DNA of 64,000 nt from Leucobacter sp. wl10. GTDB taxonomy: Bacteria > Actinomycetota > Actinomycetes > Actinomycetales > Microbacteriaceae. Made by a program: the position numbers and the translations under genes. The notes beneath the pieces were generated by a model that worked only from the letters and a program-made list of their open reading frames with translations, searched no databases and had not been told where the DNA came from. The stretch spans positions 17,863 to 81,862 of the forward strand of contig NZ_KZ984000.1 in the NCBI RefSeq assembly GCF_003569785.1. Direction: 5' to 3'. Below, piece after piece: positions 1 to 64,000 of this stretch. Numbering within the stretch: the first letter of the stretch is position 1; every line of letters begins with the position of its first letter.

Positions 1-484
1 CTCCGATGACGCGGGGATCAGTCTGGGCTCGCTCTACTTCCACTTCGGCAACAAGGACGACATCGCGGCCGCGGTGCTCGATACGCAGCAGGAGCGGATG
101 ACCGAGGTGCTCTCGGAGGTCCTGGAGACCGAGGCAACGGCGCTCGATCGCCTGCTGGATCTGCTGGACGGCGTGGCTGGGCTGATCGCCTCGGACACGC
201 TGGTGCAGGCGGGTATCCGGCTCGTGGGATCGCTGCCCGATGAGCTCAAGGATCGCGGCTACGGGTACTACGACGAGTGGCAGCGCGTCACCGCGACCCT
301 GATCCGCGAGGGCGCGGGGGACGGTTCGGTGACCTCGCCGTCCAGCGCCGACGAGTTGGCGGAGATCGTCAACGAGGTGTTCGTGGGCGCGCAGGTGCTG
401 TCCGGGATGATGGACGGCTGGCAGTCGCTGCCCGCGCGCATCGAACGCGCCCGTCCCCGGCTCGAGGCGATCCTCGCCCCCTGA
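1..484 (+). CDS. TetR family transcriptional regulator (5' end outside window)
   Basis: The frame is open from base 2 to the TGA at 482-484 and has no start inside the window, so about 160 C-terminal residues are visible. The first residues (AGISLGSLYFHFGNKDDI) are the recognition helix and following turn of a TetR DNA-binding domain. The remainder is a helical ligand-binding and dimerisation domain without a recognisable ligand signature. It ends 32 bp before the convergent monooxygenase gene. Its target is unknown; the ABC-2 exporter on the other side of that gene is one possibility. The family call is solid, the specificity is not. Confidence 0.85.
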   Translation, partial: SDDAGISLGSLYFHFGNKDDIAAAVLDTQQERMTEVLSEVLETEATALDRLLDLLDGVAGLIASDTLVQAGIRLVGSLPDELKDRGYGYYDEWQRVTATLIREGAGDGSVTSPSSADELAEIVNEVFVGAQVLSGMMDGWQSLPARIERARPRLEAILAP

Positions 485-516
485 GCCGAGCGCGGTCGCC
501 GCTCCCCGCGGGGGCG

Positions 517-1521
517 CTATGCGGCGGGCGCGGCGATGCGCACCGAAGCCAGCTGCTCGGCCCGTGTGGGCGCCGCGTGCACCGTGATGAGCTCGTCGAC
601 GTCGGCGAAGCGGGCGAAGGCCTCCAGCTCGTCGTGTACGCGGTCTCGCCCGCCGATCGCGGTGTACCGCAGCATGCCGCGGATCTCCAGACCTGCCGGA
701 CTGTCGAGCAGAGCGGAGGCCTCGTCGACCGTGAGATCCCGCTCCCGCCCGCGCGAGAGGAACCGTCGCACTCGATCGACCTCGGTGCGCGCGAACATCT
801 CCTCCGCTGCGGCGTCGCTCTCGGCGGCGACCACATTCACTCCGGCGCTGACGTGAGGCTCGGGGTGCGCCTCGCTCGGCACGTAGCCGGCCCGGTAGTG
901 CTGCACGGCGGCCGCGAGCTGCTGCGGGGCGAAGTGCGAGGCGAACGAGTAGGGCAGCCCGAGCTGGGCCGCGAGGCTTGCGCCGAAGAGGCTGGACCCG
1001 AGGATGGTGAGCGGCACCCGCGTGCCGCGACCGGGGTACGCGTTGACGGCGCTGCGGGGCAGCTCGTCCGAGAGATAGCGCTGCAGCTCGAGCACGTCGC
1101 TCGGAAAGCTCTCGGCGGCCTGGTGCGTGCGCCTCAGTGCCCGGAACGTTGCGCCGTCGGTGCCGGGCGCCCGTCCGAGGCCGAGGTCGATGCGGCCCGG
1201 GTGCAGTTCGGCGAGCGTGCCGAACTGCTCGGCGATCACGAGCGGGGAGTGATTCGGCAGCATCACTCCGCCGGCTCCGAGTCGGATGCTCGAGGTGCTG
1301 GCGGCGATGTGGGCGATCAGCACCGCCGTCGCGCTCGACGCGATGGACGACATGTTGTGGTGCTCGGCGTACCAGACGCGGCGATACCCGGTGCGCTCCG
1401 CGAGCCGGGCCACCTCGACCGAGTGGTCGAACGCGTCGGCGATGCTGCCGTCGGCCTCCACTGCGGCGAGATCGAGGATCGAGAGCGGTGTGGTCGGGGC
1501 CATACCGATGCCAACGCGCAC
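517..1521 (-). CDS. LLM-class flavin-dependent oxidoreductase (luciferase-like monooxygenase)
   Basis: This 334-residue protein starts with GTG at 1521. Visible family features are the N-terminal strand followed by [13 protein letters not shown] (residues about 44-56), then [22 protein letters not shown], and [12 protein letters not shown], which together mark the flavin-binding TIM barrel of bacterial luciferase-like (MsnO8-type) oxidoreductases. Such enzymes use reduced FMN or F420; the substrate cannot be read from sequence. A GGAGG at 1538-1542 is too far from the GTG to be an ideal ribosome site, so the start is moderately certain. It is encoded just downstream of the ABC-2 permease on the same strand and may be co-transcribed with it. 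Confidence 0.85.
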
Positions 1522-1545
1522 ACCCGCGGCGATATTCCTCCGCCG

Positions 1546-2373
1546 CTACGCCACGTCCCGCCGCCAGCGCAGCGCCCAGCCCGCCGCCACCGCGACGACC
1601 GCATAGGCGATCAGCACCAGCAGGCCGCCCCAGATCCCGAGCGCCCCGCTGTCCTCGGCAGCCGAGGGGTCGAGCGATGACATGCCGGTCATCACGCTCG
1701 CCCCGACGAAGGCGTCGGTCGCCGCGCCCGGCAGAAACTTGGCGACCTGCGCGCTCCACTCCCAGAACTGGGCCCCGGTGCGCAGCACGGGTTCGAGGAA
1801 CTGCGTGAACACGAGCGCCAGCACGATGGCGAAGGCCTGGTTGCGCACGAGAACACCGACCCCGAACCCGATGATCGCCCACAGTCCGATCGCGGCGAGC
1901 ACCCGCAGCACGAGCAGCCAGGTCTCGCCCGAACCGAGCATCGGGTCGCCGTCGGTCGCGGCCAGCACCGCTCCGCCCGCCCCCACCGCTCCGGCCAGCC
2001 CGGCGACTCCGAGCACGACCCCGAAACCGAGCAGCACGATCGTCTTGCTCAGCAGCACGACTCCGCGGCGGGGTTCGAGGGTGAAGGTGAGCCCGAGCGT
2101 GCGGTGGCGCAGCTCGCCCGTGGCCATGAGCGCGCCGAGCAGCAACGGGATCACGTAGCCGAAGGTGGAGACGGACGCGTAGATCATATTCGCGACGTCC
2201 TGCGCCGGCAGCGCGGCCCCGCCCATCTGGTCGCTCATCGCGCCGAAGATGAAGGCGAACATCGCGGCCATCATCGCGGAGTATCCGCTGAGCACGATCG
2301 CGAGGATCCACCAGAGCTTCGTCGAACGCACCTTGCGAGACTCGGCCGAGAGGCTGCGGGCCAGGCGGCTCAT
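1546..2373 (-). CDS. ABC-2 type transporter permease
   Basis: This is a 275-residue integral membrane protein. The cytoplasmic N-terminus (SRLARSLSAESRKVRSTKLWW) leads into six hydrophobic segments, the arrangement of ABC-2 export permeases. The protein ends with a short basic tail after the last helix. I place the start at ATG 2373; a GTG two codons upstream (2379) is also in frame. It forms a pair with the ATPase encoded immediately upstream, and in an intact arrangement the ATPase stop would overlap this ATG as ATGA. The substrate (drug, lipid or peptide) is not evident. Confidence 0.85.
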   Translation of the reverse strand: MSRLARSLSAESRKVRSTKLWWILAIVLSGYSAMMAAMFAFIFGAMSDQMGGAALPAQDVANMIYASVSTFGYVIPLLLGALMATGELRHRTLGLTFTLEPRRGVVLLSKTIVLLGFGVVLGVAGLAGAVGAGGAVLAATDGDPMLGSGETWLLVLRVLAAIGLWAIIGFGVGVLVRNQAFAIVLALVFTQFLEPVLRTGAQFWEWSAQVAKFLPGAATDAFVGASVMTGMSSLDPSAAEDSGALGIWGGLLVLIAYAVVAVAAGWALRWRRDVA

Positions 2374-3307
2374 GGGCACCCCCTTCCGCGGGCGTCGACG
2401 ATTCCGGTCCCGCGTCCTCCACCAGCGCCAGGAAGCTCTGCTCGAGCTCGCTCTCCTCGACGCTCAGGTGCGAGAGCGGGATCGCCGCCTCGAGCGCCAC
2501 CAGCCCGATCGCCGACGGATCCAGGCCCGTCACTCGCATCGTGTCGCCCCGCGTGCCGTGCACCTGGCCTCCCACGGCCTGCAGCGCGTGCGCGAGCGAG
2601 GGCTGGTCGGCGGCCGAGACGAGCACCGTGCGCTCGCCCGTGCCCCGCTGCAGTTCGGCCAGCGTGCCCGCGAACGCGAGCTCGCCGCGGCGGATCACCA
2701 CGACGTCGTCGACCGTCTGCTGCACCTCGCCGAGCACGTGCGACGACAGCAGCACGGTCTTGCCCTCGCTCGCGAGATGCTTGAGCAGCAGGCGGATCCA
2801 GCGGATGCCCTCGGGGTCGAGGCCGTTGATCGGCTCGTCGAGCAGAATCACGCCGGGGTCGCCGAGCAGAGCCGCGGCCAGCGCGAGCCGCTGCCGCATG
2901 CCGAGCGAGTAGCCGCCGGTCTTGCGGTCGGCGGCGTCGGCGAGGCCCACGAGGTCGAGCTTCTCGTCGACGGCGCCCCGGGGCACGCCGATGGCGCGGC
3001 GCACGATGTCGAGGTGCGCGCGGCCGGTGTGGGCGGGGTGGAAGTCGGCCGAGAGCGAGGCGCCGACGGAGAGGGCGGGGCGCTCGAGCGCCGCGTAGGG
3101 CTCGCCGCCGATCGTGGCCCTGCCCGCGTCGGGGCGCACGAGGCCGAGCACCATGGAGAGCGTGGTGGTCTTGCCCGAGCCGTTCGGGCCGAGAAAGCCC
3201 GTGACCCGGCCGGGCTCGGCGGTGAAGCTCAGCGAGTCGACGGCCTGCACGCGGCCGAAGCGCTTGGAGAGGCCCGCGACCTCGACCGGTGTCGCCTGCT
3301 GCGCCAT
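2370..3307 (-). CDS. ABC transporter ATP-binding protein with apparent 3' frameshift
   Basis: Translated by hand from ATG 3307, this gives an ABC-2-associated ATPase. It has Walker A GPNGSGKT at residues 40-47, the signature YSLGMRQRL, Walker B VILLDEP and the switch histidine in LLSSHVLGEV. It partners the permease encoded next. The frame reads normally to about residue 300 (SFLALVEDAGPESSTPAEGG) but has no stop at the junction with the permease. I found no stop in this frame all the way to base 1. One extra G in the G5 run (CCCCC on the + strand at 2379-2383) would restore a TGA at 2372-2370 overlapping the permease ATG. I therefore give 2370 as the intended end. It may be a sequencing error or a real frameshift. 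Confidence 0.8.
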
Positions 3308-3391
3308 GTGCCCCCCTCGCCGGCCGACTCGTCCCGATAACTCTATCCTAGATAGAACTATTGGCGCGCGGGGGCGGGCGGCGCGGGCGAG

Positions 3392-4117
3392 TCAGTTCGT
3401 GAAGATGCCGGACACCTCGGGAAGGCTGCCCACCAGGTGCGCTTTGAGCAGGCGTTGCGCCGCCGGGAGGTCGAAGGTCTCTATCGCATTCGCGATCTCG
3501 AGGTGATGCTCGATCGCGGTGCAGCGCCTGGGCGGCACGGCCTGGAACATCGCGATGCCGATGCGCAGCTGGCGGTCGTGGAGCCTGTTGTAGAGCTGCG
3601 CGAACTCCGTGTTGCCCGTCGCCTTGATGAGCGTCCAGTGGAACTCCTTGTCGACCGTGACCATGTCGACGATGCGCTCCGGGTCGTCGTCGTAGATGCT
3701 GCGCTGCTCGTCGACCAGCTGGTGCAGCCGCTCCGCCACCGGCACCCGGTGCGTGCATACCCAGTCGACGCCGTATCCCTCGAGTACGACGCGGGTGACG
3801 GCCTGCTCCTGGATGGCCCGGAGCGTGATGGCGGGGACCATTGCGCCGCGCTGCGGGATGAGGTCGAGCAGCTGCTCGGATTGCAGGCGGAGGAACGCCT
3901 CGCGCACGGGTGTGCGCGACACGTCCGCTGCGAGCGCCACCTCCGTCTCGGTGACGATCGTCTGCGGTGGCAGCTGCAGGGTGACGATGAGGTTCTTCAG
4001 ATACAGATAGGCGTGCTCCGTCGCCTTGAGGCCGGGCACGCGCGGCCCCGGTGGCAGCTGGACGTTGGTGGCCCAGCTGCCGAACCGGGATCGGGCGACA
4101 TCCGGAAGAGACTGCAT
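3392..4117 (-). CDS. GntR family transcriptional regulator (FCD type)
   Basis: This 241-residue protein has an N-terminal winged helix (about residues 28-95). The segment TETEVALAADVSRTPVREAFLRL is the characteristic GntR recognition region, and RGAMVPAI forms the wing. A helical FCD ligand-binding domain follows, with acidic and histidine residues that usually bind a metal and a carboxylate ligand. It is the third gene of a leftward operon after the RraA-like protein and C-N hydrolase, 24 bp behind the latter. No Shine-Dalgarno precedes the ATG, but TACAAT at 4124-4129 lies six bases before it, so a separate leaderless transcript is likely. The probable target is the tandem 11-mer at 5705-5726. 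Confidence 0.9.
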   Translation of the reverse strand: MQSLPDVARSRFGSWATNVQLPPGPRVPGLKATEHAYLYLKNLIVTLQLPPQTIVTETEVALAADVSRTPVREAFLRLQSEQLLDLIPQRGAMVPAITLRAIQEQAVTRVVLEGYGVDWVCTHRVPVAERLHQLVDEQRSIYDDDPERIVDMVTVDKEFHWTLIKATGNTEFAQLYNRLHDRQLRIGIAMFQAVPPRRCTAIEHHLEIANAIETFDLPAAQRLLKAHLVGSLPEVSGIFTN

Positions 4118-4123
4118 AGACTG

Positions 4124-4129
4124 ATTGTA
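4124..4129 (-). promoter_or_regulatory. -10 box of a leaderless transcript for the GntR gene
   Basis: On the minus strand TACAAT is followed by exactly six bases and then the ATG of the GntR gene. This places the expected transcription start on the A of the start codon. No Shine-Dalgarno sequence is present and no good -35 is visible. The same TANNNT-N6/7-start spacing recurs at many genes in this window, which strengthens the call. Confidence 0.55.
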
Positions 4130-4141
4130 CGGGCAGGATTC

Positions 4142-4945
4142 TCAGGCGCTCGGCGCCACCGTGAACCGTCGATTGGCCAGGCTGGGGTTCGCCTTGCGCA
4201 CGGTTTCCAGTCGCTCCTTGCGGATCCGGGCGGTGGCGATGCCGCCCGCCGATTCTCCGGCGGAGGCGACGATCACGCCCATGGGGTCGACGATCATGCT
4301 CTGGCCCGTGCAACTCGGCCCGGTCTGCCCGCAGGCGGCGAAGTAGACCGTGTTCTCGATGGCGCGCGCTCGCGCGAGCATCTCCCAGTGCAGCTCCTTC
4401 ATGGGGCCGACGGCCCAGGCGGCGGGCAGCACGATCACGTCTGCCCCGTGGTCGACGAGCCAGCGGCCCATCTCGGGGAAGCGCAGGTCGTAGCACGTCG
4501 CCGCACCGATCCTGAGACCCTTCAGCTCGAACACCAGCGGCGAGGTGATGTCGGCCGGCCGCACGGTGTCGGACTCGCGGTGGCCGAACGCGTCGTAGAG
4601 GTGCACCTTGCGGTACACCCCGGCGAGTTCGCCCTGCGCGTCGATGTGGACGAGAGTGTTGAAGCTCCGTTCGTCGTCGCTCGTCTCGGTGAACCCCGAG
4701 ACGACGTCGGCCTCCGCCTGCTGCGCGGCCTCGCGCAACGCCGTGACGAATGGGCCGTCGAGCGTCTCCGAGTAGTTCTCCTCTGGCCGCTCCCTCGTGG
4801 GGTCCGAGTACATCGCGTTCTCGGGAAGCACGACGAGATCGGCGTCGGCGCCCGCACGGGCGATGAGCTCGAGCGCGGTGCTGCGATTGAGCTCGACGTT
4901 GCGCGTGGCGCCGAACTGGGCGAGGGAGAGGATCAACTCGCTCAT
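4142..4945 (-). CDS. Carbon-nitrogen hydrolase, Nit/omega-amidase-like (paralogue 1 of 3)
   Basis: This 267-residue nitrilase-superfamily amidase has the full catalytic set: Glu42 (VVLPENAM), Lys113 (YRKVHLYD) and Cys151 (ATCYDLRFPE). The HLYDAFG..ESD and CYDLRFPE signatures place it near the Nit1/Nit2 (deaminated glutathione or omega-amidase) group, which hydrolyses a terminal amide to acid and ammonia. The start is ATG 4945, preceded by an AGGAGG about 4 bases upstream and overlapping the stop of the RraA-like gene as ATGA; an in-frame upstream extension is therefore not used. It shares C-terminal NPSLANRRFTVA with the paralogue at 18192. The substrate is unknown. Confidence 0.9.
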   Translation of the reverse strand: MSELILSLAQFGATRNVELNRSTALELIARAGADADLVVLPENAMYSDPTRERPEENYSETLDGPFVTALREAAQQAEADVVSGFTETSDDERSFNTLVHIDAQGELAGVYRKVHLYDAFGHRESDTVRPADITSPLVFELKGLRIGAATCYDLRFPEMGRWLVDHGADVIVLPAAWAVGPMKELHWEMLARARAIENTVYFAACGQTGPSCTGQSMIVDPMGVIVASAGESAGGIATARIRKERLETVRKANPSLANRRFTVAPSA

Positions 4946-5604
4946 CGCGCCTCCTCCGCCATCTCGAAGAAGCGAGCGGCGCCGCTCCACTCCGAGAGCC
5001 TCTCTCCGGCGGTGATCTCGGTCTTCTTGGCAGGCTCCGCGGCCTCCTTCGCGCGGAGGTCGGCGACGATCTCGTCGATCTCGTCCTCGGCGACGACGGC
5101 GATGCCGTCGGAGTCCGCGAAGACCGCGTCGCCGGGGGTGACGACGACGCCGCCGACGGTGACGGGCACGTTGATGGCGCCCTCGATGCCCAGGATGCGG
5201 GTGGTGCGAGCGGAGACGCCGCGGGAGTAGACGGGCAGCCCGAGCTCGAGCACCTCGTCGAAGTCGTTCATGGCGCCCGCGAGGATCACCCCCTCCGCGC
5301 CTCGCGTCTTCGCGGTGAAGGCGACCATGCCTCCGAAGCTGGAACGCTCGTCGCCGGACTGCTCGACCACCAGCACGTCGCCGGGACGCAGGTGGTCGGC
5401 GGCGACGTGCAGCGCCGTGGAGTCCATGTGGGGAAGGCGCACGGTGATGGCTGTGCCGGCGAATCTGAGCGGCCGCATGTTCGGCGTGAGGCCGCGTACG
5501 AATCCATAGTCGCGGAGATGCCCCAGGGTGGACGTCTGAACGGTGAGGAGCGACCTGCGCCGCTCCTCACCGATCTGCCGGGGCATGGACTGAAAAACGA
5601 ACAT
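4942..5604 (-). CDS. RraA family protein (HMG/CHA aldolase or oxaloacetate decarboxylase-like)
   Basis: This 220-residue protein carries the RraA fold. Signatures are TSTLGHLRDYGFVRGL near the N-terminus and LRPGDVLVVEQSGDERSSFGG, followed by GAEGVILAGAMND and the loop with an Arg that binds substrate in this family (SRGVSARTTR). Bacterial members outside enterobacteria are usually metal-dependent aldolases or decarboxylases of 4-hydroxy-4-methyl-2-oxoglutarate type, not RNase E inhibitors. The annotation 'dimethylmenaquinone methyltransferase' for this family is an old error. It is the first gene of the leftward operon; the ATG at 5604 has AGAGAGGA upstream. A short acidic/basic C-terminal extension follows the core. 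Confidence 0.85.
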   Translation of the reverse strand: MFVFQSMPRQIGEERRRSLLTVQTSTLGHLRDYGFVRGLTPNMRPLRFAGTAITVRLPHMDSTALHVAADHLRPGDVLVVEQSGDERSSFGGMVAFTAKTRGAEGVILAGAMNDFDEVLELGLPVYSRGVSARTTRILGIEGAINVPVTVGGVVVTPGDAVFADSDGIAVVAEDEIDEIVADLRAKEAAEPAKKTEITAGERLSEWSGAARFFEMAEEAR

Positions 5605-5704
5605 CGATGTTCCTCTCTGTGAGGGCGGATCCGGCAGCCCGGATCCGTCGGGGCGCCGCGGCGGGCGCGACGTGCGGGTAAACGGACCAGGTTTGCCGCA
5701 CGGG

Positions 5705-5726
5705 TGTTGCGTACATGTTGCATACA
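5705..5726. promoter_or_regulatory. Tandem 11-bp repeat, candidate GntR operator
   Basis: Two directly adjacent copies of TGTTGCRTACA (5705-5715 with G, 5716-5726 with A) lie in the 319-bp divergent region between the rraA-like operon and the ABC importer. Each copy is an imperfect TGT-N5-ACA dyad, the architecture typical of GntR/FCD sites. A minus-strand -10-like TACTGT (5737-5742) places the repeats just downstream of a start of transcription toward rraA. The regulator encoded at the end of that operon is the obvious candidate ligand, but this is inference. Confidence 0.55.
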
Positions 5727-5820
5727 CGCGCCATGCACAGTAGCAGAGATGAGCCGGAGGGGGAAGCCGCCTGCGCGAAAAAACTCGGCGCCGAGGTTTC
5801 TCCGGCTGTTCGGATGGCAC

Positions 5821-5849
5821 TTGCGCGATCGTCTTCGTCCACGTAGGTT
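5821..5849 (+). promoter_or_regulatory. Candidate promoter for the polyamine-type ABC operon
   Basis: TTGCGC (5821-5826) and TAGGTT (5844-5849) are separated by 17 bp and lie about 75 bp before the solute-binding protein ATG. That gene has a strong AAAGGAG site just upstream of its start. The match to consensus is only partial. The rest of the 5605-5923 intergenic stretch shows nothing besides this and the tandem repeat. Confidence 0.35.
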
Positions 5850-5923
5850 CGATCTCGACCAGGTTTGTCGACACGGGCGATCCGACGCGGACGAAGCCGT
5901 CTGCTACTTCAAAGGAGAAGCCC

Positions 5924-6994
5924 ATGTCACACAGGAAGACCGTTTTCGGCGCCGGCATAGCCGCCGCCCTGCTCGCCATGACCGCCTGCAGCGGCGGGAG
6001 CGGCGGAGACGGGGGAGGCGGGGGAGCCGGGCCCGTCGAGGTCAATGTGCTCGGTTACGCGGCGCTGTTCGAGGATCAGTACACGGCAGCCGTCATCGAC
6101 AAGTTCAACGCCTCTCAGAACGACGTCGTGGTGAACTTCGTGCCTTCGCAGAACAGCGCCGAGATGCTCGGCAAGCTGCGCAGCGAGGCCTCGGCGCCCA
6201 CGGTCGACGTCGTCATCATGGACGCATCCGTCGCCTACACGGGCAACCAGGAGGGCCTCTTCGACAAGATCGACGAGCAGGCGGTGCCGAATCTCGCGAA
6301 TGTCGTCGGACTCGGGCAGAACGCCGACGGATACGGCCCGGCGGTCACCTTCGACAACCTCGTCGTGCTCTACAACGCCGACCGCGTGAAGAATCCGCCC
6401 AGAGGCATCGCCGACCTGTGGGACGCGCCCGAGAACTCGGTGTCCATCCCCGCCCCGCCCGATATCCAGGGCATCACGCTCACCGCGCTCACCGCGAACA
6501 ACCTCGGCATCGACTACAAGGACGACGTCGGGCCGGCCATCGAGGAGATCTCGAAGCTCGCACCGCTCGTCAACACGTGGGAACCGGTGCCGGACGTGTA
6601 CCAGCCCGTGATCTCGGGCACCTCGCAGTACGGCATCGGCTGGAACGCGCGTGCGCAGTACTTCGCCGAAGAGTCCGGGGGCACCATGGCCGTCGTGCAA
6701 CCGGACGACGGCATCGGTTTCCAGATCAACACCATCAATCTGGTCAAGGGCTCCGAGAAGGCAGAGGCCGCGCTCCAGTTCATCGACTACGCGCTCTCCA
6801 AGGAGGCTCAGGAGTCGTTCGCAAAGGCGCTCTACTACGCTCCAGTGGTCTCGAACGCCGAGCTGTCGCAGGAGCTGACGGACCGAGTGGCCAGCCCCGC
6901 TGATCCCAACATCGTCGACATCGACTGGACCTGGCTGGCCGACCGTCGCGACGCATGGACCGAGATGTGGCGCCGGGACGTCATCGGGGGTTGA
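5924..6994 (+). CDS. ABC transporter substrate-binding lipoprotein (spermidine/putrescine type)
   Basis: This 356-residue protein begins with a lipoprotein signal (FGAGIAAALLAMTACSGG; lipobox MTAC with the Cys near residue 24) and a Gly/Ser linker. The mature part is a type-2 periplasmic-binding fold of the PotD/extracellular solute-binding class: LGYAALFEDQYTAAVIDKF near the start and GIGWNARAQYF in the hinge region. It supplies substrate to the ATPase and two permeases encoded downstream. Likely ligands are polyamines or small organic anions and cations; the neighbouring amidases suggest a nitrogenous compound, but specificity cannot be read. It is preceded by AAAGGAGAAGCCC. Its TGA overlaps the next start. 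Confidence 0.88.
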   Translation: MSHRKTVFGAGIAAALLAMTACSGGSGGDGGGGGAGPVEVNVLGYAALFEDQYTAAVIDKFNASQNDVVVNFVPSQNSAEMLGKLRSEASAPTVDVVIMDASVAYTGNQEGLFDKIDEQAVPNLANVVGLGQNADGYGPAVTFDNLVVLYNADRVKNPPRGIADLWDAPENSVSIPAPPDIQGITLTALTANNLGIDYKDDVGPAIEEISKLAPLVNTWEPVPDVYQPVISGTSQYGIGWNARAQYFAEESGGTMAVVQPDDGIGFQINTINLVKGSEKAEAALQFIDYALSKEAQESFAKALYYAPVVSNAELSQELTDRVASPADPNIVDIDWTWLADRRDAWTEMWRRDVIGG

Positions 6995-8097
6995 TGATGG
7001 AACGGTCCGACACCGCTTACCTGTCCATCCGCGGCCTGCGGAAGATCTACCCCAAGACATCCGCCCCCGCGGTGAACGACGTCAACCTGGACGTGCCGCA
7101 GGGCGACCTGGTCGCGCTGCTCGGCCCCTCCGGCTGCGGGAAGACGACCACGCTGCGCATGGTTGCGGGTCTGCTCGAGCCCTCGGCGGGACAGATCATC
7201 GTGAACGGGAGAGACGTGGTGTCGAGGCCCGTCAACAAGCGGGGCATGGGGATGGTGTTCCAGTCCTACGCCCTCTTCCCGCACATGACGGTCGAAGAGA
7301 ACATCGCCTTCGGGCTCCAGATGCAACGGGCCTCGCGCCCGGAGATCGCGAGGCGCACCGCCGAGGCGCTCGAGATGGTGCAGCTGGGCCACCTCAAGGG
7401 TCGGCGGCCGGCCGAGCTCTCGGGCGGGCAGCAGCAACGCGTGGCCCTCGCGCGGGCGCTCGTGATCCACCCCACCCTGCTGCTCCTCGATGAGCCCCTG
7501 TCGAACCTCGACGCCAAGCTGCGCGAGGCGATGCGGCGGGAGATCCGGGGCATTCAGCAGCAGTCCGCCACCACCACCCTGTTCGTCACGCACGATCAGG
7601 ACGAGGCGCTCGACATGGCCGACCGCATCGCGATCCTCAACAACGGTGTGATCGAGCAGTACGGCACGCCGGCGGTCATCTACGAGAACCCGGCCACGAG
7701 GTTCGTGGCGAACTTCGTGGGCAAGGCCAATTTCCTCCCGGTCGACGAGGTCTCGCTGGGATCGCGGGGTGAGTACGCGGTGCGCTCCGAGGTCTTCGGG
7801 CGGCTCACGGTGGCCGGCACGCCCGGGAGCGCGGGAACGGGTGCGCTCGTGGTGCGACCCCATCGGGTCACCGTCGCCGATGTGAACAGCGAGCACGCGG
7901 GCAGCCTTCCCACCGCGCGCGGCAGAGTGATCGGCTCGAGCTACACGGGCGACGTGCGCGGCTACGATCTCCGGCTCGAGAACGGGCAGAGCATGCGGGC
8001 GGATCAGCTCAGCACTGTCGGGGCCGGGCTCGCGATCGGCGACGAGGTGCTGGTCTCCTTCGAGCCCGGCGACGCCTACCTCGTCTCGGAAGGGTGA
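6994..8097 (+). CDS. ABC transporter ATP-binding protein (PotA-like)
   Basis: This is a 367-residue importer ATPase. Walker A is GPSGCGKTTT, the Q-loop is MVFQSYALFPHMTV, the signature is LSGGQQQRVALARAL, Walker B is LLLLDEPLSNLD, and the H-loop is LFVTHDQDEALDMADR. A C-terminal TOBE/MOI-like regulatory domain occupies about residues 245-367, as in PotA and other CUT1-like ATPases. The ATG at 6994 overlaps the TGA of the binding-protein gene, and a second ATG follows directly. It energises the two permeases at 8109 and 9021. Confidence 0.93.
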   Translation: MMERSDTAYLSIRGLRKIYPKTSAPAVNDVNLDVPQGDLVALLGPSGCGKTTTLRMVAGLLEPSAGQIIVNGRDVVSRPVNKRGMGMVFQSYALFPHMTVEENIAFGLQMQRASRPEIARRTAEALEMVQLGHLKGRRPAELSGGQQQRVALARALVIHPTLLLLDEPLSNLDAKLREAMRREIRGIQQQSATTTLFVTHDQDEALDMADRIAILNNGVIEQYGTPAVIYENPATRFVANFVGKANFLPVDEVSLGSRGEYAVRSEVFGRLTVAGTPGSAGTGALVVRPHRVTVADVNSEHAGSLPTARGRVIGSSYTGDVRGYDLRLENGQSMRADQLSTVGAGLAIGDEVLVSFEPGDAYLVSEG

Positions 8098-8108
8098 GGT
8101 GATCCGTC

Positions 8109-9014
8109 ATGACCGTTGCGCACACCAACACCGAGACGATCAGCACCCGGGCGAGCCGGGGAGGTTCCCAGAAGCGCAAGAACCTCTCCGTGCTCGGCCT
8201 CGTGGCGCCCGGCGTCATCGGGCTATTCGTCAGCTTCCTGCTGCCGCTCGCCGTGATGATCCGCATGTCCCTCAACACGAACGGCGAGGGGGGCCGGCTC
8301 ATACAGACGCTCAGCGCGGGGGCCTATGCGGATGCGCTCGCCGATCCCTTCTACTGGAAGGTGATCGGCAACACGCTCCTGCTCGGCCTCGTCTGCGGCG
8401 TCGCCGCCGTGGCACTGTCCTACCCCATCGCGCTCTTCCTCACCCGCACCACCTCACGGTGGAAGGGCGTGCTCATGGCGCTGGCGATCGCTCCGCTTCT
8501 GACGTCGGCCGTGGCCCGCACCTTCGGGTGGATGTCGCTCCTCGGCGACCAGGGCGTCGTCAACGCGGCGCTCATGAACTCCGGGCTGATCAGCGCGCCG
8601 CTTCGGTTGAGCAACAATATGCTCGGCGTGGCGATCGCTCTGGTGGAGATCCTGATGCCCTACGCGATCCTCGCGATGATCTCCGGCTTCGGGCGCATCA
8701 GCATCTCGCTCGAGGAGGCGGCGGGCTCGCTCGGAGCGTCGAAGCTGCAGGTGTTCGCTCGGGTGACACTGCCGCTGTCGCTGCCGGGGGTGTTCACGGG
8801 CTTCCTGCTGGTCTTCGTGCTCGCGGTGAGTTCGTTCGTCACGCCGAAGCTCCTGGGCGGCGGGCGCGTGTTCATCCTCGCAACCGAGGTCTACAACGAG
8901 GCCACGCAGACCCTCAACTGGCCGCTCGCCTCGGCGCTCTCCGTCATCCTGCTCGTCGTGTTCGGTGCGCTCGTCGCGGTGTACCAGCGCCTGATCAAGC
9001 GGTTCGAGGAGTGA
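8109..9014 (+). CDS. ABC transporter permease (PotB-like)
   Basis: This 301-residue inner-membrane protein has about six hydrophobic helices and a short basic N-terminus. The cytoplasmic loop RISISLEEAAGSLGASKLQVFARVTLPLSLPG contains the EAA motif that docks onto the ATPase. The sequence resembles the first permease of spermidine/putrescine importers. It begins 11 bp after the ATPase stop and ends 6 bp before the second permease, so all four genes form one operon. Confidence 0.93.
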   Translation: MTVAHTNTETISTRASRGGSQKRKNLSVLGLVAPGVIGLFVSFLLPLAVMIRMSLNTNGEGGRLIQTLSAGAYADALADPFYWKVIGNTLLLGLVCGVAAVALSYPIALFLTRTTSRWKGVLMALAIAPLLTSAVARTFGWMSLLGDQGVVNAALMNSGLISAPLRLSNNMLGVAIALVEILMPYAILAMISGFGRISISLEEAAGSLGASKLQVFARVTLPLSLPGVFTGFLLVFVLAVSSFVTPKLLGGGRVFILATEVYNEATQTLNWPLASALSVILLVVFGALVAVYQRLIKRFEE

Positions 9015-9020
9015 TCGCTC

Positions 9021-9803
9021 ATGGGTAGAATTCTGAACCGGATCGTCGTCACGGTCGTGTACCTCTTCCTGTTGGCGCCGATCATCGCGGTGGTCCTCAT
9101 CTCCTTCAACCGGACGAACAGTCTGGCGATCGAGATCGGCTCTCCATCGCTGCAGTGGTACGAGAGCATTCTGGGCAACGCGCAGTTGCTCGCCGGCGCT
9201 CGCGTCAGCCTCATCACCGCCGTCGTGACCGCGCTCATCGTGCTGCTGCTCGGCGTGCCGGTGGCGCTCGCCATCGCTCGCTACGATTTCCGCGGCAAAG
9301 CTGCTCTCTCGGCGTTCTTCCTCTCCCCGCTGCTCGTGCCGGGCGTGGTCCTCGGTCTCGGGCTGCTGCTGGTGCTCCAGCCGGTCGGCCTCATCGGCAC
9401 CTATCCGGGCATCGTGCTCGCGCACTTCGGGGTGACCGTGCCCTACGTGATCCGCACCACGCTGTCCAGCCTCGTGACGAGCGACATGCGCTGCGAGGAG
9501 GCGGCTCGAGTGCACGGGGCGAACGCCCTCACCACGTTCCGGCGGGTGACCCTGCCGATCATCTCGCCCGGTATCCTCGCGGGCGGGGTGATGGCGTTCA
9601 TCATCTCCTTCGACGAGGCGGTCATCTCGCTCTTCGTCGCGGGGTCGGGGCGCACGACGCTGCCGGTGGAGATGTTCCGCTACCTGCAGTACCGATCCGA
9701 CCCCGGCCTAGCGGCGCTGTCGGTGATCCTCATCGCCATCTCGGTACTCATCGTGGTGGTCATCGAGCGGGCGGTCGGGCTGCGCAGGGTGGTGAACTCT
9801 TAA
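9021..9803 (+). CDS. ABC transporter permease (PotC-like)
   Basis: This 260-residue membrane protein is the second permease of the importer. It has six predicted helices and an EAA loop (CEEAARVHGANALTTFRRVTLPIISPG). ISFDEAVISLFVAG near the C-terminal end is characteristic of PotC-type permeases. It closes the operon and is followed 25 bp later by a strong hairpin. Confidence 0.93.
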   Translation: MGRILNRIVVTVVYLFLLAPIIAVVLISFNRTNSLAIEIGSPSLQWYESILGNAQLLAGARVSLITAVVTALIVLLLGVPVALAIARYDFRGKAALSAFFLSPLLVPGVVLGLGLLLVLQPVGLIGTYPGIVLAHFGVTVPYVIRTTLSSLVTSDMRCEEAARVHGANALTTFRRVTLPIISPGILAGGVMAFIISFDEAVISLFVAGSGRTTLPVEMFRYLQYRSDPGLAALSVILIAISVLIVVVIERAVGLRRVVNS

Positions 9804-9827
9804 CGGCCGGAGCCGCTGCGGTGGCTG

Positions 9828-9864
9828 AGGGGCCGCGATCCTCTCCCCGGGATCGCGGCTCCTT
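9828..9864 (+). terminator. Rho-independent-like terminator after the ABC operon
   Basis: The arms GCCGCGATCC (9832-9841) and GGATCGCGGC (9850-9859) pair perfectly around an 8-nt loop. Additional pairing with GAGG/CTCCT extends the stem at its base. A short T-containing tail (CCTTCG) follows. It lies directly after the last permease. Confidence 0.6.
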
Positions 9865-10093
9865 CGCGTCACGAGTATTCGACCGGCGTGCGATAAGCCC
9901 CGCATCTCGAATATCACGCCCGCTTATAGTCAGTGCGGCACACTGTGGCCAAAGTTATGCTCGGGATCAGCCGGATCGTCTACCCCCGACGGTTCCAGCT
10001 CGACGGTCTCGGTGCGACTGTTGCAGCTCCGATCTCATCGGCGGCGGTCCCGCGTCATGACCCGCGAACGCGCATCAAAGGAAGAACGAACAT
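9865..10093 (+). promoter_or_regulatory. Upstream region of the creatininase-family gene
   Basis: This stretch has no convincing coding sequence. TATAGT (9925-9930) and an adjacent AT-rich patch look like a -10 region, but no -35 of quality is visible. AAAGGAAGAACGAACAT just before the ATG at 10094 provides the ribosome binding site. Confidence 0.3.
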
Positions 10094-10915
10094 ATGGGAC
10101 ATTTCAGAACACACCGACTCGGCGAGCTCAGCTGGACGGAGGCGCGAGACGCCGCAGCGCAGAGCCCCATCGTGCTGATCCCGTCCGGGGCGATCGAACA
10201 GCACGGTGCCCACCTGCCGCTCAACGAGGACGCGATCACGGCCGAGTGGGTTGCCGAGTACATCGCCGAGCACCTCGAGACGCCCGTGCTGGTGGCGCCG
10301 ACGCTCAGTTACGGGCACTCGCCGATCTTCGCCGGCTTCGCCGGCACGCTGAACCTCTCGTTCGAGACGCTGCAAGCGGTGCTCTTCGAAGTGATGGACA
10401 GTCTCGTGCAGCACGGCTTCCGGCGCATCGTCATCGTGAACAACAACGGCGGGAACCAGGCCCCCGCGGAGCACGCCGCGGATCGCCTCCGCAGGAAGCA
10501 CGGCGTGCTGGTGGGCAGCGTGTACCCGTGGGGTATCGGGTACCGGGTCATGCGTGATCTCTATGATGATCCGGCCATAGCGTACGGCCACGGTTCCGAG
10601 CCCGAGCACAGTGCCATGCTCGCGATGTTCCCCGAACTCGTGCAGTCGCAGTTCGTCGCCGATGGCGGGCTGGTGCCCTTCGAAGGGTGGACGCCGACGA
10701 ATTACTCGGAAGGGGCGATTCCCGGTACTGCCGAGTCGGGCACGCTCTACTGGGACTTCTCGGACGTCAGCCCGTCTGGGGTCACCGGTGACCCGCGTCT
10801 CGGCTCGGCCGAGATCGGCGCCGACTGGATCAAGCGCGTCGCGCACGACGTCTGCCTCGGCTTCGTCCGGGAGTTCGAGCGCAACACGGTCGGCGCCGAT
10901 TGGGCGAAGGCGTGA
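10094..10915 (+). CDS. Creatininase family protein lacking one conserved metal-ligand His
   Basis: This 273-residue protein has the creatininase/MftE fold signature GAIEQHGAHLPLNED, with Glu35, His37 and Asp46 at the first three metal-ligand positions. A second conserved Glu occurs in HGSEPEHSAML. The usual NGHGGN loop, whose His coordinates the second metal, is NNNGGN here, with Asn118 at the His position. Family members are Zn/Mn amidohydrolases that open lactams such as creatinine or cleave peptide-like amides. The gene overlaps the downstream amidase as GTGA, so the two products probably act consecutively: ring or amide opening followed by deamidation. Activity may be altered by the Asn. 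Confidence 0.85.
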   Translation: MGHFRTHRLGELSWTEARDAAAQSPIVLIPSGAIEQHGAHLPLNEDAITAEWVAEYIAEHLETPVLVAPTLSYGHSPIFAGFAGTLNLSFETLQAVLFEVMDSLVQHGFRRIVIVNNNGGNQAPAEHAADRLRRKHGVLVGSVYPWGIGYRVMRDLYDDPAIAYGHGSEPEHSAMLAMFPELVQSQFVADGGLVPFEGWTPTNYSEGAIPGTAESGTLYWDFSDVSPSGVTGDPRLGSAEIGADWIKRVAHDVCLGFVREFERNTVGADWAKA

Positions 10916-11772
10916 GCGCGGTGCCTGCCGGGCTGCAGATCAGTGTCGGCCAGTTCCCGGCGGTCGAGGACAAGTCGGCGAACCTCGTCGCGGTCAGAAC
11001 ACTCGCGGAGCGAGCCGCGGCCGCGGGATCGCGCGTGCTTCTCCTCCCCGAGATGGCGATGTACCACCGGGTCGCCGCCACGGCCGCGGAAGGGGTCGCG
11101 GCGGCCGAGGACCACTCGGGGCCGTTCGCCACCGAGATCCTGCGGCTGTCGCGGGAGTACGGTCTCTTCATCGCTGCGGGCATGTCGAAGCGGCTGCCGG
11201 GTGAGCCGAACCCCGGGCGCGCGCTCAACGTGCTGCTGCTCGTCGACGGCGGCGAGATCGTCGCCGAGTACGAGAAAATCCACCTCTACGACGCCTTCGC
11301 CGTGAAAGAGTCCGACTCCATCACCCCGGGCGACGCACTACCGCCGGTGCTCGAGATCGACGGGGTGCGGGTCGGCTTCGCGATCTGCTACGATCTGCGC
11401 TTCCCCGAACTCTTCCGCCTGCTCGTCGACCAAGGTGCCGAGGTGCTGGCGATCAGCGCGGCGTGGGCGCGGGGCATCGTCAAGGAGGACCACTGGCTCA
11501 CCCTGCTGCGCGCTCGCGCCATCGAGAACACCGCGTACGTCTTCGCCTCCGACGAGGTGAGCGTGAAATCGGTGGGGCGCAGTGCGATATTCGACCCGCT
11601 CGGGCTCCAGCTCGGCGACGCCGGCGAGCAGGACCTGGCGCTCGTCACCGCGATGGTGAGCTTGGAGCGCCTCTCGGCGGTGCGCGCGATGCTCCCGTCG
11701 CTCGCGAACCGCCGGGTTGCGGTTGAGGCCCGCGTGCACCCGTTACCGCCCGCGGCCCGATCCCTCCGCTGA
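10912..11772 (+). CDS. Carbon-nitrogen hydrolase, Nit/omega-amidase-like (paralogue 2 of 3)
   Basis: This is a 286-residue nitrilase-superfamily amidase. The catalytic residues are Glu47 (LLPEMAM), Lys122 (YEKIHLYD) and Cys159 (AICYDLRFPE). The GTG start at 10912 overlaps the creatininase stop (GTGA); upstream codons in the same frame lie inside that gene. It is the most divergent of the three paralogues: HLYDAFAVKESD replaces HLYDAFG..ESD, and it has a longer C-terminal tail after LPSLANRR. Translational coupling with the creatininase-like protein suggests hydrolysis of an amide made by it. The substrate is unknown. Confidence 0.88.
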   Translation: MSAVPAGLQISVGQFPAVEDKSANLVAVRTLAERAAAAGSRVLLLPEMAMYHRVAATAAEGVAAAEDHSGPFATEILRLSREYGLFIAAGMSKRLPGEPNPGRALNVLLLVDGGEIVAEYEKIHLYDAFAVKESDSITPGDALPPVLEIDGVRVGFAICYDLRFPELFRLLVDQGAEVLAISAAWARGIVKEDHWLTLLRARAIENTAYVFASDEVSVKSVGRSAIFDPLGLQLGDAGEQDLALVTAMVSLERLSAVRAMLPSLANRRVAVEARVHPLPPAARSLR

Positions 11773-12081
11773 CCTGGCCCCCGATTCAGGGCAACACGTG
11801 TGAAACCGGTGGCGATTTGTATCGACAGCGCACTAAAATCACCGCATTTTTATGCTCTGATCTGCGATTCTCAGTAGTATAAGTTCAGCGTTACTCTCGC
11901 TACCGAATTCTTACTTGCAGCCTATGTTGGCTGCTCCTAAGTTGGGCAGTGAACACCTCACCTGTTCACCCAGCACCCTCGACCGGCATGCCGGCAGAGC
12001 TCTCAGCGTCGAGACTCCTCACGATGCAGAGACCATCGGCCGCGCCGCGGGGTGGGTTCCACCCAACGAAGGGAATACCCG
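11773..12081 (+). promoter_or_regulatory. AT-rich control region upstream of the oligopeptide-type ABC operon
   Basis: This 309-bp gene-free stretch is clearly richer in A/T than its surroundings around 11816-11910. TATAAG at 11878-11883 is the best -10 candidate; no clear -35 was found. The LysR protein encoded at the end of the operon would be the natural regulator, but I could not define a convincing T-N11-A site. GAAGGGAATACCCG directly precedes the ATG at 12082. Confidence 0.35.
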
Positions 12082-13647
12082 ATGTCCTTGTCACGCCCGC
12101 AGCGCTTGAAGTCCTGGCTTTCGGTGCTCTCACTCGTCGTCGTCGCGTCACTCGCGCTCACCGGCTGCAGCGGATCCTCACCCGCCGACTCCGGCAGCGG
12201 TGGCTCTGCGAAGCAAGTACTCACCTTCGGCCTCTCGGCCGACCCTGCGCAGCCCATCACCGGCGCCTCCCAGGGCACCGCAGTTAACCAGCTCCTCACC
12301 ATGGTGCACCGCGGCCTCACCAGCTTCGACGCCAGCGGCCAGGCCGTGCCTGCGCTCGCCAAGTCGATCGAGACTCCCGACGACACCACCTACGTCTTCA
12401 CGCTCTACGACGGCCTCACCTTCAGCGACGGCAGCGAACTGAATGCGGACAACGTCAAAAACACGCTCGAGTACTACCGAGACCCGGCGAACGGCTCGCA
12501 GCTCGCAGCGTTCCTCGCCGACATCGAATCGATCGAGAGCGACGGAGCCTCGCAGGTCACCGTGAAGCTGTCGCAGCCGAACAACGCGTTCCTCCAGTAC
12601 CTCGCGCTGCCGTACGCCGGCATCGTGCCGGATGCTTCGCTCAACCCTGATACTGCGAACTGGGTCGGTGCCGGCCCCTGGAAGATGACGAACCTCGACC
12701 AGGGCATCGGCCTCACCATGAAGAAGAACGAGAACTACTACGATGCCGAGAACATCGCACTCGACCAGATCGACGTGAAGTTCTACGCCGACGGAGAGGC
12801 TCGCACCAACGCGCTGCTCTCGGGCGACGTCGACCTCATCGACTACGTCACCTGGGAGAACTTCGACCGCGTCGCCAACGCCGGTTTCACCGTCGACCAG
12901 GTCAACGGCCCGTTCCAGTATGTGCAGTTCAACGTCGAGGACGGGCCCTTCGCCGACCCAAAGGTGCGCCAGGCTGTCGCCTACGCGCTCAACCGCGACA
13001 ACTCGGTGCTCGCCGCGTTCCAGAGCAATGGTAAACCGCTGAACGGTCTCGCGATCCCCGAGAGCGACCCCGCCTACAACGAGAACCTCGCGAACCTCTG
13101 GAGCTACGATCCCGAGAAGGCGAAGTCGCTGCTCGCCGAAGCCGGCTACGCCGACGGTTTCTCCGCGAGGCTCCTCTCGACGTCGCAGTACACCTTCTTG
13201 CAGGACAACGCGCTGTCGGTGCAGGAGGACCTCAAGGCCATCGGCATCGACGTCACACTCGACGCACCCGACTGGTCGACCCGCGTCTCGCAGGGCAACG
13301 AGGGAGACTACGACATCGCGGTCTCCGGCGACAGCGGCGCGGTCGCGGATCCGTCGTACCTCCTCAACTGGGTGACCGACGACCGCACGTACAACGTGAG
13401 CTGGGGCTACAAGAACGATGAGATCGCCGACCTCATCGGCCAGGGCCTGCAGGCTACCGACGACACGGCGAAGCAGGGCATCTACCAGCAGATCGGCAAG
13501 CTCTGGGCGGAGGATGTGCCGTTCGCCTCGCTCAACACCCGCGCCCAGGCCTACGGCTACAGCGACAGCGTCAAGGGCTTCTCGAACCTGCCCGGCACGC
13601 TCACGTTCTACAGCGGATACATGCTGGCGAACACCTCGATGCAGTAG
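12082..13647 (+). CDS. ABC transporter substrate-binding lipoprotein (dipeptide/oligopeptide, SBP family 5)
   Basis: This 521-residue lipoprotein has signal LSVLSLVVVASLALTGCSGS (lipobox LTGC). The SBP_bac_5 features are VPALAKSIETPDDTTYVFTLYDGLTFSDGSELNADNVK, the family signature region, and ADPKVRQAVAYALNRD. This class binds di- or oligopeptides, nickel chelates or glutathione-like and opine-like molecules. The start is ATG 12082, placed by the AAGGGA site and the signal peptide; an in-frame ATG ten codons upstream is disfavoured. It heads an operon with two permeases, a fused ATPase and a LysR gene. Confidence 0.92.
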   Translation: MSLSRPQRLKSWLSVLSLVVVASLALTGCSGSSPADSGSGGSAKQVLTFGLSADPAQPITGASQGTAVNQLLTMVHRGLTSFDASGQAVPALAKSIETPDDTTYVFTLYDGLTFSDGSELNADNVKNTLEYYRDPANGSQLAAFLADIESIESDGASQVTVKLSQPNNAFLQYLALPYAGIVPDASLNPDTANWVGAGPWKMTNLDQGIGLTMKKNENYYDAENIALDQIDVKFYADGEARTNALLSGDVDLIDYVTWENFDRVANAGFTVDQVNGPFQYVQFNVEDGPFADPKVRQAVAYALNRDNSVLAAFQSNGKPLNGLAIPESDPAYNENLANLWSYDPEKAKSLLAEAGYADGFSARLLSTSQYTFLQDNALSVQEDLKAIGIDVTLDAPDWSTRVSQGNEGDYDIAVSGDSGAVADPSYLLNWVTDDRTYNVSWGYKNDEIADLIGQGLQATDDTAKQGIYQQIGKLWAEDVPFASLNTRAQAYGYSDSVKGFSNLPGTLTFYSGYMLANTSMQ

Positions 13648-13674
13648 CCACTCGGAACAGGAAGACATCGCATC

Positions 13675-14628
13675 GTGCTGGTATTCATTGCGAAGCGCCT
13701 GGCGATGGGCGTGGGTCTCGTGCTCCTCGTACTCACGCTCATCTTCTCCGCGCTGCATTTCGTGCCGGGCGACCCGGCAGTGCTGCTTCTCAGCGTCGGC
13801 GAGGGGGGTGCCCCCACGCCCGAAGCCGTCGACCGGGTGCGCGAACAGCTCGGCCTCAACCAGCCGCTGATCGTGCAGTATCTCAATTTCCTCGGCGGGG
13901 TATTCACCGGGGACCTCGGCAACTCGTTCAAGACCTCCCAGCCGGTGCTCGAGGCGATAGGGGCGCGCCTGCCCCGCACGCTCCTCCTCGTGGGCTTCGC
14001 AACGCTCCTCTCGGTGATCTTCGGCATCCCCCTCGGTGCCTTGGGAGCCCGCAAGGGCGGTTGGGTCGACACCTTGCTGACCGCGCTCAGCTCCATCGGC
14101 GTCGCCCTCCCGGTGTTCGTCTTCGGCGCCGTGCTGATCCTGCTGTTCTCGATCACGCTGAAGTGGTTCCCCGCCGGCGGCTACGTTGACTTCGGCAGGG
14201 ACCCGCTCGGCGCCATCTGGTCGCTGACGCTCCCCGCGGTATCGCTCGCGGTAGGCTTCTCCGCTCAGATCGCGCGTATGACACGGTCGGCGGTGCTCGA
14301 AGTGCAGGGCGAGGACTGGGTGCGCACCGCGAAGTCGATCGGCCTCGCCCCGTTCAGGGTGTTCCGCAAGCACGTGCTGCGCAACTCCCTGACCCCGGTG
14401 GTGACGGTGATCGGTATCGGCTTCGGCACGCTGCTCGGTTCGACCGTCCTCGTCGAGCGAGTCTTCAACTACCCCGGCATGTCGAGCCTGCTCGTCGACG
14501 GCGTGACCAACCGCGACTACCCGGTCGTACAGGGCATCGTTATCGTCATCGCGCTCATGTTCATCCTGATCAACATCGTGGTCGATGTGATCTACGGCAT
14601 CCTCGATCCCAGGGTGAGGCGATCATGA
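13675..14628 (+). CDS. ABC transporter permease (DppB-like)
   Basis: This 317-residue permease starts with GTG. The N-terminal helix (FIAKRLAMGVGLVLLVLTLIF) and FVPGDPA are typical of DppB/OppB. The cytoplasmic loop RSAVLEVQGEDWVRTAKSIGLAP and FNYPGMSSLLVDGV are further signatures. The short N-terminal extracellular segment matches the Dpp type. Its stop overlaps the next gene as ATGA. Confidence 0.93.
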   Translation: MLVFIAKRLAMGVGLVLLVLTLIFSALHFVPGDPAVLLLSVGEGGAPTPEAVDRVREQLGLNQPLIVQYLNFLGGVFTGDLGNSFKTSQPVLEAIGARLPRTLLLVGFATLLSVIFGIPLGALGARKGGWVDTLLTALSSIGVALPVFVFGAVLILLFSITLKWFPAGGYVDFGRDPLGAIWSLTLPAVSLAVGFSAQIARMTRSAVLEVQGEDWVRTAKSIGLAPFRVFRKHVLRNSLTPVVTVIGIGFGTLLGSTVLVERVFNYPGMSSLLVDGVTNRDYPVVQGIVIVIALMFILINIVVDVIYGILDPRVRRS

Positions 14629-15470
14629 AACTCAGTCCTCGGGTGCGCCAGGCCGTCACCCCCCTGCGCGCCATCATGGCCATCTACATCGTCGCCATGC
14701 TCGTCATGATGTTCCTCGCGCCGGTGCTGGCACCGTACGACCCGATCGCGCAGAACGTCGCGCTGCGGCTGAAGCCGCCGCTCTCGGAGGGTCACCTGCT
14801 CGGCACCGACGAGCTCGGTCGCGACATCCTGTCGCGCATCATGTACGGTGCGCAGATCGAACTCTTCATCGCTCTGGGTGCCACGCTCCTCGCGACGGTG
14901 CTCGGCACCCTGCTCGGCCTTTTCGGCGCTTACTTCAACGGCGTCGCTGAGTTCGTCACGATGCGCCTCGTCGTCGACGTGGTGCTCGCCTTCCCGCCGA
15001 TCATCCTCGCGCTCCTCGCGGTGACGCTCTACGGACCGGGATCCGTCACACTGATCATCGCGATCGGCGTACTGTTCGCGCCGATCTTCGCGCGCATCAC
15101 CTACGGACAAGTACTGTCGGTCAAGCGCGAGGAGTATGTGGACGCGGCGAAGACCTTCGGAGCCCCGACGATCCTCATCATGTTCCGCACGGTGCTGCCG
15201 AACGTCTCGGCCCCCATCATCGTGCAGTTCTCGCTCACGATGGCAGCGGCGATCCTCCTCGAATCAGGCCTGAGCTATCTCGGCCTCGGCGTCGTACCGC
15301 CCGCGCCCTCCTGGGGCTCCATGGTCGCGCAGGGCCAGCGGTACCTGACCTCGAACCCGCACGCGCTGCTCGTACCGGGCATCGTCGTCGTGCTCACCAT
15401 CCTCGCGTTCGGCATCCTCGGCGACGCCCTCCGCGATCTCCTCGATCCGAAAGCGAAGAAGCGATCATGA
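14625..15470 (+). CDS. ABC transporter permease (DppC-like)
   Basis: This 281-residue permease begins with a short cytoplasmic segment and one N-terminal helix. HLLGTDELGRDILSRIMYG, which defines DppC/OppC proteins, comes next. The EAA-like loop is REEYVDAAKTFGA, and SYLGLGVVPPAPSWGSM lies near the C-terminal end. The ATG overlaps the DppB-like stop and its own TGA overlaps the ATPase ATG, so translation is coupled. Confidence 0.93.
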   Translation: MKLSPRVRQAVTPLRAIMAIYIVAMLVMMFLAPVLAPYDPIAQNVALRLKPPLSEGHLLGTDELGRDILSRIMYGAQIELFIALGATLLATVLGTLLGLFGAYFNGVAEFVTMRLVVDVVLAFPPIILALLAVTLYGPGSVTLIIAIGVLFAPIFARITYGQVLSVKREEYVDAAKTFGAPTILIMFRTVLPNVSAPIIVQFSLTMAAAILLESGLSYLGLGVVPPAPSWGSMVAQGQRYLTSNPHALLVPGIVVVLTILAFGILGDALRDLLDPKAKKRS

Positions 15471-17152
15471 GTAGTCCACTCCTCAGGATTGACCGTCTCT
15501 CCGTCGAGTTCCAGACGCCCGACGGCTGGCGGACCGTGACACACGAGGTCTCCTTCGAGCTCGAAAAGAGCAAGACCCTCGCGCTCGTCGGGGAATCGGG
15601 ATCGGGCAAGTCGGTAACGGCCATGTCGATCCTCGACCTGCTCCCTCCGAATACGCGACGCACCGGCTCCATCTGGTTCGACGGCGTCGACGTGATGACG
15701 CTCACGGACAAGGCGCTGCGGAAGCTGCGCGGATCGCGCATCGCGACGATCTTCCAGGAACCGATGACGGCGATGAACCCTGTGTACACCATCGGTGAGC
15801 AGCTCATCGCGGCGCTGACGAGCCATCGGGAGCTCAGCAGGGACGCGGCGCGAGCTCGCGCGATCCAGCTGCTGTGTGACGTGCACATGCCGAACCCGGC
15901 GCAGAAAGTCGACGACTACCCGCACCAGCTGTCGGGCGGTCAGCGGCAGCGCGCGATGATCGCGATGGCGATCTCGAGCGAGCCCGAGCTGCTCATCGCC
16001 GACGAGCCGACGACGGCGCTCGATGTGACCGTGCAGGCTGAGATCCTCGATCTCATCGCCGAGTTGCAGGAGCGCCTCGGCATGGGCGTGCTCATCATCA
16101 CGCACGACATGGGAGTTGTTGCCGACGTCGCCGATGACGTGGTCGTGATGAAGGAGGGTGCGGTCGTCGAGGCGGCGCCGTCGAGCGACCTGTTCGCCTC
16201 CCCGCAGGAGCCGTACACGCAGCAGCTGCTCGCGGCCGTTCCGCACCTCGGCAAGGCGAAGGACTTCTTGGACTCCTCGAACGACAAGCTGCACATCGAC
16301 GGGGTGACGGCGCTGACGGCGCTGCCCCAGGTGGTGCTCGAGCTCGACCAGGCGGTCATTCGCTACCCGGGGCGCTGGCGGCGCCCGGGCTTCCAGGCGG
16401 TCAACGGCATCGATCTGCAGGTCGCCAAGGGCGAGATCGTCGGGCTCGTGGGTGAGTCAGGCTCGGGCAAATCGACGATCGGCAAGGCGGCGATCGGCCT
16501 CCTTCCCGTCTCCGGGGGCACGCTCGAGGTCGAGGGCCAGCGGATCGCGGGCTCGGGCGGCAAAGCGATGAAGCAGCTGCGCAAGCATGTCACGATGGTG
16601 TTTCAGGATCCGGCCTCGTCCCTCAATCCCCGGCGCACCATTGGACAGGCGATCTCCGACCCGCTGCTCTGGCAGGGCCTTGTGCGCGACGGGCGGAAGC
16701 GAAGGGCGAGAGCGCAGGAGCTGCTCGAGCAGGTGCAGCTCAACCCCGAGTGGGTCGACCGGTACCCGCACGAGCTTTCGGGCGGACAGCGGCAGCGCAT
16801 CGGCGTCGCGCGTGCCATCGCCACGAACCCGGTGCTCATGATCGCCGACGAGCCGACCTCGGCCCTCGACGTGTCGGTGCAGGCCCAGGTGCTCGACCTC
16901 TTCCTCGGTCTGCAGCGCGAACTCGGCTTCTCGTGCCTGTTCATCAGCCACGACCTGTCCGTCGTGGAGACGCTGTCAAATCGCGTGGTGGTGCTGCGGC
17001 ACGGCGATGTGGTCGAGCACGGCCCGACCGAGCAAGTGTTGCATCATCCACAGGATGACTACACCAAGCGGTTGATCGCAGCGGCTCCCGTGCCCGATCC
17101 CCGGGTGCAGCGCGAACGGCGCGCGATCCGTCTGGCAGCGAAGCAGGCCTGA
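15467..17152 (+). CDS. Dual ABC ATP-binding protein (DppD-DppF fusion, GsiA/DdpDF-like)
   Basis: The 561 residues contain two complete nucleotide-binding domains. Domain 1 (about 1-270) has GESGSGKSVT, QEPMTAMNPV, LSGGQRQRAMIAMA and LLIADEPTTALD. Domain 2 (about 290-555) has GESGSGKSTI, FQDPASSLNPR, LSGGQRQRIGVARA and LMIADEPTSALD. Such fusions replace separate DppD and DppF subunits in many actinobacterial oligopeptide importers. The linker between the domains is short. It powers the two permeases encoded upstream. Confidence 0.95.
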   Translation: MSSPLLRIDRLSVEFQTPDGWRTVTHEVSFELEKSKTLALVGESGSGKSVTAMSILDLLPPNTRRTGSIWFDGVDVMTLTDKALRKLRGSRIATIFQEPMTAMNPVYTIGEQLIAALTSHRELSRDAARARAIQLLCDVHMPNPAQKVDDYPHQLSGGQRQRAMIAMAISSEPELLIADEPTTALDVTVQAEILDLIAELQERLGMGVLIITHDMGVVADVADDVVVMKEGAVVEAAPSSDLFASPQEPYTQQLLAAVPHLGKAKDFLDSSNDKLHIDGVTALTALPQVVLELDQAVIRYPGRWRRPGFQAVNGIDLQVAKGEIVGLVGESGSGKSTIGKAAIGLLPVSGGTLEVEGQRIAGSGGKAMKQLRKHVTMVFQDPASSLNPRRTIGQAISDPLLWQGLVRDGRKRRARAQELLEQVQLNPEWVDRYPHELSGGQRQRIGVARAIATNPVLMIADEPTSALDVSVQAQVLDLFLGLQRELGFSCLFISHDLSVVETLSNRVVVLRHGDVVEHGPTEQVLHHPQDDYTKRLIAAAPVPDPRVQRERRAIRLAAKQA

Positions 17153-17154
17153 TC

Positions 17155-18045
17155 ATGGAGACCCGACGCCTGGAGGCCTTCGTCGCGCTGGTCGACGCGG
17201 GTGGATTTCGGCAGGCCGCGGAGGAGCTCTTCATCACGCAGCCCGCGCTCTCGCAGCAGATCGCGCGGCTGGAGAAGGACGTGGGGCTCCAACTGATCGA
17301 TCGCACCACGCGGCCGATCACGACGACGGAGGCGGGACGCGAGTTCTACTTCCGATGCCGCAGCGTGCTCGACGCGATGCGGGAGATTTCGCAACTACTC
17401 GAAGACGCCAAGGAGGCGCAGTTCGGCCGCGTGCGCATCGGCGTGGTGCCGGCGATGCTTTTCGCGTCGCCGGCCCGCGCGATCCGCTCCTTCCAATCGC
17501 GTTTCCCCGAAGCCGAGGTGAGCGTGCGGAGCATCGCGACCAGCAGGCTCATCGAGGAACTCGAGCAGGGCAGCGTCGACGTCGCCGTGCTGCTCACCCG
17601 CCCCGACCTGAAAGAGGTGTCGGTCGTCGATCTCTTCAGCGAGGACTACATGGTCTGCCTGCCGAGCGGCCACCCGCTCGAGGCATTCGAGGAGGTGAGC
17701 TTTGCTCAATTGCGCGAGGAGCGCCTCATCCAGGGGCTGCGCGCCGCGAACCCGATGGGCTTCGACTCGGTCGTCTCCGCGTGTATGAACGCCGGATTCT
17801 CGCCGAACAGCGTGAGCGCCTTCGGCTCGTACCTCGACCACGCGGGGCTCGTCTCCGCGGGTATGGGCGTCTCGTTCGCGCCGGAGTCGTTCGCGCATCT
17901 GCAGCCGAACGGCGTCGTCTACCGCAAGCTCGTGAAGCCGCGCGCGAGCATGACGGCCACGGTCTCGTGGTATCCGCGCCGCCTCGACTCCGTCGGCCGC
18001 GCCTTCGTCGACCACTGCATCGCCGAGTGCACGACGGGCGGGTAA
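17155..18045 (+). CDS. LysR family transcriptional regulator
   Basis: This 296-residue protein opens with a canonical LysR winged HTH (RRLEAFVALVDAGGFRQAAEELFITQPALSQQIARLE). A two-lobed effector domain follows from about residue 90. It is encoded 2 bp after the ATPase, in the same transcript, which is unusual for LysR genes (normally divergent) and implies autoregulated co-expression with the transporter. Its likely target is the AT-rich region before 12082, and possibly the amidase gene at 18192. Confidence 0.92.
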   Translation: METRRLEAFVALVDAGGFRQAAEELFITQPALSQQIARLEKDVGLQLIDRTTRPITTTEAGREFYFRCRSVLDAMREISQLLEDAKEAQFGRVRIGVVPAMLFASPARAIRSFQSRFPEAEVSVRSIATSRLIEELEQGSVDVAVLLTRPDLKEVSVVDLFSEDYMVCLPSGHPLEAFEEVSFAQLREERLIQGLRAANPMGFDSVVSACMNAGFSPNSVSAFGSYLDHAGLVSAGMGVSFAPESFAHLQPNGVVYRKLVKPRASMTATVSWYPRRLDSVGRAFVDHCIAECTTGG

Positions 18046-18191
18046 CGAGCACCCGGCCACGTGATCCTGCCCCACCCACACCGCTCTGCATGCTCGCGAA
18101 CCCCGCGGAGCAGGGCCGAGCCAAGCCGAAAACGGCACGCGAATGCCACGAGACCCCTCAACCCTCACGAGACCACCCCGGAAGGACCCCC

Positions 18192-18983
18192 ATGAAACTC
18201 TCCATCTGCCAGATCGTCTCGACGGAAGACGTTGCGGCGAACCTCGCCGAGATCGGCCGCGTCGCCGAGATCGCGGCGGCCGACGGCGCCGACCTCGCGG
18301 TGTTCCCCGAGTTCGCGATGATCGGCGTCACCGCGCTCACCCCGGAGGTGCTCGTTCAGGCACAGCCGCTCGACGGACCGTTCGTGACCGGGCTCGCACA
18401 GATCGCCGAGCGCGTCGGCATCGTGATCGTCGCCGGCGTTCTCGAGGAGATTCCGGGCGAGGCCCGCGCGTACAACTCGCTTGTCGTGCTGACTCCTGAG
18501 AGCGGGCTCGTCGCGGTATATCACAAGGCTCACCTGTACGACGCCTTCGGCTTCAAGGAGTCCGATAGCATCCGCCCCGGCTCGCTCGACGGCGCGATCA
18601 CCTTCGACGTCGCCGGGGTGAAGGTCGGCGTGCTCACCTGCTACGACCTGCGCTTCCCCGAGGCCGCGCGGCAGCACGCCGACGTCGGCGTCGACGTGCT
18701 CGTCTATCCGGCCGCGTGGGTGCCCGGTCCGCGCAAGGAAGACCACTGGCAGACGCTCGCCCGCGCCCGCGCGATCGAGAACACGTTCTACGTCGCCGCG
18801 GTCACGCAGGGCCCGTCACTCGGCACCGGCGGCAGCCTCATCGTCGACCCCATGGGCATCGTGCTCGGAGAGATCGGCGAGCGCAGCGGGGTCACCACGG
18901 CCGCGATCCTCCCCGGGCGCATCTCCGAGGTGCGTCAGACCAACCCGTCCCTCGCCAATCGCCGGTTCACCATCGCCGCCTGA
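18192..18983 (+). CDS. Carbon-nitrogen hydrolase, Nit/omega-amidase-like (paralogue 3 of 3)
   Basis: This 263-residue amidase has catalytic Glu40 (VFPEFAM), Lys112 (YHKAHLYD) and Cys150 (LTCYDLRFPE). It is closest in pattern to paralogue 1: both have HLYDAFG.+ESD, AWxxGPxKExHW and NPSLANRRFT. The start ATG at 18192 has GGAAGGA upstream; the frame extends far upstream through the LysR gene but only as a shadow. It follows the LysR gene by 146 bp and is probably functionally linked to the peptide-type importer and the aldolase that follows. Confidence 0.9.
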   Translation: MKLSICQIVSTEDVAANLAEIGRVAEIAAADGADLAVFPEFAMIGVTALTPEVLVQAQPLDGPFVTGLAQIAERVGIVIVAGVLEEIPGEARAYNSLVVLTPESGLVAVYHKAHLYDAFGFKESDSIRPGSLDGAITFDVAGVKVGVLTCYDLRFPEAARQHADVGVDVLVYPAAWVPGPRKEDHWQTLARARAIENTFYVAAVTQGPSLGTGGSLIVDPMGIVLGEIGERSGVTTAAILPGRISEVRQTNPSLANRRFTIAA

Positions 18984-19038
18984 TCTCCCGCGCGCTGACC
19001 GGCGCGCATCGACCTCGTCCAGAAAGGAACCCACACAT

Positions 19039-19785
19039 ATGTCCGGACAACTCAAGCAGGGCGCCTGGCTCTCCGACTCGAGCGTCGCGATCGGCGAGAT
19101 CGTCGCGAGCCTCGGCTACGACTTCGTCGTCCTCGACATCGAGCACGGAGCCTTCGACCTGTCGATCCTCGAGCGCTTCGTCCCCGTGCTCAAGGGACTC
19201 GGCCTCGAGGTGCTCTCGAAAGTGCTCGTGCCCGAGCGGGGCGCGATCCAGCAGGCCCTCGACTTCGGGTCCGACGGCGTCATCATCCCCCACATCGAGG
19301 GGCTCGAGCATGCGAAGAAGGTCACCGACTTCGCGAAGTTCCCACCGCTCGGCACCCGCAGCCTCGCGGGCGGGCGTACGATGAACTACGGCGGCTACGA
19401 CGACGACTGGGTGGCGGCGCAGGATCGCGACATCAAGGTATTCCCGATGGTGGAGGACCCGGGGGCCCTGCGCGACATTGAAGCGATCGCCGCCCTGCCG
19501 ACCGTTGATGGCATCTTCATCGGTCCCGGCGACCTTTCGCTCATGCGCGGCCGTGGTGTCTACCGCCAGACCGAGGCCGACTTCGACGACTTCCGCAAGG
19601 TCATCGCCGCGGTGCGGGCGAACAACAAACCGTGGGTGCTGCCCGCGTGGACCACGGTCGAGAAGGAGTTCGCCGTCGCCGAGCGCGCCGACTACGTGCT
19701 GCTCACGATGCAGCACGCCGCGATCGTCGAGGGCTACGGCAGCGCGCGCACGCTGATGGACGGGCTGGTCGCGGCAGCGAAATAG
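19039..19785 (+). CDS. HpcH/HpaI aldolase family protein
   Basis: This 248-residue protein is a class II pyruvate-dependent aldolase barrel (HpaI/citrate lyase family). DFVVLDIEHGAFDLS carries the conserved acid and His. A Gly/Pro-rich FGSDGVIIPHIEGLEHAKK segment follows, then metal-ligand Glu in FPMVEDPGAL and Asp in GIFIGPGDLSL. Such enzymes cleave 4-hydroxy-2-oxo acids to pyruvate or a related ketoacid plus aldehyde. Its position after an amidase suggests breakdown of an oxo-acid released by deamidation. AGAAAGGAACC precedes the ATG at 19039. Confidence 0.88.
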   Translation: MSGQLKQGAWLSDSSVAIGEIVASLGYDFVVLDIEHGAFDLSILERFVPVLKGLGLEVLSKVLVPERGAIQQALDFGSDGVIIPHIEGLEHAKKVTDFAKFPPLGTRSLAGGRTMNYGGYDDDWVAAQDRDIKVFPMVEDPGALRDIEAIAALPTVDGIFIGPGDLSLMRGRGVYRQTEADFDDFRKVIAAVRANNKPWVLPAWTTVEKEFAVAERADYVLLTMQHAAIVEGYGSARTLMDGLVAAAK

Positions 19786-19804
19786 CGGTTGTTCTTTGCC
19801 GACA

Positions 19805-19829
19805 GGCGGGCGCTCAGCCGGTGCCCGCC
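19805..19829 (+). terminator. GC-rich hairpin after the aldolase gene
   Basis: GGCGGGC (19805-19811) and GCCCGCC (19823-19829) pair with an 11-nt loop, followed by GCTCGGTTT. The short T run is weak. It may attenuate, not end, transcription into the RidA-like gene 60 bp downstream. Confidence 0.4.
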
Positions 19830-19889
19830 CGCTCGGTTTCAGCGCGGCCGCCGGTCGCGCCTCACGGTATTGTTGAACGGAGGATCCGC

Positions 19890-20327
19890 ATGACCGCTGC
19901 ACCCGCACCCCGCCCAGGCATCCGCCGGTACTCGCCGGACGGCATCGCCCCGCCCGTCGGCGCCTACTCGCACCTCGCTGCGGTGTCGGGCCCGGCCGAG
20001 TGGGTGTTCATCTCGGGGCAGGTGGGGGCGGACCGCGACGGCGTCGTCCCCGACGACGTCGCCGCGCAGACGCGCAACGCCCTCCGCAACATCGAGGCGC
20101 TCATCACCGCGGCGGGCGGCACGCCGCAGTCGATCGTACGGTGCATGACCTTCCTCGTCGGCGCCGAGCACATGCCCGAGTACGCGGCGGCCCGCAACGC
20201 GATCTTCGCGGAATGGTTCCCCGCGGGCGACCTCCCGGGCCACTCGCTCGCGATCGTCGCCGGTCTCGCGCGGCCCCAGCTGCTGGTCGAGATCGAGGGC
20301 TGGATCGCGCTGCCGGCTCGGGGCTAA
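19890..20327 (+). CDS. RidA/YjgF family protein without the canonical active-site Arg
   Basis: This is a 145-residue Rid-family protein. WVFISGQVGADRDGVVPDDVAAQTRNALRNIEA and IVRCMTFLVGAEHMPEYAAARNAIF give the chorismate-mutase-like fold. In enamine/imine deaminases of the RidA subgroup a conserved Arg lies in PARS/PARA; here the segment is PGHSLAIV, with His in its place. It may therefore belong to one of the Rid subfamilies that lack deaminase activity, or act on another substrate. GGAGG lies 6 bases before the ATG at 19890. It sits between a catabolic cluster and a convergent amine oxidase. Confidence 0.88.
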   Translation: MTAAPAPRPGIRRYSPDGIAPPVGAYSHLAAVSGPAEWVFISGQVGADRDGVVPDDVAAQTRNALRNIEALITAAGGTPQSIVRCMTFLVGAEHMPEYAAARNAIFAEWFPAGDLPGHSLAIVAGLARPQLLVEIEGWIALPARG

Positions 20328-20340
20328 GCGTCCCGGCCGC

Positions 20341-21513
20341 CTAGTGACCGCCGCCGGTGTACGGGCCGAGCTCCGCGAGCGCCCTCATGCGCTCGGGGAG
20401 CGCGAAGCGCGGATCCGCCGTGGTCCCCTCGCCCGCGACCAACTGCGCCGCCCACTCGCCCAGCTGCGGCGAGAACTTGAAGCCGTGGCCGGAGAGACCC
20501 GCGATCGTGACGACGCGGCCGCTCGCGCTGCGGTCGACCACCGGCAGGCGGTCGGGCGTGTACGCGCAGTGGTGCACGCTCTGGCGCACGGGCTCCGGGT
20601 TGACGCCCTCGAAGAGCTCGGCGGCGCGCTGGCCGATCTTGATGAGCTCCTCGCGGGTGTGCGAGGCCGGCACGTCGGCCGGGTCGCGGTACACCGGCCA
20701 CTCGGGGTTCGTGCAGGCCTTGAACGCGTAGCCGTCGAAGCTGGGGGCGCCGAAGAAGTGCACGGATCCGACGTCGCGCAGGAACGCGGGGAACCTCTCG
20801 GGCGCGAACGCCGCGGGGTCGCGGGGCATGAACCAGGTGAGGCCGAGCACCTGCAGGCGCAGCAGGTCGTTCAGCTCGGGGGAGAGCCTGGTCGACCAGG
20901 ATCCCGAGGCCACCACAGCGGTGTCGGCCAGCCAGGCGCCCTGCGTCGTGCGCACGACGACGCCGTTCGGGCGCTCCTCGATGTCGAGCACCGGCGTGTT
21001 GAAGAAGAGCCTCGCGCCGTTCGCCTCGGCGAGGTCGAGCGCGCTCATCACGGCGACCTCGGGGCGCAGACCGCCGCCGTGCTCGTCGAGCAGGGCCACG
21101 TCGCCGTCGTTGATCCGGTGCTGCGGGTACTCCTTGCGCAGTTCCTCGGTGCTGAGCAGGCGGTGGGGGATGCCGAACTCGCGCACCGTGCCGATGGCGG
21201 TCTCGAGATCCGGGAAGCCCTCGGGCGCGATGCTCAGACAGCCGACCTCGGCGTAGATGTCGCGACCCGACTCCCGCTCCAGCTGGCGCCACAGATCGCG
21301 CGAGCGCTGGATCATGCGCACGTAGGTGCCGCCCTCGTGCACCGCAGTGCGGAACACGCGCGATTCGCCGGCGTACGATCCGTGCGAGTGCACGCGACCG
21401 TACTGCTCGATGCCGACCACGTCGAGGCCCTCGCGCCTGCTCAGCTGCCACAGGGCCATCGACCCCACGGTTCCGGCGCCGATGACGACGACGTCGGTCT
21501 TCTGCAGGTCCAT
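20341..21513 (-). CDS. FAD-dependent amine oxidase, N-methyl-L-tryptophan/sarcosine oxidase type
   Basis: This 390-residue flavoprotein of the DAO superfamily has an N-terminal dinucleotide fold (VVVIGAGTVGSMALWQL). SYAGESRVFRTAVHEG and the FAD-contact motif GLSGHGFKFSPQLGE are typical of monomeric sarcosine and N-methyltryptophan oxidases. HCAYTPDRLPVVD holds the Cys that covalently binds FAD in MSOX/MTOX. It would oxidise a secondary amine to imine, producing peroxide. It is the second gene of the operon behind the cyclodeaminase-like protein, 44 bp downstream, and is preceded by AGAGGATCGA. The substrate is inferred only to the class level. Confidence 0.9.
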   Translation of the reverse strand: MDLQKTDVVVIGAGTVGSMALWQLSRREGLDVVGIEQYGRVHSHGSYAGESRVFRTAVHEGGTYVRMIQRSRDLWRQLERESGRDIYAEVGCLSIAPEGFPDLETAIGTVREFGIPHRLLSTEELRKEYPQHRINDGDVALLDEHGGGLRPEVAVMSALDLAEANGARLFFNTPVLDIEERPNGVVVRTTQGAWLADTAVVASGSWSTRLSPELNDLLRLQVLGLTWFMPRDPAAFAPERFPAFLRDVGSVHFFGAPSFDGYAFKACTNPEWPVYRDPADVPASHTREELIKIGQRAAELFEGVNPEPVRQSVHHCAYTPDRLPVVDRSASGRVVTIAGLSGHGFKFSPQLGEWAAQLVAGEGTTADPRFALPERMRALAELGPYTGGGH

Positions 21514-21557
21514 TCGATCCTCTTCTCTCGTCTTCCCGCGGTCTCGATGGTGCGGGA

Positions 21558-22688
21558 TCAGGCCAGGGCCGGCTCGTCCCAGAGCTTGAGCCTCGTGCCG
21601 ATACCGTCGCTCACGGCGTTGCGGTACACCTTCGTCGCCCAGGCGACGTCCTCGACGGGCATGCCGCCGACCGAGTAGACGAAGATCTCGTCATCGTTCT
21701 GCCGGCCTGGGGCGAGGCCCTGGATGATCTCGCCGACGTCCTCGAACTGCTCGGGCCGCATGCGTCCGTCGTGCACGCGATCGACGAGGTGCATGCCCCA
21801 GATGCCCACGGTCTCGTGCGCGGGGGCGGGGATCTCCTCGGCCCACGCCTGGTAGATCTTGCGGGCGTCGGCGACGTGGCGGGAGCGCAGCACGAGGCTC
21901 TCCTCGACGGCGAGGTGCGCCGAGCAGCAGATGAAGGCGCCGGGCTTCACCCACTCGTCGGCCACGTAGGGGTAGTGCTCGGAGCCGGAGGGGCTCGGCA
22001 CGGCGATGCTGACGATGTCGGCGCCGCGCACCGCCGCCTCCATGTCGGAGACCTGCGCGATCGTGGTGAGCTGGGGGAACCGCTCCTTCGCCCAGGCGAT
22101 GAACGCGTCGATGCCGGCCTGGCCGCGCCCGGAGACCTTGACCGTGTCGATGCCGGGGCGCACGGCCATGAACGACTCGAGCGAGGTGCGGTTCATGGGT
22201 CCCGGGCCGACGATGCCGACGACCCTCGCGTCCTCGCGGGCGAGGTAGCGGGCCCCGACTCCCGGGATGGCTCCGGTGCGGTAGGCGCTGAGCAGGTTGG
22301 CGCTCATGATGGCGAGGGGCGCGCCGGTGTCCTTGTCGCTGAGGGTGAACATGAGGATCGAGCGGGGCAGGCCGCGCCGCTTGTTCTCCACGTTGGATCC
22401 GTACCACTTGCAGCCGGCCATCTGGTAGTCGCCGCCGAGGTAGGCGGGCATGGCCATGAAGCGGCGATCCGGGCCGTCGACGGGCATGCCGGGGAAGGTC
22501 TCCTCCGCGGGGAAGAAGATCTGCGCGCCGTGCGAGTTGTTCTCGCTGCCGGCCATGCGGTAGTCGCCCTTCGAGAAGAGCGCGAGCATGTCGCTCATCG
22601 TGTTGACGCAGTCGGCCATGTCGGTGACGCCGGCGCGGATCATGTCGGGCTCGTTGAGGTAGAGGAATTCGATCGTGGTGTCCGGCAC
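21558..22688 (-). CDS. Ornithine cyclodeaminase/mu-crystallin family protein (resembles tyramine oxidase subunit B)
   Basis: This 376-residue protein has an N-terminal half typical of the family (MPAYLGGDYQMAGCKWYGSN). A Rossmann domain follows, with RVVGIVGPGPMNRTSLESF and DIVSIAVPSPSGS. These proteins are NAD(P)-dependent cyclodeaminases, ketimine reductases or imine-processing partners. The length and the long insert around SENNSHGAQIFFPAEETFPGMP recall proteins annotated as tyramine oxidase subunit B. The GTG start at 22688 sits downstream of AAGGGACACC. Co-transcription with the FAD oxidase suggests handling of the imine it makes. Confidence 0.85.
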   Translation of the reverse strand: MPDTTIEFLYLNEPDMIRAGVTDMADCVNTMSDMLALFSKGDYRMAGSENNSHGAQIFFPAEETFPGMPVDGPDRRFMAMPAYLGGDYQMAGCKWYGSNVENKRRGLPRSILMFTLSDKDTGAPLAIMSANLLSAYRTGAIPGVGARYLAREDARVVGIVGPGPMNRTSLESFMAVRPGIDTVKVSGRGQAGIDAFIAWAKERFPQLTTIAQVSDMEAAVRGADIVSIAVPSPSGSEHYPYVADEWVKPGAFICCSAHLAVEESLVLRSRHVADARKIYQAWAEEIPAPAHETVGIWGMHLVDRVHDGRMRPEQFEDVGEIIQGLAPGRQNDDEIFVYSVGGMPVEDVAWATKVYRNAVSDGIGTRLKLWDEPALA

Positions 22689-22763
22689 GGCGGTGTCCCT
22701 TCGTCCTTGCCCCGAGCGGTTCCGCTCTGCAGAGGGGTCGAGTCTTGTTCGCTCGGTAGCGCA

Positions 22764-22792
22764 AGCCTAAAACTATCCATATGGATAGTCAA
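22764..22792 (-). promoter_or_regulatory. Promoter with perfect 18-bp palindromic operator
   Basis: On the minus strand TTGACT (22787-22792) and TAGGCT (22764-22769) are 17 bp apart, 75 bp before the cyclodeaminase-like gene. The spacer contains the perfect palindrome ACTATCCATATGGATAGT (22772-22789), conspicuously AT-rich in this genome. A repressor there would block RNA polymerase. The TetR-type gene at 22971-23507 is the likely source. Confidence 0.75.
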
Positions 22793-22970
22793 GGGGGGTT
22801 CAGAATCGGGCGGCGTTCCGCCTCCGCACCCTCGAGCGTACGCCTCCTGTGCGAGTACGCGCCCTGCGAACGGTTTCCGGTGCACACCCGCGCCGACGAC
22901 GTGCGCTCGCGCGACGAACCACGGACGAAGGACGCCGATCGGGATCGGTTACCCGGCGGGCGGGCGGTGC

Positions 22971-23507
22971 CTAGCGCGCCGCGGCCTCGATGAGCGCGCG
23001 GATGCGCCTCAGCGCCGGCGCGACGTCCTCGGGCAGCACGAGCTGCTTGAACACGATCCCGTCGAGGGCGAACCAGATCAGCTCGGCCAGCTCGGCGTCG
23101 TCGACGCCGAGTCGGCGCAGCTGGCGCCCGATCGCCTCGCGATAGGCGCGGTAGTGCTGTTCGGCGAGCGGTTGAAGTTCGGGGCGCCGGCGCGACTCGA
23201 GCAGCAGCTCGTACTGGAACGACTGGAGGCCCGCCTCGCGAACGGCGAGCGACTCGATGCCCGCCGCGAACTCGGCGGCCGTGAGCGCGCTGCTGAGCAT
23301 GTTCGAGCCCTGCAGGCTCTCGTCGATCGCGAACTCCATGGCCTCCGCGATGAGCTGATCCCGCGACCCGAAGTGGTGGCGCACCAGCCCGTGCGAGACG
23401 CCGGCTTCAGAGGCGACGGCGCGGTAGGTGAGCGCGCGCAGGCCGCCGGCGGCCACGACGACGATGGTGGCGCGCAGCAGCGCCGTGCGGCTGGAGACGT
23501 GGTTCAT
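22971..23507 (-). CDS. TetR family regulator (BetI-like)
   Basis: This 178-residue regulator has an N-terminal HTH (LTYRAVASEAGVSHGLVRHHFGSRDQLI, about residues 23-50) and a helical C-terminal domain. The start is the ATG at 23507; an in-frame extension to 23588 has no support. It lies upstream of the amine-oxidation operon on the same strand, separated by a 282-bp region whose only notable element is the palindromic promoter at 22764-22792. It is thus the natural candidate to sense an amine or its product and bind that palindrome. Confidence 0.9.
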   Translation of the reverse strand: MNHVSSRTALLRATIVVVAAGGLRALTYRAVASEAGVSHGLVRHHFGSRDQLIAEAMEFAIDESLQGSNMLSSALTAAEFAAGIESLAVREAGLQSFQYELLLESRRRPELQPLAEQHYRAYREAIGRQLRRLGVDDAELAELIWFALDGIVFKQLVLPEDVAPALRRIRALIEAAAR

Positions 23508-23595
23508 GCCTTCGAGCGTAGCGAGTGCCGCCCGCCCGCACCGCCGTGTCCGATTTCCGCGTGCGCGGGAGGCCCGCGCACGGAACAATGGATCC

Positions 23596-25164
23596 GTGAC
23601 CGGCCAGATCCCGACCCTCGACTTCGACGCGTGCTATCGCGCGGCGTCGGGCCGCGACGCCCGATGGGACGGCCGGGTGTATCTGGGGGTGACGAGCACG
23701 GGCATCTACTGCCGCCCGTCCTGCCCGGCGCGCAAGCCCCGGCCGGAGAACTGCCGCTTCTTCCCGAGCGCGGCGGCCTGCGTCGCGGCGGGGTTCCGGG
23801 CCTGCAAGCGCTGCCGCCCCGACGCGCTGCCCGGCACGCGCGACTGGGACGTGCGCGGCGACCTCGTCGCCCGTGCCGTGCGCCGCATCAGGGACGGCGC
23901 CGTCGACGCGGTCGGCGTGGCGGGGCTCGCGGCCGAGCTCGCGGTGAGCGAGCGCCACCTGCGCCGCATGATGATCGAGGAGATCGGGGCAGGCCCGCTG
24001 CAGCTCGCCCGCACGCGCCGGGCGCACGCGGCGCGTGCGCTGATCGAGCAGACGGACCTGCCGCTCATCGACGTCGCCTTCGCGGCGGGCTTCGGGAGCG
24101 TGCGGCAGTTCGGCGACACGATGCGCGAGGAGTTCGGGATCGCGCCCTCGAGCGTGCCGCGCCGACGCGCAGGCGCGGCGGCACCCGATTCGGATGCCGG
24201 CGGCCCGGCCTCGGACGAGCGGCCGGCACTCGCGCTGCGCCTGCGCACCCGGGCGCCGTTCGACGCGGCGGCGATCCGGACCCACCTCGAGGCGCACGCC
24301 GTGGCCGGGCGCGATGTCGTCGAGACCGGCGGCGCGACCGCGCACGCCGTCGACGTGCCCGGCGGCACGGCGGTCGCTCGTCTCGACTGGCCCGAGGTGC
24401 CGTCGGTCGCGGCCCAGCTGCGCGGCGGTGCCTCGACGCTGGGGATTCCGCTCACGCTGACGCTGCCGCGGCTCTCGGACGCGATGCCCGCTATTCAGGT
24501 CGTGCGCCGCCTGCTCGACCTCGACGCCGACCCCGTGCAGGTCGGCGACGCTCTCGCGGTCGATCCGCTGCTCGCCGGGCTGCTCTCCCGCAGGCCCGGT
24601 CTGCGGCTCCCGGCCGCCCGGCAACCGGGGGAGTTCGCGCTCGGCACCGTGCTCGGGCAGCAGGTCTCGATCGCCGCCGCGCGCACCCTGCAGGCTCGGC
24701 TCGCGGCGGCGTTCGCCTCACCAGCCGCTCCCGCCGTGCCCGGATTCCTGGCCGCGCCGGATCCCGGGCTCGTCGCGGCGTGCGGCGCCGATGAGCTGCG
24801 GGAACGGCTCGGCCTCACGCGCGCACGCGCCGAGACGCTGCGGTCGCTCGCGGCGGCGCTCGACTCCGGGCTCGACCTCGGCCCCGGAGCGGAGCGGGCC
24901 CGCGCGCGAGCCGAGCTGCTCGCGATGCGGGGGATCGGCCCCTGGAGCACCGAGATCATCGCGCTGCGAGCGCTCGGCGATCCCGACGCGTACCCCGCCG
25001 GCGACCTGATCCTGCGCCGCGCCCTCGGGGCGGGCACCGCCCGGGAGGCCGAGCGCCTCGCCGAGACCTGGCGGCCCTTCCGCGGCTACGCCGCCCAGCA
25101 CCTGTGGGCCGACTTCCTCGAGGCGGTCGCGCCCGGCCCCGCCCGACGAAAGGAACCGACATGA
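23596..25164 (+). CDS. alkA: Bifunctional Ada-like regulator / AlkA DNA-3-methyladenine glycosylase
   Basis: The 522 residues contain three parts. The Ada N-terminal zinc domain spans about 1-75; its four-Cys site is visible in YCRPSCPA and CKRCRPD, where the first Cys accepts methyl from phosphotriesters. An AraC-type HTH spans about 85-185 (LAVSERHLRRMM, FAAGFGSVRQFGDTM). The AlkA N-terminal and HhH-GPD glycosylase domains span about 200-515 (GTVLGQQVSIAAARTL; LLAMRGIGPWSTEIIALRAL). The protein senses alkylation, activates transcription and excises alkylated bases. The GTG at 23596 is six bases after AACAAT, a likely leaderless start. Its TGA overlaps the next ATG. Confidence 0.93.
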   Translation: MTGQIPTLDFDACYRAASGRDARWDGRVYLGVTSTGIYCRPSCPARKPRPENCRFFPSAAACVAAGFRACKRCRPDALPGTRDWDVRGDLVARAVRRIRDGAVDAVGVAGLAAELAVSERHLRRMMIEEIGAGPLQLARTRRAHAARALIEQTDLPLIDVAFAAGFGSVRQFGDTMREEFGIAPSSVPRRRAGAAAPDSDAGGPASDERPALALRLRTRAPFDAAAIRTHLEAHAVAGRDVVETGGATAHAVDVPGGTAVARLDWPEVPSVAAQLRGGASTLGIPLTLTLPRLSDAMPAIQVVRRLLDLDADPVQVGDALAVDPLLAGLLSRRPGLRLPAARQPGEFALGTVLGQQVSIAAARTLQARLAAAFASPAAPAVPGFLAAPDPGLVAACGADELRERLGLTRARAETLRSLAAALDSGLDLGPGAERARARAELLAMRGIGPWSTEIIALRALGDPDAYPAGDLILRRALGAGTAREAERLAETWRPFRGYAAQHLWADFLEAVAPGPARRKEPT

Positions 25165-25700
25165 CCCGCCAACCGCTCTCGCACACCGTCGTCGACATCG
25201 TCGACCGCCCGTTCCGCGCGATCTGGACACCGGAGGACGGGGCGATCCGGGCAGCGGGGTTCGCAACCGACGCGGACCCCGAGGGGTCGTCACTCATGGA
25301 TCGCCTCGTCAGACTCGACGCCTCGCTCTCGGCACGGGGACTCGCGGCCTCCCCCAGCGACGACGGGCCAATCCCGGACGCGCTGCGCGCCTACGCCCGA
25401 GGGGACCTCGCGTCGATCGATGCGCTCCCGGTGGCGCAGCCGGAGACGTCGTTTCGGGGAGCGGTGTGGCGCGCGCTGCGCGGGGTCCCAGCGGGCCGCG
25501 CCGTGACGTACACGGAGCTCGCGTCTCTCGCCGGCCGCCCGGCCGCGGTGCGGGCCGCCGCTTCGGGCTGCGCCAACAACCTCGTGGCGCTCGTCGTGCC
25601 CTGCCACCGCATCGTGCGCACCGACGGAGGGCTCGGCGGCTACCTCTTCGGCGTCGACATCAAGGAGCGCCTCCTGCGCCACGAGGGCGCGATCCTCTAG
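25161..25700 (+). CDS. ogt: Methylated-DNA--[protein]-cysteine S-methyltransferase
   Basis: This 179-residue O6-alkylguanine DNA alkyltransferase carries the active-site motif VVPCHRIVR with the acceptor Cys. The preceding helix-turn-helix is GVPAGRAVTYTELASLAG, and GLGGYLFGVDIKERLLRHE is at the end. It transfers methyl from O6-methylguanine to itself. The ATG at 25161 overlaps the Ada-AlkA stop (ATGA), giving a two-gene alkylation-response operon, with AAAGGAACCGAC as ribosome site. Confidence 0.95.
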   Translation: MTRQPLSHTVVDIVDRPFRAIWTPEDGAIRAAGFATDADPEGSSLMDRLVRLDASLSARGLAASPSDDGPIPDALRAYARGDLASIDALPVAQPETSFRGAVWRALRGVPAGRAVTYTELASLAGRPAAVRAAASGCANNLVALVVPCHRIVRTDGGLGGYLFGVDIKERLLRHEGAIL

Positions 25701-26043
25701 AGGGAAGAGCTGCCTCTCGCCGCGCCGGGCGGGCCGCGGAGGCGAGTCGAGCAGCGAGGGCGGGCGTCTGCTCGACGGCGAGCACGTGGCCGGCACTCCC
25801 GTGGGGGAGGGGGCAGCACGCTCGAACTTCATATGAAGAATGCGAGTTCGCCGGTGTGCCCGAGGAGCCGCGACGTGATCGCGGGCAGATGACCGAGGCT
25901 CGAGGACCCGCTCGCCGTGTCGCCGGCAGCGGCTGCGGACGACCGGGGGCCGGTGCGCACCGGTGCATCCTCCGGTGTCGCCCCGCGCGGCGAGGTCACG
26001 CGGGGCCGCGGAAGGGCTTGAACCGATGGGTGTTTCTGTACAG
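25701..26043. other. Gene-free region between ogt and tRNA-Gly
   Basis: In this 343-bp region I see no ORF with family features and no credible ribosome site. The stop of ogt lies in a short palindrome (CCTCTAGAGG). An isolated AT-rich palindrome CTTCATATGAAG occurs at 25827-25838. No promoter boxes are attached to it. Nothing else was recognised. Confidence 0.5.
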
Positions 26044-26114
26044 AGGGACCGACGGGAATCGAACCCGCGTTCTCAGCTTGGGAAGCTGATGTCTTGCCAT
26101 TAGACGACGATCCC
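26044..26114 (-). tRNA. tRNA-Gly (anticodon CCC)
   Basis: On the minus strand the acceptor arms GGGATCG (from 26114) and CGGTCCC (ending 26045) pair over seven positions including one T-G. The anticodon stem TCAGC/GCTGA encloses loop TTCCCAA, giving anticodon CCC. The T arm GCGGGTTCGATTCCCGT contains the GTTCGAT loop. The discriminator is at 26044; CCA is not encoded. The predicted length is 71 nt. Confidence 0.93.
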
Positions 26115-26183
26115 AGGGCGACAGCGCCGCACCAACTATAGCAGGGCTGCGCGACCGCGATTCGCTCCCGGCCCGGCGACCGG

Positions 26184-27440
26184 CTACTGGCAGACGGCCA
26201 GCTTGCCGAGGGCGGCGACCTGCTCGTCGGCGCTCCACGGCAGCTGGGGTCCGGCCCCGGCGTCGGCCGAGACCGAGGCGAGCTGGAGGGCGAGCGCCTT
26301 CACGAAACCGGCACCGGCCGAGGAATTGTTCAGCGCCACCACCACGGAATATCCGGATTGAGGATCGTGGTAGGCGGCGGTGAGCGTGCCGGTGATCGCC
26401 CCGCTGCGCCCGTAGAGCGGCCCCACCTTCTCCACGCCGAAGCTCCACTGCGGGTCGGTCGCCGGGTCCACCTCCTCCGTGGGCTTGCCCGCCTCGTCGC
26501 GCGCCGGGTTCTTCGTGGGGAAGGAGTCGGTCACGATCGACGCCGCGTCACCGCCGAAGGTGCCGCCGAGGTAGCTCTCATAGAACCTCTTGAGGTCGGT
26601 CACGGTGGTGACCGTCGCCCCCGCCCCGGCGAGCATCGACGCGGACACCTCGGGAACCTCGACCGGCCCGGCCTCGCACACGGCCGCGCCCCCCTGCGAC
26701 GGATAGCTGAGACCGGTGAGGGTCGATCCGGAGACCGTGGTGCTCGAGAGGGCCGGGTAGTAGCTCGAGCTCATACCGGCCTTGTCGAACACGTACTGCT
26801 TGAGCAGATCCGGCACTTCCCGGCCGGTCTTGACCCTCAGCACGCGCGCCAGCAGCACGGCGTTCGTGTCGGATTGGTTCATGTTGAGGCCCGGCCACTC
26901 GAGGGGCGAGTCGGCGAGCCCCTGCGCGACGAGCTCCTGCTCGGGCCAGAAGCGGGTCGGGTTGTTCGCGAAGAGGTCGGTGTACTCCTGCTTGAAGTCA
27001 GCGAGGCCGGATCGCATGTCGCATAGCTGGCGATAGGTGATCCCCTCGATGCCCGACTGCCTGGTCAGATCCTTCGAGATCTGCCGATCGAGATCGACCT
27101 GCCTGGCGTCGACCAGTTCGAGAAGCAGCGCGCACATGACGGGCTGCGTGGCCTGCGAGCCGCGGATCCTGGTCCCGCCGTCGACCTGCTTGCCGCCGTA
27201 GCCGCGCACGTAGGCCTGCTCGCCCGACCAGACGCCCACGACGGCCTCGGTGGAGCCGCTCAGCTTCATCGCATTCGCGACGGCGTCGTCGATGCCGGAG
27301 CCGAGGGACTTGTCCACGGTGTTGACGTCGCCCTGGGAGGAGAGGAGATCGCCGCCGGTGCACGCCGTCAGTCCGAGCGCCGCGGTCGCGAGCAGAGCGG
27401 TTGCGACGATGCGAGTGCGATGTGCAAGCCTCGGGAACAA
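26184..27440 (-). CDS. Serine-hydrolase (beta-lactamase) fold lipoprotein with degenerate catalytic motifs
   Basis: The 418-residue protein starts with TTG and a lipoprotein signal (ATALLATAALGLTACTGG, lipobox LTAC, Cys27). Overall order and blocks match class C beta-lactamase/D-Ala-D-Ala carboxypeptidase-like hydrolases. The catalytic motifs are altered. SxxK is SQAT (Ser95, Thr98), the YxN tyrosine region is NQSDTNAVLL, and the HxG block is YGRSGAITG with Arg where His is expected. It is therefore probably a surface-anchored, catalytically inactive binding protein. No strong ribosome site precedes the TTG, so the exact start is uncertain. It is encoded divergently from the heme oxygenase fusion. 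Confidence 0.8.
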   Translation of the reverse strand: MFPRLAHRTRIVATALLATAALGLTACTGGDLLSSQGDVNTVDKSLGSGIDDAVANAMKLSGSTEAVVGVWSGEQAYVRGYGGKQVDGGTRIRGSQATQPVMCALLLELVDARQVDLDRQISKDLTRQSGIEGITYRQLCDMRSGLADFKQEYTDLFANNPTRFWPEQELVAQGLADSPLEWPGLNMNQSDTNAVLLARVLRVKTGREVPDLLKQYVFDKAGMSSSYYPALSSTTVSGSTLTGLSYPSQGGAAVCEAGPVEVPEVSASMLAGAGATVTTVTDLKRFYESYLGGTFGGDAASIVTDSFPTKNPARDEAGKPTEEVDPATDPQWSFGVEKVGPLYGRSGAITGTLTAAYHDPQSGYSVVVALNNSSAGAGFVKALALQLASVSADAGAGPQLPWSADEQVAALGKLAVCQ

Positions 27441-27549
27441 ACTCGACCGCCAATCTGATCGACGTCAATGATGGGACACAGAACACCGCAGAGTCTACTG
27501 TGCGCGGCTGGGAGGCACGGTTCGGGGCGCGAAGTGAGGCTGCCCTTAC

Positions 27550-27555
27550 TAGACT
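27550..27555 (+). promoter_or_regulatory. -10 box of a leaderless transcript for the heme oxygenase gene
   Basis: TAGACT is followed by six bases and the GTG at 27562, the same geometry seen at menF, menG and others. The intervening GGAGCG is too close to the start codon for normal Shine-Dalgarno use. No clear -35 is visible. Confidence 0.5.
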
Positions 27556-27561
27556 GGAGCG

Positions 27562-28596
27562 GTGACGACCTTTACAGACGACGTGATCGCAGGCGTGACC
27601 GGACACATGAATGCTGACCATGCGGCGGATAATCTCCTGATCGCACGCGCGTTCGGGTGTCCCGGCGCAACGGAGAGCCGCATGGTGGGCGCGACCGGCG
27701 AGGCGGGGGTGTGGCTGGTCGTCGACGCCGCGGGTGAGCGCGAGCTCTCCGTCGCCTGGCCCGGAGGGGCCATCACGGAGCGCTCCGAGATCCGTCGCGA
27801 GGTCGTCGCGCTGTACCGGGCGGCCTGCGAGAAGCTCGGGGTTCCGGCGCGCGAGGAGCACGCACCGGAAGCCGGATCCCGCGCCCATCGCGGGGCGCGG
27901 TCCGATCACGGACGCCACGCCGCCGACCCGGTCGCCGAGGCCGCCGAAGAGAGGCCGTTCTCCGTCGTGGTGCGCGAGAGCTCGTGGTCGGATCACTCCG
28001 ACAGCGAGGGATCCTCCTTCATGGAGGACATCATGCGGGGTCGCGGCACCCTGCAGGACTACGCCGATCTCGTCGCCCAGCACTACTACGTGTACGAGGC
28101 GCTCGAGGAGGCAGCCGCGAGATTCGTCGGCGACCCGGCGTTCGCCCCGTTCCACCGGGACGCACTCGCGCGCATGCCCGCCCTCGAGGCCGACCTGGCG
28201 CAGCTTCTCGGAGACGGCTGGCGCGATCGCATCGCGGCCGTCCCCGCGACCGAGGCGTATGCGGCGCGCATCCGCGAGGTCGCGGAGGAGGGGTGGCTCG
28301 CGGGCCTCGTCGCTCACCACTACACCCGGTACCTCGGAGACCTGTCGGGCGGGCAGATGATCGCGAGGAGGGTGGCGAAGCAGCACGGGCTCGATCGCGA
28401 CGGCGTCGCGTTCTACGACTTCTCGGACCTGGGCTCGCTCACCGACTTCAAGAACGAGTACCGCGCCGCCCTCGATCTTCTCGGGGCGAGCCTCGACGAC
28501 GCCGAGAAGGCCCGCATGCTCGAGGAGGTGCGCGCGGCCTACGGCTTCAACACGGCCGTCTTCGCGGATCTCGGACGGGCCGAGGCCGCCGCATAG
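27562..28596 (+). CDS. DUF2470-heme oxygenase fusion (biliverdin-producing)
   Basis: This is a 344-residue two-domain protein. Residues 1-95 match the DUF2470 domain (HMNADHAADNLLIARAFG), known from the C-terminal part of HugZ-type and plant heme-binding proteins. A polar linker (98-130) leads to a HemO-fold domain (133-344). There RESSWSDHSDSEGSSFMEDI holds the proximal heme ligand His145, and YLGDLSGGQMIARRV is the distal helix with its conserved glycines. It should cleave heme to biliverdin, CO and iron using reduced ferredoxin or flavoprotein. The ferredoxin reductase at 46625 could supply electrons. It is divergent from the degenerate hydrolase gene. Confidence 0.9.
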   Translation: MTTFTDDVIAGVTGHMNADHAADNLLIARAFGCPGATESRMVGATGEAGVWLVVDAAGERELSVAWPGGAITERSEIRREVVALYRAACEKLGVPAREEHAPEAGSRAHRGARSDHGRHAADPVAEAAEERPFSVVVRESSWSDHSDSEGSSFMEDIMRGRGTLQDYADLVAQHYYVYEALEEAAARFVGDPAFAPFHRDALARMPALEADLAQLLGDGWRDRIAAVPATEAYAARIREVAEEGWLAGLVAHHYTRYLGDLSGGQMIARRVAKQHGLDRDGVAFYDFSDLGSLTDFKNEYRAALDLLGASLDDAEKARMLEEVRAAYGFNTAVFADLGRAEAAA

Positions 28597-28735
28597 CCGG
28601 GCCTGGCCGGGATCGGGCCTGCGGCGCCTTGCCGCCAGGTTTTCCGGAGGGAAGGGGCGCGAGAGCGGAGTTCCGGGGGTGAATCCGCGAGAACGCACCC
28701 GAAACTCTCCTTTCGCGGGGACCGACGGCCGCTCG
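28597..28735. terminator. Imperfect hairpin between convergent genes
   Basis: Around 28657-28723 an imperfect inverted repeat is formed by GCGAGAGCGGAGTTCCGGG and the complement of CCCGAAACTCTCCTTTCGC. It lies between the converging heme oxygenase and helicase genes and may stop transcription from both sides. The pairing has several mismatches, so confidence is low. Confidence 0.35.
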
Positions 28736-30028
28736 TCAGATCAGCCGGTCGTCGGGCTGCCCGCTGCCGCGCTCATCGATGAAGCGCACCACATTGGGGT
28801 CGACGATCACGTCGCGGGGCTGCAGCGGGCGCTGCAGGTAGAGCCCGTCGAGTGAGCGCACTCGGCTGAGCGCGACGTAGGTCTGCCCGGCGCTGAAGGC
28901 GCGCGGTCCCAGGTCGACCACGGCGGCGTCGTAGGTGTGGCCCTGCGACTTGTGCACGGTCACGGCCCAGGCGAGGCGCAGCGGGAACTGCTCGAACTCG
29001 GCCACGACCTCCTTCTCGAGCTTCTTCGTCTCGGCGTCGTAGCGGTAGCGGTAGCGCTCCCACACGGTCGGCTCGACCTCGAAGTCCTCGCGATCCACCT
29101 CCACCCACACGGTGCCCTCGACGCGCGACACCGTGCCGATCGTGCCGTTGACCCAGCGCCCGTCCGAGTCGTTGCGCAGAAACATCACCTGGGCGCCCGG
29201 CTTCAGCTCGAGCACCTCGTCGGCGGGGTAGGAGTTCTCGCGGAACTCGCCGTTGATCTCGGCGACCGCGCGCAGCGAGGATCCGCGGATCTCGGCGAGT
29301 CGCTGCGCGTTGATGCGGTTGACGGTCGCGTTGGTGGTGGCGAGGGTGATCACGTCGCGGGGCGCGGGGCGGGCGCCGGCGGCGTTCAACTCCTGCGCCT
29401 GATCCTCGGTGACGACCCCGTGTCGAACCGCGCCCAGGATCTGCTTGAAGCGGTCGTCGCGCTGGCGGTGCACCTCGCTCAGTTCGATCACCGACATGGG
29501 GGTCGTGGCCCACACCTTCGCGTCGAAGAACCACAGCGAGCGATAGGTGTCGGCGAAGTAGGCGCGCTCGTGAGGATCGCGCGGCGGCACCGGCGGCAGC
29601 TGGAAGGGGTCGCCGAACATGATGATCTGAGCGCCGCCGAAGGGGTCGTGCCGCTTGCCGCGGGCCTGCCGCAGCGAGCGGTCGACGGCGTCCATGAGGT
29701 CGGCCGACACCATGGAGATCTCGTCGATGACGAGGGTGTCGATCGAGGCGAGCATCTTCTTCAACTCGGCGGGCTGGTCGAGCTCGTGGTCGGCGATGAT
29801 GCCGGTGGGCAGGCGCAGCAGCGAGTGGATCGTCTGCCCGCCGACGTTGAGGGCCGCGACGCCGGTGGGGGCGCAGACCGCGATGATCTTGCTGGTGCTC
29901 CAGGCGAGGTGGTTCAGGATCGTCGACTTGCCCGTGCCCGCCCGGCCGGTGACGAAGACGTGTTCGCGGGTGTGCTCGATGCGCTCGTAGACGGCGAGCT
30001 GCTCGGCGGAGAGGTCGGGGCGTGGCAC
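28736..30028 (-). CDS. Pif1-family/RecD-like ATP-dependent DNA helicase
   Basis: This superfamily 1B helicase of about 430 residues has Walker A GRAGTGKS (residues 28-35), APTGVAALNVGGQTIHSLL (motif Ia), VIDEISMVSADLMD (Walker B), MFGDPFQLPPV (motif III) and AWAVTVHKSQGHTYD with QTYVALSRVRSLDGL near the C-terminus. The motif order is that of Pif1 proteins, which unwind DNA 5'-3' and resolve G-quadruplexes and replication barriers. Two consecutive GTG codons are possible starts. I favour the second (30028) because TAACCT lies exactly six bases upstream, a leaderless arrangement. Confidence 0.92.
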   Translation of the reverse strand: MPRPDLSAEQLAVYERIEHTREHVFVTGRAGTGKSTILNHLAWSTSKIIAVCAPTGVAALNVGGQTIHSLLRLPTGIIADHELDQPAELKKMLASIDTLVIDEISMVSADLMDAVDRSLRQARGKRHDPFGGAQIIMFGDPFQLPPVPPRDPHERAYFADTYRSLWFFDAKVWATTPMSVIELSEVHRQRDDRFKQILGAVRHGVVTEDQAQELNAAGARPAPRDVITLATTNATVNRINAQRLAEIRGSSLRAVAEINGEFRENSYPADEVLELKPGAQVMFLRNDSDGRWVNGTIGTVSRVEGTVWVEVDREDFEVEPTVWERYRYRYDAETKKLEKEVVAEFEQFPLRLAWAVTVHKSQGHTYDAAVVDLGPRAFSAGQTYVALSRVRSLDGLYLQRPLQPRDVIVDPNVVRFIDERGSGQPDDRLI

Positions 30029-30034
30029 CACCCC

Positions 30035-30040
30035 AGGTTA
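30035..30040 (-). promoter_or_regulatory. -10 box of a leaderless helicase transcript
   Basis: TAACCT on the minus strand is followed by six bases and the GTG at 30028. It decides between the two adjacent GTG codons. The -35 region is not recognisable. Confidence 0.45.
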
Positions 30041-30071
30041 CCCCGCGGTGGTGCGGGCTGCGGCCCCGCGA

Positions 30072-31256
30072 TCAGGCGCCCGGGAGCAGCACCTGGGTCG
30101 TCGCCCCGCCGGTCGCCACGATGTAGCCCGACTCGACCCTGACGGCGTCTGACGGCACCGGCCAGTCGAACACCTTCGCGCCTGCGGCGTCGACGATCAC
30201 GAGCCCGTCCTCGTCGTTCCGGAACAGCAGCAGCGATCCGTCGGCGCTCACGGCCTGCAGCATGATGATGCTGTCCGGAAGCTTTTCGATCCGCCCGGCC
30301 TGCGTGTAGTCCCGCTGCCGCTCGTCCTGGAACAGTGCCGGCACGCCGTCGGCGCTCACGCCGACCACCCTGCCCGCCTTGACGTGATCCGAGATCGGGA
30401 AGGTGACGCCGTCCTCGGGCGAGGGGGCGAAGCGGTACTGGGATTCGCCGACGGTCCGATCGACCTCCTTGCCGCGCAGGTCGAAGAACGCGTACTCCGG
30501 ATCGGACTCGTTCACCTTCACGACGAAGCCGTCGCTCGCCCAGGTCAACCACCCCGCCTCGGGCGCCGATTGCCCGAGCACCTCCTCGCCGGTGCGGCCG
30601 TCGATGATCGACATGCGGCCCTCGGGCCTGTTCTCCACGCCGATGTACCCGTCGGCGAGCACGGTCGTATCGCTTCCGGCCCCCAGCCGGGCCGTCCAGC
30701 GCACGCCTCCGTCGTCGACCGCGACGAGCCCGTTGTCGTCGAGCGCGAGGATCAGCAGGCCGTCCACCTCGGTCAGCGGTGTCGGCCGCGAGACGGTGCG
30801 GTCGAGCGGCAGGTCGCGGTCGAGCGGCAGGTCGCGGTCGACCGCACCGCTCGCGACGTCGATGAGCCGCCACGCCTCGGAGCCATCGCCTTCAACGCCC
30901 ACCACCGCTGATCCGTCGAGCACCGCCCCGGTGGAGCACCGCGCGTCGTCGAGCTCCCAGACGACGAAGCCGTCGGGAAGCCGGCGAGCCAGGACCCGGC
31001 TCGCCAGTCCGGGCCCCTGCTGCCGCTCGACCACGACGTCGCCGGCGATGCCGCAGACCTCGTTCGACGTCGCATACGTCGATGCGACCCCCGATGCGTA
31101 GCCGGCGTCGAACCAGCGGCCTGGATCGCCGGTGGGACGCAGCTGAGCCGCGCCCGCATCGGGGACGTCCCCACCGGTGTCCGCGGCGGTGCAGCCCGTG
31201 GACGCCGCGACCGCGATGATCGCGGCCGCGGCGAGGAGCGGTCCCACGCGTCTCAC
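30072..31256 (-). CDS. Lipoprotein with beta-propeller-like (PQQ-type) repeats
   Basis: The 394-residue product starts with a lipoprotein signal (VGPLLAAAAIIAVAASTGCTAAD; lipobox STGC). The body consists of short beta-rich repeats such as DNGLVAVDDGGVRWTARLG and GYIGVENRPEGRMSIIDGRTGEEVLG, resembling PQQ/WD-like propeller blades. No catalytic motif is visible. The GTG start at 31256 overlaps the MFS stop (GTGA), so it is translationally coupled to that transporter. It contains an in-frame 18-bp tandem duplication. The function is unknown; a surface-exposed accessory to the transporter is possible. Confidence 0.75.
   Translation of the reverse strand: MRRVGPLLAAAAIIAVAASTGCTAADTGGDVPDAGAAQLRPTGDPGRWFDAGYASGVASTYATSNEVCGIAGDVVVERQQGPGLASRVLARRLPDGFVVWELDDARCSTGAVLDGSAVVGVEGDGSEAWRLIDVASGAVDRDLPLDRDLPLDRTVSRPTPLTEVDGLLILALDDNGLVAVDDGGVRWTARLGAGSDTTVLADGYIGVENRPEGRMSIIDGRTGEEVLGQSAPEAGWLTWASDGFVVKVNESDPEYAFFDLRGKEVDRTVGESQYRFAPSPEDGVTFPISDHVKAGRVVGVSADGVPALFQDERQRDYTQAGRIEKLPDSIIMLQAVSADGSLLLFRNDEDGLVIVDAAGAKVFDWPVPSDAVRVESGYIVATGGATTQVLLPGA
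30798..30840. repeat. 18-bp in-frame tandem repeat
   Basis: GCGGTCGAGCGGCAGGTC occurs at 30798-30815 and 30816-30833, followed by a partial third copy. On the coding (minus) strand it produces repeated DLPLDR units in the lipoprotein. The copies are identical, so the duplication is recent or maintained, and copy number may vary between strains. Confidence 0.9.
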
Positions 31257-32575
31257 ACCGGGGCCTGCTTCGATGACCGGCGCACCGGGATGAGCAGGAG
31301 GAGTCCGACGAGGAGCACCAGGACGATGCCCAGGACACCGGAGAGCGTGGTGCCGCCGATCCTCACCGCGACGGTGAACGCGGCGGGGGCGAGGAAGGAG
31401 ACCGCGCGGCCCGTCGTGGCGTAGAGGCCGAAGATCTCTCCCTCGCGCCCCGGCGGGATGAGCCTGGCCAGGTAGCTGCGGCTCGCCGCCTGCACGGGGC
31501 CGACGAAGGCGGCTCCGGCGAGGCCGAAGGCCCAGAACACCCAGGGGCCGAGCGGCGCGAGGGCGAACACGAGGAGCATGCAGATGACGATCGATGCGAG
31601 GGAGGCGAGTATGACGCCCTTCGCGCTGAAGCGGTCCTCGACCATCCCGCCCAGTATCGTCGCGGTTCCCGAGATCACGTTGGCCGCGATCGCGAAGAGG
31701 ATCACGGTCTGCGGCTCGAATCCGAAGGATCGCGCGGCGATGATGCCCGCGAAGGTGAAGACGCCGGAGAGGCCGTCGCGGAAGACCGCGCTCGCGATGA
31801 GGAAGAAGAGGGTCTGCTTCGAGTCGCGCCACAGGCCGGCGACGCTGCGGAACAGCTCGCGGTAGCCGGAGGCGAGGCCGTGGACCGGGCTCGAGTCGTC
31901 GGCGGGCACCCCCGGCACGGCGATGAAGACGGGGATCGCGAAGACCGCGAACCAGAACGCGCAGAGCACCATGGCGATGCGCACGTTCCAGCCCTCGTCG
32001 CTCGTCGCTCCGAACCAGCCGGTGTCGGGCAGGATGAAGCCGACGAGCACGAGCGTGAGCAGCACGATGCCGCCGATGTAGCCCATGCCCCAGCCGAAGC
32101 CGGAGACTCGGCCGAGCGTGCGCGGCGTCGCGAGCTGGGTGATCATGGAGTTGTAGCTGACGCTCGCGAACTCGAAGGCGACGTTGCCGATCGCGAGCAG
32201 CACGAGACCCAGGATCAGGTATTGCTCGCCGGGGGCGACGAGTACGAGCAGGACCATGCTGGCGATAACTACCGCGGTGTTGATCCCGAGCCACTGCTTG
32301 CGGCGACCGCCCGCGTCGGTGAGCCGGCCGAGCACGGGCGCCAGCAGCGCGATGGCGACGCCCGCGATGGTGAGCGCCGTGCCCAGCTTGGCCGAGACGT
32401 CGGCCTCCTCGCCGAACGCGCCGGAGGTGAGGTAGACGGTGAACACGAACGTGGTCACGACCGCCTGGAAGGAGGCGGATCCCCAGTCCCAGAGCGCCCA
32501 GGCGAGGATCGTGCGTCTTCGGGCGGGGGCGGGTGCTGCGGGCGGCGCGGAGCCCGCAGCCGTGTTCTCGCTCAT
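31253..32575 (-). CDS. UMF1 family MFS transporter
   Basis: This is a 440-residue, 12-helix membrane protein. AWALWDWGSASFQAVVTTFVFTVYL in the first helix is the hallmark of the UMF1/Atg22-like family. APVLGRLTDAGGRRKQWL and YNSMITQLATPRTLGRVSGFGWGMGYIGG are further signatures. Eukaryotic relatives export amino acids from vacuoles; the bacterial substrate is unknown. The ATG at 32575 lies seven bases after TAGGGT (minus strand 32583-32588), suggesting leaderless transcription. Its stop overlaps the lipoprotein start. Confidence 0.92.
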   Translation of the reverse strand: MSENTAAGSAPPAAPAPARRRTILAWALWDWGSASFQAVVTTFVFTVYLTSGAFGEEADVSAKLGTALTIAGVAIALLAPVLGRLTDAGGRRKQWLGINTAVVIASMVLLVLVAPGEQYLILGLVLLAIGNVAFEFASVSYNSMITQLATPRTLGRVSGFGWGMGYIGGIVLLTLVLVGFILPDTGWFGATSDEGWNVRIAMVLCAFWFAVFAIPVFIAVPGVPADDSSPVHGLASGYRELFRSVAGLWRDSKQTLFFLIASAVFRDGLSGVFTFAGIIAARSFGFEPQTVILFAIAANVISGTATILGGMVEDRFSAKGVILASLASIVICMLLVFALAPLGPWVFWAFGLAGAAFVGPVQAASRSYLARLIPPGREGEIFGLYATTGRAVSFLAPAAFTVAVRIGGTTLSGVLGIVLVLLVGLLLLIPVRRSSKQAPV

Positions 32576-32582
32576 AGTGCTC

Positions 32583-32588
32583 ACCCTA
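32583..32588 (-). promoter_or_regulatory. -10 box for the UMF1 transporter gene
   Basis: TAGGGT on the minus strand is separated from the ATG at 32575 by seven bases, fitting a leaderless mRNA. It is divergent to the dnaK promoter; the HAIR sites lie 59-146 bp away. Confidence 0.45.
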
Positions 32589-32646
32589 ATGGATGCGAGT
32601 CGTGCTGGGGAGTGCGGGGCGACGGCGTTACCCGCGGGAAGCTGAG

Positions 32647-32669
32647 AGTTGAGTGCGATTGACTCAACT
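32647..32669. promoter_or_regulatory. HAIR element (HspR operator) 1
   Basis: AGTTGAGT-N7-ACTCAACT is a perfect inverted repeat and matches the HspR-associated inverted repeat consensus CTTGAGT-N7-ACTCAAG except at the outermost base of each core. It sits 14 bp upstream of the -35 of the dnaK promoter. The hspR gene is the fourth gene of this operon. Confidence 0.9.
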
Positions 32670-32682
32670 TTTGGTTCGGAGC

Positions 32683-32708
32683 TTGACGCGCGCCCCCGCG
32701 GCGATAAA

Positions 32709-32710
<2 letters not shown>
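32683..32710 (+). promoter_or_regulatory. dnaK operon promoter
   Basis: TTGACG (32683-32688) and TAAACT (32705-32710) are separated by 16 bp. The -10 overlaps the first bases of the second HAIR site, so HspR binding should exclude RNA polymerase. The untranslated leader to the dnaK ATG is about 95 nt. Confidence 0.75.
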
Positions 32711-34663
<1,953 letters not shown>

Positions 34664-34665
34664 CG

Positions 34666-35319
34666 ATGGCGGGCGAGGAGCAGCGTACGCCGGGCGAGGA
34701 TCCGGATCGCAACGAGGTTCCTGCGGATCGGGCGGATCGGTCGGAGGAGGCGCAGGGCGTCTCCCCGACCGAGCCGCCCGGCTCGCCGGCCGAGCAGGGG
34801 GACGAGTTGACGGTCGAGGACATCCTGGGCGCCGAGCAGAGCGCCGACGCCGCCTCGCAGGAGGCGTCGGGTGAGGGCGCCGGGGAGCCGGGATCGGGCG
34901 AGGAGAACCCGTACCTCGAGGATCTGCGCCGCCTCACCGCGGAGTACGCGAACTACCGCAAGCGCACCGAGGCGAACGCCGAGCTCGAGAAGCAGCGCGC
35001 CGTCGCGGCGGCCGTGACGCCGCTGCTCGGGGTGCTCGACGACCTCGAACGCGCCGAGCAGCACGGGGATCTCGTCGAGGGGTCGGCGTTCGCGACGATC
35101 GCGCAGAAGATCCGCGGCACGATGGAGCGATTCGGCCTGGAAAGCTTCGGCGAGAAGGGCGATCCCTTCGACCCGCAGCTGCACGAGGCCATCGCGCGAG
35201 TGCCGGTGCCCGGCACCGAGCAGCACACGGTGCTTGACGTGATCGAGCGGGGGTACCGCATCGGCGATGTCGAACTGCGCCCCGCCAAGGTAGCGGTGGC
35301 GGTGGGGGCCGATGGCTAG
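34666..35319 (+). CDS. grpE: Nucleotide exchange factor GrpE
   Basis: This 217-residue protein has a long acidic, disordered N-terminus (about 1-80). The GrpE core follows: LRRLTAEYANYRKRTEANAELEKQRAVA, the coiled coil, and then DPQLHEAIARVPVPGTEQHTVLDVIERGYRIGDVELRPAKVAVA, the beta domain that contacts DnaK. It releases ADP from DnaK. It starts 2 bp after dnaK and overlaps dnaJ by 8 bp. Confidence 0.97.
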   Translation: MAGEEQRTPGEDPDRNEVPADRADRSEEAQGVSPTEPPGSPAEQGDELTVEDILGAEQSADAASQEASGEGAGEPGSGEENPYLEDLRRLTAEYANYRKRTEANAELEKQRAVAAAVTPLLGVLDDLERAEQHGDLVEGSAFATIAQKIRGTMERFGLESFGEKGDPFDPQLHEAIARVPVPGTEQHTVLDVIERGYRIGDVELRPAKVAVAVGADG

Positions 35320-36268
35320 TCAGGATTGGCTCGAGAAGGACTTCTACCAGATCCTCGGCGTCTCGAAAGACGCGAGCGATGCCGAGCTGAAGAAGACCTA
35401 CCGCAGGCTCGCCCGCAAGTACCACCCCGACTCCAAGCCGGGCGACACCGTCGCCGAGGCGAAGTTCAAGGAGATCAGCGAGGCGTACTCCGTGCTCTCC
35501 GACAAGGAGCAGCGCGCGGAGTACGACCAGATCCGCGCGATGGGCGCGGGCGGGGCTCGCTTCACCGCCGGCGGCGGGGGAGCGCAGGGCTTCGAGGACG
35601 TCTTCGGCGGCATGTTCGGCGGCGGCCGGGGCGGGCCCCACTTCAGCTACCAGCAGACCGGCGGTCAGGGCTTCGAGGACATCTTCGGCGGCATGTTCGG
35701 CGGGGCTTCGCGCGGGCCGCAGCCGGGACGCGACATCAACGCGTCGACCACGCTCGACTTCGAGACGGCCGTGCGCGGCGACACCGTGACCCTGCAGGCG
35801 CCGAACGGGCCGGTGAAGGTGAAGATCCCGGCCGGAGTCTCCGACGGTCAGAAGATCAAGGTGCGCGGCAAGGGCGAGCCGAGCCCGAACGGAGGCCCCG
35901 CGGGCGACATCATCCTGACGGTGAACGTGCGCAAGCACCCGGTGTTCGAGCGCGACGGCCAGAATCTGCGCCTCAGGCTGCCGGTCACCTTCTCCGAGGC
36001 CGCGCTGGGCGGAACGGTGGAGGTGCCGACGCTCGGCGGGTCGCCCGTCAGGCTGAGAGTGCAGCCCGGCACCCCGAGCGGTCGCGTGCTGCGGGTCAAG
36101 GGCCGCGGGGTGAAGAGCTCCAAGGGCACGGGCGACCTGCTGGCCGAGGTGCAGGTGGTCGTCCCGTCGCACCTCTCGGACTCGGCGCGCGAGGCGCTCG
36201 AGGCGTTCCGCGCGGTCGAACCTCAGGAGAACCCGCGCGAGGATCTCCTGGCGAGGGCCAGGGGCTGA
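35312..36268 (+). CDS. dnaJ: DnaJ-family co-chaperone without zinc finger (CbpA/DnaJ2 type)
   Basis: This 318-residue J-protein has a J domain at about 8-75 (DFYQILGVSKDASDAELKKTYRRLARKYHPD, HPD intact). A Gly/Phe-rich linker contains two copies of QGFEDxFGGMFGG about 38 residues apart. The two-part C-terminal substrate-binding domain follows. The four CxxCxGxG zinc repeats of classical DnaJ are absent, so it is the class B form, as is usual for the HspR-operon J-protein with a second DnaJ encoded elsewhere. It stimulates DnaK ATPase. Confidence 0.95.
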   Translation: MASQDWLEKDFYQILGVSKDASDAELKKTYRRLARKYHPDSKPGDTVAEAKFKEISEAYSVLSDKEQRAEYDQIRAMGAGGARFTAGGGGAQGFEDVFGGMFGGGRGGPHFSYQQTGGQGFEDIFGGMFGGASRGPQPGRDINASTTLDFETAVRGDTVTLQAPNGPVKVKIPAGVSDGQKIKVRGKGEPSPNGGPAGDIILTVNVRKHPVFERDGQNLRLRLPVTFSEAALGGTVEVPTLGGSPVRLRVQPGTPSGRVLRVKGRGVKSSKGTGDLLAEVQVVVPSHLSDSAREALEAFRAVEPQENPREDLLARARG

Positions 36269-36283
36269 CGCAGGAGCCGCATC

Positions 36284-36706
36284 ATGCCAGCGCCTCAGAT
36301 GGATCGTTTCACGCCCGTCTTCGCGATCGCTGCGGCGGCGGAGCTCGCGGAGATGCACCCGCAGACGCTGCGGCAGTACGACCGCATCGGGCTCGTCTCG
36401 CCGCAGCGCACGCGCGGCAACACGAGGCGGTACTCGCTGCATGATGTGGCTCAGCTGCGCGAGGTGGCCCGGCTCTCGGCCGAGGGGCTGAGCCTCGAGG
36501 GGATCCGCCGGGTGCTGCAGCTCGAGGATCGCGTGCGCGAGCTCGAGAGCCGGGTGCGCGAGCTCGAGCGCTCGCTCGCTCAGGAGCAGCTGCAGCGGCC
36601 GGAGCGCCGCGTTTTCGCGGCCGGATCGACGGCGGGCGAGGTGGTGACGCTGCGGCGCGGCACGCGCGTGCGGCGCAGCGCCGAGGTCGTCGTGTGGAAG
36701 CCCTGA
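36284..36706 (+). CDS. hspR: Heat-shock repressor HspR (MerR family)
   Basis: This 140-residue MerR-type repressor contains FAIAAAAELAEMHPQTLRQYDRIGLVSPQRTRGNTRRYS, the winged HTH characteristic of HspR. A coiled-coil dimerisation segment (LEDRVRELESRVRELERSL) and a basic C-terminal tail follow. It represses its own operon through the HAIR sites upstream of dnaK, with DnaK acting as co-repressor in characterised relatives. CAGGAGCCGCATC precedes the ATG; a second ATG lies five codons downstream. Confidence 0.96.
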   Translation: MPAPQMDRFTPVFAIAAAAELAEMHPQTLRQYDRIGLVSPQRTRGNTRRYSLHDVAQLREVARLSAEGLSLEGIRRVLQLEDRVRELESRVRELERSLAQEQLQRPERRVFAAGSTAGEVVTLRRGTRVRRSAEVVVWKP

Positions 36707-37938
36707 GCGGTCGCGGCGCCGGCGTCGAGGAGATGAGCGATCCCGCGGGCATCGATCTCTCCGGGCTGTTCGCGAAGCTTTCGCGGGAGCCCGACTTCGA
36801 CGCCCCAGAGCTGCGGGCGCACGACGCGGCCGACGAGCTGATCCTCGCCGCCGCCACCACCGCCGACGGCGACGCGGGCGGCCTGGGCGACGGAGAACTC
36901 GCCGTGATCGGCGACCGGCACGGTGCGCTCACGCTCGGTGCGGCATCGGTGCTCGGCGCGCGCGGAATCCGCACCCACCAGGATCCGCTGCTCGGCGAGC
37001 GGGCGCTCGCCCGCAACGCGGAGCGCCTCGGTCTGGCCGGCGCCTACTCCTCTCGCCCGCTCGGCGCTTCGCTGCTGGAGGGCGCGCGGCTCGTGCTGCT
37101 GCAGCTGCCGCGCGGCCTCGACGCGCTCGACGAGATCGCCTGGTCGATCGCGCGGTGGGCGGCTCCCGACGCTCGGGTCTACGCCGGCGGGCGGGTCAAG
37201 CACATGACTCGCGCCCAGAACGACGTGCTCGGCAGGTACTTCGGCGAGGTCGTCGCGGGCCTCGGGCGGCGCAAGGCGCGAGTGCTCCTCGCGCGCGACC
37301 CGCGCGCTGCTCGGGATCTCGGTCCGGCCCCGTTCCCGCGCTGGGGATCCGATCCCTCGCTCCCGTTCCGCGTGGCCGCCCATGGCGCGACCTTCGGGGG
37401 CGCGGCCCTCGACCGCGGCACCCGCCTGCTGCTCGAGGGCCTCGGCGACGCGGCTCCCGCGGCGCAACGCATCGTGGACCTGGGCTGCGGCAACGGCGTG
37501 CTCGCCGTGTCCGCGGCGCTGGCCCGGGCCGAGGCGCGCGTCGTCGCGACGGACCAGTCGGAGGCCGCCGTTTCCGCGACCCGGCTCACCGCGGAGGCCG
37601 CCGGGGTCGCAGGCCGGGTCGAGACGCACCGCGCCGACGCGCTCGAGGCGGTGCCCGACGGCTGGGCCGAGCTGATCCTGCTCAACCCGCCGTTCCACAC
37701 AGGCTCGACCGTGCACGCCGGGGTGGCGCACCGCCTCATCCGAGCCTGCCGCCGCGCGCTCGCCCCCGGTGGCGAGCTGCGCCTCGTCTTCAACTCGCAC
37801 CTGCGCTACCGCTCGCTGGTGGAGCGGGAGATCGGCCCCGTCCGCCAGGTTGCCCGCGACCGCACCTTCACGGTGCTGTCGGCGGAGCGGAGCGAGCGCC
37901 CGGCCGGAGCCGCGGCAGCCGGGCGCTGCCACCCCTGA
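36694..37938 (+). CDS. RsmC/RlmG-like rRNA (guanine-N2) methyltransferase
   Basis: This protein of about 414 residues has a degenerate N-terminal methyltransferase-like domain and a C-terminal catalytic class I domain. The SAM motif is VDLGCGNGVLAVSAAL and the catalytic motif is LILLNPPFHTG (NPPF), characteristic of RsmC/RlmG enzymes that modify guanine N2 in ribosomal RNA. RVYAGGRVKHMTRAQNDVL in the N-terminal half also fits. The start is uncertain: GTG 36694 overlaps the hspR stop, while ATG 36733 is another in-frame option. It appears to be appended to the hspR operon. Confidence 0.88.
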   Translation: MEALSGRGAGVEEMSDPAGIDLSGLFAKLSREPDFDAPELRAHDAADELILAAATTADGDAGGLGDGELAVIGDRHGALTLGAASVLGARGIRTHQDPLLGERALARNAERLGLAGAYSSRPLGASLLEGARLVLLQLPRGLDALDEIAWSIARWAAPDARVYAGGRVKHMTRAQNDVLGRYFGEVVAGLGRRKARVLLARDPRAARDLGPAPFPRWGSDPSLPFRVAAHGATFGGAALDRGTRLLLEGLGDAAPAAQRIVDLGCGNGVLAVSAALARAEARVVATDQSEAAVSATRLTAEAAGVAGRVETHRADALEAVPDGWAELILLNPPFHTGSTVHAGVAHRLIRACRRALAPGGELRLVFNSHLRYRSLVEREIGPVRQVARDRTFTVLSAERSERPAGAAAAGRCHP

Positions 37939-38002
37939 GCACTGATTCACCCCGGAGCACCCGGATCCGCGACGATCGAGGTGCTCCGGGGTGAATCAGT
38001 GC
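37939..38002. terminator. Perfect 22-bp inverted repeat between convergent genes
   Basis: Arms 37939-37960 and 37981-38002 are perfectly complementary over 22 bp around a 20-nt loop. The left arm starts right after the methyltransferase stop. No T tract flanks it. It probably acts as a bidirectional transcription stop between this gene and the converging XRE regulator, but its length is unusual. Confidence 0.7.
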
Positions 38003-38075
38003 AGTTGCACGCGTGGTCGCAGAGCTCTGCGCCGCTCGAGCCGCTGAATGCGAGAGAGGTCGAGCGGCCTCGCGC

Positions 38076-38393
38076 TCACCCCTCGCGGCGCTGCGCGCCC
38101 TGTTCGGCGCGGGCGCGGATGAGATCACGGGCCGAGAGCTGGTGCAGGCGCCGCCCGTAGTCGTCGGAGGTCAGGCCGCTGATGAAGCTGCCGGGGTCGA
38201 CCTCGAGCGCGGTTGCGAGACGGATCAGGGTCTCGGCGGTGGGGCTCGACGCCCCGCGCTCGATCTTGCCGATGCTCGTCCAGCTGATCTCCGACAGTTC
38301 TCCCAGATCCTCGAGCGAGATGCCGAGCCGCTGCCGCACGGCGCGCACGCGTTGGCCGATCTTGAGTGCGGCGGCGGAGTGGATCTTGGGCAC
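38076..38393 (-). CDS. XRE family helix-turn-helix regulator
   Basis: This 105-residue protein has an HTH_3 domain (IGQRVRAVRQRLGISLEDLGELSEISWTSIGKIERGASSPTAETLIRLATALEVD, about residues 12-66) and a short charged C-terminal tail. It starts with GTG at 38393. It resembles small actinobacterial Xre/ClgR-like regulators without a sensory domain. Its target is unknown, and no partner toxin gene is adjacent. Confidence 0.88.
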   Translation of the reverse strand: MPKIHSAAALKIGQRVRAVRQRLGISLEDLGELSEISWTSIGKIERGASSPTAETLIRLATALEVDPGSFISGLTSDDYGRRLHQLSARDLIRARAEQGAQRREG

Positions 38394-38476
38394 CGCACTA
38401 GCGTGCTCGCCTCGGAGGAGAAGCGCCAGAGAGCGTACGCACTGGTCATTTTCTCCCAGTGCGTCAGGGCTTCGCC

Positions 38477-38824
38477 TCAGTGCTGCGGGTCGTCCTTCTC
38501 GGCGACCGGGAGGTCATCCGGACGCTCGGTCTCCTCGGATCGCTTCTCCGCGGCGATCGCGTCGTCCTCGGCGATGTCGTCGGCGGTGCGGTCGCGATTC
38601 CTCCACTCGTAGATGCTCTCCGAGGCCACGTCGCGCGGCTTCGAGAGCAGGAGCAGCGACAACGAGATGCTGATCAGCGCCGCGAGGGCGGCGGCGACGA
38701 ACGCCGAGAGCATGGGCGAGAATCGCAGCGAGAGTCCGAGCAGGTAGACCAGCGCGAACGGCACCGCGAAGAAGAGCAGGCGCAGCACGGTGTAGACGAT
38801 CCAGGCGGAGCGGGGGTTCTTCAC
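38477..38824 (-). CDS. DUF4229 domain membrane protein
   Basis: This 115-residue protein has two hydrophobic helices (YTVLRLLFFAVPFALVYLLG and FVAAALAALISISLSLLLL). The conserved block SKPRDVASESIYEWRNR of DUF4229 follows, with an acidic tail. In actinobacteria this family often neighbours menaquinone genes, as here. The GTG start follows TAGACT (minus strand 38832-38837) by seven bases, a leaderless arrangement. The function is unknown. Confidence 0.85.
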   Translation of the reverse strand: MKNPRSAWIVYTVLRLLFFAVPFALVYLLGLSLRFSPMLSAFVAAALAALISISLSLLLLSKPRDVASESIYEWRNRDRTADDIAEDDAIAAEKRSEETERPDDLPVAEKDDPQH

Positions 38825-38831
38825 CCACCAG

Positions 38832-38928
38832 AGTCTACCGGCGGCTCCTGGAACGATCCTGCCCGTGCGAGCGGACGGGCAGACGGCCGCTGTGCGAACA
38901 GGGGGTGAACAGGCTTGACCGGTACCAT
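38832..38928. promoter_or_regulatory. Divergent leaderless promoters of DUF4229 and PLDc_N genes
   Basis: On the minus strand TAGACT (38832-38837) lies seven bases from the GTG of the DUF4229 gene. On the plus strand TACCAT (38923-38928) lies six bases before the ATG at 38935. Both positions predict transcripts starting at the initiation codon. The -35 boxes are poor. Confidence 0.5.
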
Positions 38929-38934
38929 GGATGC

Positions 38935-39417
38935 ATGGTGCGATTCGTGATGATCGGAGTCGTCATCGCCGTAGCGTTCACGCTGTACGCGCTGGTGGAT
39001 GCGGCGATGACGGACGCGTCACGCGCACGTGGGGTGAGCAAGCCCGTCTGGGTGGTGCTCGTGGTGGTGCTGCCGGTGATCGGCGGCGTGCTGTGGTTCA
39101 TGATCGGCAAGGGCGCGAAGGCCGCGGACGCGCCTCCCCGGGCTCCGGACGACGACCCGCGGTTCACCGGGACGCGGCTGTCGGGCGAGGATCTCGACGC
39201 GCACATGCGCGACCTCGAGGAGCGGCTGCGCGAGCTCGACAACGAGACGTTCCCCGGGGAGAGCGACGGGGACCGGCCGGCGGCCGGCGAACCGCGCGCA
39301 CCGGGGCCGCAGGATCCGTCTCCCCCTCGCGACGGGGGCGAGGATGCGCCCGAGAACGGAGACGGGCATCCCAACGGCAGCGACACGCGCCCCGACGGCG
39401 ACGCGGCGCAGAAGTGA
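38935..39417 (+). CDS. PLDc_N domain membrane protein with acidic tail
   Basis: This protein of about 160 residues has two helices (VMIGVVIAVAFTLYALVDAAM and WVVLVVVLPVIGGVLWFMIGKG) matching the phospholipase D nuclease N-terminal (PLDc_N) membrane module. A long, polar Asp/Glu/Pro-rich cytoplasmic tail follows. No nuclease HKD motif is present. The ATG at 38935 fits the upstream -10 box; an in-frame ATG at 38905 is less likely. Its stop overlaps the menD start (GTGA), suggesting co-expression with menaquinone synthesis. The function is unknown. Confidence 0.82.
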   Translation: MVRFVMIGVVIAVAFTLYALVDAAMTDASRARGVSKPVWVVLVVVLPVIGGVLWFMIGKGAKAADAPPRAPDDDPRFTGTRLSGEDLDAHMRDLEERLRELDNETFPGESDGDRPAAGEPRAPGPQDPSPPRDGGEDAPENGDGHPNGSDTRPDGDAAQK

Positions 39418-41240
39418 GCGGGCGCCCGGCGCCCGCTCCATCCTCGATGTTCGCGGTCGAGCTTCTCGCCGAGCTGATCCGCCGCGGGGTGCGGCACGCG
39501 GTGGTGTGCTCGGGATCGCGCTCGCAGGCGCTCGCGCTCGCCGCGGCCGCCGCGGAGCGAGCCGGGGCGATCCGTCTGCACGTGCGGCTCGACGAGCGGT
39601 CGGCCGCGTTCTTCGCGCTGGGGATCGCGCGGGAGACGGGTGTTCCGGCCCCCGTCATCGTGACGAGCGGCACCGCCGTGGCGAATCTGGCACCGGCTGC
39701 GCTCGAAGCGCACGAGGGGCGCGTGCCGCTGCTGCTGCTCACAGCCGACCGCCCGACTGAGCTGCGCGGCATCCGCAGCAATCAGACCACTCGCCAGGTC
39801 GGGCTGTTCGAGGCCGTATCCCGGCTTTCGCTCGACGTTCCGGCGCCCGAGTCCGGGCCGGACGGGGAGCTGATCCGGGGCGAGGACCGGGATCCGAGCG
39901 CGATCGCCGCTGCTGCCCTCGCTGCGTCCACGGGCCTCCTCGGGGAGCGGCCTCCGGGACCGGTGCACCTCAACCTCGCGTTCCGAGAGCCGCTCTCGGG
40001 CACGGCCGGTTTCGACGGGATGATCGCGGGCGGATTCGAGGCCGCTGGGGCCGAAGCCGAGCGGCTGGGCGAATCCGGCGCGCGGGCCCCGATCGGCACG
40101 CCGATCGGGGCGAGTCCGCGAGGATTCCATGCTCGTCTCGGCTTCGGCGACGACGAGACCTATATCCACCGCGGCGACGCCCTCGCGGTGGTGGTCGCGG
40201 GCGAGGGCGCCGGCCCGGAGGCCGAGGCGTTCGCGCACGCCGCCGGGATCCCGCTGCTCGCCGAGGCGGTGAGCGGTTCCCGCTACGGCCGCGAGGCCGT
40301 CGTCGCCTACGCGACCCTGATCGACGACCCGGCGATCGGCGGCCTCGTCGAGCGGGCGATCGTCTTCGGGCACCCCACGCTGACACGGCAGGTGCCGGCG
40401 CTGCTGCGGCGCGACGACGTCGAGGCGGTCGTGGTCGATCCGTACGCCGACGCCGAGCACTACGATCCGAGCGGGAGCGCTCGCGTCGTGCGCGCCGCGC
40501 GCGTGGCCGAGGATCACGACCCGCGCGCGCTGCGGCGCTGGCTCGGCGCGTGGGTGGTCGCCGACCGGGAGCTGCAGCGGGAGCGCAGCACGGTGCACGA
40601 ACCGGATCTCGAGGCAGCCCTCGCCACGGGGTACAAGGAGCGCAGCGCCTACGCCCGCGCCGAGGTGGCGGCGATGCGCGAGCCGATCACGCGCGCGCTG
40701 CTGGTCGAGAGCGTGTGGCGCGCCACCTGGCCGCACGACCGGCTCGTGCTCGCCGCGTCGCGCCTGGTGCGGGTGCTCGACGGGCTGGCCCCGGCGCGCA
40801 GGCTCGAGGCGCGGTCGAACCGCGGGCTCGCGGGCATCGACGGCACGGTCGCGACCGCGCTCGGCGTCGCGGCGGCGAGCCAGGCCGCGGACGAGCCGAC
40901 GCGGGCCGCCGGCACGACCCGCGCGCTCGTCGGCGACCTCGCGCTGCTGCACGACGCGGGATCGCTGCTGCTTCCGGAGGGCGAGGGCCGCCCCCGCATC
41001 CAGCTCTTCGTGGGCAACGACGGCGGCGGCACGATCTTCGACGGCCTCGAGGTCGCGGGCTCGGCGGATCCGGCGGCCCTCGAACGCGTCATGTACACGC
41101 CGCAGCGCGTCGAGATCGCGGCGCTCGCCCGCGCCTATGGATGGACGCACCGCCGCGTCGCCGCGCGGGGCGAGCTCGAGAACCTGCTCACGGAGCCCGT
41201 GACGGGACCGGAGATCGTCGAGGTGCCGCTCGCGCGGTGA
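39414..41240 (+). CDS. menD: 2-succinyl-5-enolpyruvyl-6-hydroxy-3-cyclohexene-1-carboxylate synthase
   Basis: This 608-residue thiamine-diphosphate enzyme adds the succinyl group from 2-oxoglutarate to isochorismate in menaquinone synthesis. CSGSRSQALALAAA and HVRLDERSAAFFALGIA contain the catalytic Glu. TSGTAVANLAPAALEAHEGRVPLLLLTADRP is highly diagnostic. The diphosphate/Mg site is GDLALLHDAGSLLL with NDGGGTIF. The start is GTG 39414, overlapping the upstream stop. Partner genes menF, menG and polyprenyl synthase are 2-5 kb away. Confidence 0.96.
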   Translation: MSGRPAPAPSSMFAVELLAELIRRGVRHAVVCSGSRSQALALAAAAAERAGAIRLHVRLDERSAAFFALGIARETGVPAPVIVTSGTAVANLAPAALEAHEGRVPLLLLTADRPTELRGIRSNQTTRQVGLFEAVSRLSLDVPAPESGPDGELIRGEDRDPSAIAAAALAASTGLLGERPPGPVHLNLAFREPLSGTAGFDGMIAGGFEAAGAEAERLGESGARAPIGTPIGASPRGFHARLGFGDDETYIHRGDALAVVVAGEGAGPEAEAFAHAAGIPLLAEAVSGSRYGREAVVAYATLIDDPAIGGLVERAIVFGHPTLTRQVPALLRRDDVEAVVVDPYADAEHYDPSGSARVVRAARVAEDHDPRALRRWLGAWVVADRELQRERSTVHEPDLEAALATGYKERSAYARAEVAAMREPITRALLVESVWRATWPHDRLVLAASRLVRVLDGLAPARRLEARSNRGLAGIDGTVATALGVAAASQAADEPTRAAGTTRALVGDLALLHDAGSLLLPEGEGRPRIQLFVGNDGGGTIFDGLEVAGSADPAALERVMYTPQRVEIAALARAYGWTHRRVAARGELENLLTEPVTGPEIVEVPLAR

Positions 41241-41290
41241 CCGCCCGCCCCGCTGATCGATCTTCGTGCGCCGTCTTCGCCCGTGATCCG

Positions 41291-41340
41291 TGTGCGCCTT
41301 TCGGGGCCCCACCGTCGAGCGAGCCACCGAAAGGCGCACA
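41291..41340. terminator. 14-bp perfect inverted repeat after menD
   Basis: TGTGCGCCTTTCGG (41291-41304) and CCGAAAGGCGCACA (41327-41340) pair perfectly with a 22-nt loop. It lies between menD and the PPK2 gene. The architecture (long arms, loop near 20 nt, no T tract) resembles the repeat at 37939. Confidence 0.55.
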
Positions 41341-41460
41341 TCGATCCGGGAGCGGGCGAGGCGGGACCAGCCGATCCGCGAGCCGGCGCGCCGGGAGACG
41401 CCGCGGGCCTCGAGCCGGCTCGGGCCGTACAGTGGGAAGCACCCGAGCGGAGGAGACGGC

Positions 41461-42333
41461 GTGGCGCAAGAGTTCTGGACGGACGACGTGACGAAGCTGC
41501 TGCGCGCGGGCCCCGACTTCCTGCTGCGAGACGTGGATCCCGGGGCGAAACCGGGCACCGACGGTGAGAAGCGCGAGGGGGTCGCCGAGTTCGCGCGCGC
41601 CGCGCAGGAGCTGCGCGGGCTCCAGGAGAAGCTCTTCGCGCAGAGCCGGCTCGGCGCGAGGGACCGCCTGCTCGTGGTGCTGCAGGCCATGGACGCCGCG
41701 GGCAAGGGCGGGATCGTCAACCACGTGTTCGCTCAACTGGAGCCGTACGGTCTCGCCCTCACCGCTTTCAAACCGCCCACGGAGGAGGAGCGCGCCCACG
41801 ACTTCCTGTGGCGCGTCGAGCCGCGGGTGCCGGGCCCCGGCCTCATCGGCCTCTTCGATCGCTCCCACTACGAGGACGTGCTGATCCAGCGGGTCCGCGG
41901 TCTCGCCCCGCCGGAGGAGATCGAGCGCCGCTACGGCGCGATCGTCGACTTCGAGCGCCGCATCTCCGACGACGGCGTGCGCATCGTGAAGATCATGCTG
42001 CACATCTCGCCCGAGGAGCAGGCCGAGCGCCTGCTCGCTCGACTCGACGATCCCGAGAAGTACTGGAAGTACAATCCCGGCGACGTCGGCGAGCGGCTGT
42101 ACTGGGCCGCCTACATGGGGGCGTTCCAGACGGCCATCGAGCGCACGGCGGCCGAGCACGCGCCGTGGTACGTCGTTCCCGCCAACGCCAAGTGGTACGC
42201 GCGGGTCGCGGTGCAGCGCATCGTCATCGCGGAGCTGAAGCGCATGCGCCCCGAGTGGCCGGATCCCGATTTCGACGTCGCGGAGGAGCGCGCCAAGGTC
42301 GAACGCTCGCTCGGCCTGCGCTGGCCGGAGTGA
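41461..42333 (+). CDS. ppk2: Polyphosphate kinase 2 family protein
   Basis: This 290-residue PPK2 has a Walker A-like segment (VLQAMDAAGKGGIVNHVF) and a Walker B-like segment (GLIGLFDRSHYEDVLIQRVRG). KIMLHISPEEQAERLLARLDDPEKYWKYNPGD and WYVVPANAKWYARVAV are also family features. These enzymes transfer phosphate from polyphosphate to nucleoside mono- or diphosphates. The start is GTG 41461, with GGAGGAG correctly spaced; TACAGT at 41428-41433 is a possible -10. The upstream in-frame extension crosses the hairpin and is rejected. Confidence 0.94.
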   Translation: MAQEFWTDDVTKLLRAGPDFLLRDVDPGAKPGTDGEKREGVAEFARAAQELRGLQEKLFAQSRLGARDRLLVVLQAMDAAGKGGIVNHVFAQLEPYGLALTAFKPPTEEERAHDFLWRVEPRVPGPGLIGLFDRSHYEDVLIQRVRGLAPPEEIERRYGAIVDFERRISDDGVRIVKIMLHISPEEQAERLLARLDDPEKYWKYNPGDVGERLYWAAYMGAFQTAIERTAAEHAPWYVVPANAKWYARVAVQRIVIAELKRMRPEWPDPDFDVAEERAKVERSLGLRWPE

Positions 42334-42471
42334 CGGCCCCGAGGGTCGCGCCGCATCTCGGACGTGGCCGGGGTGCGGCGGATCCGGGCCATCGCCGCGT
42401 CGGGGACGACGGCTGCGCGGGAGCCGATCGCGCACTTGTCGAGACGCGCGGCGAGCTGCGAGACTGGAACG

Positions 42472-43287
42472 GTGACTGAGAACCAGGCCTTTCCAGAGCA
42501 CGTCTTCGATGCGCTGGGCGTCGAGCCGTCCGTGCAGTCCGAGCCGATCGGCGGCGCGATCCGCGTGGTCGAGAAGCGGCCGGCCGACGGCCCGATCACG
42601 GTGATGACGTCCGGAGCGTCGCGGCTGCCGACCGACTCCGGTGAGCGCGTCGAACTGGCCGTCGAGGTGCTGGAGGGCCAGCAGGGCGCGGCACGGATCG
42701 CGCTGGAGATCGTCTGCGATGACATGGCGTCGAACCGGCGGGTGCCCCCGGTGGGGACGCCGTGGCGCAACGGCGAGCCGTTCCTCAGCGGCACCCGGAT
42801 CTCGGCGATCATGGTGACGCCGTCGCGCTGGGGCCCGTCCTTCGACGAGGTGCGATCTGTCGACGGGGAACTGCTCGGGCATGTGCGGACCCTTCGTCTG
42901 CTCACGGACGCGGAGGCGGCTTTCGCGTCGGCGAACGGCTGGGAGACGCTCGTCGAGGAGGCCGGATCCGTCGATGCGCTGCTGGATGTCACCCGGGACG
43001 ACGCCGTCGCCGGCGGGGGCGCGGCGGGGAACGCGCCGGTCTTCCTGTCGAAGCTGCACGCCGAGCACCCGCCGCGCTGGGTGACCTTCACGGGCACGGA
43101 TCTGCAGTCGGTCACCGGTCTGGAATCCGATGAGTACATGGACGACGCCGCCAATCACGAGGTGTGGTCGGTCGAGACGTTCGTCGCCCGTTTCCCGTGG
43201 GTCGCGGGTTTCGTGCGAGAGGCCCGGCCGGGGCAGACGGCGCTGTTCACCGACGCGTCCGGAACCTACGAGCTGGAGGACGACTGA
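42472..43287 (+). CDS. Suppressor-of-fused-like domain protein
   Basis: This 271-residue soluble protein has an N-terminal portion (VFDALGVEPSVQSEPIGGAIRVVEKRP, then PITVMTSGASRLP) and a middle portion (FLSGTRISAIMVTPSRWGP) resembling bacterial SUFU domains. Those are found in toxin-immunity contexts and as stand-alone proteins. No catalytic motif is visible. The GTG at 42472 lies six bases after GAGACT, with TTGTCG 18 bp further up, so a leaderless transcript is plausible. No toxin gene is adjacent. The SUFU assignment is from pattern and tentative. Confidence 0.6.
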   Translation: MTENQAFPEHVFDALGVEPSVQSEPIGGAIRVVEKRPADGPITVMTSGASRLPTDSGERVELAVEVLEGQQGAARIALEIVCDDMASNRRVPPVGTPWRNGEPFLSGTRISAIMVTPSRWGPSFDEVRSVDGELLGHVRTLRLLTDAEAAFASANGWETLVEEAGSVDALLDVTRDDAVAGGGAAGNAPVFLSKLHAEHPPRWVTFTGTDLQSVTGLESDEYMDDAANHEVWSVETFVARFPWVAGFVREARPGQTALFTDASGTYELEDD

Positions 43288-43362
43288 CCCGGGTCGCCGC
43301 GCGACTGCGAGGAGCCCAGGGTTCCCGCTCCCTCCGACGGCCGGAGCCGGAACCCGCCGCGG

Positions 43363-44697
43363 CTACTCCGCGAAGGCCTCGGTGATGGGGCGCAGCTTCG
43401 AGACGGTCTCGCCGAGTTCGTGCTCGGGATCCGAATCGGCCATGATCCCGCCGCCCGCGCTCGCCACCACGGAGCGCTCCCCGGTTTCGGGATCGGCCGC
43501 ACCGACCTGCGCGCAGCGCAGCGCGATGACCCACTCGCCGTCGCCCGCGGCGTCGATCCAGCCCACGGCGCCCGCGTAGCGCCCGCGGTCGAAGGGCTCG
43601 AGCTCGGCGATGGCGTCGACGGCCGCCGCGGTGGGCGTGCCGGCGACCGCGGCCGTGGGATGCAGTGCCCCGACCAGCTCGAGGGAGGAGCTGCGCTCGC
43701 CCAGGCACGCGCCGAGGTCGGTGGCGAGGTGCCAGACGTTGGGCAGCCGCAGCGTGAAGGGTTCCTCGCTGGTGCGCAGCTCGCGCACGTGCGGGGAGAG
43801 CGCGGTGACGACGCTCTGCACGGCGAAGGCGTGCTCGTGCTGCTCCTTGGCGCTGGTCAGCAGCTCGTCGCGGGCCTGCGCGTCCCGGCCGGCGCTCTCG
43901 GGGTGGCGGCCGCGGGTGCCGGCGAGCACGCGGGCCGAGACCGCGCCGCCGGTCGAGCGGATGAGGGTCTCCGGGCTCGCCCCCAGCATGCCGTCGACCG
44001 CGAAGGTCCAGCAGTCGAGGTACCGCTCCGCGAGCCGTCGCAGGGGGACGCGCAGGTCGTCGTCGGCGGCGATCCCGCCCGACACCTGGCGCGCGAGCAC
44101 GATCTTCTCCGCGTCGCCCTGCGAGATGCGGTGCATCGCCTGGCGCACGCCGCTGAGATAGGCGTCGACGGCGGCGGAGTCGGGCGCCGTCCGATCCACG
44201 GGTTCGCCGGCCCGGGATCCCGCGCGCGGCGCGGCGAACGCGGTGCCCGCCCATGAGCCGGGCGGCTGCGGAGCGGGGAGCTCGAGGGCGTCGGGGGACG
44301 GCGGCGGGTCGTCGGATGAGAGGACCGCGACCTCGGTGATCCACCACCGGTCGCGGTGCCGCGCGACGAGCGTGCGCGGCACGACGAGCACGCTCTCAGC
44401 CGCGCTGCGGTTCGCGAAGGTGAAGGACCCGAGCGCCACGAGGCCCGTGCCGGGCATGCGCACGGGGTCGTCGATCTCGGCGGCCGCCGCGATCTCGCGC
44501 CAGCGCTCGGCCGCCTCCGCGAAGCGCGCCGGACCGCTGAACGTCAGCCGCAGCGCCTCGCCCACACCCACGCAGGCGCGATCCCCCCGATACCAGAGCA
44601 GCGGGTGCCGTGGGTCGGCGAGCGAAAGGAGGTCGGGAGTCGCCGCAAGGGTTCGCGTGATCGCGCGCAGCCTGGGCACATCGCGATCGCTCGTCAC
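43363..44697 (-). CDS. menF: Isochorismate synthase
   Basis: This 444-residue chorismate-utilising enzyme has GDAEKIVLARQVSGG, SPETLIRSTGGAVSARVLAGTRGR, the Mg/substrate motifs HAFAVQSVV and LHPTAAVAGTPT, and GAVGWIDAAGDGEWVIALRCAQV. KIVLAR with a catalytic Lys is typical of isochorismate synthases (MenF/EntC). It feeds MenD. The GTG start at 44697 lies six bases from TAGATT. The gene is divergent from menG with 84 bp between them. Confidence 0.94.
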   Translation of the reverse strand: MTSDRDVPRLRAITRTLAATPDLLSLADPRHPLLWYRGDRACVGVGEALRLTFSGPARFAEAAERWREIAAAAEIDDPVRMPGTGLVALGSFTFANRSAAESVLVVPRTLVARHRDRWWITEVAVLSSDDPPPSPDALELPAPQPPGSWAGTAFAAPRAGSRAGEPVDRTAPDSAAVDAYLSGVRQAMHRISQGDAEKIVLARQVSGGIAADDDLRVPLRRLAERYLDCWTFAVDGMLGASPETLIRSTGGAVSARVLAGTRGRHPESAGRDAQARDELLTSAKEQHEHAFAVQSVVTALSPHVRELRTSEEPFTLRLPNVWHLATDLGACLGERSSSLELVGALHPTAAVAGTPTAAAVDAIAELEPFDRGRYAGAVGWIDAAGDGEWVIALRCAQVGAADPETGERSVVASAGGGIMADSDPEHELGETVSKLRPITEAFAE

Positions 44698-44781
44698 CCT
44701 GCCAATCTACCCGTTCGGACTGAGCGCGCTGCGGGGAGGCGCCTCAGGCAGCGACGGAGCGGGACGGGATACGATGGCAGG
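44698..44781. promoter_or_regulatory. Divergent menF/menG promoter region with matching leaderless starts
   Basis: For menF (minus strand) TAGATT (44704-44709) is followed by GGCAGG and GTGAC. For menG (plus strand) TACGAT (44770-44775) is followed by the same GGCAGG and GTGAC. Both boxes are positioned so that transcription would begin on the start codon. The identical 11-bp initiation block GGCAGGGTGAC on both sides suggests coordinated expression. No operator palindrome was seen. Confidence 0.6.
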
Positions 44782-45570
44782 GTGACCCGACCCGACACCG
44801 CGACCAAGCGCGCAGCAGACGTCTCCGCCATGTTCGACCAGGTCTCTCCTCGCTACGACCTGATCAACGACGTGCTCACCGCGGGCAACGACCGCCTGTG
44901 GCGCATCGCCACCACGCGCGCCGTCATGCCGCGCAGCGGAATGCGCATCCTCGATCTCGCCGCGGGTACGGGCACCTCGTCGGCCGCGCTCGCCGCGCAC
45001 GGTGCGCAGGTGGTCGCCGCGGACTTCTCCGAGGGCATGCTCGAGGAGGGGCGCAGGCGCCACGCGGGCAACGACCTCGTCGAGTTCGTGCGTGCGGATG
45101 CGACCGCCCTTCCGTTCGAGGACGACGGCTTCGATGCGGCCACCATCTCGTACGGGCTGCGCAACATCGACGACCCCCGGAGGGCGCTCGCCGAGATGCG
45201 GCGCGTCGTGAAGCCGGGCGGGCTCGTGGTGATCGCCGAATTCTCGACGCCGCCGTCGGCGCTGGTGCGCGGGCCCTACGCGTTCTACGGCCGGCACGTG
45301 CTGCCCCGCATCGCGGGACTCATCAACCGCGAGGCCGCCGGCGCCTACCGCTACCTCACCGAGTCGATCGAGGCCTGGCCGGCCCAGGAGGAGCTCGCGG
45401 CGTGGCTGCGCGAGGCGGGCTTGGAGTGCGTCGCCTACCGCAACCTCACCTTCGGCATCGTGGCGCTGCACCGCGGCTTCGTGCCGCGCGAGCCGAAGCC
45501 CGCGGCGAAGAAGCCCGCCTCCGCGAAGAAGCCCGCCGCGGCGAAGCCGAGCGCTGGAGGACCTCGGTGA
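44782..45570 (+). CDS. menG: Demethylmenaquinone methyltransferase
   Basis: This 262-residue UbiE/MenG methyltransferase has MFDQVSPRYDLINDVLTAGNDRLWR, the SAM motif ILDLAAGTGTSSAALA and FDAATISYGLRNIDDPRRALAEMRRVVKPGGLVVIAEFS. It methylates demethylmenaquinone. After the enzyme core there is a Lys/Ala/Pro tail (PAAKKPASAKKPAAAKPSA), a low-complexity extension probably disordered. GTG 44782 is chosen because it starts the conserved N-terminus and lies six bases after TACGAT. Its stop overlaps the next GTG. Confidence 0.96.
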   Translation: MTRPDTATKRAADVSAMFDQVSPRYDLINDVLTAGNDRLWRIATTRAVMPRSGMRILDLAAGTGTSSAALAAHGAQVVAADFSEGMLEEGRRRHAGNDLVEFVRADATALPFEDDGFDAATISYGLRNIDDPRRALAEMRRVVKPGGLVVIAEFSTPPSALVRGPYAFYGRHVLPRIAGLINREAAGAYRYLTESIEAWPAQEELAAWLREAGLECVAYRNLTFGIVALHRGFVPREPKPAAKKPASAKKPAAAKPSAGGPR

Positions 45571-46622
45571 GCCGTCGGAGCGCCGAGGACACGGCGACGC
45601 AGGCGCTGCCCATGCGCCTGTTCCGCGGCGCGCAGGATCGCCGCCAGGCGAAGGAGCTGCAGGATCAGCTCGAACTGATCGAGTCCGGGCTCATGGAGCA
45701 CCTCCGCTTCGCCTCGCCGGTCGCCGACGCGCCCGCCCGCTACCTGATGGACGCCGGCGGCAAGCGGATCCGGCCCATGCTGACGCTGCTCACGAGCGAG
45801 TTGGGCGACGGCCCGAACGAGCTGGTGCGCCGCGCAGCGCAGGCGGTCGAGATGACCCACCTCGCCTCGCTCTACCACGACGACGTGATGGACGACGCGA
45901 AGCTGCGCCGAGGCGTGCCCGCCGCTCAGACGGTGTGGTCGAACTCGGTCGCGATCCTGGCCGGCGACCTGCTCTTCGCGCGCGCCTCGTCGCTCGTCTC
46001 GGGCATGGGCGAGGAGGCGATCCTGCTGCAGGCCCGCACCTTCGAGCGTCTCTGCCTGGGCCAGCTGCACGAGACCGTCGGTCCGCAGGAGGGCGATGAG
46101 CCGATCGCGCACTACGTCCAGGTGCTCGCCGACAAGACGGGCGCGCTGATCGCCGCCGCTGCGCGCATGGGCGCGATGTTCGGGCGCGCCCCGTCCGAGT
46201 ACGCGGATCCGGTGATGGAGTACGGCGAGCGCATCGGCGTCGCATTCCAGCTGATCGACGACGTGATCGACCTCTCTCCCAAGAAGGAGCAGACGGGCAA
46301 GCGGGCCGGCACCGACCTGCGTGCGGGCGTCGCCACGCTGCCGTATCTGCTGCTGCAGCGGCGGGCGGGTGCGAGCGCCTCGGACGCGGGGCTGCTGGCG
46401 CGCATCGACGCCGGTGCCGCGGCGATCGCCGACGGGGCGGATCCCGGCCTCCTCGACCCCGAGGTCGAGGCGCTGCGGGCGCACGAGGTGACCCGGGAGA
46501 CCGAGACCACGGCCAAGCGCTGGGCCGAGGAGGCGAAGCAGTCGCTCGAACCGCTGCCCAAGTCGTCGGTGAAGCGCGCGCTCGAGCGCATGGCCGACTC
46601 CATCGTGAACCGGGAAGGATAG
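45567..46622 (+). CDS. Polyprenyl diphosphate synthase (menaquinone side chain)
   Basis: This is a 351-residue trans-isoprenyl diphosphate synthase. GGKRIRPML binds substrate, LASLYHDDVMDDAKLRRG is the first Asp-rich motif (DDxxD), and FQLIDDVIDLSPKKEQTGKRAGTDL is the second. The chain length is probably long (C35-C50), given its coupling to menG by a GTGA overlap. It supplies the side chain attached by MenA, which is not in this window. An N-terminal extension of about 20 residues precedes the core. Confidence 0.93.
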   Translation: MSRRSAEDTATQALPMRLFRGAQDRRQAKELQDQLELIESGLMEHLRFASPVADAPARYLMDAGGKRIRPMLTLLTSELGDGPNELVRRAAQAVEMTHLASLYHDDVMDDAKLRRGVPAAQTVWSNSVAILAGDLLFARASSLVSGMGEEAILLQARTFERLCLGQLHETVGPQEGDEPIAHYVQVLADKTGALIAAAARMGAMFGRAPSEYADPVMEYGERIGVAFQLIDDVIDLSPKKEQTGKRAGTDLRAGVATLPYLLLQRRAGASASDAGLLARIDAGAAAIADGADPGLLDPEVEALRAHEVTRETETTAKRWAEEAKQSLEPLPKSSVKRALERMADSIVNREG

Positions 46623-46624
46623 GA

Positions 46625-48001
46625 ATGCGCAGCATGCGACTGGCGATCGTCGGAGCGGGCCCGGCGGGGATCTACGCGGCGGATCTGCTGCTGAAGGCCG
46701 AGCGCGACTTCGAGGTCGAGATCGATCTGTTCGAGCAGCTGCCGGCCCCGTACGGCCTGGTGCGCTACGGCGTCTCGCCGGATCACCCCCGCATCAAGGG
46801 CATCATCACAGCGCTGCGCGAGGTGCTCGACAGCGGCTCCATCCGCTACTTCGGCAACGTGCGCTACGGCCAGGACATCACGCTCGCCGACCTCAAGCGG
46901 CACTACCACGCGGTGATCTTCGCCACGGGCGCGATTCGCGACGCGTCCCTCGAGATCACCGGTATCGGTGCGGAGGGCTCCTACGGCGCGGCCGACTTCG
47001 TGAGCTGGTTCGACGGTCACCCCGACGTGCCCCGCACCTGGCCCCTCGAGGCGCGCGAGGTCGGGGTGATCGGCAACGGCAACGTGGCCCTCGACATCTC
47101 GCGCATGCTCATCAAGCACGCCGACGACCTGCTGCCTACCGAGATCCCGCGCAACGTCTACGAGGGGCTCAAGGCCAACCCCATCGAGGAGCTGCACCTC
47201 TTCGGCCGCCGCGGCCCGAAGTACGTGAAGTTCACGCCGCTCGAGCTGCGCGAACTGGGCGAGGTGCGCGATGTCGACATGGTGCTCGACGAGCGCGACT
47301 TCGACGTCGAAGACGCGTACGCCGACGAGGTGCTCGCCAAGAACAAGCAGATCACCGTCATCACCCGCATCATGGACAAGTGGCGCTCGGAACAGGTGGA
47401 GCGGGACGCTGGGCGCCTCGAGCCCTCCTCGCGCCGCCTGCGCCTGCACTTCTGGTCGAAGCCGGTCGAGGTGGTCGTCGAGCGCGGCCGCGTGGCGGGC
47501 CTCAAGGTCGAGCGCACAGCGCCAGACGGCGAGGGCGGCGTGGTCGACACGGGCGAGTTCGAGGTGATCCCGATGCAGTCGCTCTACCGCGCCGTCGGCT
47601 ACTTCGGATCGCCGCTCGACGAGATCCCGTTCGACGACTCGAAGGGCGTGATCCCGAACATCCAGGGCCGCGTGCGCGATCTCGAGGGAGAGCGGATCCC
47701 GGGCGTGTACGCGACCGGCTGGATCAAGCGCGGGCCGGTCGGCCTCATCGGCCACACCAAGTCCGACGCAATGGAGACGCTCGAGTGCCTGCTCGAGGAC
47801 CGCGAGACCTGGTGGCGCCCCGAGCGCCCGGAGGCCGAGGCGATCCCGGCGCTGCTGCACGAGCGCGAGGTGCCCTACACCACGATCGAGGGCTGGCGCC
47901 GCCTCGACGAGCACGAGCTCGCCCTGGGCGAGGGGGAGGGCCGCACCCGCATCAAGGTGGTGCCCCGCGACGAGATGACCCGGGTCTCCCGGGGCGAGTA
48001 G
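46625..48001 (+). CDS. Ferredoxin/adrenodoxin-type NADP+ reductase (FprA-like)
   Basis: This 458-residue flavoprotein has FAD motif IVGAGPAGIYAADLL, LPAPYGLVRYGVSPDHPRIK, NADPH motif VGVIGNGNVALDISRML and a GYFGSPLDEIPF segment. GWIKRGPVGLIGHTKSDA is the C-terminal signature of the adrenodoxin reductase/FprA group. It moves electrons between NADPH and ferredoxins. It starts 2 bp after the polyprenyl synthase, at the end of the menG operon. Possible clients are the heme oxygenase at 27562 or other monooxygenases; this is inference. Confidence 0.94.
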   Translation: MRSMRLAIVGAGPAGIYAADLLLKAERDFEVEIDLFEQLPAPYGLVRYGVSPDHPRIKGIITALREVLDSGSIRYFGNVRYGQDITLADLKRHYHAVIFATGAIRDASLEITGIGAEGSYGAADFVSWFDGHPDVPRTWPLEAREVGVIGNGNVALDISRMLIKHADDLLPTEIPRNVYEGLKANPIEELHLFGRRGPKYVKFTPLELRELGEVRDVDMVLDERDFDVEDAYADEVLAKNKQITVITRIMDKWRSEQVERDAGRLEPSSRRLRLHFWSKPVEVVVERGRVAGLKVERTAPDGEGGVVDTGEFEVIPMQSLYRAVGYFGSPLDEIPFDDSKGVIPNIQGRVRDLEGERIPGVYATGWIKRGPVGLIGHTKSDAMETLECLLEDRETWWRPERPEAEAIPALLHEREVPYTTIEGWRRLDEHELALGEGEGRTRIKVVPRDEMTRVSRGE

Positions 48002-48039
48002 GGGCGGGCCCGGGCGCCCTTCCGCGACCGTCGCTCGGG

Positions 48040-49701
48040 TCAGGATCGAGACTCGGACCGAACCCGAGGTTCTGCGCCGGGCGACGATCCCGATCCGAGG
48101 GATGTGCGCCGCTCTCCGCTGCGCAGCTGCAGCCAGGCGACGAGCAGGCTGTCGGCATCGAGCAGCGAGACGCCGTAGTGCTCCTCCGCGCGCCTCAGGC
48201 GGTACCGCACGGTGTTCTCATGGACGCCGAGCCGGCGCGCGGTGCGCGCCACGTTGCCGAAGCAACCGCACCAGGCGGCCAGCGTCTCGGCCACGGCGAC
48301 ATCCTCGTGCGCCATCCGGGCGAGGGCGGGCGAACGCAGCACGGGCTCGTCGGCGAAGAGTGCGGCCGCCCGTTCGAACACGAGCGCTGGGCGGAGCGCC
48401 TCGACGGTGAACAATCGGTCCGCCCCTGCGGCCCGCCCGGTGTCGGCGCTCGTGATGTCGAAGAGGCGCTCGGAGAGCGCCCGCAGCGGTGCGACGTCGA
48501 CCGGATGACGGGCGACGCCCGGCAGCGCCACGCGCACGCCCGGCCCGACGAGCCGGTCGACGACCGGCAGCAGCGGCTCGACGAGCTCGGTCGCCGACCG
48601 CGCGGTTTGCTGCTCGACGAGCGCATAGACAAGCCCGCTGCGCACCGCGGTGACGGTCTCGGGGCGGTGCAGCGCGAGGTGGCGGTGCACCGTCGACCGC
48701 AGTTGCGCCAGCACTGGAGACCGGCCGTCGTGCTCGAACGCGAACGCGAGGAGCGCGGCTCCGCGCTCCTCCGAGAGGCCGAGCTCGGCGAACTCCGAAC
48801 CGACGATGTCGTGCCCGTCGAGCATCGTGCGCAAACGATCCTCGCGCGGCTGCTGCGTGGCCCGCCGCACGCGCAGGTCGTCGAGCATGGACGAGGCCGC
48901 GAGTGCTGCTGCGGCGCGCATCCGCGCGTCCTGCTCCGGCGTGAGCGGCCCGGTGCCCGAGGCGTCGATGGCCCAGATGCTGCCCAGCGGGAGCGTGCCC
49001 GCGTGGATCGCGAACGCCACGCGGGGCTCCTCGTCGTCGAGGCGGGGGTATTTGACGGGGGTCCTCGAGCGCAGCACGGTGCGGTACTGGTCGTCGTTGA
49101 AGGGAGAGTCCGGAACGCGCCGCGTGAGGATGCCCTGCGTGCGGAGCCGATCGATCACCTGGCCGGGCACGGAGGAGTAGGCGATGATCCTGCGCCCCAG
49201 GTCCTCGATCGCGACCGATCCACCGAAGAACTCCGCGAGTTCGTTGGCGAGCGCGAAGAGCGGCTCGGCGCCGCGGTCGCGGTGCGTGTCCTCGCTGTGG
49301 CGCTGCTCGCCGAGCAGCTGCGCGAGCATCGCGTCGAAGAGGTGCCAGCTCACCCGCTCGCCCACGCGGAGGAACGGGGTTCCGGTGTCCGCGGAGAGCG
49401 CGGCGAGGCGCTCGGCATCGCGTTCGCGGCACTTCACGGCGATCCCCGCGTAGTCGAGGGCCGCCGCCCGCTCGGCGAGCCGCGCGAGTCCGGCGTCCGG
49501 AGCGTGCACCGCGGAGGGCGCGAGCAGAAGAGTGCCCGGCTGCTCAGGGAGCTCCTCGAGCGCCTCGTGGAACTCCGTTGCCCGGACGACGGTCGAGGAG
49601 GGCGGTCCGAGCCGGGTCGCCGTCTGCGGGCCGAGCTCTTCGAGCAGTTCGTCGAGTGGCAGGCCGATGTCATCCAAACTTGGAGAAAACACTCGATCCA
49701 T
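48040..49701 (-). CDS. PucR/CdaR-type transcriptional regulator
   Basis: This 553-residue protein has an N-terminal purine-catabolism-type (PucR) sensor region to about residue 130. A GAF-like/GGDEF-like middle follows, and a C-terminal HTH (LAAWCGCFGNVARTARRLGVHENTVRYRLRRAEEHYG) typical of the HTH_30 family. Relatives control purine, GABA, proline or polyamine use. It is divergent from the LysA-like decarboxylase with only 86 bp between starts, so it probably regulates that gene and the amino acid importer. No operator could be defined. Confidence 0.92.
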   Translation of the reverse strand: MDRVFSPSLDDIGLPLDELLEELGPQTATRLGPPSSTVVRATEFHEALEELPEQPGTLLLAPSAVHAPDAGLARLAERAAALDYAGIAVKCRERDAERLAALSADTGTPFLRVGERVSWHLFDAMLAQLLGEQRHSEDTHRDRGAEPLFALANELAEFFGGSVAIEDLGRRIIAYSSVPGQVIDRLRTQGILTRRVPDSPFNDDQYRTVLRSRTPVKYPRLDDEEPRVAFAIHAGTLPLGSIWAIDASGTGPLTPEQDARMRAAAALAASSMLDDLRVRRATQQPREDRLRTMLDGHDIVGSEFAELGLSEERGAALLAFAFEHDGRSPVLAQLRSTVHRHLALHRPETVTAVRSGLVYALVEQQTARSATELVEPLLPVVDRLVGPGVRVALPGVARHPVDVAPLRALSERLFDITSADTGRAAGADRLFTVEALRPALVFERAAALFADEPVLRSPALARMAHEDVAVAETLAAWCGCFGNVARTARRLGVHENTVRYRLRRAEEHYGVSLLDADSLLVAWLQLRSGERRTSLGSGSSPGAEPRVRSESRS

Positions 49702-49787
49702 CTCTCAAAGATATACGAGAACCACAAGGCACGCGCGCTCGAAGGCGCATATGGTGGTGACGCACCGATTGAGGATGGAGGACCGCT

Positions 49788-51116
49788 TTGGCTCACGATC
49801 AGACGTTCGGACAACCCGCTCCGGAGGGCACCAGGCTCGGCGAGATGTGGGACTTCCTGCCCGAGGAGTCATCCCGCGTGAAGGGCCCGACCGGCGGCGA
49901 GCTCGCCATCGGCGGCGTCGGCGTCAGCGCCCTCGCCGAGCGGTACGGCACCCCGCTGCACGTCATGGACGAGGCGGGGCTGCGGCGGCAGATCCGCCGC
50001 TTCGTCGAGGGGCTGCGCGAGCGCTGGCCGAACTCCGAGGTGCTGTTCGCCTCCAAGTCGCTGCCCGCGGTCGGCATGTACCGCGTCGCGCAGGAGGAGG
50101 GGCTCTCGGTCGACATCGCGGGCGGCGGAGAGCTCAGGCTCGCGCTCGCCGCGGGGGTCGATCCCGACCGCCTGCACTTCCACGGCAACGCGAAGACCGA
50201 CGCCGAGCTGCGCATGGCCCTCGACGCCGGGATCGGCACCATCATCGTCGACAACGAGGACGAGCTCGACCGCCTCGAGCGCATGCTCGAGCGGCCCCAG
50301 AGGCTGCTGCTGCGCGTCATCCCCGGCGTCGAGGCCGAGACGCACGCGTCGCAGGCCACGGGCGGCGAGAGGTCGAAGTTCGGGCTGCCCGTCGAGCAGG
50401 CGAAGCGCGCGATCGAGCGCATGCGGGCCCACCCGCTCATGGAGTTCGAGGGCGTGCACCTGCACATCGGCTCCCAGATCCTGAACACGCACCAGTTCGC
50501 GCAGGCGGTCGAGAACATCTCGTCCGTCGGCACCTTCCCGGTCTACGACGTGGGCGGCGGGCTGGGCGTTCAGTACACCTACGCCGAGGCGGCCCCGTCG
50601 GTGGAGGAGTACCTCGACGCGATCGTCGCCGCGGCCCGCGCGCACCTGCCCGCCGACGCCAAGCTCGTGATCGAGCCCGGTCGATCGGTCGTGGCGCGGG
50701 CCGGCGTGACCCTCTACCGGGTGGTCTCTGTGAAGCGCACGGGCGACGTCTTCGTGGCGGTCGACGGCGGCCTCGCCGATCAGATGGACATCGCGCTCAC
50801 CGACCAGCGCTACGAGGCGCTGCTCGCCGACCGCATCGACGAGCCCTGGACCGAGAGCGTGCAGCTGGTCGGGCGGCAGTGCGAGTCGGGCGACCTGTTC
50901 ATCGACGGCGCCCCGATGCCCGAGGCGCGGGTCGGCGACCTCGTCGTCATGCCGGCGACGGGGGCCTACGCCTACACGCTCTCGAACAACTACAACGGGG
51001 CGCTCAAGCCCGCGATCGTGTTCGTGAGGGACGGCGAGGCACGGCTCGTGACCCGGCGCGAGACCTACGACGACCTGCTCGCGACGCACCTCCCGGCGAT
51101 CGAGGCCGCCGGCTGA
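49788..51116 (+). CDS. Diaminopimelate decarboxylase-like PLP enzyme (LysA family)
   Basis: This is a 442-residue fold-type III PLP enzyme. FASKSLPAVGMYRVAQEEG holds the PLP Lys, HFHGNAKTDAELRMALDAG, EFEGVHLHIGSQIL, and VIEPGRSVVARAGVTLYRVVSVK are LysA blocks, and VGRQCESGD provides the active-site Cys. It decarboxylates meso-diaminopimelate or a related D/L-amino acid. The start is TTG 49788, with GGAGGACCGCT before it. Being next to a PucR regulator and an amino acid importer instead of lysine genes suggests a catabolic or specialised role; the housekeeping lysA may be elsewhere. Confidence 0.88.
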   Translation: MAHDQTFGQPAPEGTRLGEMWDFLPEESSRVKGPTGGELAIGGVGVSALAERYGTPLHVMDEAGLRRQIRRFVEGLRERWPNSEVLFASKSLPAVGMYRVAQEEGLSVDIAGGGELRLALAAGVDPDRLHFHGNAKTDAELRMALDAGIGTIIVDNEDELDRLERMLERPQRLLLRVIPGVEAETHASQATGGERSKFGLPVEQAKRAIERMRAHPLMEFEGVHLHIGSQILNTHQFAQAVENISSVGTFPVYDVGGGLGVQYTYAEAAPSVEEYLDAIVAAARAHLPADAKLVIEPGRSVVARAGVTLYRVVSVKRTGDVFVAVDGGLADQMDIALTDQRYEALLADRIDEPWTESVQLVGRQCESGDLFIDGAPMPEARVGDLVVMPATGAYAYTLSNNYNGALKPAIVFVRDGEARLVTRRETYDDLLATHLPAIEAAG

Positions 51117-51163
51117 TCCGGCCTCACCGCCCCCGCCACATCCTCCAACGACGAAGGAGCACC

Positions 51164-52093
51164 ATGAAGAAGACACCGCTCACTCTGCTGGCGTCCGCCG
51201 CCGCACTCGCCCTCTTGCTCACCGGATGCTCGGGCGGGAGCGGCGAGACCGGCTCGGGCGGCGAGACCGGCGGGGCGAACCTGCCGACCGGGGACGAGGT
51301 GGGCACCGCCGTCGACCCCGAGCTCACCAAGCTGCTGCCCGGGGACATCGTGGAGAAGGGCCGGATCGACATCGCGGTCGACATCCCCTATCCCCCAATG
51401 GCGATGTACGACGACGCCAACCGCGAGATCGGCTTCGACCCCGAGCTCGGGCGTCTGCTCGGCCAGAAGCTCGGCATCGACGTATCGCTCAACAAGCAGG
51501 CATTCGACTCGGTCATCCCGTCGCTGCAGGCCGGCAAGAACGACATCATCATGAGCGGCATGAACGATACGCCCGAGCGGCAGGCGACCCTGAGCTTCGT
51601 CAACTACACCTACGGTGGCTTCGCTATCGCGGTCAAGAAGGGCAACGAGGCCGGCGTCGAGTCGCAGCGTGATCTCTGCGGCCTGACAGTGTCGGTGCAG
51701 AAGGCCACCGTGCAGGGCGACTTGCTGCGCGCGATGGACTGCGGCGTGAACGTGATGGAGCTTCCATCGGATCTCGACGCCCAGACCGCGCTGCGGGCCG
51801 GCAAGAGCCAGGCCTACGTCGCCGATGCCGTCGTCACCGAGTACGTGGTCGCCACGACCGAGGACGGCAACGCCTTCGAGATCGTGCGCGATCCGGAGAA
51901 TCCCGCCGGCTTCGAGCCCGTCTACAGCGGCATCGGGATACTCAAGGAGGAGACGGAGCTCATCGAGGCGATCCGGGCCGCGCTCCAGGCGCTCATCGAC
52001 GAGGGCAGCTACCAGGCCGTGCTCGAGCGCAACAGCATCGGCGCCTACGCGGTCGAATCGGCCGAGGTGAACCAGGGGACGTCGGCCTCGTGA
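51164..52093 (+). CDS. Amino acid ABC transporter substrate-binding lipoprotein
   Basis: This 309-residue lipoprotein (signal LLASAAALALLLTGCSGG, lipobox LTGC, Gly/Ser/Thr linker) is of the SBP family 3 type. VDIPYPPMAMYDDANREIGFDPELGRLLGQKLG is the family signature, and DIIMSGMNDTPERQATLSFVNYTYGG follows. It binds a polar amino acid. GAAGGAGCACC precedes the ATG at 51164. It lies 47 bp behind the decarboxylase and overlaps the permease start as GTGA. Confidence 0.94.
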   Translation: MKKTPLTLLASAAALALLLTGCSGGSGETGSGGETGGANLPTGDEVGTAVDPELTKLLPGDIVEKGRIDIAVDIPYPPMAMYDDANREIGFDPELGRLLGQKLGIDVSLNKQAFDSVIPSLQAGKNDIIMSGMNDTPERQATLSFVNYTYGGFAIAVKKGNEAGVESQRDLCGLTVSVQKATVQGDLLRAMDCGVNVMELPSDLDAQTALRAGKSQAYVADAVVTEYVVATTEDGNAFEIVRDPENPAGFEPVYSGIGILKEETELIEAIRAALQALIDEGSYQAVLERNSIGAYAVESAEVNQGTSAS

Positions 52094-53079
52094 GCGGCGC
52101 AGGAAGCGGGGCGGCGCTCGTGAGTGCCCCCGCGTCGTCCGCGGACGACGATGTCGAGGCGATCCCGCTCCGACGCCCTTGGCGCTACATCAGCGCCGCG
52201 GTGGTGCTCGCCTTCGTCGTGTGGTTCGTGGTCGCCGTCGCCACCAACCCGAACCTCGACTTCGGCGCGGTGGGCGAGTTCCTCTTCGACGCGCGCATCC
52301 TCGAGGGCGTGTGGCTCACGATCCTCATCACCGTCATCTCGATGGTGGTGTCGACGCTGCTCGCTGTCGTCATCGCGGCGATGCGGCTCTCCCCGAATCC
52401 CGTGCTCATGAGCGTGGCCTGGTTCTACGTGTGGGCCTTCCGGGGCACCCCGGTTCTCGTGCAGATCGTGCTCTGGGGGTACCTCGGGCTGCTGTTCGAC
52501 CAGATCCGGCTTGGTATCCCCCTCACCGACGTGGTGTTCTGGTCGATCGACACCAATACGCTCGTCACCCCCTTCATCGCGGGCTTGCTCGCGCTCACTC
52601 TCAACCAGGCCGCATACTCCTCGGAGATCGTGCGCGCCGGCATGATCTCGGTCGACGAGGGCCAGCGCGAGGCCGCCTACTCGCTGGGCATGTCGCCGCT
52701 CTACACCTTCCGGCGGGTGCTGCTGCCGCAAGCGATGCGGGTGATCATCCCGCCGATGGGCAACGAGCTCATCTCGATGCTGAAGAACACGTCGCTGCTC
52801 TCGGTGATCGCCGTGATGGAGCTGTACACGCAGGCGCAGGTGATCTCGTCCTCCAACCTCAAGCAGGTCGAGCTGCTCATCGTGGTGAGCCTCTGGTACC
52901 TCTTCATGACGAGCGTGCTGTCGGTGCCGCAGTATTACCTCGAGCGCCGCTTCGGCCGGGGCAGTTCGCGCAATCTGCCGCCCACGCCGTTCAAGCGGCT
53001 GCGCACAGCGCTCGAACTGCGCAGACCGGGCCAGCAGCCCGCACCGCCGACCAACGCCGTGGAGGTGATAGGAGTATGA
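52090..53079 (+). CDS. Amino acid ABC transporter permease
   Basis: This 329-residue permease of the HisM/GlnP class has FRGTPVLVQIVLWGYLGLLFD, LTLNQAAYSSEIVRAGMISVDEGQREAAYSLGMSPLYTFRRVLLPQAMRV (EAA loop) and MLKNTSLLSVIAVMEL. Five helices are visible, and a basic C-terminal tail extends after the last. The N-terminal 25 residues are polar. The GTG start overlaps the binding-protein stop, and its own stop overlaps the ATPase start. Confidence 0.94.
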   Translation: MSGAGSGAALVSAPASSADDDVEAIPLRRPWRYISAAVVLAFVVWFVVAVATNPNLDFGAVGEFLFDARILEGVWLTILITVISMVVSTLLAVVIAAMRLSPNPVLMSVAWFYVWAFRGTPVLVQIVLWGYLGLLFDQIRLGIPLTDVVFWSIDTNTLVTPFIAGLLALTLNQAAYSSEIVRAGMISVDEGQREAAYSLGMSPLYTFRRVLLPQAMRVIIPPMGNELISMLKNTSLLSVIAVMELYTQAQVISSSNLKQVELLIVVSLWYLFMTSVLSVPQYYLERRFGRGSSRNLPPTPFKRLRTALELRRPGQQPAPPTNAVEVIGV

Positions 53080-53876
53080 CCGCGACCGAGACCGCGGTGG
53101 CGGTGCCGCCGCAGAGCGAGGCGCTCGTCCAGATCCGCCGGGTACGCAAGAGCTTCGGCGCCCACCAGGTGCTGCGTGACATCTCGCTCGAGGTGCCCGC
53201 CGGATCCGTGACCGTGCTGCTCGGCCCCTCCGGCTCGGGCAAGTCGACGCTGCTGCGCTGCGTCAACCATCTCGAGACCATCGACGGCGGTCGCATCATC
53301 GTCGACGGCGAGCTCATCGGGTACCGGCAGGCCGGCCAGAAGACGCACGAGATGACGCCGCGGCAGATCGCGCGGCAGCGGCAGGACATCGGCATGGTGT
53401 TCCAGCGCTTCAACCTGTTCCCGCACATGACGGCGCTCGAGAACATCATGGAGGCCCCCGTGGGGGTCGCGCGGCGCGGCCGGGCGGCGGCGCGGGCGCG
53501 GGCGCTCGAGTTGCTCGATCGCGTCGGGCTCGCCGACTTCGCCAAGCACTACCCGGCGCAGCTGTCGGGCGGCCAGCAGCAGCGCGTCGCCATCGCGCGC
53601 GCACTCGCGATGGACCCCAAGCTGATGCTCTTCGACGAGCCCACGTCGGCGCTCGATCCCGAGCTCGTCGGCGACGTGCTCGACGTGATGCGCGAGCTCG
53701 CCCGTGACGGCATGACGATGATCGTGGTCACGCACGAGATCGGCTTCGCCCGGGGCGTCGCGGACCAGGTCGTCTTCATGGACGGCGGCGTGGTGGTCGA
53801 AGCGGGTCCGCCCGCGGATGTGCTCGACGCTCCGCAGCGCCAGCGCACGCGCAACTTTCTCGACAGCGTGCAGTAG
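53076..53876 (+). CDS. Amino acid ABC transporter ATP-binding protein
   Basis: This 266-residue ATPase has Walker A GPSGSGKSTLLRC, Q-loop MVFQRFNLFPHMTALEN, signature LSGGQQQRVAIARAL, Walker B LMLFDEPTSALDPELV and the H-loop VTHEIGFARGVADQVVFMDGG typical of GlnQ/HisP. It completes the importer that begins at 51164. The ATG at 53076 overlaps the permease TGA. Confidence 0.95.
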   Translation: MTATETAVAVPPQSEALVQIRRVRKSFGAHQVLRDISLEVPAGSVTVLLGPSGSGKSTLLRCVNHLETIDGGRIIVDGELIGYRQAGQKTHEMTPRQIARQRQDIGMVFQRFNLFPHMTALENIMEAPVGVARRGRAAARARALELLDRVGLADFAKHYPAQLSGGQQQRVAIARALAMDPKLMLFDEPTSALDPELVGDVLDVMRELARDGMTMIVVTHEIGFARGVADQVVFMDGGVVVEAGPPADVLDAPQRQRTRNFLDSVQ

Positions 53877-53888
53877 CGGGATCCCGCT
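53875..53888. terminator. Short perfect palindrome between convergent genes
   Basis: AGCGGGATCCCGCT overlaps the TAG of the ATPase gene and lies 24 bp before the end of the convergent sirtuin gene. It could form a small hairpin, but the loop-free palindrome is weak as a terminator. Confidence 0.3.
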
Positions 53889-53911
53889 CGCCGGCGGCGG
53901 CGCCCCGGGAC

Positions 53912-54745
53912 TCACCCGAGCGCTTCGACGAGCGCGGTGAGCGTCTCGGTGGCGCCGCCCTCGATGCGCAGGCGAACTGAGCCGCGGGCGTCGACCGCGG
54001 TGGGCCCGCGGTTGATCACCGCGAGCGGGATGCCGATCCGCTCCGCGCGGTGCACGAGCCGCATGCCCGTGTTGACGGCGAGCGAGGTACCGGTGAGCAG
54101 CAGCGCGCTCGCCTCGCGCACGAGCGACTCGCCGGCCTCGAAGACCGCTGGAGGCACCGTCTCGCCGAAGTAGACGACGTCGGGCCGGAGGATGCCCCCG
54201 CAGACGGGGCAGGCCGGCACGGTCACGCCGCCGGTCGAGCGCACCCGCGCGTCGCCGTCCGGCGCGATCTCCGCGTTAGCGTTGCGCGCCGCGAACCCGG
54301 GGTTGAGGTCGTCGAAGCGGTCGAGCACCTCCTCGCGACTCCAGCGGTGGCCGCAGGTGACGCAGCGGATCACGCTCCCGTTGCCGTGCAGCTCGACGAC
54401 GGTGCGGGATCCGCTCCGCCGGTGGAGGTCGTCGACGTTCTGCGTAATCACGCCCTCGATGCGGGAGGCCTCCTCCAGCGCGGCGAGGGCCCGGTGGCCC
54501 GCATTCGGCGCCACTCCCGTCGAGCGCAGGAAGCCGATCCTCGCGCCCGCCCAGAAGCGTCGGCGGTAGGCCTCGTCGTGCATGAACTGCGAGATGTTCA
54601 TGGGCGTGCGCGGCGGGGTGCCCGCGCCGCGGTAGTCGGGGATGCCGGAGTCGGTGCTGATCCCCGCTCCCGTGAGCACCGCGACGGGTCCGTTCCCGAA
54701 GAGGACGGCGAGCGCCTCGATCCGATCCGCCTGCACTGCTTCCAT
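53912..54745 (-). CDS. NAD-dependent protein deacetylase (sirtuin)
   Basis: This 277-residue Sir2-family protein has NAD-binding GAGISTDSGIPDYRG, TQNVDDLHRRSG and ELHGNGSVIRCVTC with the catalytic His. The two Cys pairs of the zinc site are CVTCGH and CPVCGG, and GTSLAVNTGMRLV is the cofactor loop. It removes acyl groups from lysines using NAD. The ATG at 54745 is seven bases after TACCGT, so an upstream in-frame extension is not used. It is divergent from pyrE. Confidence 0.95.
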   Translation of the reverse strand: MEAVQADRIEALAVLFGNGPVAVLTGAGISTDSGIPDYRGAGTPPRTPMNISQFMHDEAYRRRFWAGARIGFLRSTGVAPNAGHRALAALEEASRIEGVITQNVDDLHRRSGSRTVVELHGNGSVIRCVTCGHRWSREEVLDRFDDLNPGFAARNANAEIAPDGDARVRSTGGVTVPACPVCGGILRPDVVYFGETVPPAVFEAGESLVREASALLLTGTSLAVNTGMRLVHRAERIGIPLAVINRGPTAVDARGSVRLRIEGGATETLTALVEALG

Positions 54746-54829
54746 GGTCTCCACGGTACTCCCGCGCGCCGGTCCCAGCGCAGCCCGGGCAGGCGCGGGC
54801 CCAGCGCCGCCGCCGGTAGGATCGACATC
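54746..54829. promoter_or_regulatory. Divergent sirtuin/pyrE promoter region with leaderless boxes
   Basis: TACCGT on the minus strand (54753-54758) is seven bases from the sirtuin ATG. TAGGAT on the plus strand (54817-54822) is seven bases from the pyrE ATG. Neither gene has a Shine-Dalgarno sequence. No operator was recognised. Confidence 0.5.
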
Positions 54830-55384
54830 ATGACCGACGCTCGAACCGCCCTCATCGACCTCATCACGAGCGAGGCCGTCTTCCACGGCGACTTCACCCT
54901 GACCAGCGGCAAGAAGGCGACGTACTACATCGACCTGCGCAAGCTGAGCCTCGACCACCGCGCCGCTCCGCTCATCGGGCAGGTGATGCTCGACCTCATC
55001 GACGACCTCGACGGCGTGGTCGCGGTCGGCGGGCTCACCATGGGGGCAGACCCGATCGCCTCGGCGATCATGCACCAGGGCGTAGCGCGCGACAGGGTCT
55101 ACGACTCGTTCGTGGTGCGCAAGGAGCCGAAGGACCACGGCCGCGGCCGCCAGGTCGAGGGGCCCGATCTCGAGGGCAAGCGCGTCGTCGTGGTCGAGGA
55201 CACGTCGACCACGGGCGGCTCGCCGCTCAAGGCGATCGAGGCGCTCAAGAAGGTGGGCGCCGAGATCGCGGCGGTGGCCGTGGTGGTGGACCGTCAGGCG
55301 CCGGCGAAGGAGCGCATCGAGGCCGAGGGCTACGAGTACCGCTACGCCATCGGCCTCGACGACCTCGGGCTGCAGCCGCAGTAG
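54830..55384 (+). CDS. pyrE: Orotate phosphoribosyltransferase
   Basis: This 184-residue enzyme makes orotidine 5'-phosphate from orotate and PRPP in pyrimidine synthesis. TLTSGKKATYYIDLRKLSLDHRAAPLIG is the N-terminal signature, and VVVVEDTSTTGGSPLKAIEALKKVGAE is the PRPP loop. AVGGLTMGADPIASAI completes the orotate site. The ATG at 54830 starts the conserved sequence. Other pyr genes are not nearby. Confidence 0.96.
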   Translation: MTDARTALIDLITSEAVFHGDFTLTSGKKATYYIDLRKLSLDHRAAPLIGQVMLDLIDDLDGVVAVGGLTMGADPIASAIMHQGVARDRVYDSFVVRKEPKDHGRGRQVEGPDLEGKRVVVVEDTSTTGGSPLKAIEALKKVGAEIAAVAVVVDRQAPAKERIEAEGYEYRYAIGLDDLGLQPQ

Positions 55385-55396
55385 GTGCTCACACGC

Positions 55397-56068
55397 TCAA
55401 CCGCGCAGCTGGAGGCGAGGCGCGGCGGGTACCGTCTTCTCGATCAGCAGGCCGAGCGAGTACTCGACGTGCTCCCGGGCCAGCTTGCCCGCCAGCTCGA
55501 CGTCTCCCGACGCGATGGCCTTGCCGAGCGCGGCGTGCTGGGCTGCGGAGCGTTCGAGATCGGCGGAGCTGTAGAGCATCGCGACCTGAGCGTCGAAGTG
55601 CACGAGCATGTGCTGATTCAGGGCGCTCTCGAGCCGCCGGTTGTGCGCGCTGCGCAGGATCTGCGCGTGGAACTGCTCGTTGATCGTGGCGCGGGTCCGC
55701 GGGTCGGTCTGATCCTGCTCACCGAGTTCGAGGATGACTCGTCGCTCCTCCGGGGTCGCCTCGACGGCTGCGAGCCGGGCCCCGTAGCTCTCCAGAGCCG
55801 CGCGGACCTGATAGATCTCCACCAGTTCCTCCGGGGTGTGATCCTTCACCACCCAGCGTCGTCGCCTCGACTCGATGAGACCCTCGGCGTTCAGTCGCTG
55901 CATGCTGTCCCGCACCGGGGTGCGCGAGACTCCGAGGCGCGTGGCTATCTCATCCTCGATCAGGGCGTTCCCCGCCTTGAGGATGCCGTGGGTGATCTCG
56001 TAGCGGAGGATGCGATGCACCTCGTCGGCTCTCGTGCCCCCGCTACGGTCTGAATCCTCCATGTGCAA
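55397..56068 (-). CDS. GntR family transcriptional regulator (FCD type)
   Basis: This 223-residue regulator has a winged HTH (ALIEDEIATRLGVSRTPVRDSMQRLNAEGLIESRRRRWVVKD, about residues 33-75) and an FCD domain with His in NEQFHAQILRSAHNRRL. A TTG start at 56068 is six bases after GGAGGAG; an ATG two codons later is the alternative. It is encoded downstream of the thiamine-diphosphate enzyme on the same strand, at the edge of the sugar cluster, which it probably controls. Confidence 0.9.
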   Translation of the reverse strand: MHMEDSDRSGGTRADEVHRILRYEITHGILKAGNALIEDEIATRLGVSRTPVRDSMQRLNAEGLIESRRRRWVVKDHTPEELVEIYQVRAALESYGARLAAVEATPEERRVILELGEQDQTDPRTRATINEQFHAQILRSAHNRRLESALNQHMLVHFDAQVAMLYSSADLERSAAQHAALGKAIASGDVELAGKLAREHVEYSLGLLIEKTVPAAPRLQLRG

Positions 56069-56154
56069 GAACGTCTCCTCCCTCGTCAGTTGAGACGAAT
56101 AGCAGCACCCTATGCGCTGCGTACACGATTCACCGAACTCGTCCTAGTCCGAGA

Positions 56155-57900
56155 TCAGTAGATCGGGCGCGTGCTATCCCCGTCGATGGCCTTCACCCAC
56201 GCCGGTACCGGAGGCGTGTGCTCGATCATATGCGGGACGATGACGTCCACGTAAGTCGGTGCCGGATCCGCCGCGAACTCCCTCACCACCCGCTCGAGCT
56301 CGGCGAGGGAGTGGACTCTGACGCCTCGCATCCCCGAGGCCTCCGCGATGGGAACGGGATCGATGGTGCCGGGATCCACCCCGAAGTACCGTCCCTCGTA
56401 GTAGAGGTGCTGGAGCATCTTGATCCAGCCGAAACTGTGGTTGGTGAACTGGATGAACAGCACCGGCAGTTCGAAGCGGGCGGCGGTCTCGAGCTCTCCG
56501 CAGGACATCGCGAAGCTGCCGTCGGCGGTGACCGACACGATGGGCGAGCCCGGCACGGAGAAGGCGAGGCCGATCGCCGCCGGGATCGCGTAGCCCATGG
56601 GTCCGTGCCCGCGCGGAATGATGACCCGACGGCCCGGCGCTGCGACGGGCCAGTAGTTCGCCACGTTCGGAGTCGGGGTGCCGGGATCCGCCACGATCGG
56701 AGTGCCCTCGGGGAGCAGCGATGCGACGAGTTCGACGACGTCGGAGGGGATGAGCTCTCCGTCTCGGACGCCCGCGCCTCCGGGAGGGGTGCGGGGGTCG
56801 AAGCGATCCTCGCGGGCGGCCTCGACTCGTGCAAGCCGGATTCGGTTCTGCTCCGCTCCGATGGGTTTCAGCGCCCGGTCGATGCCCTCGAGCGCTCGCT
56901 TCGCGTCGCCGACGATCTGCAGCGCGTCGGGATAGTTCGCGGCTGCCCGCGCGGGGTCGACGTCGATCCTGATGATCCTGCACGCACCCCGGGCGGGGGT
57001 GGTGAATCCGTTCGTGTCGGTGGCGTTGGCTCGGGTTCCGACGAGCAGTGCGACATCGGCCTCGCCGAGCACCTCGTTCGCACCCGGCTGGCCGCCGTTG
57101 TTGCCGACGAGTCCGAGGCTCAGCGGGTGTCCGTCCTCGATCGCGCCGCGCCCGTGGATGGTCGTCGCGATGCCGGCGCCGATCTTGCCTGCTACGGAGG
57201 CGAGCGCGGCGTAGGCCTCGGATGAGTGCACGCCCGAACCGGCTATGACGGCGGGGCGGGTCGCGCCCTGGAGCAGCTCGACGGCTTCGGCGATGCGGAG
57301 GGGGTCCGGAGCGATGGGGCTCCGGGGATCGGGGGTGCGCGCTGCGAACTGCTCGACGTGCTCATCGAGCACGTCCTCCGGCACGATGATCGCGACCGGC
57401 CCCGGATGGCCCGAGACCGCCTCGTGGAAGGCATCGGCGACGATCCTGGGGACGTCGTCGGCGTCTTCGACGACGTAGCTCTTCTTCGTGACCGCTGAGA
57501 ACAGCTTCACCTGGTCGATCTCGGTCAGGGCCCCGGTGCCGCGGCTCGCGCGGTGGATGTCGGAGGTGATGAGCACCAGAGGCACGCCTGACGCGAACGC
57601 CTCGCCCATGCCGCCGACGGCGTAGGTCGTACCGCCACCCGAGGACACCTCGACGACGCCGGGGCGCCCGGTGACGCGCCCGTACGCATCGGCCATCGCC
57701 ACCGCGTGGCGCTCATCGCGGGCGAGCACGTGGCGCAGGCGGTCCGTGCGCCAGTAGAGCGCATCGTAGAAGGCCACGCCGGTGTCGCCCGGCACGCCGA
57801 AGACGGTGCCGACTCCGGCTGCGATGAGCGATTCGGCGAGTGCGTCGGCTCCGGTGCGGACGGCGGTCCGTGGGGCGTCGGGAAGCGGGGCGTCTGTCAT
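56155..57900 (-). CDS. Thiamine diphosphate-binding enzyme (acetolactate synthase-like)
   Basis: The 581 residues show the three-domain ThDP lyase layout. The N-terminal PYR domain has GVPGDTGVAFYDAL and the catalytic Glu in ARDERHAVAMADAYGR. A central nucleotide-fold domain follows, then a PP domain with TADGSFAMSCGELETAARFELPVLFIQFTN. The family includes acetolactate synthases, benzoylformate decarboxylase and IolD. Specificity is unclear; it is not housekeeping IlvB by context. AAGGACTCGAC precedes the ATG. It lies downstream of the FAD oxidase and may cleave an oxo-acid produced by it. Confidence 0.85.
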   Translation of the reverse strand: MTDAPLPDAPRTAVRTGADALAESLIAAGVGTVFGVPGDTGVAFYDALYWRTDRLRHVLARDERHAVAMADAYGRVTGRPGVVEVSSGGGTTYAVGGMGEAFASGVPLVLITSDIHRASRGTGALTEIDQVKLFSAVTKKSYVVEDADDVPRIVADAFHEAVSGHPGPVAIIVPEDVLDEHVEQFAARTPDPRSPIAPDPLRIAEAVELLQGATRPAVIAGSGVHSSEAYAALASVAGKIGAGIATTIHGRGAIEDGHPLSLGLVGNNGGQPGANEVLGEADVALLVGTRANATDTNGFTTPARGACRIIRIDVDPARAAANYPDALQIVGDAKRALEGIDRALKPIGAEQNRIRLARVEAAREDRFDPRTPPGGAGVRDGELIPSDVVELVASLLPEGTPIVADPGTPTPNVANYWPVAAPGRRVIIPRGHGPMGYAIPAAIGLAFSVPGSPIVSVTADGSFAMSCGELETAARFELPVLFIQFTNHSFGWIKMLQHLYYEGRYFGVDPGTIDPVPIAEASGMRGVRVHSLAELERVVREFAADPAPTYVDVIVPHMIEHTPPVPAWVKAIDGDSTRPIY

Positions 57901-57930
57901 GTCGAGTCCTTGTCTGTGGGTGCGGGGAGG

Positions 57931-59091
57931 TTAGAAGCGGATGCCCTCGTGCAGGGAGACCTGCTCGGCGAAACGCTCGGGGCGCAGCGGCCCGAGGTCG
58001 GTGTCGCTGCGCCCCTCGAGCAGCAGTTCCGAGAGGATGCGGCCGATCGCGGGTGCCTGCATGAAGCCGTGCCCGGAGAAACCGGTCGCCACCCACACGC
58101 CCGCGACCCCGGTCGGACCGACGATCGCGTGGTCGTCCGGCGTCATCTCGCGGAGACCGGCCCAGCCCCGCGAAGGGGCGATGCCCGCGTACTTCGGGAA
58201 ACGGCGGGCTATCGCGCTGAGCAGGGAGGGGATGCGCTCCGGGTCGAGGGCGGGCCGCTGCGACTCGGGCACCTCGCGATCGTTCCCGCCGATGAGCACT
58301 CGCCTGCTGCTCTTCGGGTGCACGTAGGCCCCGGTGCCGAGATCGACCGTGAGCGGAGTGCCGAGATCGACGTCCTCGGAGAGGATCTCGAAGGCCTGGC
58401 GCGAACGCGGCGAGACCGGAATGTCGAGGCCGAGCATGCGGCCGAGTCCGCGACTCCAGACCCCTGCGGCGATGATGACGGTGTCCGCATCGAACGACCC
58501 CGCCGAGGTCGAGACCCCGACCACCCGGCCGCTCGGGCTTCTGCGGAAGTCGAGGACGCGCACGCCCTCGTGGATCTGCACCCGGCTCCTTCGGAGCGCC
58601 GCTTCCCACGCGGCCACCGCCTCCTGGGTGATGGCCGAGCCGTCCTGAGGGGAGTAGCTGCCCCCGAGGACGCCGTCGAGCTCGACGTCCGGCGCCACGT
58701 CCGCGATGCGATCGGGGGCGATGATCTCGCACTCGACGCCGAGCGTGCGCTGGAGCGCCGCGGACTTCTCGAGCGAGGCGAGCCGTTCTTCGGAGTCGGC
58801 GAGGAAGAGATAGCCGTGCTGACGGAACTCGAAGGGCATTCCCGTGCGTTCTCCGAGCGTGAGGAACTCGGGGATCGAATCCCGCACGAGACGCACATTG
58901 ATCTCCGAGGTGAACTGCTGCCGGATCCCTCCGGTGCCCGCGGACGAGGTGCCCGATCCGATCTCCGCCTGCTCGAGCACCGCGACCTCTTCGTGGCCGG
59001 CATCGAGCAGGTGATGCGCGATCGAGAGACCGATCGCGCCGCCGCCGACGATGAGGATGCGGCCGCCTGCTGGGGATGGGGTCTCGGTCAC
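57931..59091 (-). CDS. FAD-dependent oxidoreductase (DAO superfamily, sarcosine oxidase beta-like)
   Basis: This flavoprotein of 386 residues has ILIVGGGAIGLSIAHHLLDAGH at the N-terminus. IGSGTSSAGTGGIRQQF and GLREMTPDDHAIVG with GFSGHGFMQAPAIGRILSELL are typical of glycine/sarcosine/D-amino acid oxidases. I place the start at GTG 59091, where GGAGG lies four bases upstream; an in-frame ATG at 59118 is possible. It is divergent from the PfkB kinase and ABC genes. The substrate may be a sugar-derived or N-substituted amine; this is inference from context. Confidence 0.87.
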   Translation of the reverse strand: MTETPSPAGGRILIVGGGAIGLSIAHHLLDAGHEEVAVLEQAEIGSGTSSAGTGGIRQQFTSEINVRLVRDSIPEFLTLGERTGMPFEFRQHGYLFLADSEERLASLEKSAALQRTLGVECEIIAPDRIADVAPDVELDGVLGGSYSPQDGSAITQEAVAAWEAALRRSRVQIHEGVRVLDFRRSPSGRVVGVSTSAGSFDADTVIIAAGVWSRGLGRMLGLDIPVSPRSRQAFEILSEDVDLGTPLTVDLGTGAYVHPKSSRRVLIGGNDREVPESQRPALDPERIPSLLSAIARRFPKYAGIAPSRGWAGLREMTPDDHAIVGPTGVAGVWVATGFSGHGFMQAPAIGRILSELLLEGRSDTDLGPLRPERFAEQVSLHEGIRF

Positions 59092-59113
59092 CGTGCCTCC
59101 GAAAAGTAGTTGA

Positions 59114-59133
59114 CGCATGCGTTTTCGTATGCG
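59114..59133. promoter_or_regulatory. Inverted repeat in the divergent promoter region, candidate GntR operator
   Basis: CGCATGCG-TTTT-CGTATGCG is an inverted repeat with one mismatch over 8-bp arms. On the minus strand a -10-like TATAGA (59136-59141) lies just upstream of it, so a bound regulator would block transcription toward the FAD oxidase. The FCD regulator at 55397 is the natural candidate. Confidence 0.5.
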
Positions 59134-59207
59134 AATCTATACACAGATTGACACACAAACCGGATGGAAGCAACAGCCGCCATCTCGAGTCGGGTGCCGA
59201 AGAAGCG

Positions 59208-60119
59208 ATGAGGCTCACCCAGATCGGAGACCAGATGTACCCAGTGGATGTGGGGCAGGAGGGTCGGGACGACTTCGTCGTCGCCTGCGTCGGAGACACC
59301 TGCATCGACGTGAGCCTCGCAGTCGGCCTCGCCGCCATCGGCGGCAACGCGCTGAACGTCGCGGCGAATCTCGAGCTGGCGGGCGTGCGCACCTCTTTCG
59401 TCGGGCGAGTGGGGGATGACGAGGACGGGCGACGGATCCTCGACTCGATGCGGGCACGTGGATCGGCCACGGACCTCGCGATCATCACCGCGGATCGCAC
59501 CTGCCGGGCCTATCTCGAGACCGATGAGACCGGCCACACCTGGGTGTCGGAGGTCGAGGGCGTCGGGACTCCGGTCGTACTGCCGGACTCCACCCTCGAC
59601 GCGCTCACCGGCTTCGCGCACGTCTTCGCGAAGGGGCTCGTCGACTGCTCCTCCGCCATCGCGAGGCTTCGCGACGCCGGGGTCCGGACGAGTTACGACT
59701 ACTCCTTCTTCGACGACGACCTCGGCGAGTACGCAGCAGACCTCACCTTCTACTCGGCGGGCGAGGGCAACGCGGATCGCGGTCGCCGCTTCGCCGCGCG
59801 CGCGATCGAGCGCGGGGCGCGCATCGCGATCGCGACCCTCGGTGCGGACGGCTGCATCGCCCTCACCAGCGAGGGCGATGAGTACCGGATCGCACCCGAG
59901 CCGGTGCGGGTCGTCGACTCCATCGGCGCTGGAGACGCGTTCACCGCCGGATTCATCGCCGCCGCTGCACGGGGAGCGACGCTCGAGGAGTCCTTGCACG
60001 CGGCCGCGGCGCGAGGTGCGGAGGCCTGCCTGCTCCCACTGGCCTTCGAGCAGGAGACATGGCCGGTGGACGTCGGAGACCGCCCGCTCGGCATCAAGAC
60101 CAAGACCAAGACGAACTGA
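59208..60119 (+). CDS. PfkB family carbohydrate kinase (fructoselysine 6-kinase-like)
   Basis: This ribokinase-family protein is about 303 residues. GGNALNVAANLELAGVRTSFVGRVGDDEDGRRI is the sugar-binding half and VVDSIGAGDAFTAGFI the ATP/anion-hole motif with catalytic Asp. The short N-terminus and the pattern of the lid region recall fructoselysine and related 6-kinases. The C-terminal tail is KTKTKTN. The start is uncertain between ATG 59208 and ATG 59235; neither has a perfect ribosome site. It phosphorylates a sugar or sugar-amine probably taken up by the adjacent ABC importer. Confidence 0.83.
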   Translation: MRLTQIGDQMYPVDVGQEGRDDFVVACVGDTCIDVSLAVGLAAIGGNALNVAANLELAGVRTSFVGRVGDDEDGRRILDSMRARGSATDLAIITADRTCRAYLETDETGHTWVSEVEGVGTPVVLPDSTLDALTGFAHVFAKGLVDCSSAIARLRDAGVRTSYDYSFFDDDLGEYAADLTFYSAGEGNADRGRRFAARAIERGARIAIATLGADGCIALTSEGDEYRIAPEPVRVVDSIGAGDAFTAGFIAAAARGATLEESLHAAAARGAEACLLPLAFEQETWPVDVGDRPLGIKTKTKTN

Positions 60120-60144
60120 CCGATTCCGATCAAAGGAGAGACGA

Positions 60145-60915
60145 TTGGCTGTATTGGAAGCCCGCGGCATACGCAAGTCGTACGGGTCGGTGAACGCGAT
60201 CCGGCACGCCGATTTCGAGTTGCGCGAAGGAGAGGTGCACGCGCTCATCGGCGACAACGGTGCCGGCAAGTCCACTCTCATTAAGATCCTGTCCGGCACG
60301 GTGGTGCCCGACGCCGGCACGCTCATGCTCGGCGATGAACCGGTCGTGCTCGGAACCCCGCAACGCGCGCGGGAGTACGGGATCGAGACGGTGTACCAGG
60401 ACCTCGCGCTCGCCGACACGCTCAGCGCCGCGAAGAACATCTGCCTCGGTCGCGAGGTCATGCGCGGGGGGCTGCTCGGCAAGCTCCTCCGCATGTACGA
60501 CGACCGGGCGATGCGCCGCATCGCCGTGCAGAACCTCGAGGAACTCGGCGTCCGCCTGCCGTCACCCGACGCCGCTGTCGGCGGATTCTCCGGCGGGCAG
60601 CGCCAGGCCGTCGCCATCGCCCGTGCCGCCGTGTGGGGCAGCCGCCTCCTTATCATGGACGAGCCGACCGCAGCGCTCGGAGTCGTGCAGACCAACGCCG
60701 TGCTGGATCTCATCCACCGGACGAAAGAGCAGAAGAACCTTCCCGTGATCCTCATCTCGCACAACATGCGCGACGTGATGCGCATCGCGGATCGGGTCAC
60801 GGTGCTCTATCTCGGCCGCACGGTGCTCACGATCGACGTGAAGGACGCGACGAGCGACCTGCTTGTCGACGCGATGACCGGCAAGCTCAATCCGCTCGGA
60901 AAGGACATCCAGTGA
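60145..60915 (+). CDS. Sugar ABC transporter ATP-binding protein, single domain (CUT2-like)
   Basis: This 256-residue ATPase has Walker A GDNGAGKSTLIK, signature SGGQRQAVAIARA, Walker B LLIMDEPTAALG and HLoop ISHNMRDVMRIADRV. In ribose-type (CUT2) importers the ATPase is usually a fused tandem (RbsA); here there is only one domain, as in FrcA-like systems. The TTG start at 60145 is placed by AAAGGAGAGACGA. Its stop overlaps the permease GTG. Confidence 0.92.
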   Translation: MAVLEARGIRKSYGSVNAIRHADFELREGEVHALIGDNGAGKSTLIKILSGTVVPDAGTLMLGDEPVVLGTPQRAREYGIETVYQDLALADTLSAAKNICLGREVMRGGLLGKLLRMYDDRAMRRIAVQNLEELGVRLPSPDAAVGGFSGGQRQAVAIARAAVWGSRLLIMDEPTAALGVVQTNAVLDLIHRTKEQKNLPVILISHNMRDVMRIADRVTVLYLGRTVLTIDVKDATSDLLVDAMTGKLNPLGKDIQ

Positions 60916-62099
60916 CCACGAACGTCGTCATCGTTCCGCTTTCGCGCGGTGAGCGCCTCAAGCAGACGCTCACTCAGAACGCCCAGCTCCGCACCGCGGG
61001 CATCCTGCTCATCCTCGTGATCGCCTTCGCGCTCACGACGCCGTCGGGCAGCTTCCTGAGCTGGGGCAACTTCTCGGACATGGCCCTGAACACGACGGTG
61101 ATCATGCTCCTCGCGATGGGCCAGATGTTCATCGTCATCGGCGGTGGTCTCGACCTCTCGATCGGCTCGGTGGTGATCTTCTGCTCCGTCGTCGCGGCGA
61201 ACAGCTTCCGCTTCTTCGCCGGGTCCGAAGATGAGGGGTATCCCACCCTGCTCTTCGCCGTGATCATCACGATCCCGATCACCATCGCCGTCGGCGCTCT
61301 CTGGGGAACGCTCAACGGCTGGCTCATCGCCTACTTCAAGATCCCCTCCTTCATCGTCACGCTCGGCACCCTGACGGTCATCCTCGGTCTCGCGCAGGTG
61401 TGGACCGGCGGCACCAACCAGACCGGTGTGCCGCGCGCCATCCAGGCGGGCTTCGCGGGGACGAAGGCGTTCGGGATACTGCCGTGGCCGGTGGTCGTCA
61501 CCGCCCTCGTCGTCGCGATCTTCTGGTTCATCCTCGCGAACACCCGCTACGGGCTTCGCACCTACGCGTTCGGCTCGAACGCCGAGTCCCTGCGGCGCGC
61601 GGGTGTGAACACGAAGCGCCACGAGATGTCGCTGTACATCCTCATGGGCGCCCTCGGCGGCACCGCCGCGCTGCTCGATGTGGCCCGTTTCGGAACGGTC
61701 TCGCTCACCTCTCACACGACGGCCAATCTGCAGTCGATCGCCGCCGTGATCATCGGAGGCACGAGCCTCTACGGCGGAGCGGGCAAGATGCTCGGAACCA
61801 TCATCGGCGCGTTCATCCCGGCCGTGCTGAAGAACGGCTTCATCATCCTCGGAGTCAGTCCGTTCTGGCAGAACGTGGCGGTGGGCGGCGTGCTCATCCT
61901 CGCCGTGTACCTGGATCGCCTGACCCAGATCCAGCGCGGAAGGAACCGCGCGGCGGGCATCATCGGCTCCGTCAAGCGCCTGCGGAGGGGCCAGTCCGAA
62001 GATCCCCCTGCCCGAGACGACGGCGGGGACGGCGACGCCGGTTCCTCACCCCCGACCGCGGCCCGCGGTTCTGGCAACCTCCCGGGCGGATTCGGGTGA
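60912..62099 (+). CDS. Sugar ABC transporter permease (RbsC/FrcC-like)
   Basis: This protein of 395 residues has 8-10 helices. GQMFIVIGGGLDLSIGSVV and PSFIVTLGTLTVILGLAQVWTGG are diagnostic of the CUT2 permease family. YAFGSNAESLRRAGVNTKRHEM is the cytoplasmic coupling loop. A polar Gly/Pro/Asp tail of about 45 residues follows the last helix. The GTG start overlaps the ATPase stop. Confidence 0.93.
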   Translation: MTTNVVIVPLSRGERLKQTLTQNAQLRTAGILLILVIAFALTTPSGSFLSWGNFSDMALNTTVIMLLAMGQMFIVIGGGLDLSIGSVVIFCSVVAANSFRFFAGSEDEGYPTLLFAVIITIPITIAVGALWGTLNGWLIAYFKIPSFIVTLGTLTVILGLAQVWTGGTNQTGVPRAIQAGFAGTKAFGILPWPVVVTALVVAIFWFILANTRYGLRTYAFGSNAESLRRAGVNTKRHEMSLYILMGALGGTAALLDVARFGTVSLTSHTTANLQSIAAVIIGGTSLYGGAGKMLGTIIGAFIPAVLKNGFIILGVSPFWQNVAVGGVLILAVYLDRLTQIQRGRNRAAGIIGSVKRLRRGQSEDPPARDDGGDGDAGSSPPTAARGSGNLPGGFG

Positions 62100-62181
62100 A
62101 GTCCTCGCCCCGCCCGTCTCCGACCACCGATCCATCAACCCGACAATCGATTCCCATCCAATCAATGAAGCTATGGAGTGA

Positions 62182-63177
62182 ATGATGAATAAGAAGCACC
62201 TTCGCGGCGCGTCCCTTCTCGGGATCGCGGCCCTCGTCGCCGGTCTCGCCGGTTGCAGCGGAAGCGACACCGGCAGCGGTGACGACTCCGGTGGCGACGC
62301 CAAGGGCGAGTTCCGCATCGCCCTCGTCACCGGGCTCGTCTCGCAGCCCTTCTACGTCGACATGCAGCGCGGCGCGGAGGCCGAGGCCAAGAAGCTGGGC
62401 GTCGAACTCCAGTACGAGGGGGCCTCCCAGTGGGATCCCTCCGTGCAGATCCCCGTTTTCGACTCGGTGCGCGCCACCAAGCCCGACTTCCTCCTCGCCG
62501 TGCCCGTGAACGATGAGGCTCTGCTCGGCCCGCTCCAGCAGTTCACCGACGAGGGCATCCCCGTCGCGACGGTGGACACGGACCTCGCCGACAAGTCCGG
62601 CCGCCTGGTCAACATCAGCTCGGACAACTACGCGGGCGGAGAGCTCGCGGCCGAGGCCGCGGCCGAGGCGATCGGCGAGAAGGGCAAGGTCGGCCTGCTC
62701 TGCTACAACCCCGGCATCACCGTGAACGATCAGCGCCGTGAGGGCTTCGAGAAGAAGCTCGCCGAGTACCCCGACGTCGAGTACGTGGGCAACCAGCTGA
62801 TGAACACCTCCTCCGAGACCGATCAGGCGCTTCCGCCCTTCCTGCGCTCGAACCCCGACCTCGACGCGCTCGTCACGTGCGACGGCAACAGCGGATCCCG
62901 CTCGGTCGCGATCCTCGGCGAGGCGAACTCGGATGTGAAGCTCGTCAGCTTCGACGTCGACGCAGACCTCATGACCGCGTTGAAGGCCGACGCCATCTCG
63001 GCGCTCATCGCGCAGTCGTCCGAGGAGATGGGGGCGCTCTCGGTGCGCTGGGCATTCGAGTACCTCTCGGGTGATAAGCCCTCGCAGGACGATGTGACCC
63101 TGCCCTTCGTGAAGGCGACGAAGGACAACCTCTCCGATCCCGACGTGCAGAAAGCAGTCGGCTCGTATGACAAGTAA
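62182..63177 (+). CDS. Sugar ABC transporter substrate-binding lipoprotein (RbsB-like)
   Basis: This 331-residue lipoprotein (signal LRGASLLGIAALVAGLAGCSGSD, lipobox LAGC, Gly/Ser/Asp linker) belongs to the type 1 periplasmic-binding family. FRIALVTGLVSQPFYVDMQRGAEAEAKKLGVEL, PVATVDTDLADKSGRLVNISSDNYAGGELAAE and VTCDGNSGSRSVAILGEA are its blocks. It captures a pentose, hexose or sugar derivative for the preceding permease. Two consecutive ATG codons open the gene. It overlaps the following dehydrogenase by 11 bp. Confidence 0.93.
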   Translation: MMNKKHLRGASLLGIAALVAGLAGCSGSDTGSGDDSGGDAKGEFRIALVTGLVSQPFYVDMQRGAEAEAKKLGVELQYEGASQWDPSVQIPVFDSVRATKPDFLLAVPVNDEALLGPLQQFTDEGIPVATVDTDLADKSGRLVNISSDNYAGGELAAEAAAEAIGEKGKVGLLCYNPGITVNDQRREGFEKKLAEYPDVEYVGNQLMNTSSETDQALPPFLRSNPDLDALVTCDGNSGSRSVAILGEANSDVKLVSFDVDADLMTALKADAISALIAQSSEEMGALSVRWAFEYLSGDKPSQDDVTLPFVKATKDNLSDPDVQKAVGSYDK

Positions 63178-64000
63178 CAGCGGCGGTGCCCGCATCGGCA
63201 TAGTCGGTGCGGGCACCATCACACAGAACGTCCACATCCCGGCCATCCAGCGCCTGCCCGGGGAGGTCGAACTCGTCGCGATAGCCGACATGGAGCGCTC
63301 GGTGCTCGACCAGGTGGCGACCGCCAACCGCATCCCCGACACCTACACCGACTATCGCGAGATGTTCGCCCGGCCCGATATCGACGCGGTGATGCTGATG
63401 GTCGGCGACCCGCTCCACGTGCCGCTCGCGATCGAGGCGATCGAGGCGGGGAAGGACGTGTTCGTGGAGAAGCCGATGGGCACCACGGTGGAGGAGTGCC
63501 TGCGCCTCCGCGACGCGGTGCGGGCCTCCGATCGCTTCGTGCAGATCGGCAATATGCGCCGCTACGACGCCGGCGTTGCCTTCGCCCGACACGCGGTCGC
63601 GGAGCTCATCGGCGAGGTCCAGTCCTTCGACGCCTGGGCGCGCTGCGCGTCCTCGGACTTCTCGAACTCCGCGGGCGCCTACCTTCCGACCATTCGTCCC
63701 GCCGGTTACGCGCGGCCGGACTGGAAGCTCGACAGGCCGAAGTACGCGCTCGACGCGCACTCGTCCCACCTGTTCGATCACATCCGGTACGTCGTTGGGG
63801 CGCCGCAGACGCTGTCGGCGATCCGCGGCCAGCGCGGTGAGAACTACTCCTGGCAGGGGCTCATGGATCTCGGAGACGGCGGGGTCGGTCGTTTCGAGCT
63901 CACCTACGAGACCGCGGCGCCGTGGTCGGAGGGACTCATGGTCTACGGCACCCGCGGCACCGTCACCCTCGAGATGTCGCCGGTCGCCGAGCACCGCCCG
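63167..64000 (+). CDS. Gfo/Idh/MocA family oxidoreductase (3' end outside window)
   Basis: The first 278 residues are visible. The N-terminal NAD-binding fold is IGIVGAGTITQNVHIPAIQRLPG, and GKDVFVEKPMGTTVEECLRL is the conserved EKP motif. Part of the C-terminal substrate domain follows, with YALDAHSSHLFDHIRYVVG. The family oxidises sugars, inositols or sugar-amines with NAD(P). The ATG at 63167 overlaps the binding-protein gene. No stop occurs before base 64000. Confidence 0.92.
   Translation, partial: MTSNSGGARIGIVGAGTITQNVHIPAIQRLPGEVELVAIADMERSVLDQVATANRIPDTYTDYREMFARPDIDAVMLMVGDPLHVPLAIEAIEAGKDVFVEKPMGTTVEECLRLRDAVRASDRFVQIGNMRRYDAGVAFARHAVAELIGEVQSFDAWARCASSDFSNSAGAYLPTIRPAGYARPDWKLDRPKYALDAHSSHLFDHIRYVVGAPQTLSAIRGQRGENYSWQGLMDLGDGGVGRFELTYETAAPWSEGLMVYGTRGTVTLEMSPVAEHRP

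Follow-up and report, generated by a model that had tools for sequence, protein, structure and literature searches.

Nit1-like amidases, importers and lyase-family partners in a probable composite catabolic locus of Leucobacter

The window analysed here, a 64,000-nucleotide stretch of the Leucobacter sp. wl10 genome (contig NZ_KZ984000.1, positions 17,863 to 81,862), holds three complete CN-hydrolase genes within 15 kb. The three paralogous Nit-type amidases that an earlier note on this DNA had placed at 4142, 10912 and 18192 (A1, A2 and A3) are borne out by Pfam matches, intact Glu-Lys-Cys and shared motifs, and the neighbours named for them are present: GntR/FCD and RraA-like genes with A1, a creatininase-family gene with A2, HpaI and RidA genes with A3, and Pot-type and peptide-type importers. 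Module I begins on the minus strand with a GntR/FCD regulator (3392..4117; Pfam FCD 7.3e-16, GntR 6.7e-12), A1 (4142..4945; Pfam CN_hydrolase 6e-49) and, overlapping A1 by an ATGA, an RraA-like protein (4942..5604; Pfam 3.7e-34) in which alignment to PDB 3noj and a motif survey place Asn-Asp for the catalytic Arg-Asp. Its plus-strand importer comprises a PotD-type solute-binding protein (5924..6994; PDB matches, and NCBIfam matches all below cut-off), a PotA-type ATPase (6994..8097, the start given by the coding model in an open reading frame from 6955), a PotB-type permease (8109..9014; NCBIfam PotB 5e-47, below cut-off) and a PotC-type permease (9021..9803), the last of these and the regulator being syntenic in four genomes (G042, G028, G023, G049).

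Module II, on the plus strand throughout, opens with a creatininase-family hydrolase (10094..10915; Pfam 8.7e-61, aligned to 1q3k, three orthologues) that reads NNNGGN with the NGH-motif His replaced, the end of its gene overlapping A2 (10912..11772; Pfam CN_hydrolase 2e-42) by 4 bases. The importer that follows is made up of a DppA/AgaA-type solute-binding protein (12082..13647, open reading frame from 12052; PDB match AgaA, 6hlx), a DppB-type permease (13675..14628; NCBIfam Opp2B 8.8e-89, below cut-off), a DppC-type permease (14625..15470, an open reading frame at 45-46% to importers of loci L034 and L035) and a fused DppDF ATPase (15467..17152, an open reading frame at 42% over its full length to L035). 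Beyond it lie a LysR-type regulator (17155..18045, named from sequence alone, syntenic in G042, G028 and G029), A3 (18192..18983; Pfam CN_hydrolase 2.6e-51), an HpaI-type aldolase-family protein with Lys for Arg70 (19039..19785; Pfam 8.5e-19, PDB alignments) and a RidA-family protein (19887..20327; Pfam 3.5e-20). A third separable piece on the minus strand consists of an MTOX/MSOX-type FAD amine oxidase of the N-methyl-L-tryptophan-oxidase type (20341..21513; NCBIfam NF008425, 284 bits against a cut-off of 257) and an OCD/mu-crystallin family protein ('tyramine oxidase subunit B', 21558..22688; NF004848, 576.8 bits against 362). There is no sharp contrast in G+C (module I 67.2%, module II 66.9%, whole window 69.8%), and a scan for sigma-70-type promoters found 0 against 1.3 expected by chance.

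Module I (GntR-A1-RraA with PotDABC) and module II (creatininase-A2-DppABCDF-LysR-A3-HpaI-RidA) lie apart in one genome (G028), and each is found on its own in other places, so that the 'one catabolic block' first proposed for 3392-20327 holds the genes attributed to it and stands as a catabolic locus, but a locus of separable modules rather than a single block. Its limit moves to 22688 because the MTOX-type and OCD-family genes, missed in that extent, adjoin module I in relatives, being contiguous with it in the two read (L027, L033). The two modules do occur together, in the window and in L. musarum, and their counterparts are neighbours on a Shinella plasmid. In the window and in L. musarum module II sits between PotC and MTOX (L024/L025), a nesting known from two genomes only; in a third Leucobacter it is 350 kb away, and loci L026 and L028 show it in another place. 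Insertion of module II into a module I plus MTOX-OCD neighbourhood is the most likely origin of this arrangement. No repeat of at least 16 bases is present within 9600-10300, and none joining the borders is found across 9600-20700 in the repeats listed (20 of the 27 direct families, and 20 inverted pairs). Fourfold-site identity to G042 is 0.47-0.59 from GntR to PotC and 0.58-0.71 in module II, hinting at different histories for the two modules, while identity to G028 is 0.39-0.53 throughout; the cassettes are probably horizontally mobile. The idea that MTOX-OCD is an integral part of module I is weakened by the OCD matches, found in 28 of 60 genomes (own included), only 3/31 of which fall within 12 kb of a CN-hydrolase.

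The pairing of amidase and lyase-family gene recurs well beyond this window. Here the A1 and RraA-like genes overlap and the A3 and HpaI-like genes are 59 bases apart, A2 adjoining the creatininase-family gene instead of a lyase. Counts for RraA and OCD were taken over 60 genomes and those for HpaI and BKACE over 100, own included in both. All 19 RraA-type matches in Leucobacter have a CN-hydrolase match no more than 12 kb away (14/19 within 3 kb), all five HpaI matches, four of them from Leucobacter, within 60 bases, and 17/21 BKACE matches within 3 kb, against a chance proximity of about 0.7% per locus and the OCD control above. An HpaI-CN-hydrolase pair is also present in a genome (G084) from the same taxonomic order as Leucobacter, and a CN_hydrolase::BKACE gene fusion exists. 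On a Shinella plasmid (L094) creatininase, Dpp importer, HpaI, LysR, CN-hydrolase, RraA and Pot importer form one run; further examples outside the genus come from Ensifer (L096), Aminobacter (L098), Paraburkholderia (L093), Thalassospira (L072), Nitratireductor (L073), Variovorax (L105) and Agrobacterium (L104), and from L102, with Dpp importer-creatininase-CN-hydrolase. Shinella WSC3-e degrades acesulfame, and a link of its cluster to that compound was dropped since PMC11500405 places the pathway on another plasmid of 41.6 kb (OZ000540) and the cluster is on OZ000535. Pairing is looser on plasmids, where 15/30 RraA and 13/25 HpaI among the matches listed are within 3.5 kb of a listed CN-hydrolase, 112 of the 172 CN-hydrolase records not being among those listed. 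Of the Leucobacter CN-hydrolase matches, 24/56 have no RraA, HpaI or BKACE gene within 12 kb, with 37 of the 54 Leucobacter genomes covered in the RraA search, and in a tree of 72 CN-hydrolases the lyase partner switches repeatedly, 30/72 rows having none found nearby.

Both lyase families are altered at a catalytic residue. In the locus RraA-like protein Asn occupies the Arg-123 position of HMG/CHA aldolase, and the Arg is absent, with Thr or Asn instead, from 27/27 cluster RraA proteins, against 30/30 control loci that keep it; the protein scores 121.6 bits, below the NF006731 (HMG/CHA aldolase) cut-off of 179. For HMG/CHA aldolase itself, PMC5065237 gives R123A activity below detection and R123K a 181-fold lower kcat. 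The HpaI subfamily has Lys at the Arg70 position in 12/12 members read, against Arg in the 5/5 solved aldolases with alignments compared, Arg70 being described as catalytic in HpaI aldolase in PMC8560999; the locus protein scores 90.1 bits against a TIGR02311 cut-off of 368.8 and lies below all four equivalog cut-offs that it matched. Because of these replacements the RraA-like and HpaI-like enzymes of the cassettes may not perform the canonical reaction. The uniform loss of the Arg could even mean that the RraA-like protein is another enzyme or a regulator rather than a lyase, with module I limited catabolically to amide hydrolysis, but we consider this unlikely, as the metal-ligand Asp-124 is retained in 27/27 and the partner position is filled by three different C-C lyase families.

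In module I the PotD-type protein shares 45-49% identity with proteins from Shinella, Aminobacter, Sinorhizobium and Microvirga, the ATPase is at 48-49% to those of the corresponding Shinella, Aminobacter and Ensifer clusters, and the PotC-type permease at 42-43% to Shinella, Aminobacter and Ensifer. The closest solved relative by sequence of the module II binding protein is by far AgaA (6hlx, E 1.3e-93, next best 2e-40), and among the matches listed it shares 32-40% with Agrobacterium, Rhizobium and Neorhizobium homologues; at E <= 1e-70, with up to three candidates scored per genome, it was found in a single genome, its own, of the 396 in a phylum sample. The likeness to AgaA and its homologues favours an opine-type catabolism in which module II would import and hydrolyse a sugar-amino-acid lactam like agropinic acid. 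The enzymes argue otherwise, making this decidedly unlikely: the 16 kb around AgaA on a Ti plasmid hold hydantoinase A and B, an FAD oxidoreductase and sugar genes with no annotated creatininase, CN-hydrolase or HpaI family gene, no hydantoinase is found among the assigned window genes, and Terrarubrum and Roseivivax clusters with the AgaA-type importer encode yet other enzymes.

The amidases themselves are 42.3% (A1/A2), 49.8% (A1/A3) and 44.7% (A2/A3) identical and have HLYDAF, ESD, CYDLRFPE and SLANRR in common, of which HLYDAF (34/72) and CYDLRFPE (32/72) are common among the CN-hydrolases compared and SLANRR (8/72) is rarer. A1, A2 and A3 all have Glu40, Lys112 and Cys150 (A3 numbering), as do 72/72 of the CN-hydrolases compared, and a second Glu (Glu123) is kept in 68/72. 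The genome has nine CN_hydrolase matches above the Pfam cut-off, three of them in this locus. For each of A1, A2 and A3 the best NCBIfam model is the deaminated glutathione amidase (NF033621), and NIT2 is among their PDB matches, as would be expected of a housekeeping role in metabolite repair as deaminated glutathione amidase or omega-amidase. Such a role is nevertheless improbable, given scores of 246.0, 243.6 and 223.1 bits against a cut-off of 355, a patchy distribution and importer and lyase surroundings; it may better suit core relatives that sit beside Mca-type genes than A1-A3.

A creatininase family member and an MTOX/MSOX-family flavoenzyme in one locus bring to mind creatinine/sarcosine catabolism, the creatininase-like hydrolase feeding an MSOX-type oxidase. 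In creatininase the NGH-motif His is a metal ligand, and the motif has become NNN in 3/3 Leucobacter orthologues. The protein scores 114.4 bits against the TIGR04448 cut-off of 235 and also falls below that of MftE, creatinase is absent among the assigned genes of the locus, and most relatives with an OCD gene, which partners MTOX, carry it at a distance from the modules, so that we regard this pathway as very improbable. Creatininase matches at E <= 1e-25 occur in 22/396 genomes of the phylum sample (own included); in relatives 3/19 creatininase matches are near a CN-hydrolase, all of one orthologous group, in addition to L102, and a contig scan with two N-terminal creatininase peptide patterns only gave one locus, in L. 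musarum. Recent tandem duplication of one amidase among unrelated neighbours, suggested by three paralogues 42-50% identical within 15 kb, is very unlikely, as A1, A2 and A3 fall into separate clades of the tree, indicating separate origins, and modules I and II are found alone elsewhere.

We favour, as the probable explanation, a composite catabolic locus of separable cassettes, in each of which an ABC importer with a binding protein of its own goes with a Nit1-like CN-hydrolase and an enzyme of a C-C lyase family. Import, amide hydrolysis and the lyase-family partner are well supported by gene context; a cyclic-amide substrate is plausible. In such a scheme the cell would take up an amide-bearing compound, probably cyclic (lactam-like) or N-substituted. 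For module II, ring opening would fall to the creatininase-like hydrolase and release of the remaining amide nitrogen to A2/A3. The RraA-like or HpaI-like enzyme would then cleave a C-C bond of the oxo- or hydroxy-acid product or decarboxylate it, and amine or imine side products would presumably be dealt with by MTOX/OCD and RidA. The import, deamidation and aldol cleavage envisaged in the earlier note thus survive in their first two steps and in the lyase-family partner, the pairing being recurrent and a Shinella plasmid holding both modules, but plain aldol cleavage is unsupported because the catalytic Arg is missing from the RraA-like protein and is replaced by Lys in the HpaI subfamily. 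The lactam idea gains limited, indirect support from hydantoinase/oxoprolinase genes beside importer relatives in 2/3 AgaA-type and 2/7 PotD-type proteobacterial clusters (4/10 of those read). That no characterised pathway with this exact set is known, as the earlier note has it, agrees with our literature search, which covered few subscription papers and gave no description that matched. More tentatively, Nit1-like amidases with the Thr/Asn-Asp RraA-like subfamily that lacks the aldolase Arg, often with Arg-to-Lys HpaI or BKACE, could represent a class of amide/lactam pathways, undescribed and widespread among Actinomycetota and Proteobacteria. Their lyase step would be a new reaction on an oxo-acid (or still amide-bearing) skeleton, and two of them would be fused in the Leucobacter locus.

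Family-level naming readily labels RraA-like and HpaI-like proteins as aldolases, and an Arg-less subfamily beside amidases could set right how catabolic clusters of soil bacteria and of rhizobial plasmids are annotated. Two-gene operons, the natural CN-hydrolase::BKACE fusion and dedicated binding proteins make substrate discovery by ligand binding feasible.

The locus departs from the known systems that it recalls. It shares with the agropinic acid (aga) region of Ti plasmids an AgaA-type peptide-family importer next to amide hydrolase genes, but these are of the hydantoinase/oxoprolinase kind there and creatininase-like, CN-hydrolase and HpaI genes here. A1-A3 agree with the NIT1/NIT2 branch (deaminated glutathione amidase/omega-amidase) in family, Glu-Lys-Cys and CYDLRFPE, but fall under the curated cut-off and are set in importer-lyase cassettes. 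The creatininase-like protein has the family and first motif (EQHG...D) of creatinine amidohydrolase, but NNN for NGH and scores under both the creatininase and MftE cut-offs. The RraA-like protein has the family and metal-ligand Asp of HMG/CHA aldolase, but Asn (in other members Thr) at the position of the essential Arg-123, and the HpaI-like protein keeps the EHG motif and the metal-ligand Glu and Asp motifs of the HpaI/2-keto-3-deoxysugar class II aldolases, but with Lys for Arg70 and scores below the equivalog cut-offs.

The window encodes three Nit1-like CN-hydrolases, A1 (4142-4945, minus strand), A2 (10912-11772, plus) and A3 (18192-18983, plus), within a 3.8 Mb assembly of 64 contigs that holds nine CN_hydrolase matches above the Pfam cut-off. 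The earlier note was right to record them: reading frames and Pfam confirm three intact genes of this family, and alignment shows the catalytic residues to be kept. They share 42-50% pairwise identity. A quick maximum-likelihood tree was built from 72 CN-hydrolases; it carries SH-aLRT support alone, drew long-branch warnings and has an outgroup split over more than one clade. In it the three fall into separate sets: A1 in one of nine rows (support 98), among them two Leucobacter homologues that lack a lyase nearby, A2 in one of three (100) and A3 in one of four (99). Judged from these sequences, the three are not recent duplicates of one another. At least 13 changes are needed to place the partner-gene labels on this tree (eight kinds of label; 30 of the 72 rows lack a partner, some having only a 1.5 kb flank). 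RraA is the partner in three distinct groups with support (module I, type-B clusters and a proteobacterial group). HpaI takes this place in the A3 group, at loci L078 and L072 and in that proteobacterial group, and creatininase does so in the A2 group and at L102.

The surrounding genes, which the earlier note had joined into one catabolic block, are better described as nested, separable cassettes. Module I comprises GntR, A1, an RraA-like gene and the PotDABC importer; module II comprises a creatininase-like gene, A2, DppABCDF, LysR, A3, an HpaI-like gene and RidA; and a pair absent from the note's list encodes an amine oxidase, MTOX (20341-21513, minus), and an OCD-family protein (21558-22688, minus). 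Genomes G028 and G049 have a contiguous OCD-MTOX-PotC-PotB-PotA-PotD-RraA-A1-GntR, with gaps of about 130 and 45 bases, respectively, between the MTOX and PotC matches, while the window and Leucobacter musarum subsp. musarum CBX152 (G042) carry, between PotC and MTOX, the run creatininase-A2-DppABCDF-LysR-A3-HpaI-RidA. The module II run is also present in G028, about 350 kb from module I, and G029 has a shorter run that lacks creatininase and A2 and, as far as it was read, RidA too. The simplest reading, among other possible histories, is that module II was inserted into module I plus MTOX-OCD. Module I occurs in eight of 54 Leucobacter genomes (our own, G009, G012, G016, G023, G028, G042 and G049), and the window creatininase (E at most 1e-30) in three of 100 genomes, our own included. 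All three creatininase-A2 genomes have module I (P 0.002, kinship ignored), as do three of the four A3-HpaI genomes (P 0.008, likewise ignoring kinship), and these co-occurrences are not independent events because two of the genomes share the nesting. MTOX-OCD is a third, separable piece that serves as an internal control: OCD homologues are found in 28 of 60 genomes, our own included (up to 89% identity in the others), and three of 31 OCD matches have a CN-hydrolase match no more than 12 kb away. A literature search found no paper using the OCD-family protein's name, 'tyramine oxidase subunit B'. AlkA/Ada-like and Ogt-like DNA-repair genes, named from sequence and with homologues in L025, follow the block at 23500-25700.

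A search of 60 genomes, our own among them, gave 19 RraA matches at E 1e-30 or better, every one in Leucobacter and no more than 12 kb from a CN-hydrolase match (14 within 3 kb, the remaining five at 8.6-8.7 kb); the query came from module I, so the search selects that module's RraA subfamily. For a single locus the chance expectation of a CN-hydrolase within 12 kb is about 0.7%. Among 100 genomes, own included, all five HpaI matches (four in Leucobacter, one in G084 of the same order) are within 60 bases of a CN-hydrolase, and 17 of 21 BKACE matches (100 genomes) are within 3 kb, the four unpaired being the four outside Leucobacter. CN-hydrolase, HpaI and BKACE were not found in the flanks (up to 1.5 kb) of 30 Pfam RraA-like control loci, one per genome and the best 30 of a longer list. 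Of 56 Leucobacter CN-hydrolase matches, 32 have RraA, HpaI or BKACE within 12 kb and the other 24 have none of them; 32 is a lower bound, as the RraA search took in 37 of the 54 Leucobacter genomes. Contig C12 of our own genome carries a second amidase-lyase unit (Pot importer, CN-hydrolase, RraA and BKACE), and in G003, G029 and G034 CN-hydrolase and BKACE are fused in one protein of 512-513 residues (PF00795 at 2-248 and PF05853 at 269-509 in G029, by Pfam scan). Match coordinates in G004 and G020 give the same spacing in one open frame, marking candidate fusions. Fusions of this length stand beside a Dpp importer at L061 (4610-6151), L063 (14379-15917) and L065 (3947-5488). By Pfam, L065 further carries an RraA gene and one of the AAT (6-APA acyltransferase) family, and L061 has matching gene families. 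Three tandem RraA-like matches lie elsewhere in our own genome (G000:C16:19762-21574). At L080, L083, L084 and L092 (about 8-11 kb in each), which belong to other actinomycete families, a Nit1-like CN-hydrolase lies less than 400 bases from a gene named PIG-L/Mca-type from its sequence features, possibly a thiol-repair partner.

The lyases depart from their namesakes at catalytic positions. Aligned with 3noj, the window RraA-like protein has Asn at the Arg-123 position of HMG/CHA aldolase, and none of 27 RraA proteins from the gene clusters read has Arg there (Asn in six, those of module I; Thr in 21); the adjacent Asp is kept in all 27. Twenty of these are in CN-hydrolase-bearing clusters, and the other seven (L034, the second copy of L094, L095, L097, L099, L100 and L106) adjoin creatininase, gamma-glutamyltransferase, N-formylglutamate amidohydrolase or HpaI genes. 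Arg is present in a control protein annotated as CHA aldolase, and Arg-Asp in 30 of 30 other RraA-like control loci. According to PMC5065237, R123A activity is below detection and R123K has a 181-fold lower kcat. In the HpaI subfamily, all 12 members compared (11 by sequence pattern, L028 by eye) have Lys where five aligned solved aldolases have Arg; Arg70 and His45 of HpaI aldolase have catalytic roles, according to PMC8560999. The creatininase-like protein reads NNNGGN (3 of 3 Leucobacter orthologues) against NGHYEN in 1q3k, and six aligned proteobacterial relatives keep NGH with the first motif changed. The reactions are therefore not fixed by family names alone. Context supports the broad route proposed earlier, in which import leads to cleavage of an amide and then of carbon bonds; aldol cleavage is a possible form of the last step.

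The solved structure nearest to the Dpp-type binding protein is, by a wide margin, AgaA (6hlx). Hydantoinase/oxoprolinase genes are nearby in two of three AgaA-type clusters read (L035 and L101; not L034) and in two (L103 and L156) of seven clusters of PotD-type relatives (also L094, L096, L098, L157 and L158; L096 judged from tblastn searches that used window genes only). Enzymes of this kind open cyclic amides, and agropinic acid, bound by AgaA, is a lactam. None is among the assigned genes of the window block, in which a creatininase-like protein is present; these neighbours in relatives, together with that protein, make it plausible that both the Pot and Dpp importers take up a cyclic amide. 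On a Terrarubrum plasmid (L034, 10633-20174) the genes for an AgaA-type importer, creatininase, RraA and gamma-glutamyltransferase are consecutive.

A literature search yielded no account of this gene combination, which is weak evidence as most subscription papers lay outside it. Counterparts exist beyond the genus, where CN-hydrolase occurs with RraA or HpaI in Paraburkholderia (L093), Thalassospira (L072), Nitratireductor (L073), Variovorax (L105) and Agrobacterium (L104). The Agrobacterium pAt cluster (L104, 6455-12916) encodes a TauD-type dioxygenase, RraA, CN-hydrolase, two MmgE/PrpD and ornithine cyclodeaminase. The pairing is not universal on plasmids: with CN-hydrolase positions taken from 60 of 172 records, at least 15 of 30 listed RraA matches (of 35 records) and at least 13 of 25 listed HpaI matches (of 26) have a listed CN-hydrolase within 3.5 kb. 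In the stretches read, Ketogulonicigenium L099, A. larrymoorei L106 and pAspH13-3a (L100) have RraA with no annotated CN-hydrolase, accompanied by other amide-hydrolase families (gamma-glutamyltransferase, N-formylglutamate amidohydrolase, creatininase and serine hydrolase), and at other CN-hydrolase loci (e.g. L036, L070, L071, L074-L077) RraA, HpaI and BKACE were not found within 3.5 kb. Agrobacterium L102 has Dpp importer-creatininase-CN-hydrolase, Aminobacter L098 LysR-CN-hydrolase-RraA-Pot importer with a Dpp importer adjoining, and Ensifer L096, unannotated and read by tblastn, Pot importer-HpaI-CN-hydrolase-RraA-LysR. Plasmid OZ000535 of Shinella sp. WSC3-e (L094) carries a run of N-formylglutamate amidohydrolase, RraA, creatininase, serine hydrolase and Dpp importer, continuing with HpaI, LysR, CN-hydrolase, RraA and Pot importer. 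Identity to the window proteins is 47% for PotD, 58% for HpaI, 41% for RraA and 37% for CN-hydrolase; DppA is only 24% identical, and Shinella's similar set was therefore assembled with a different peptide-type importer.
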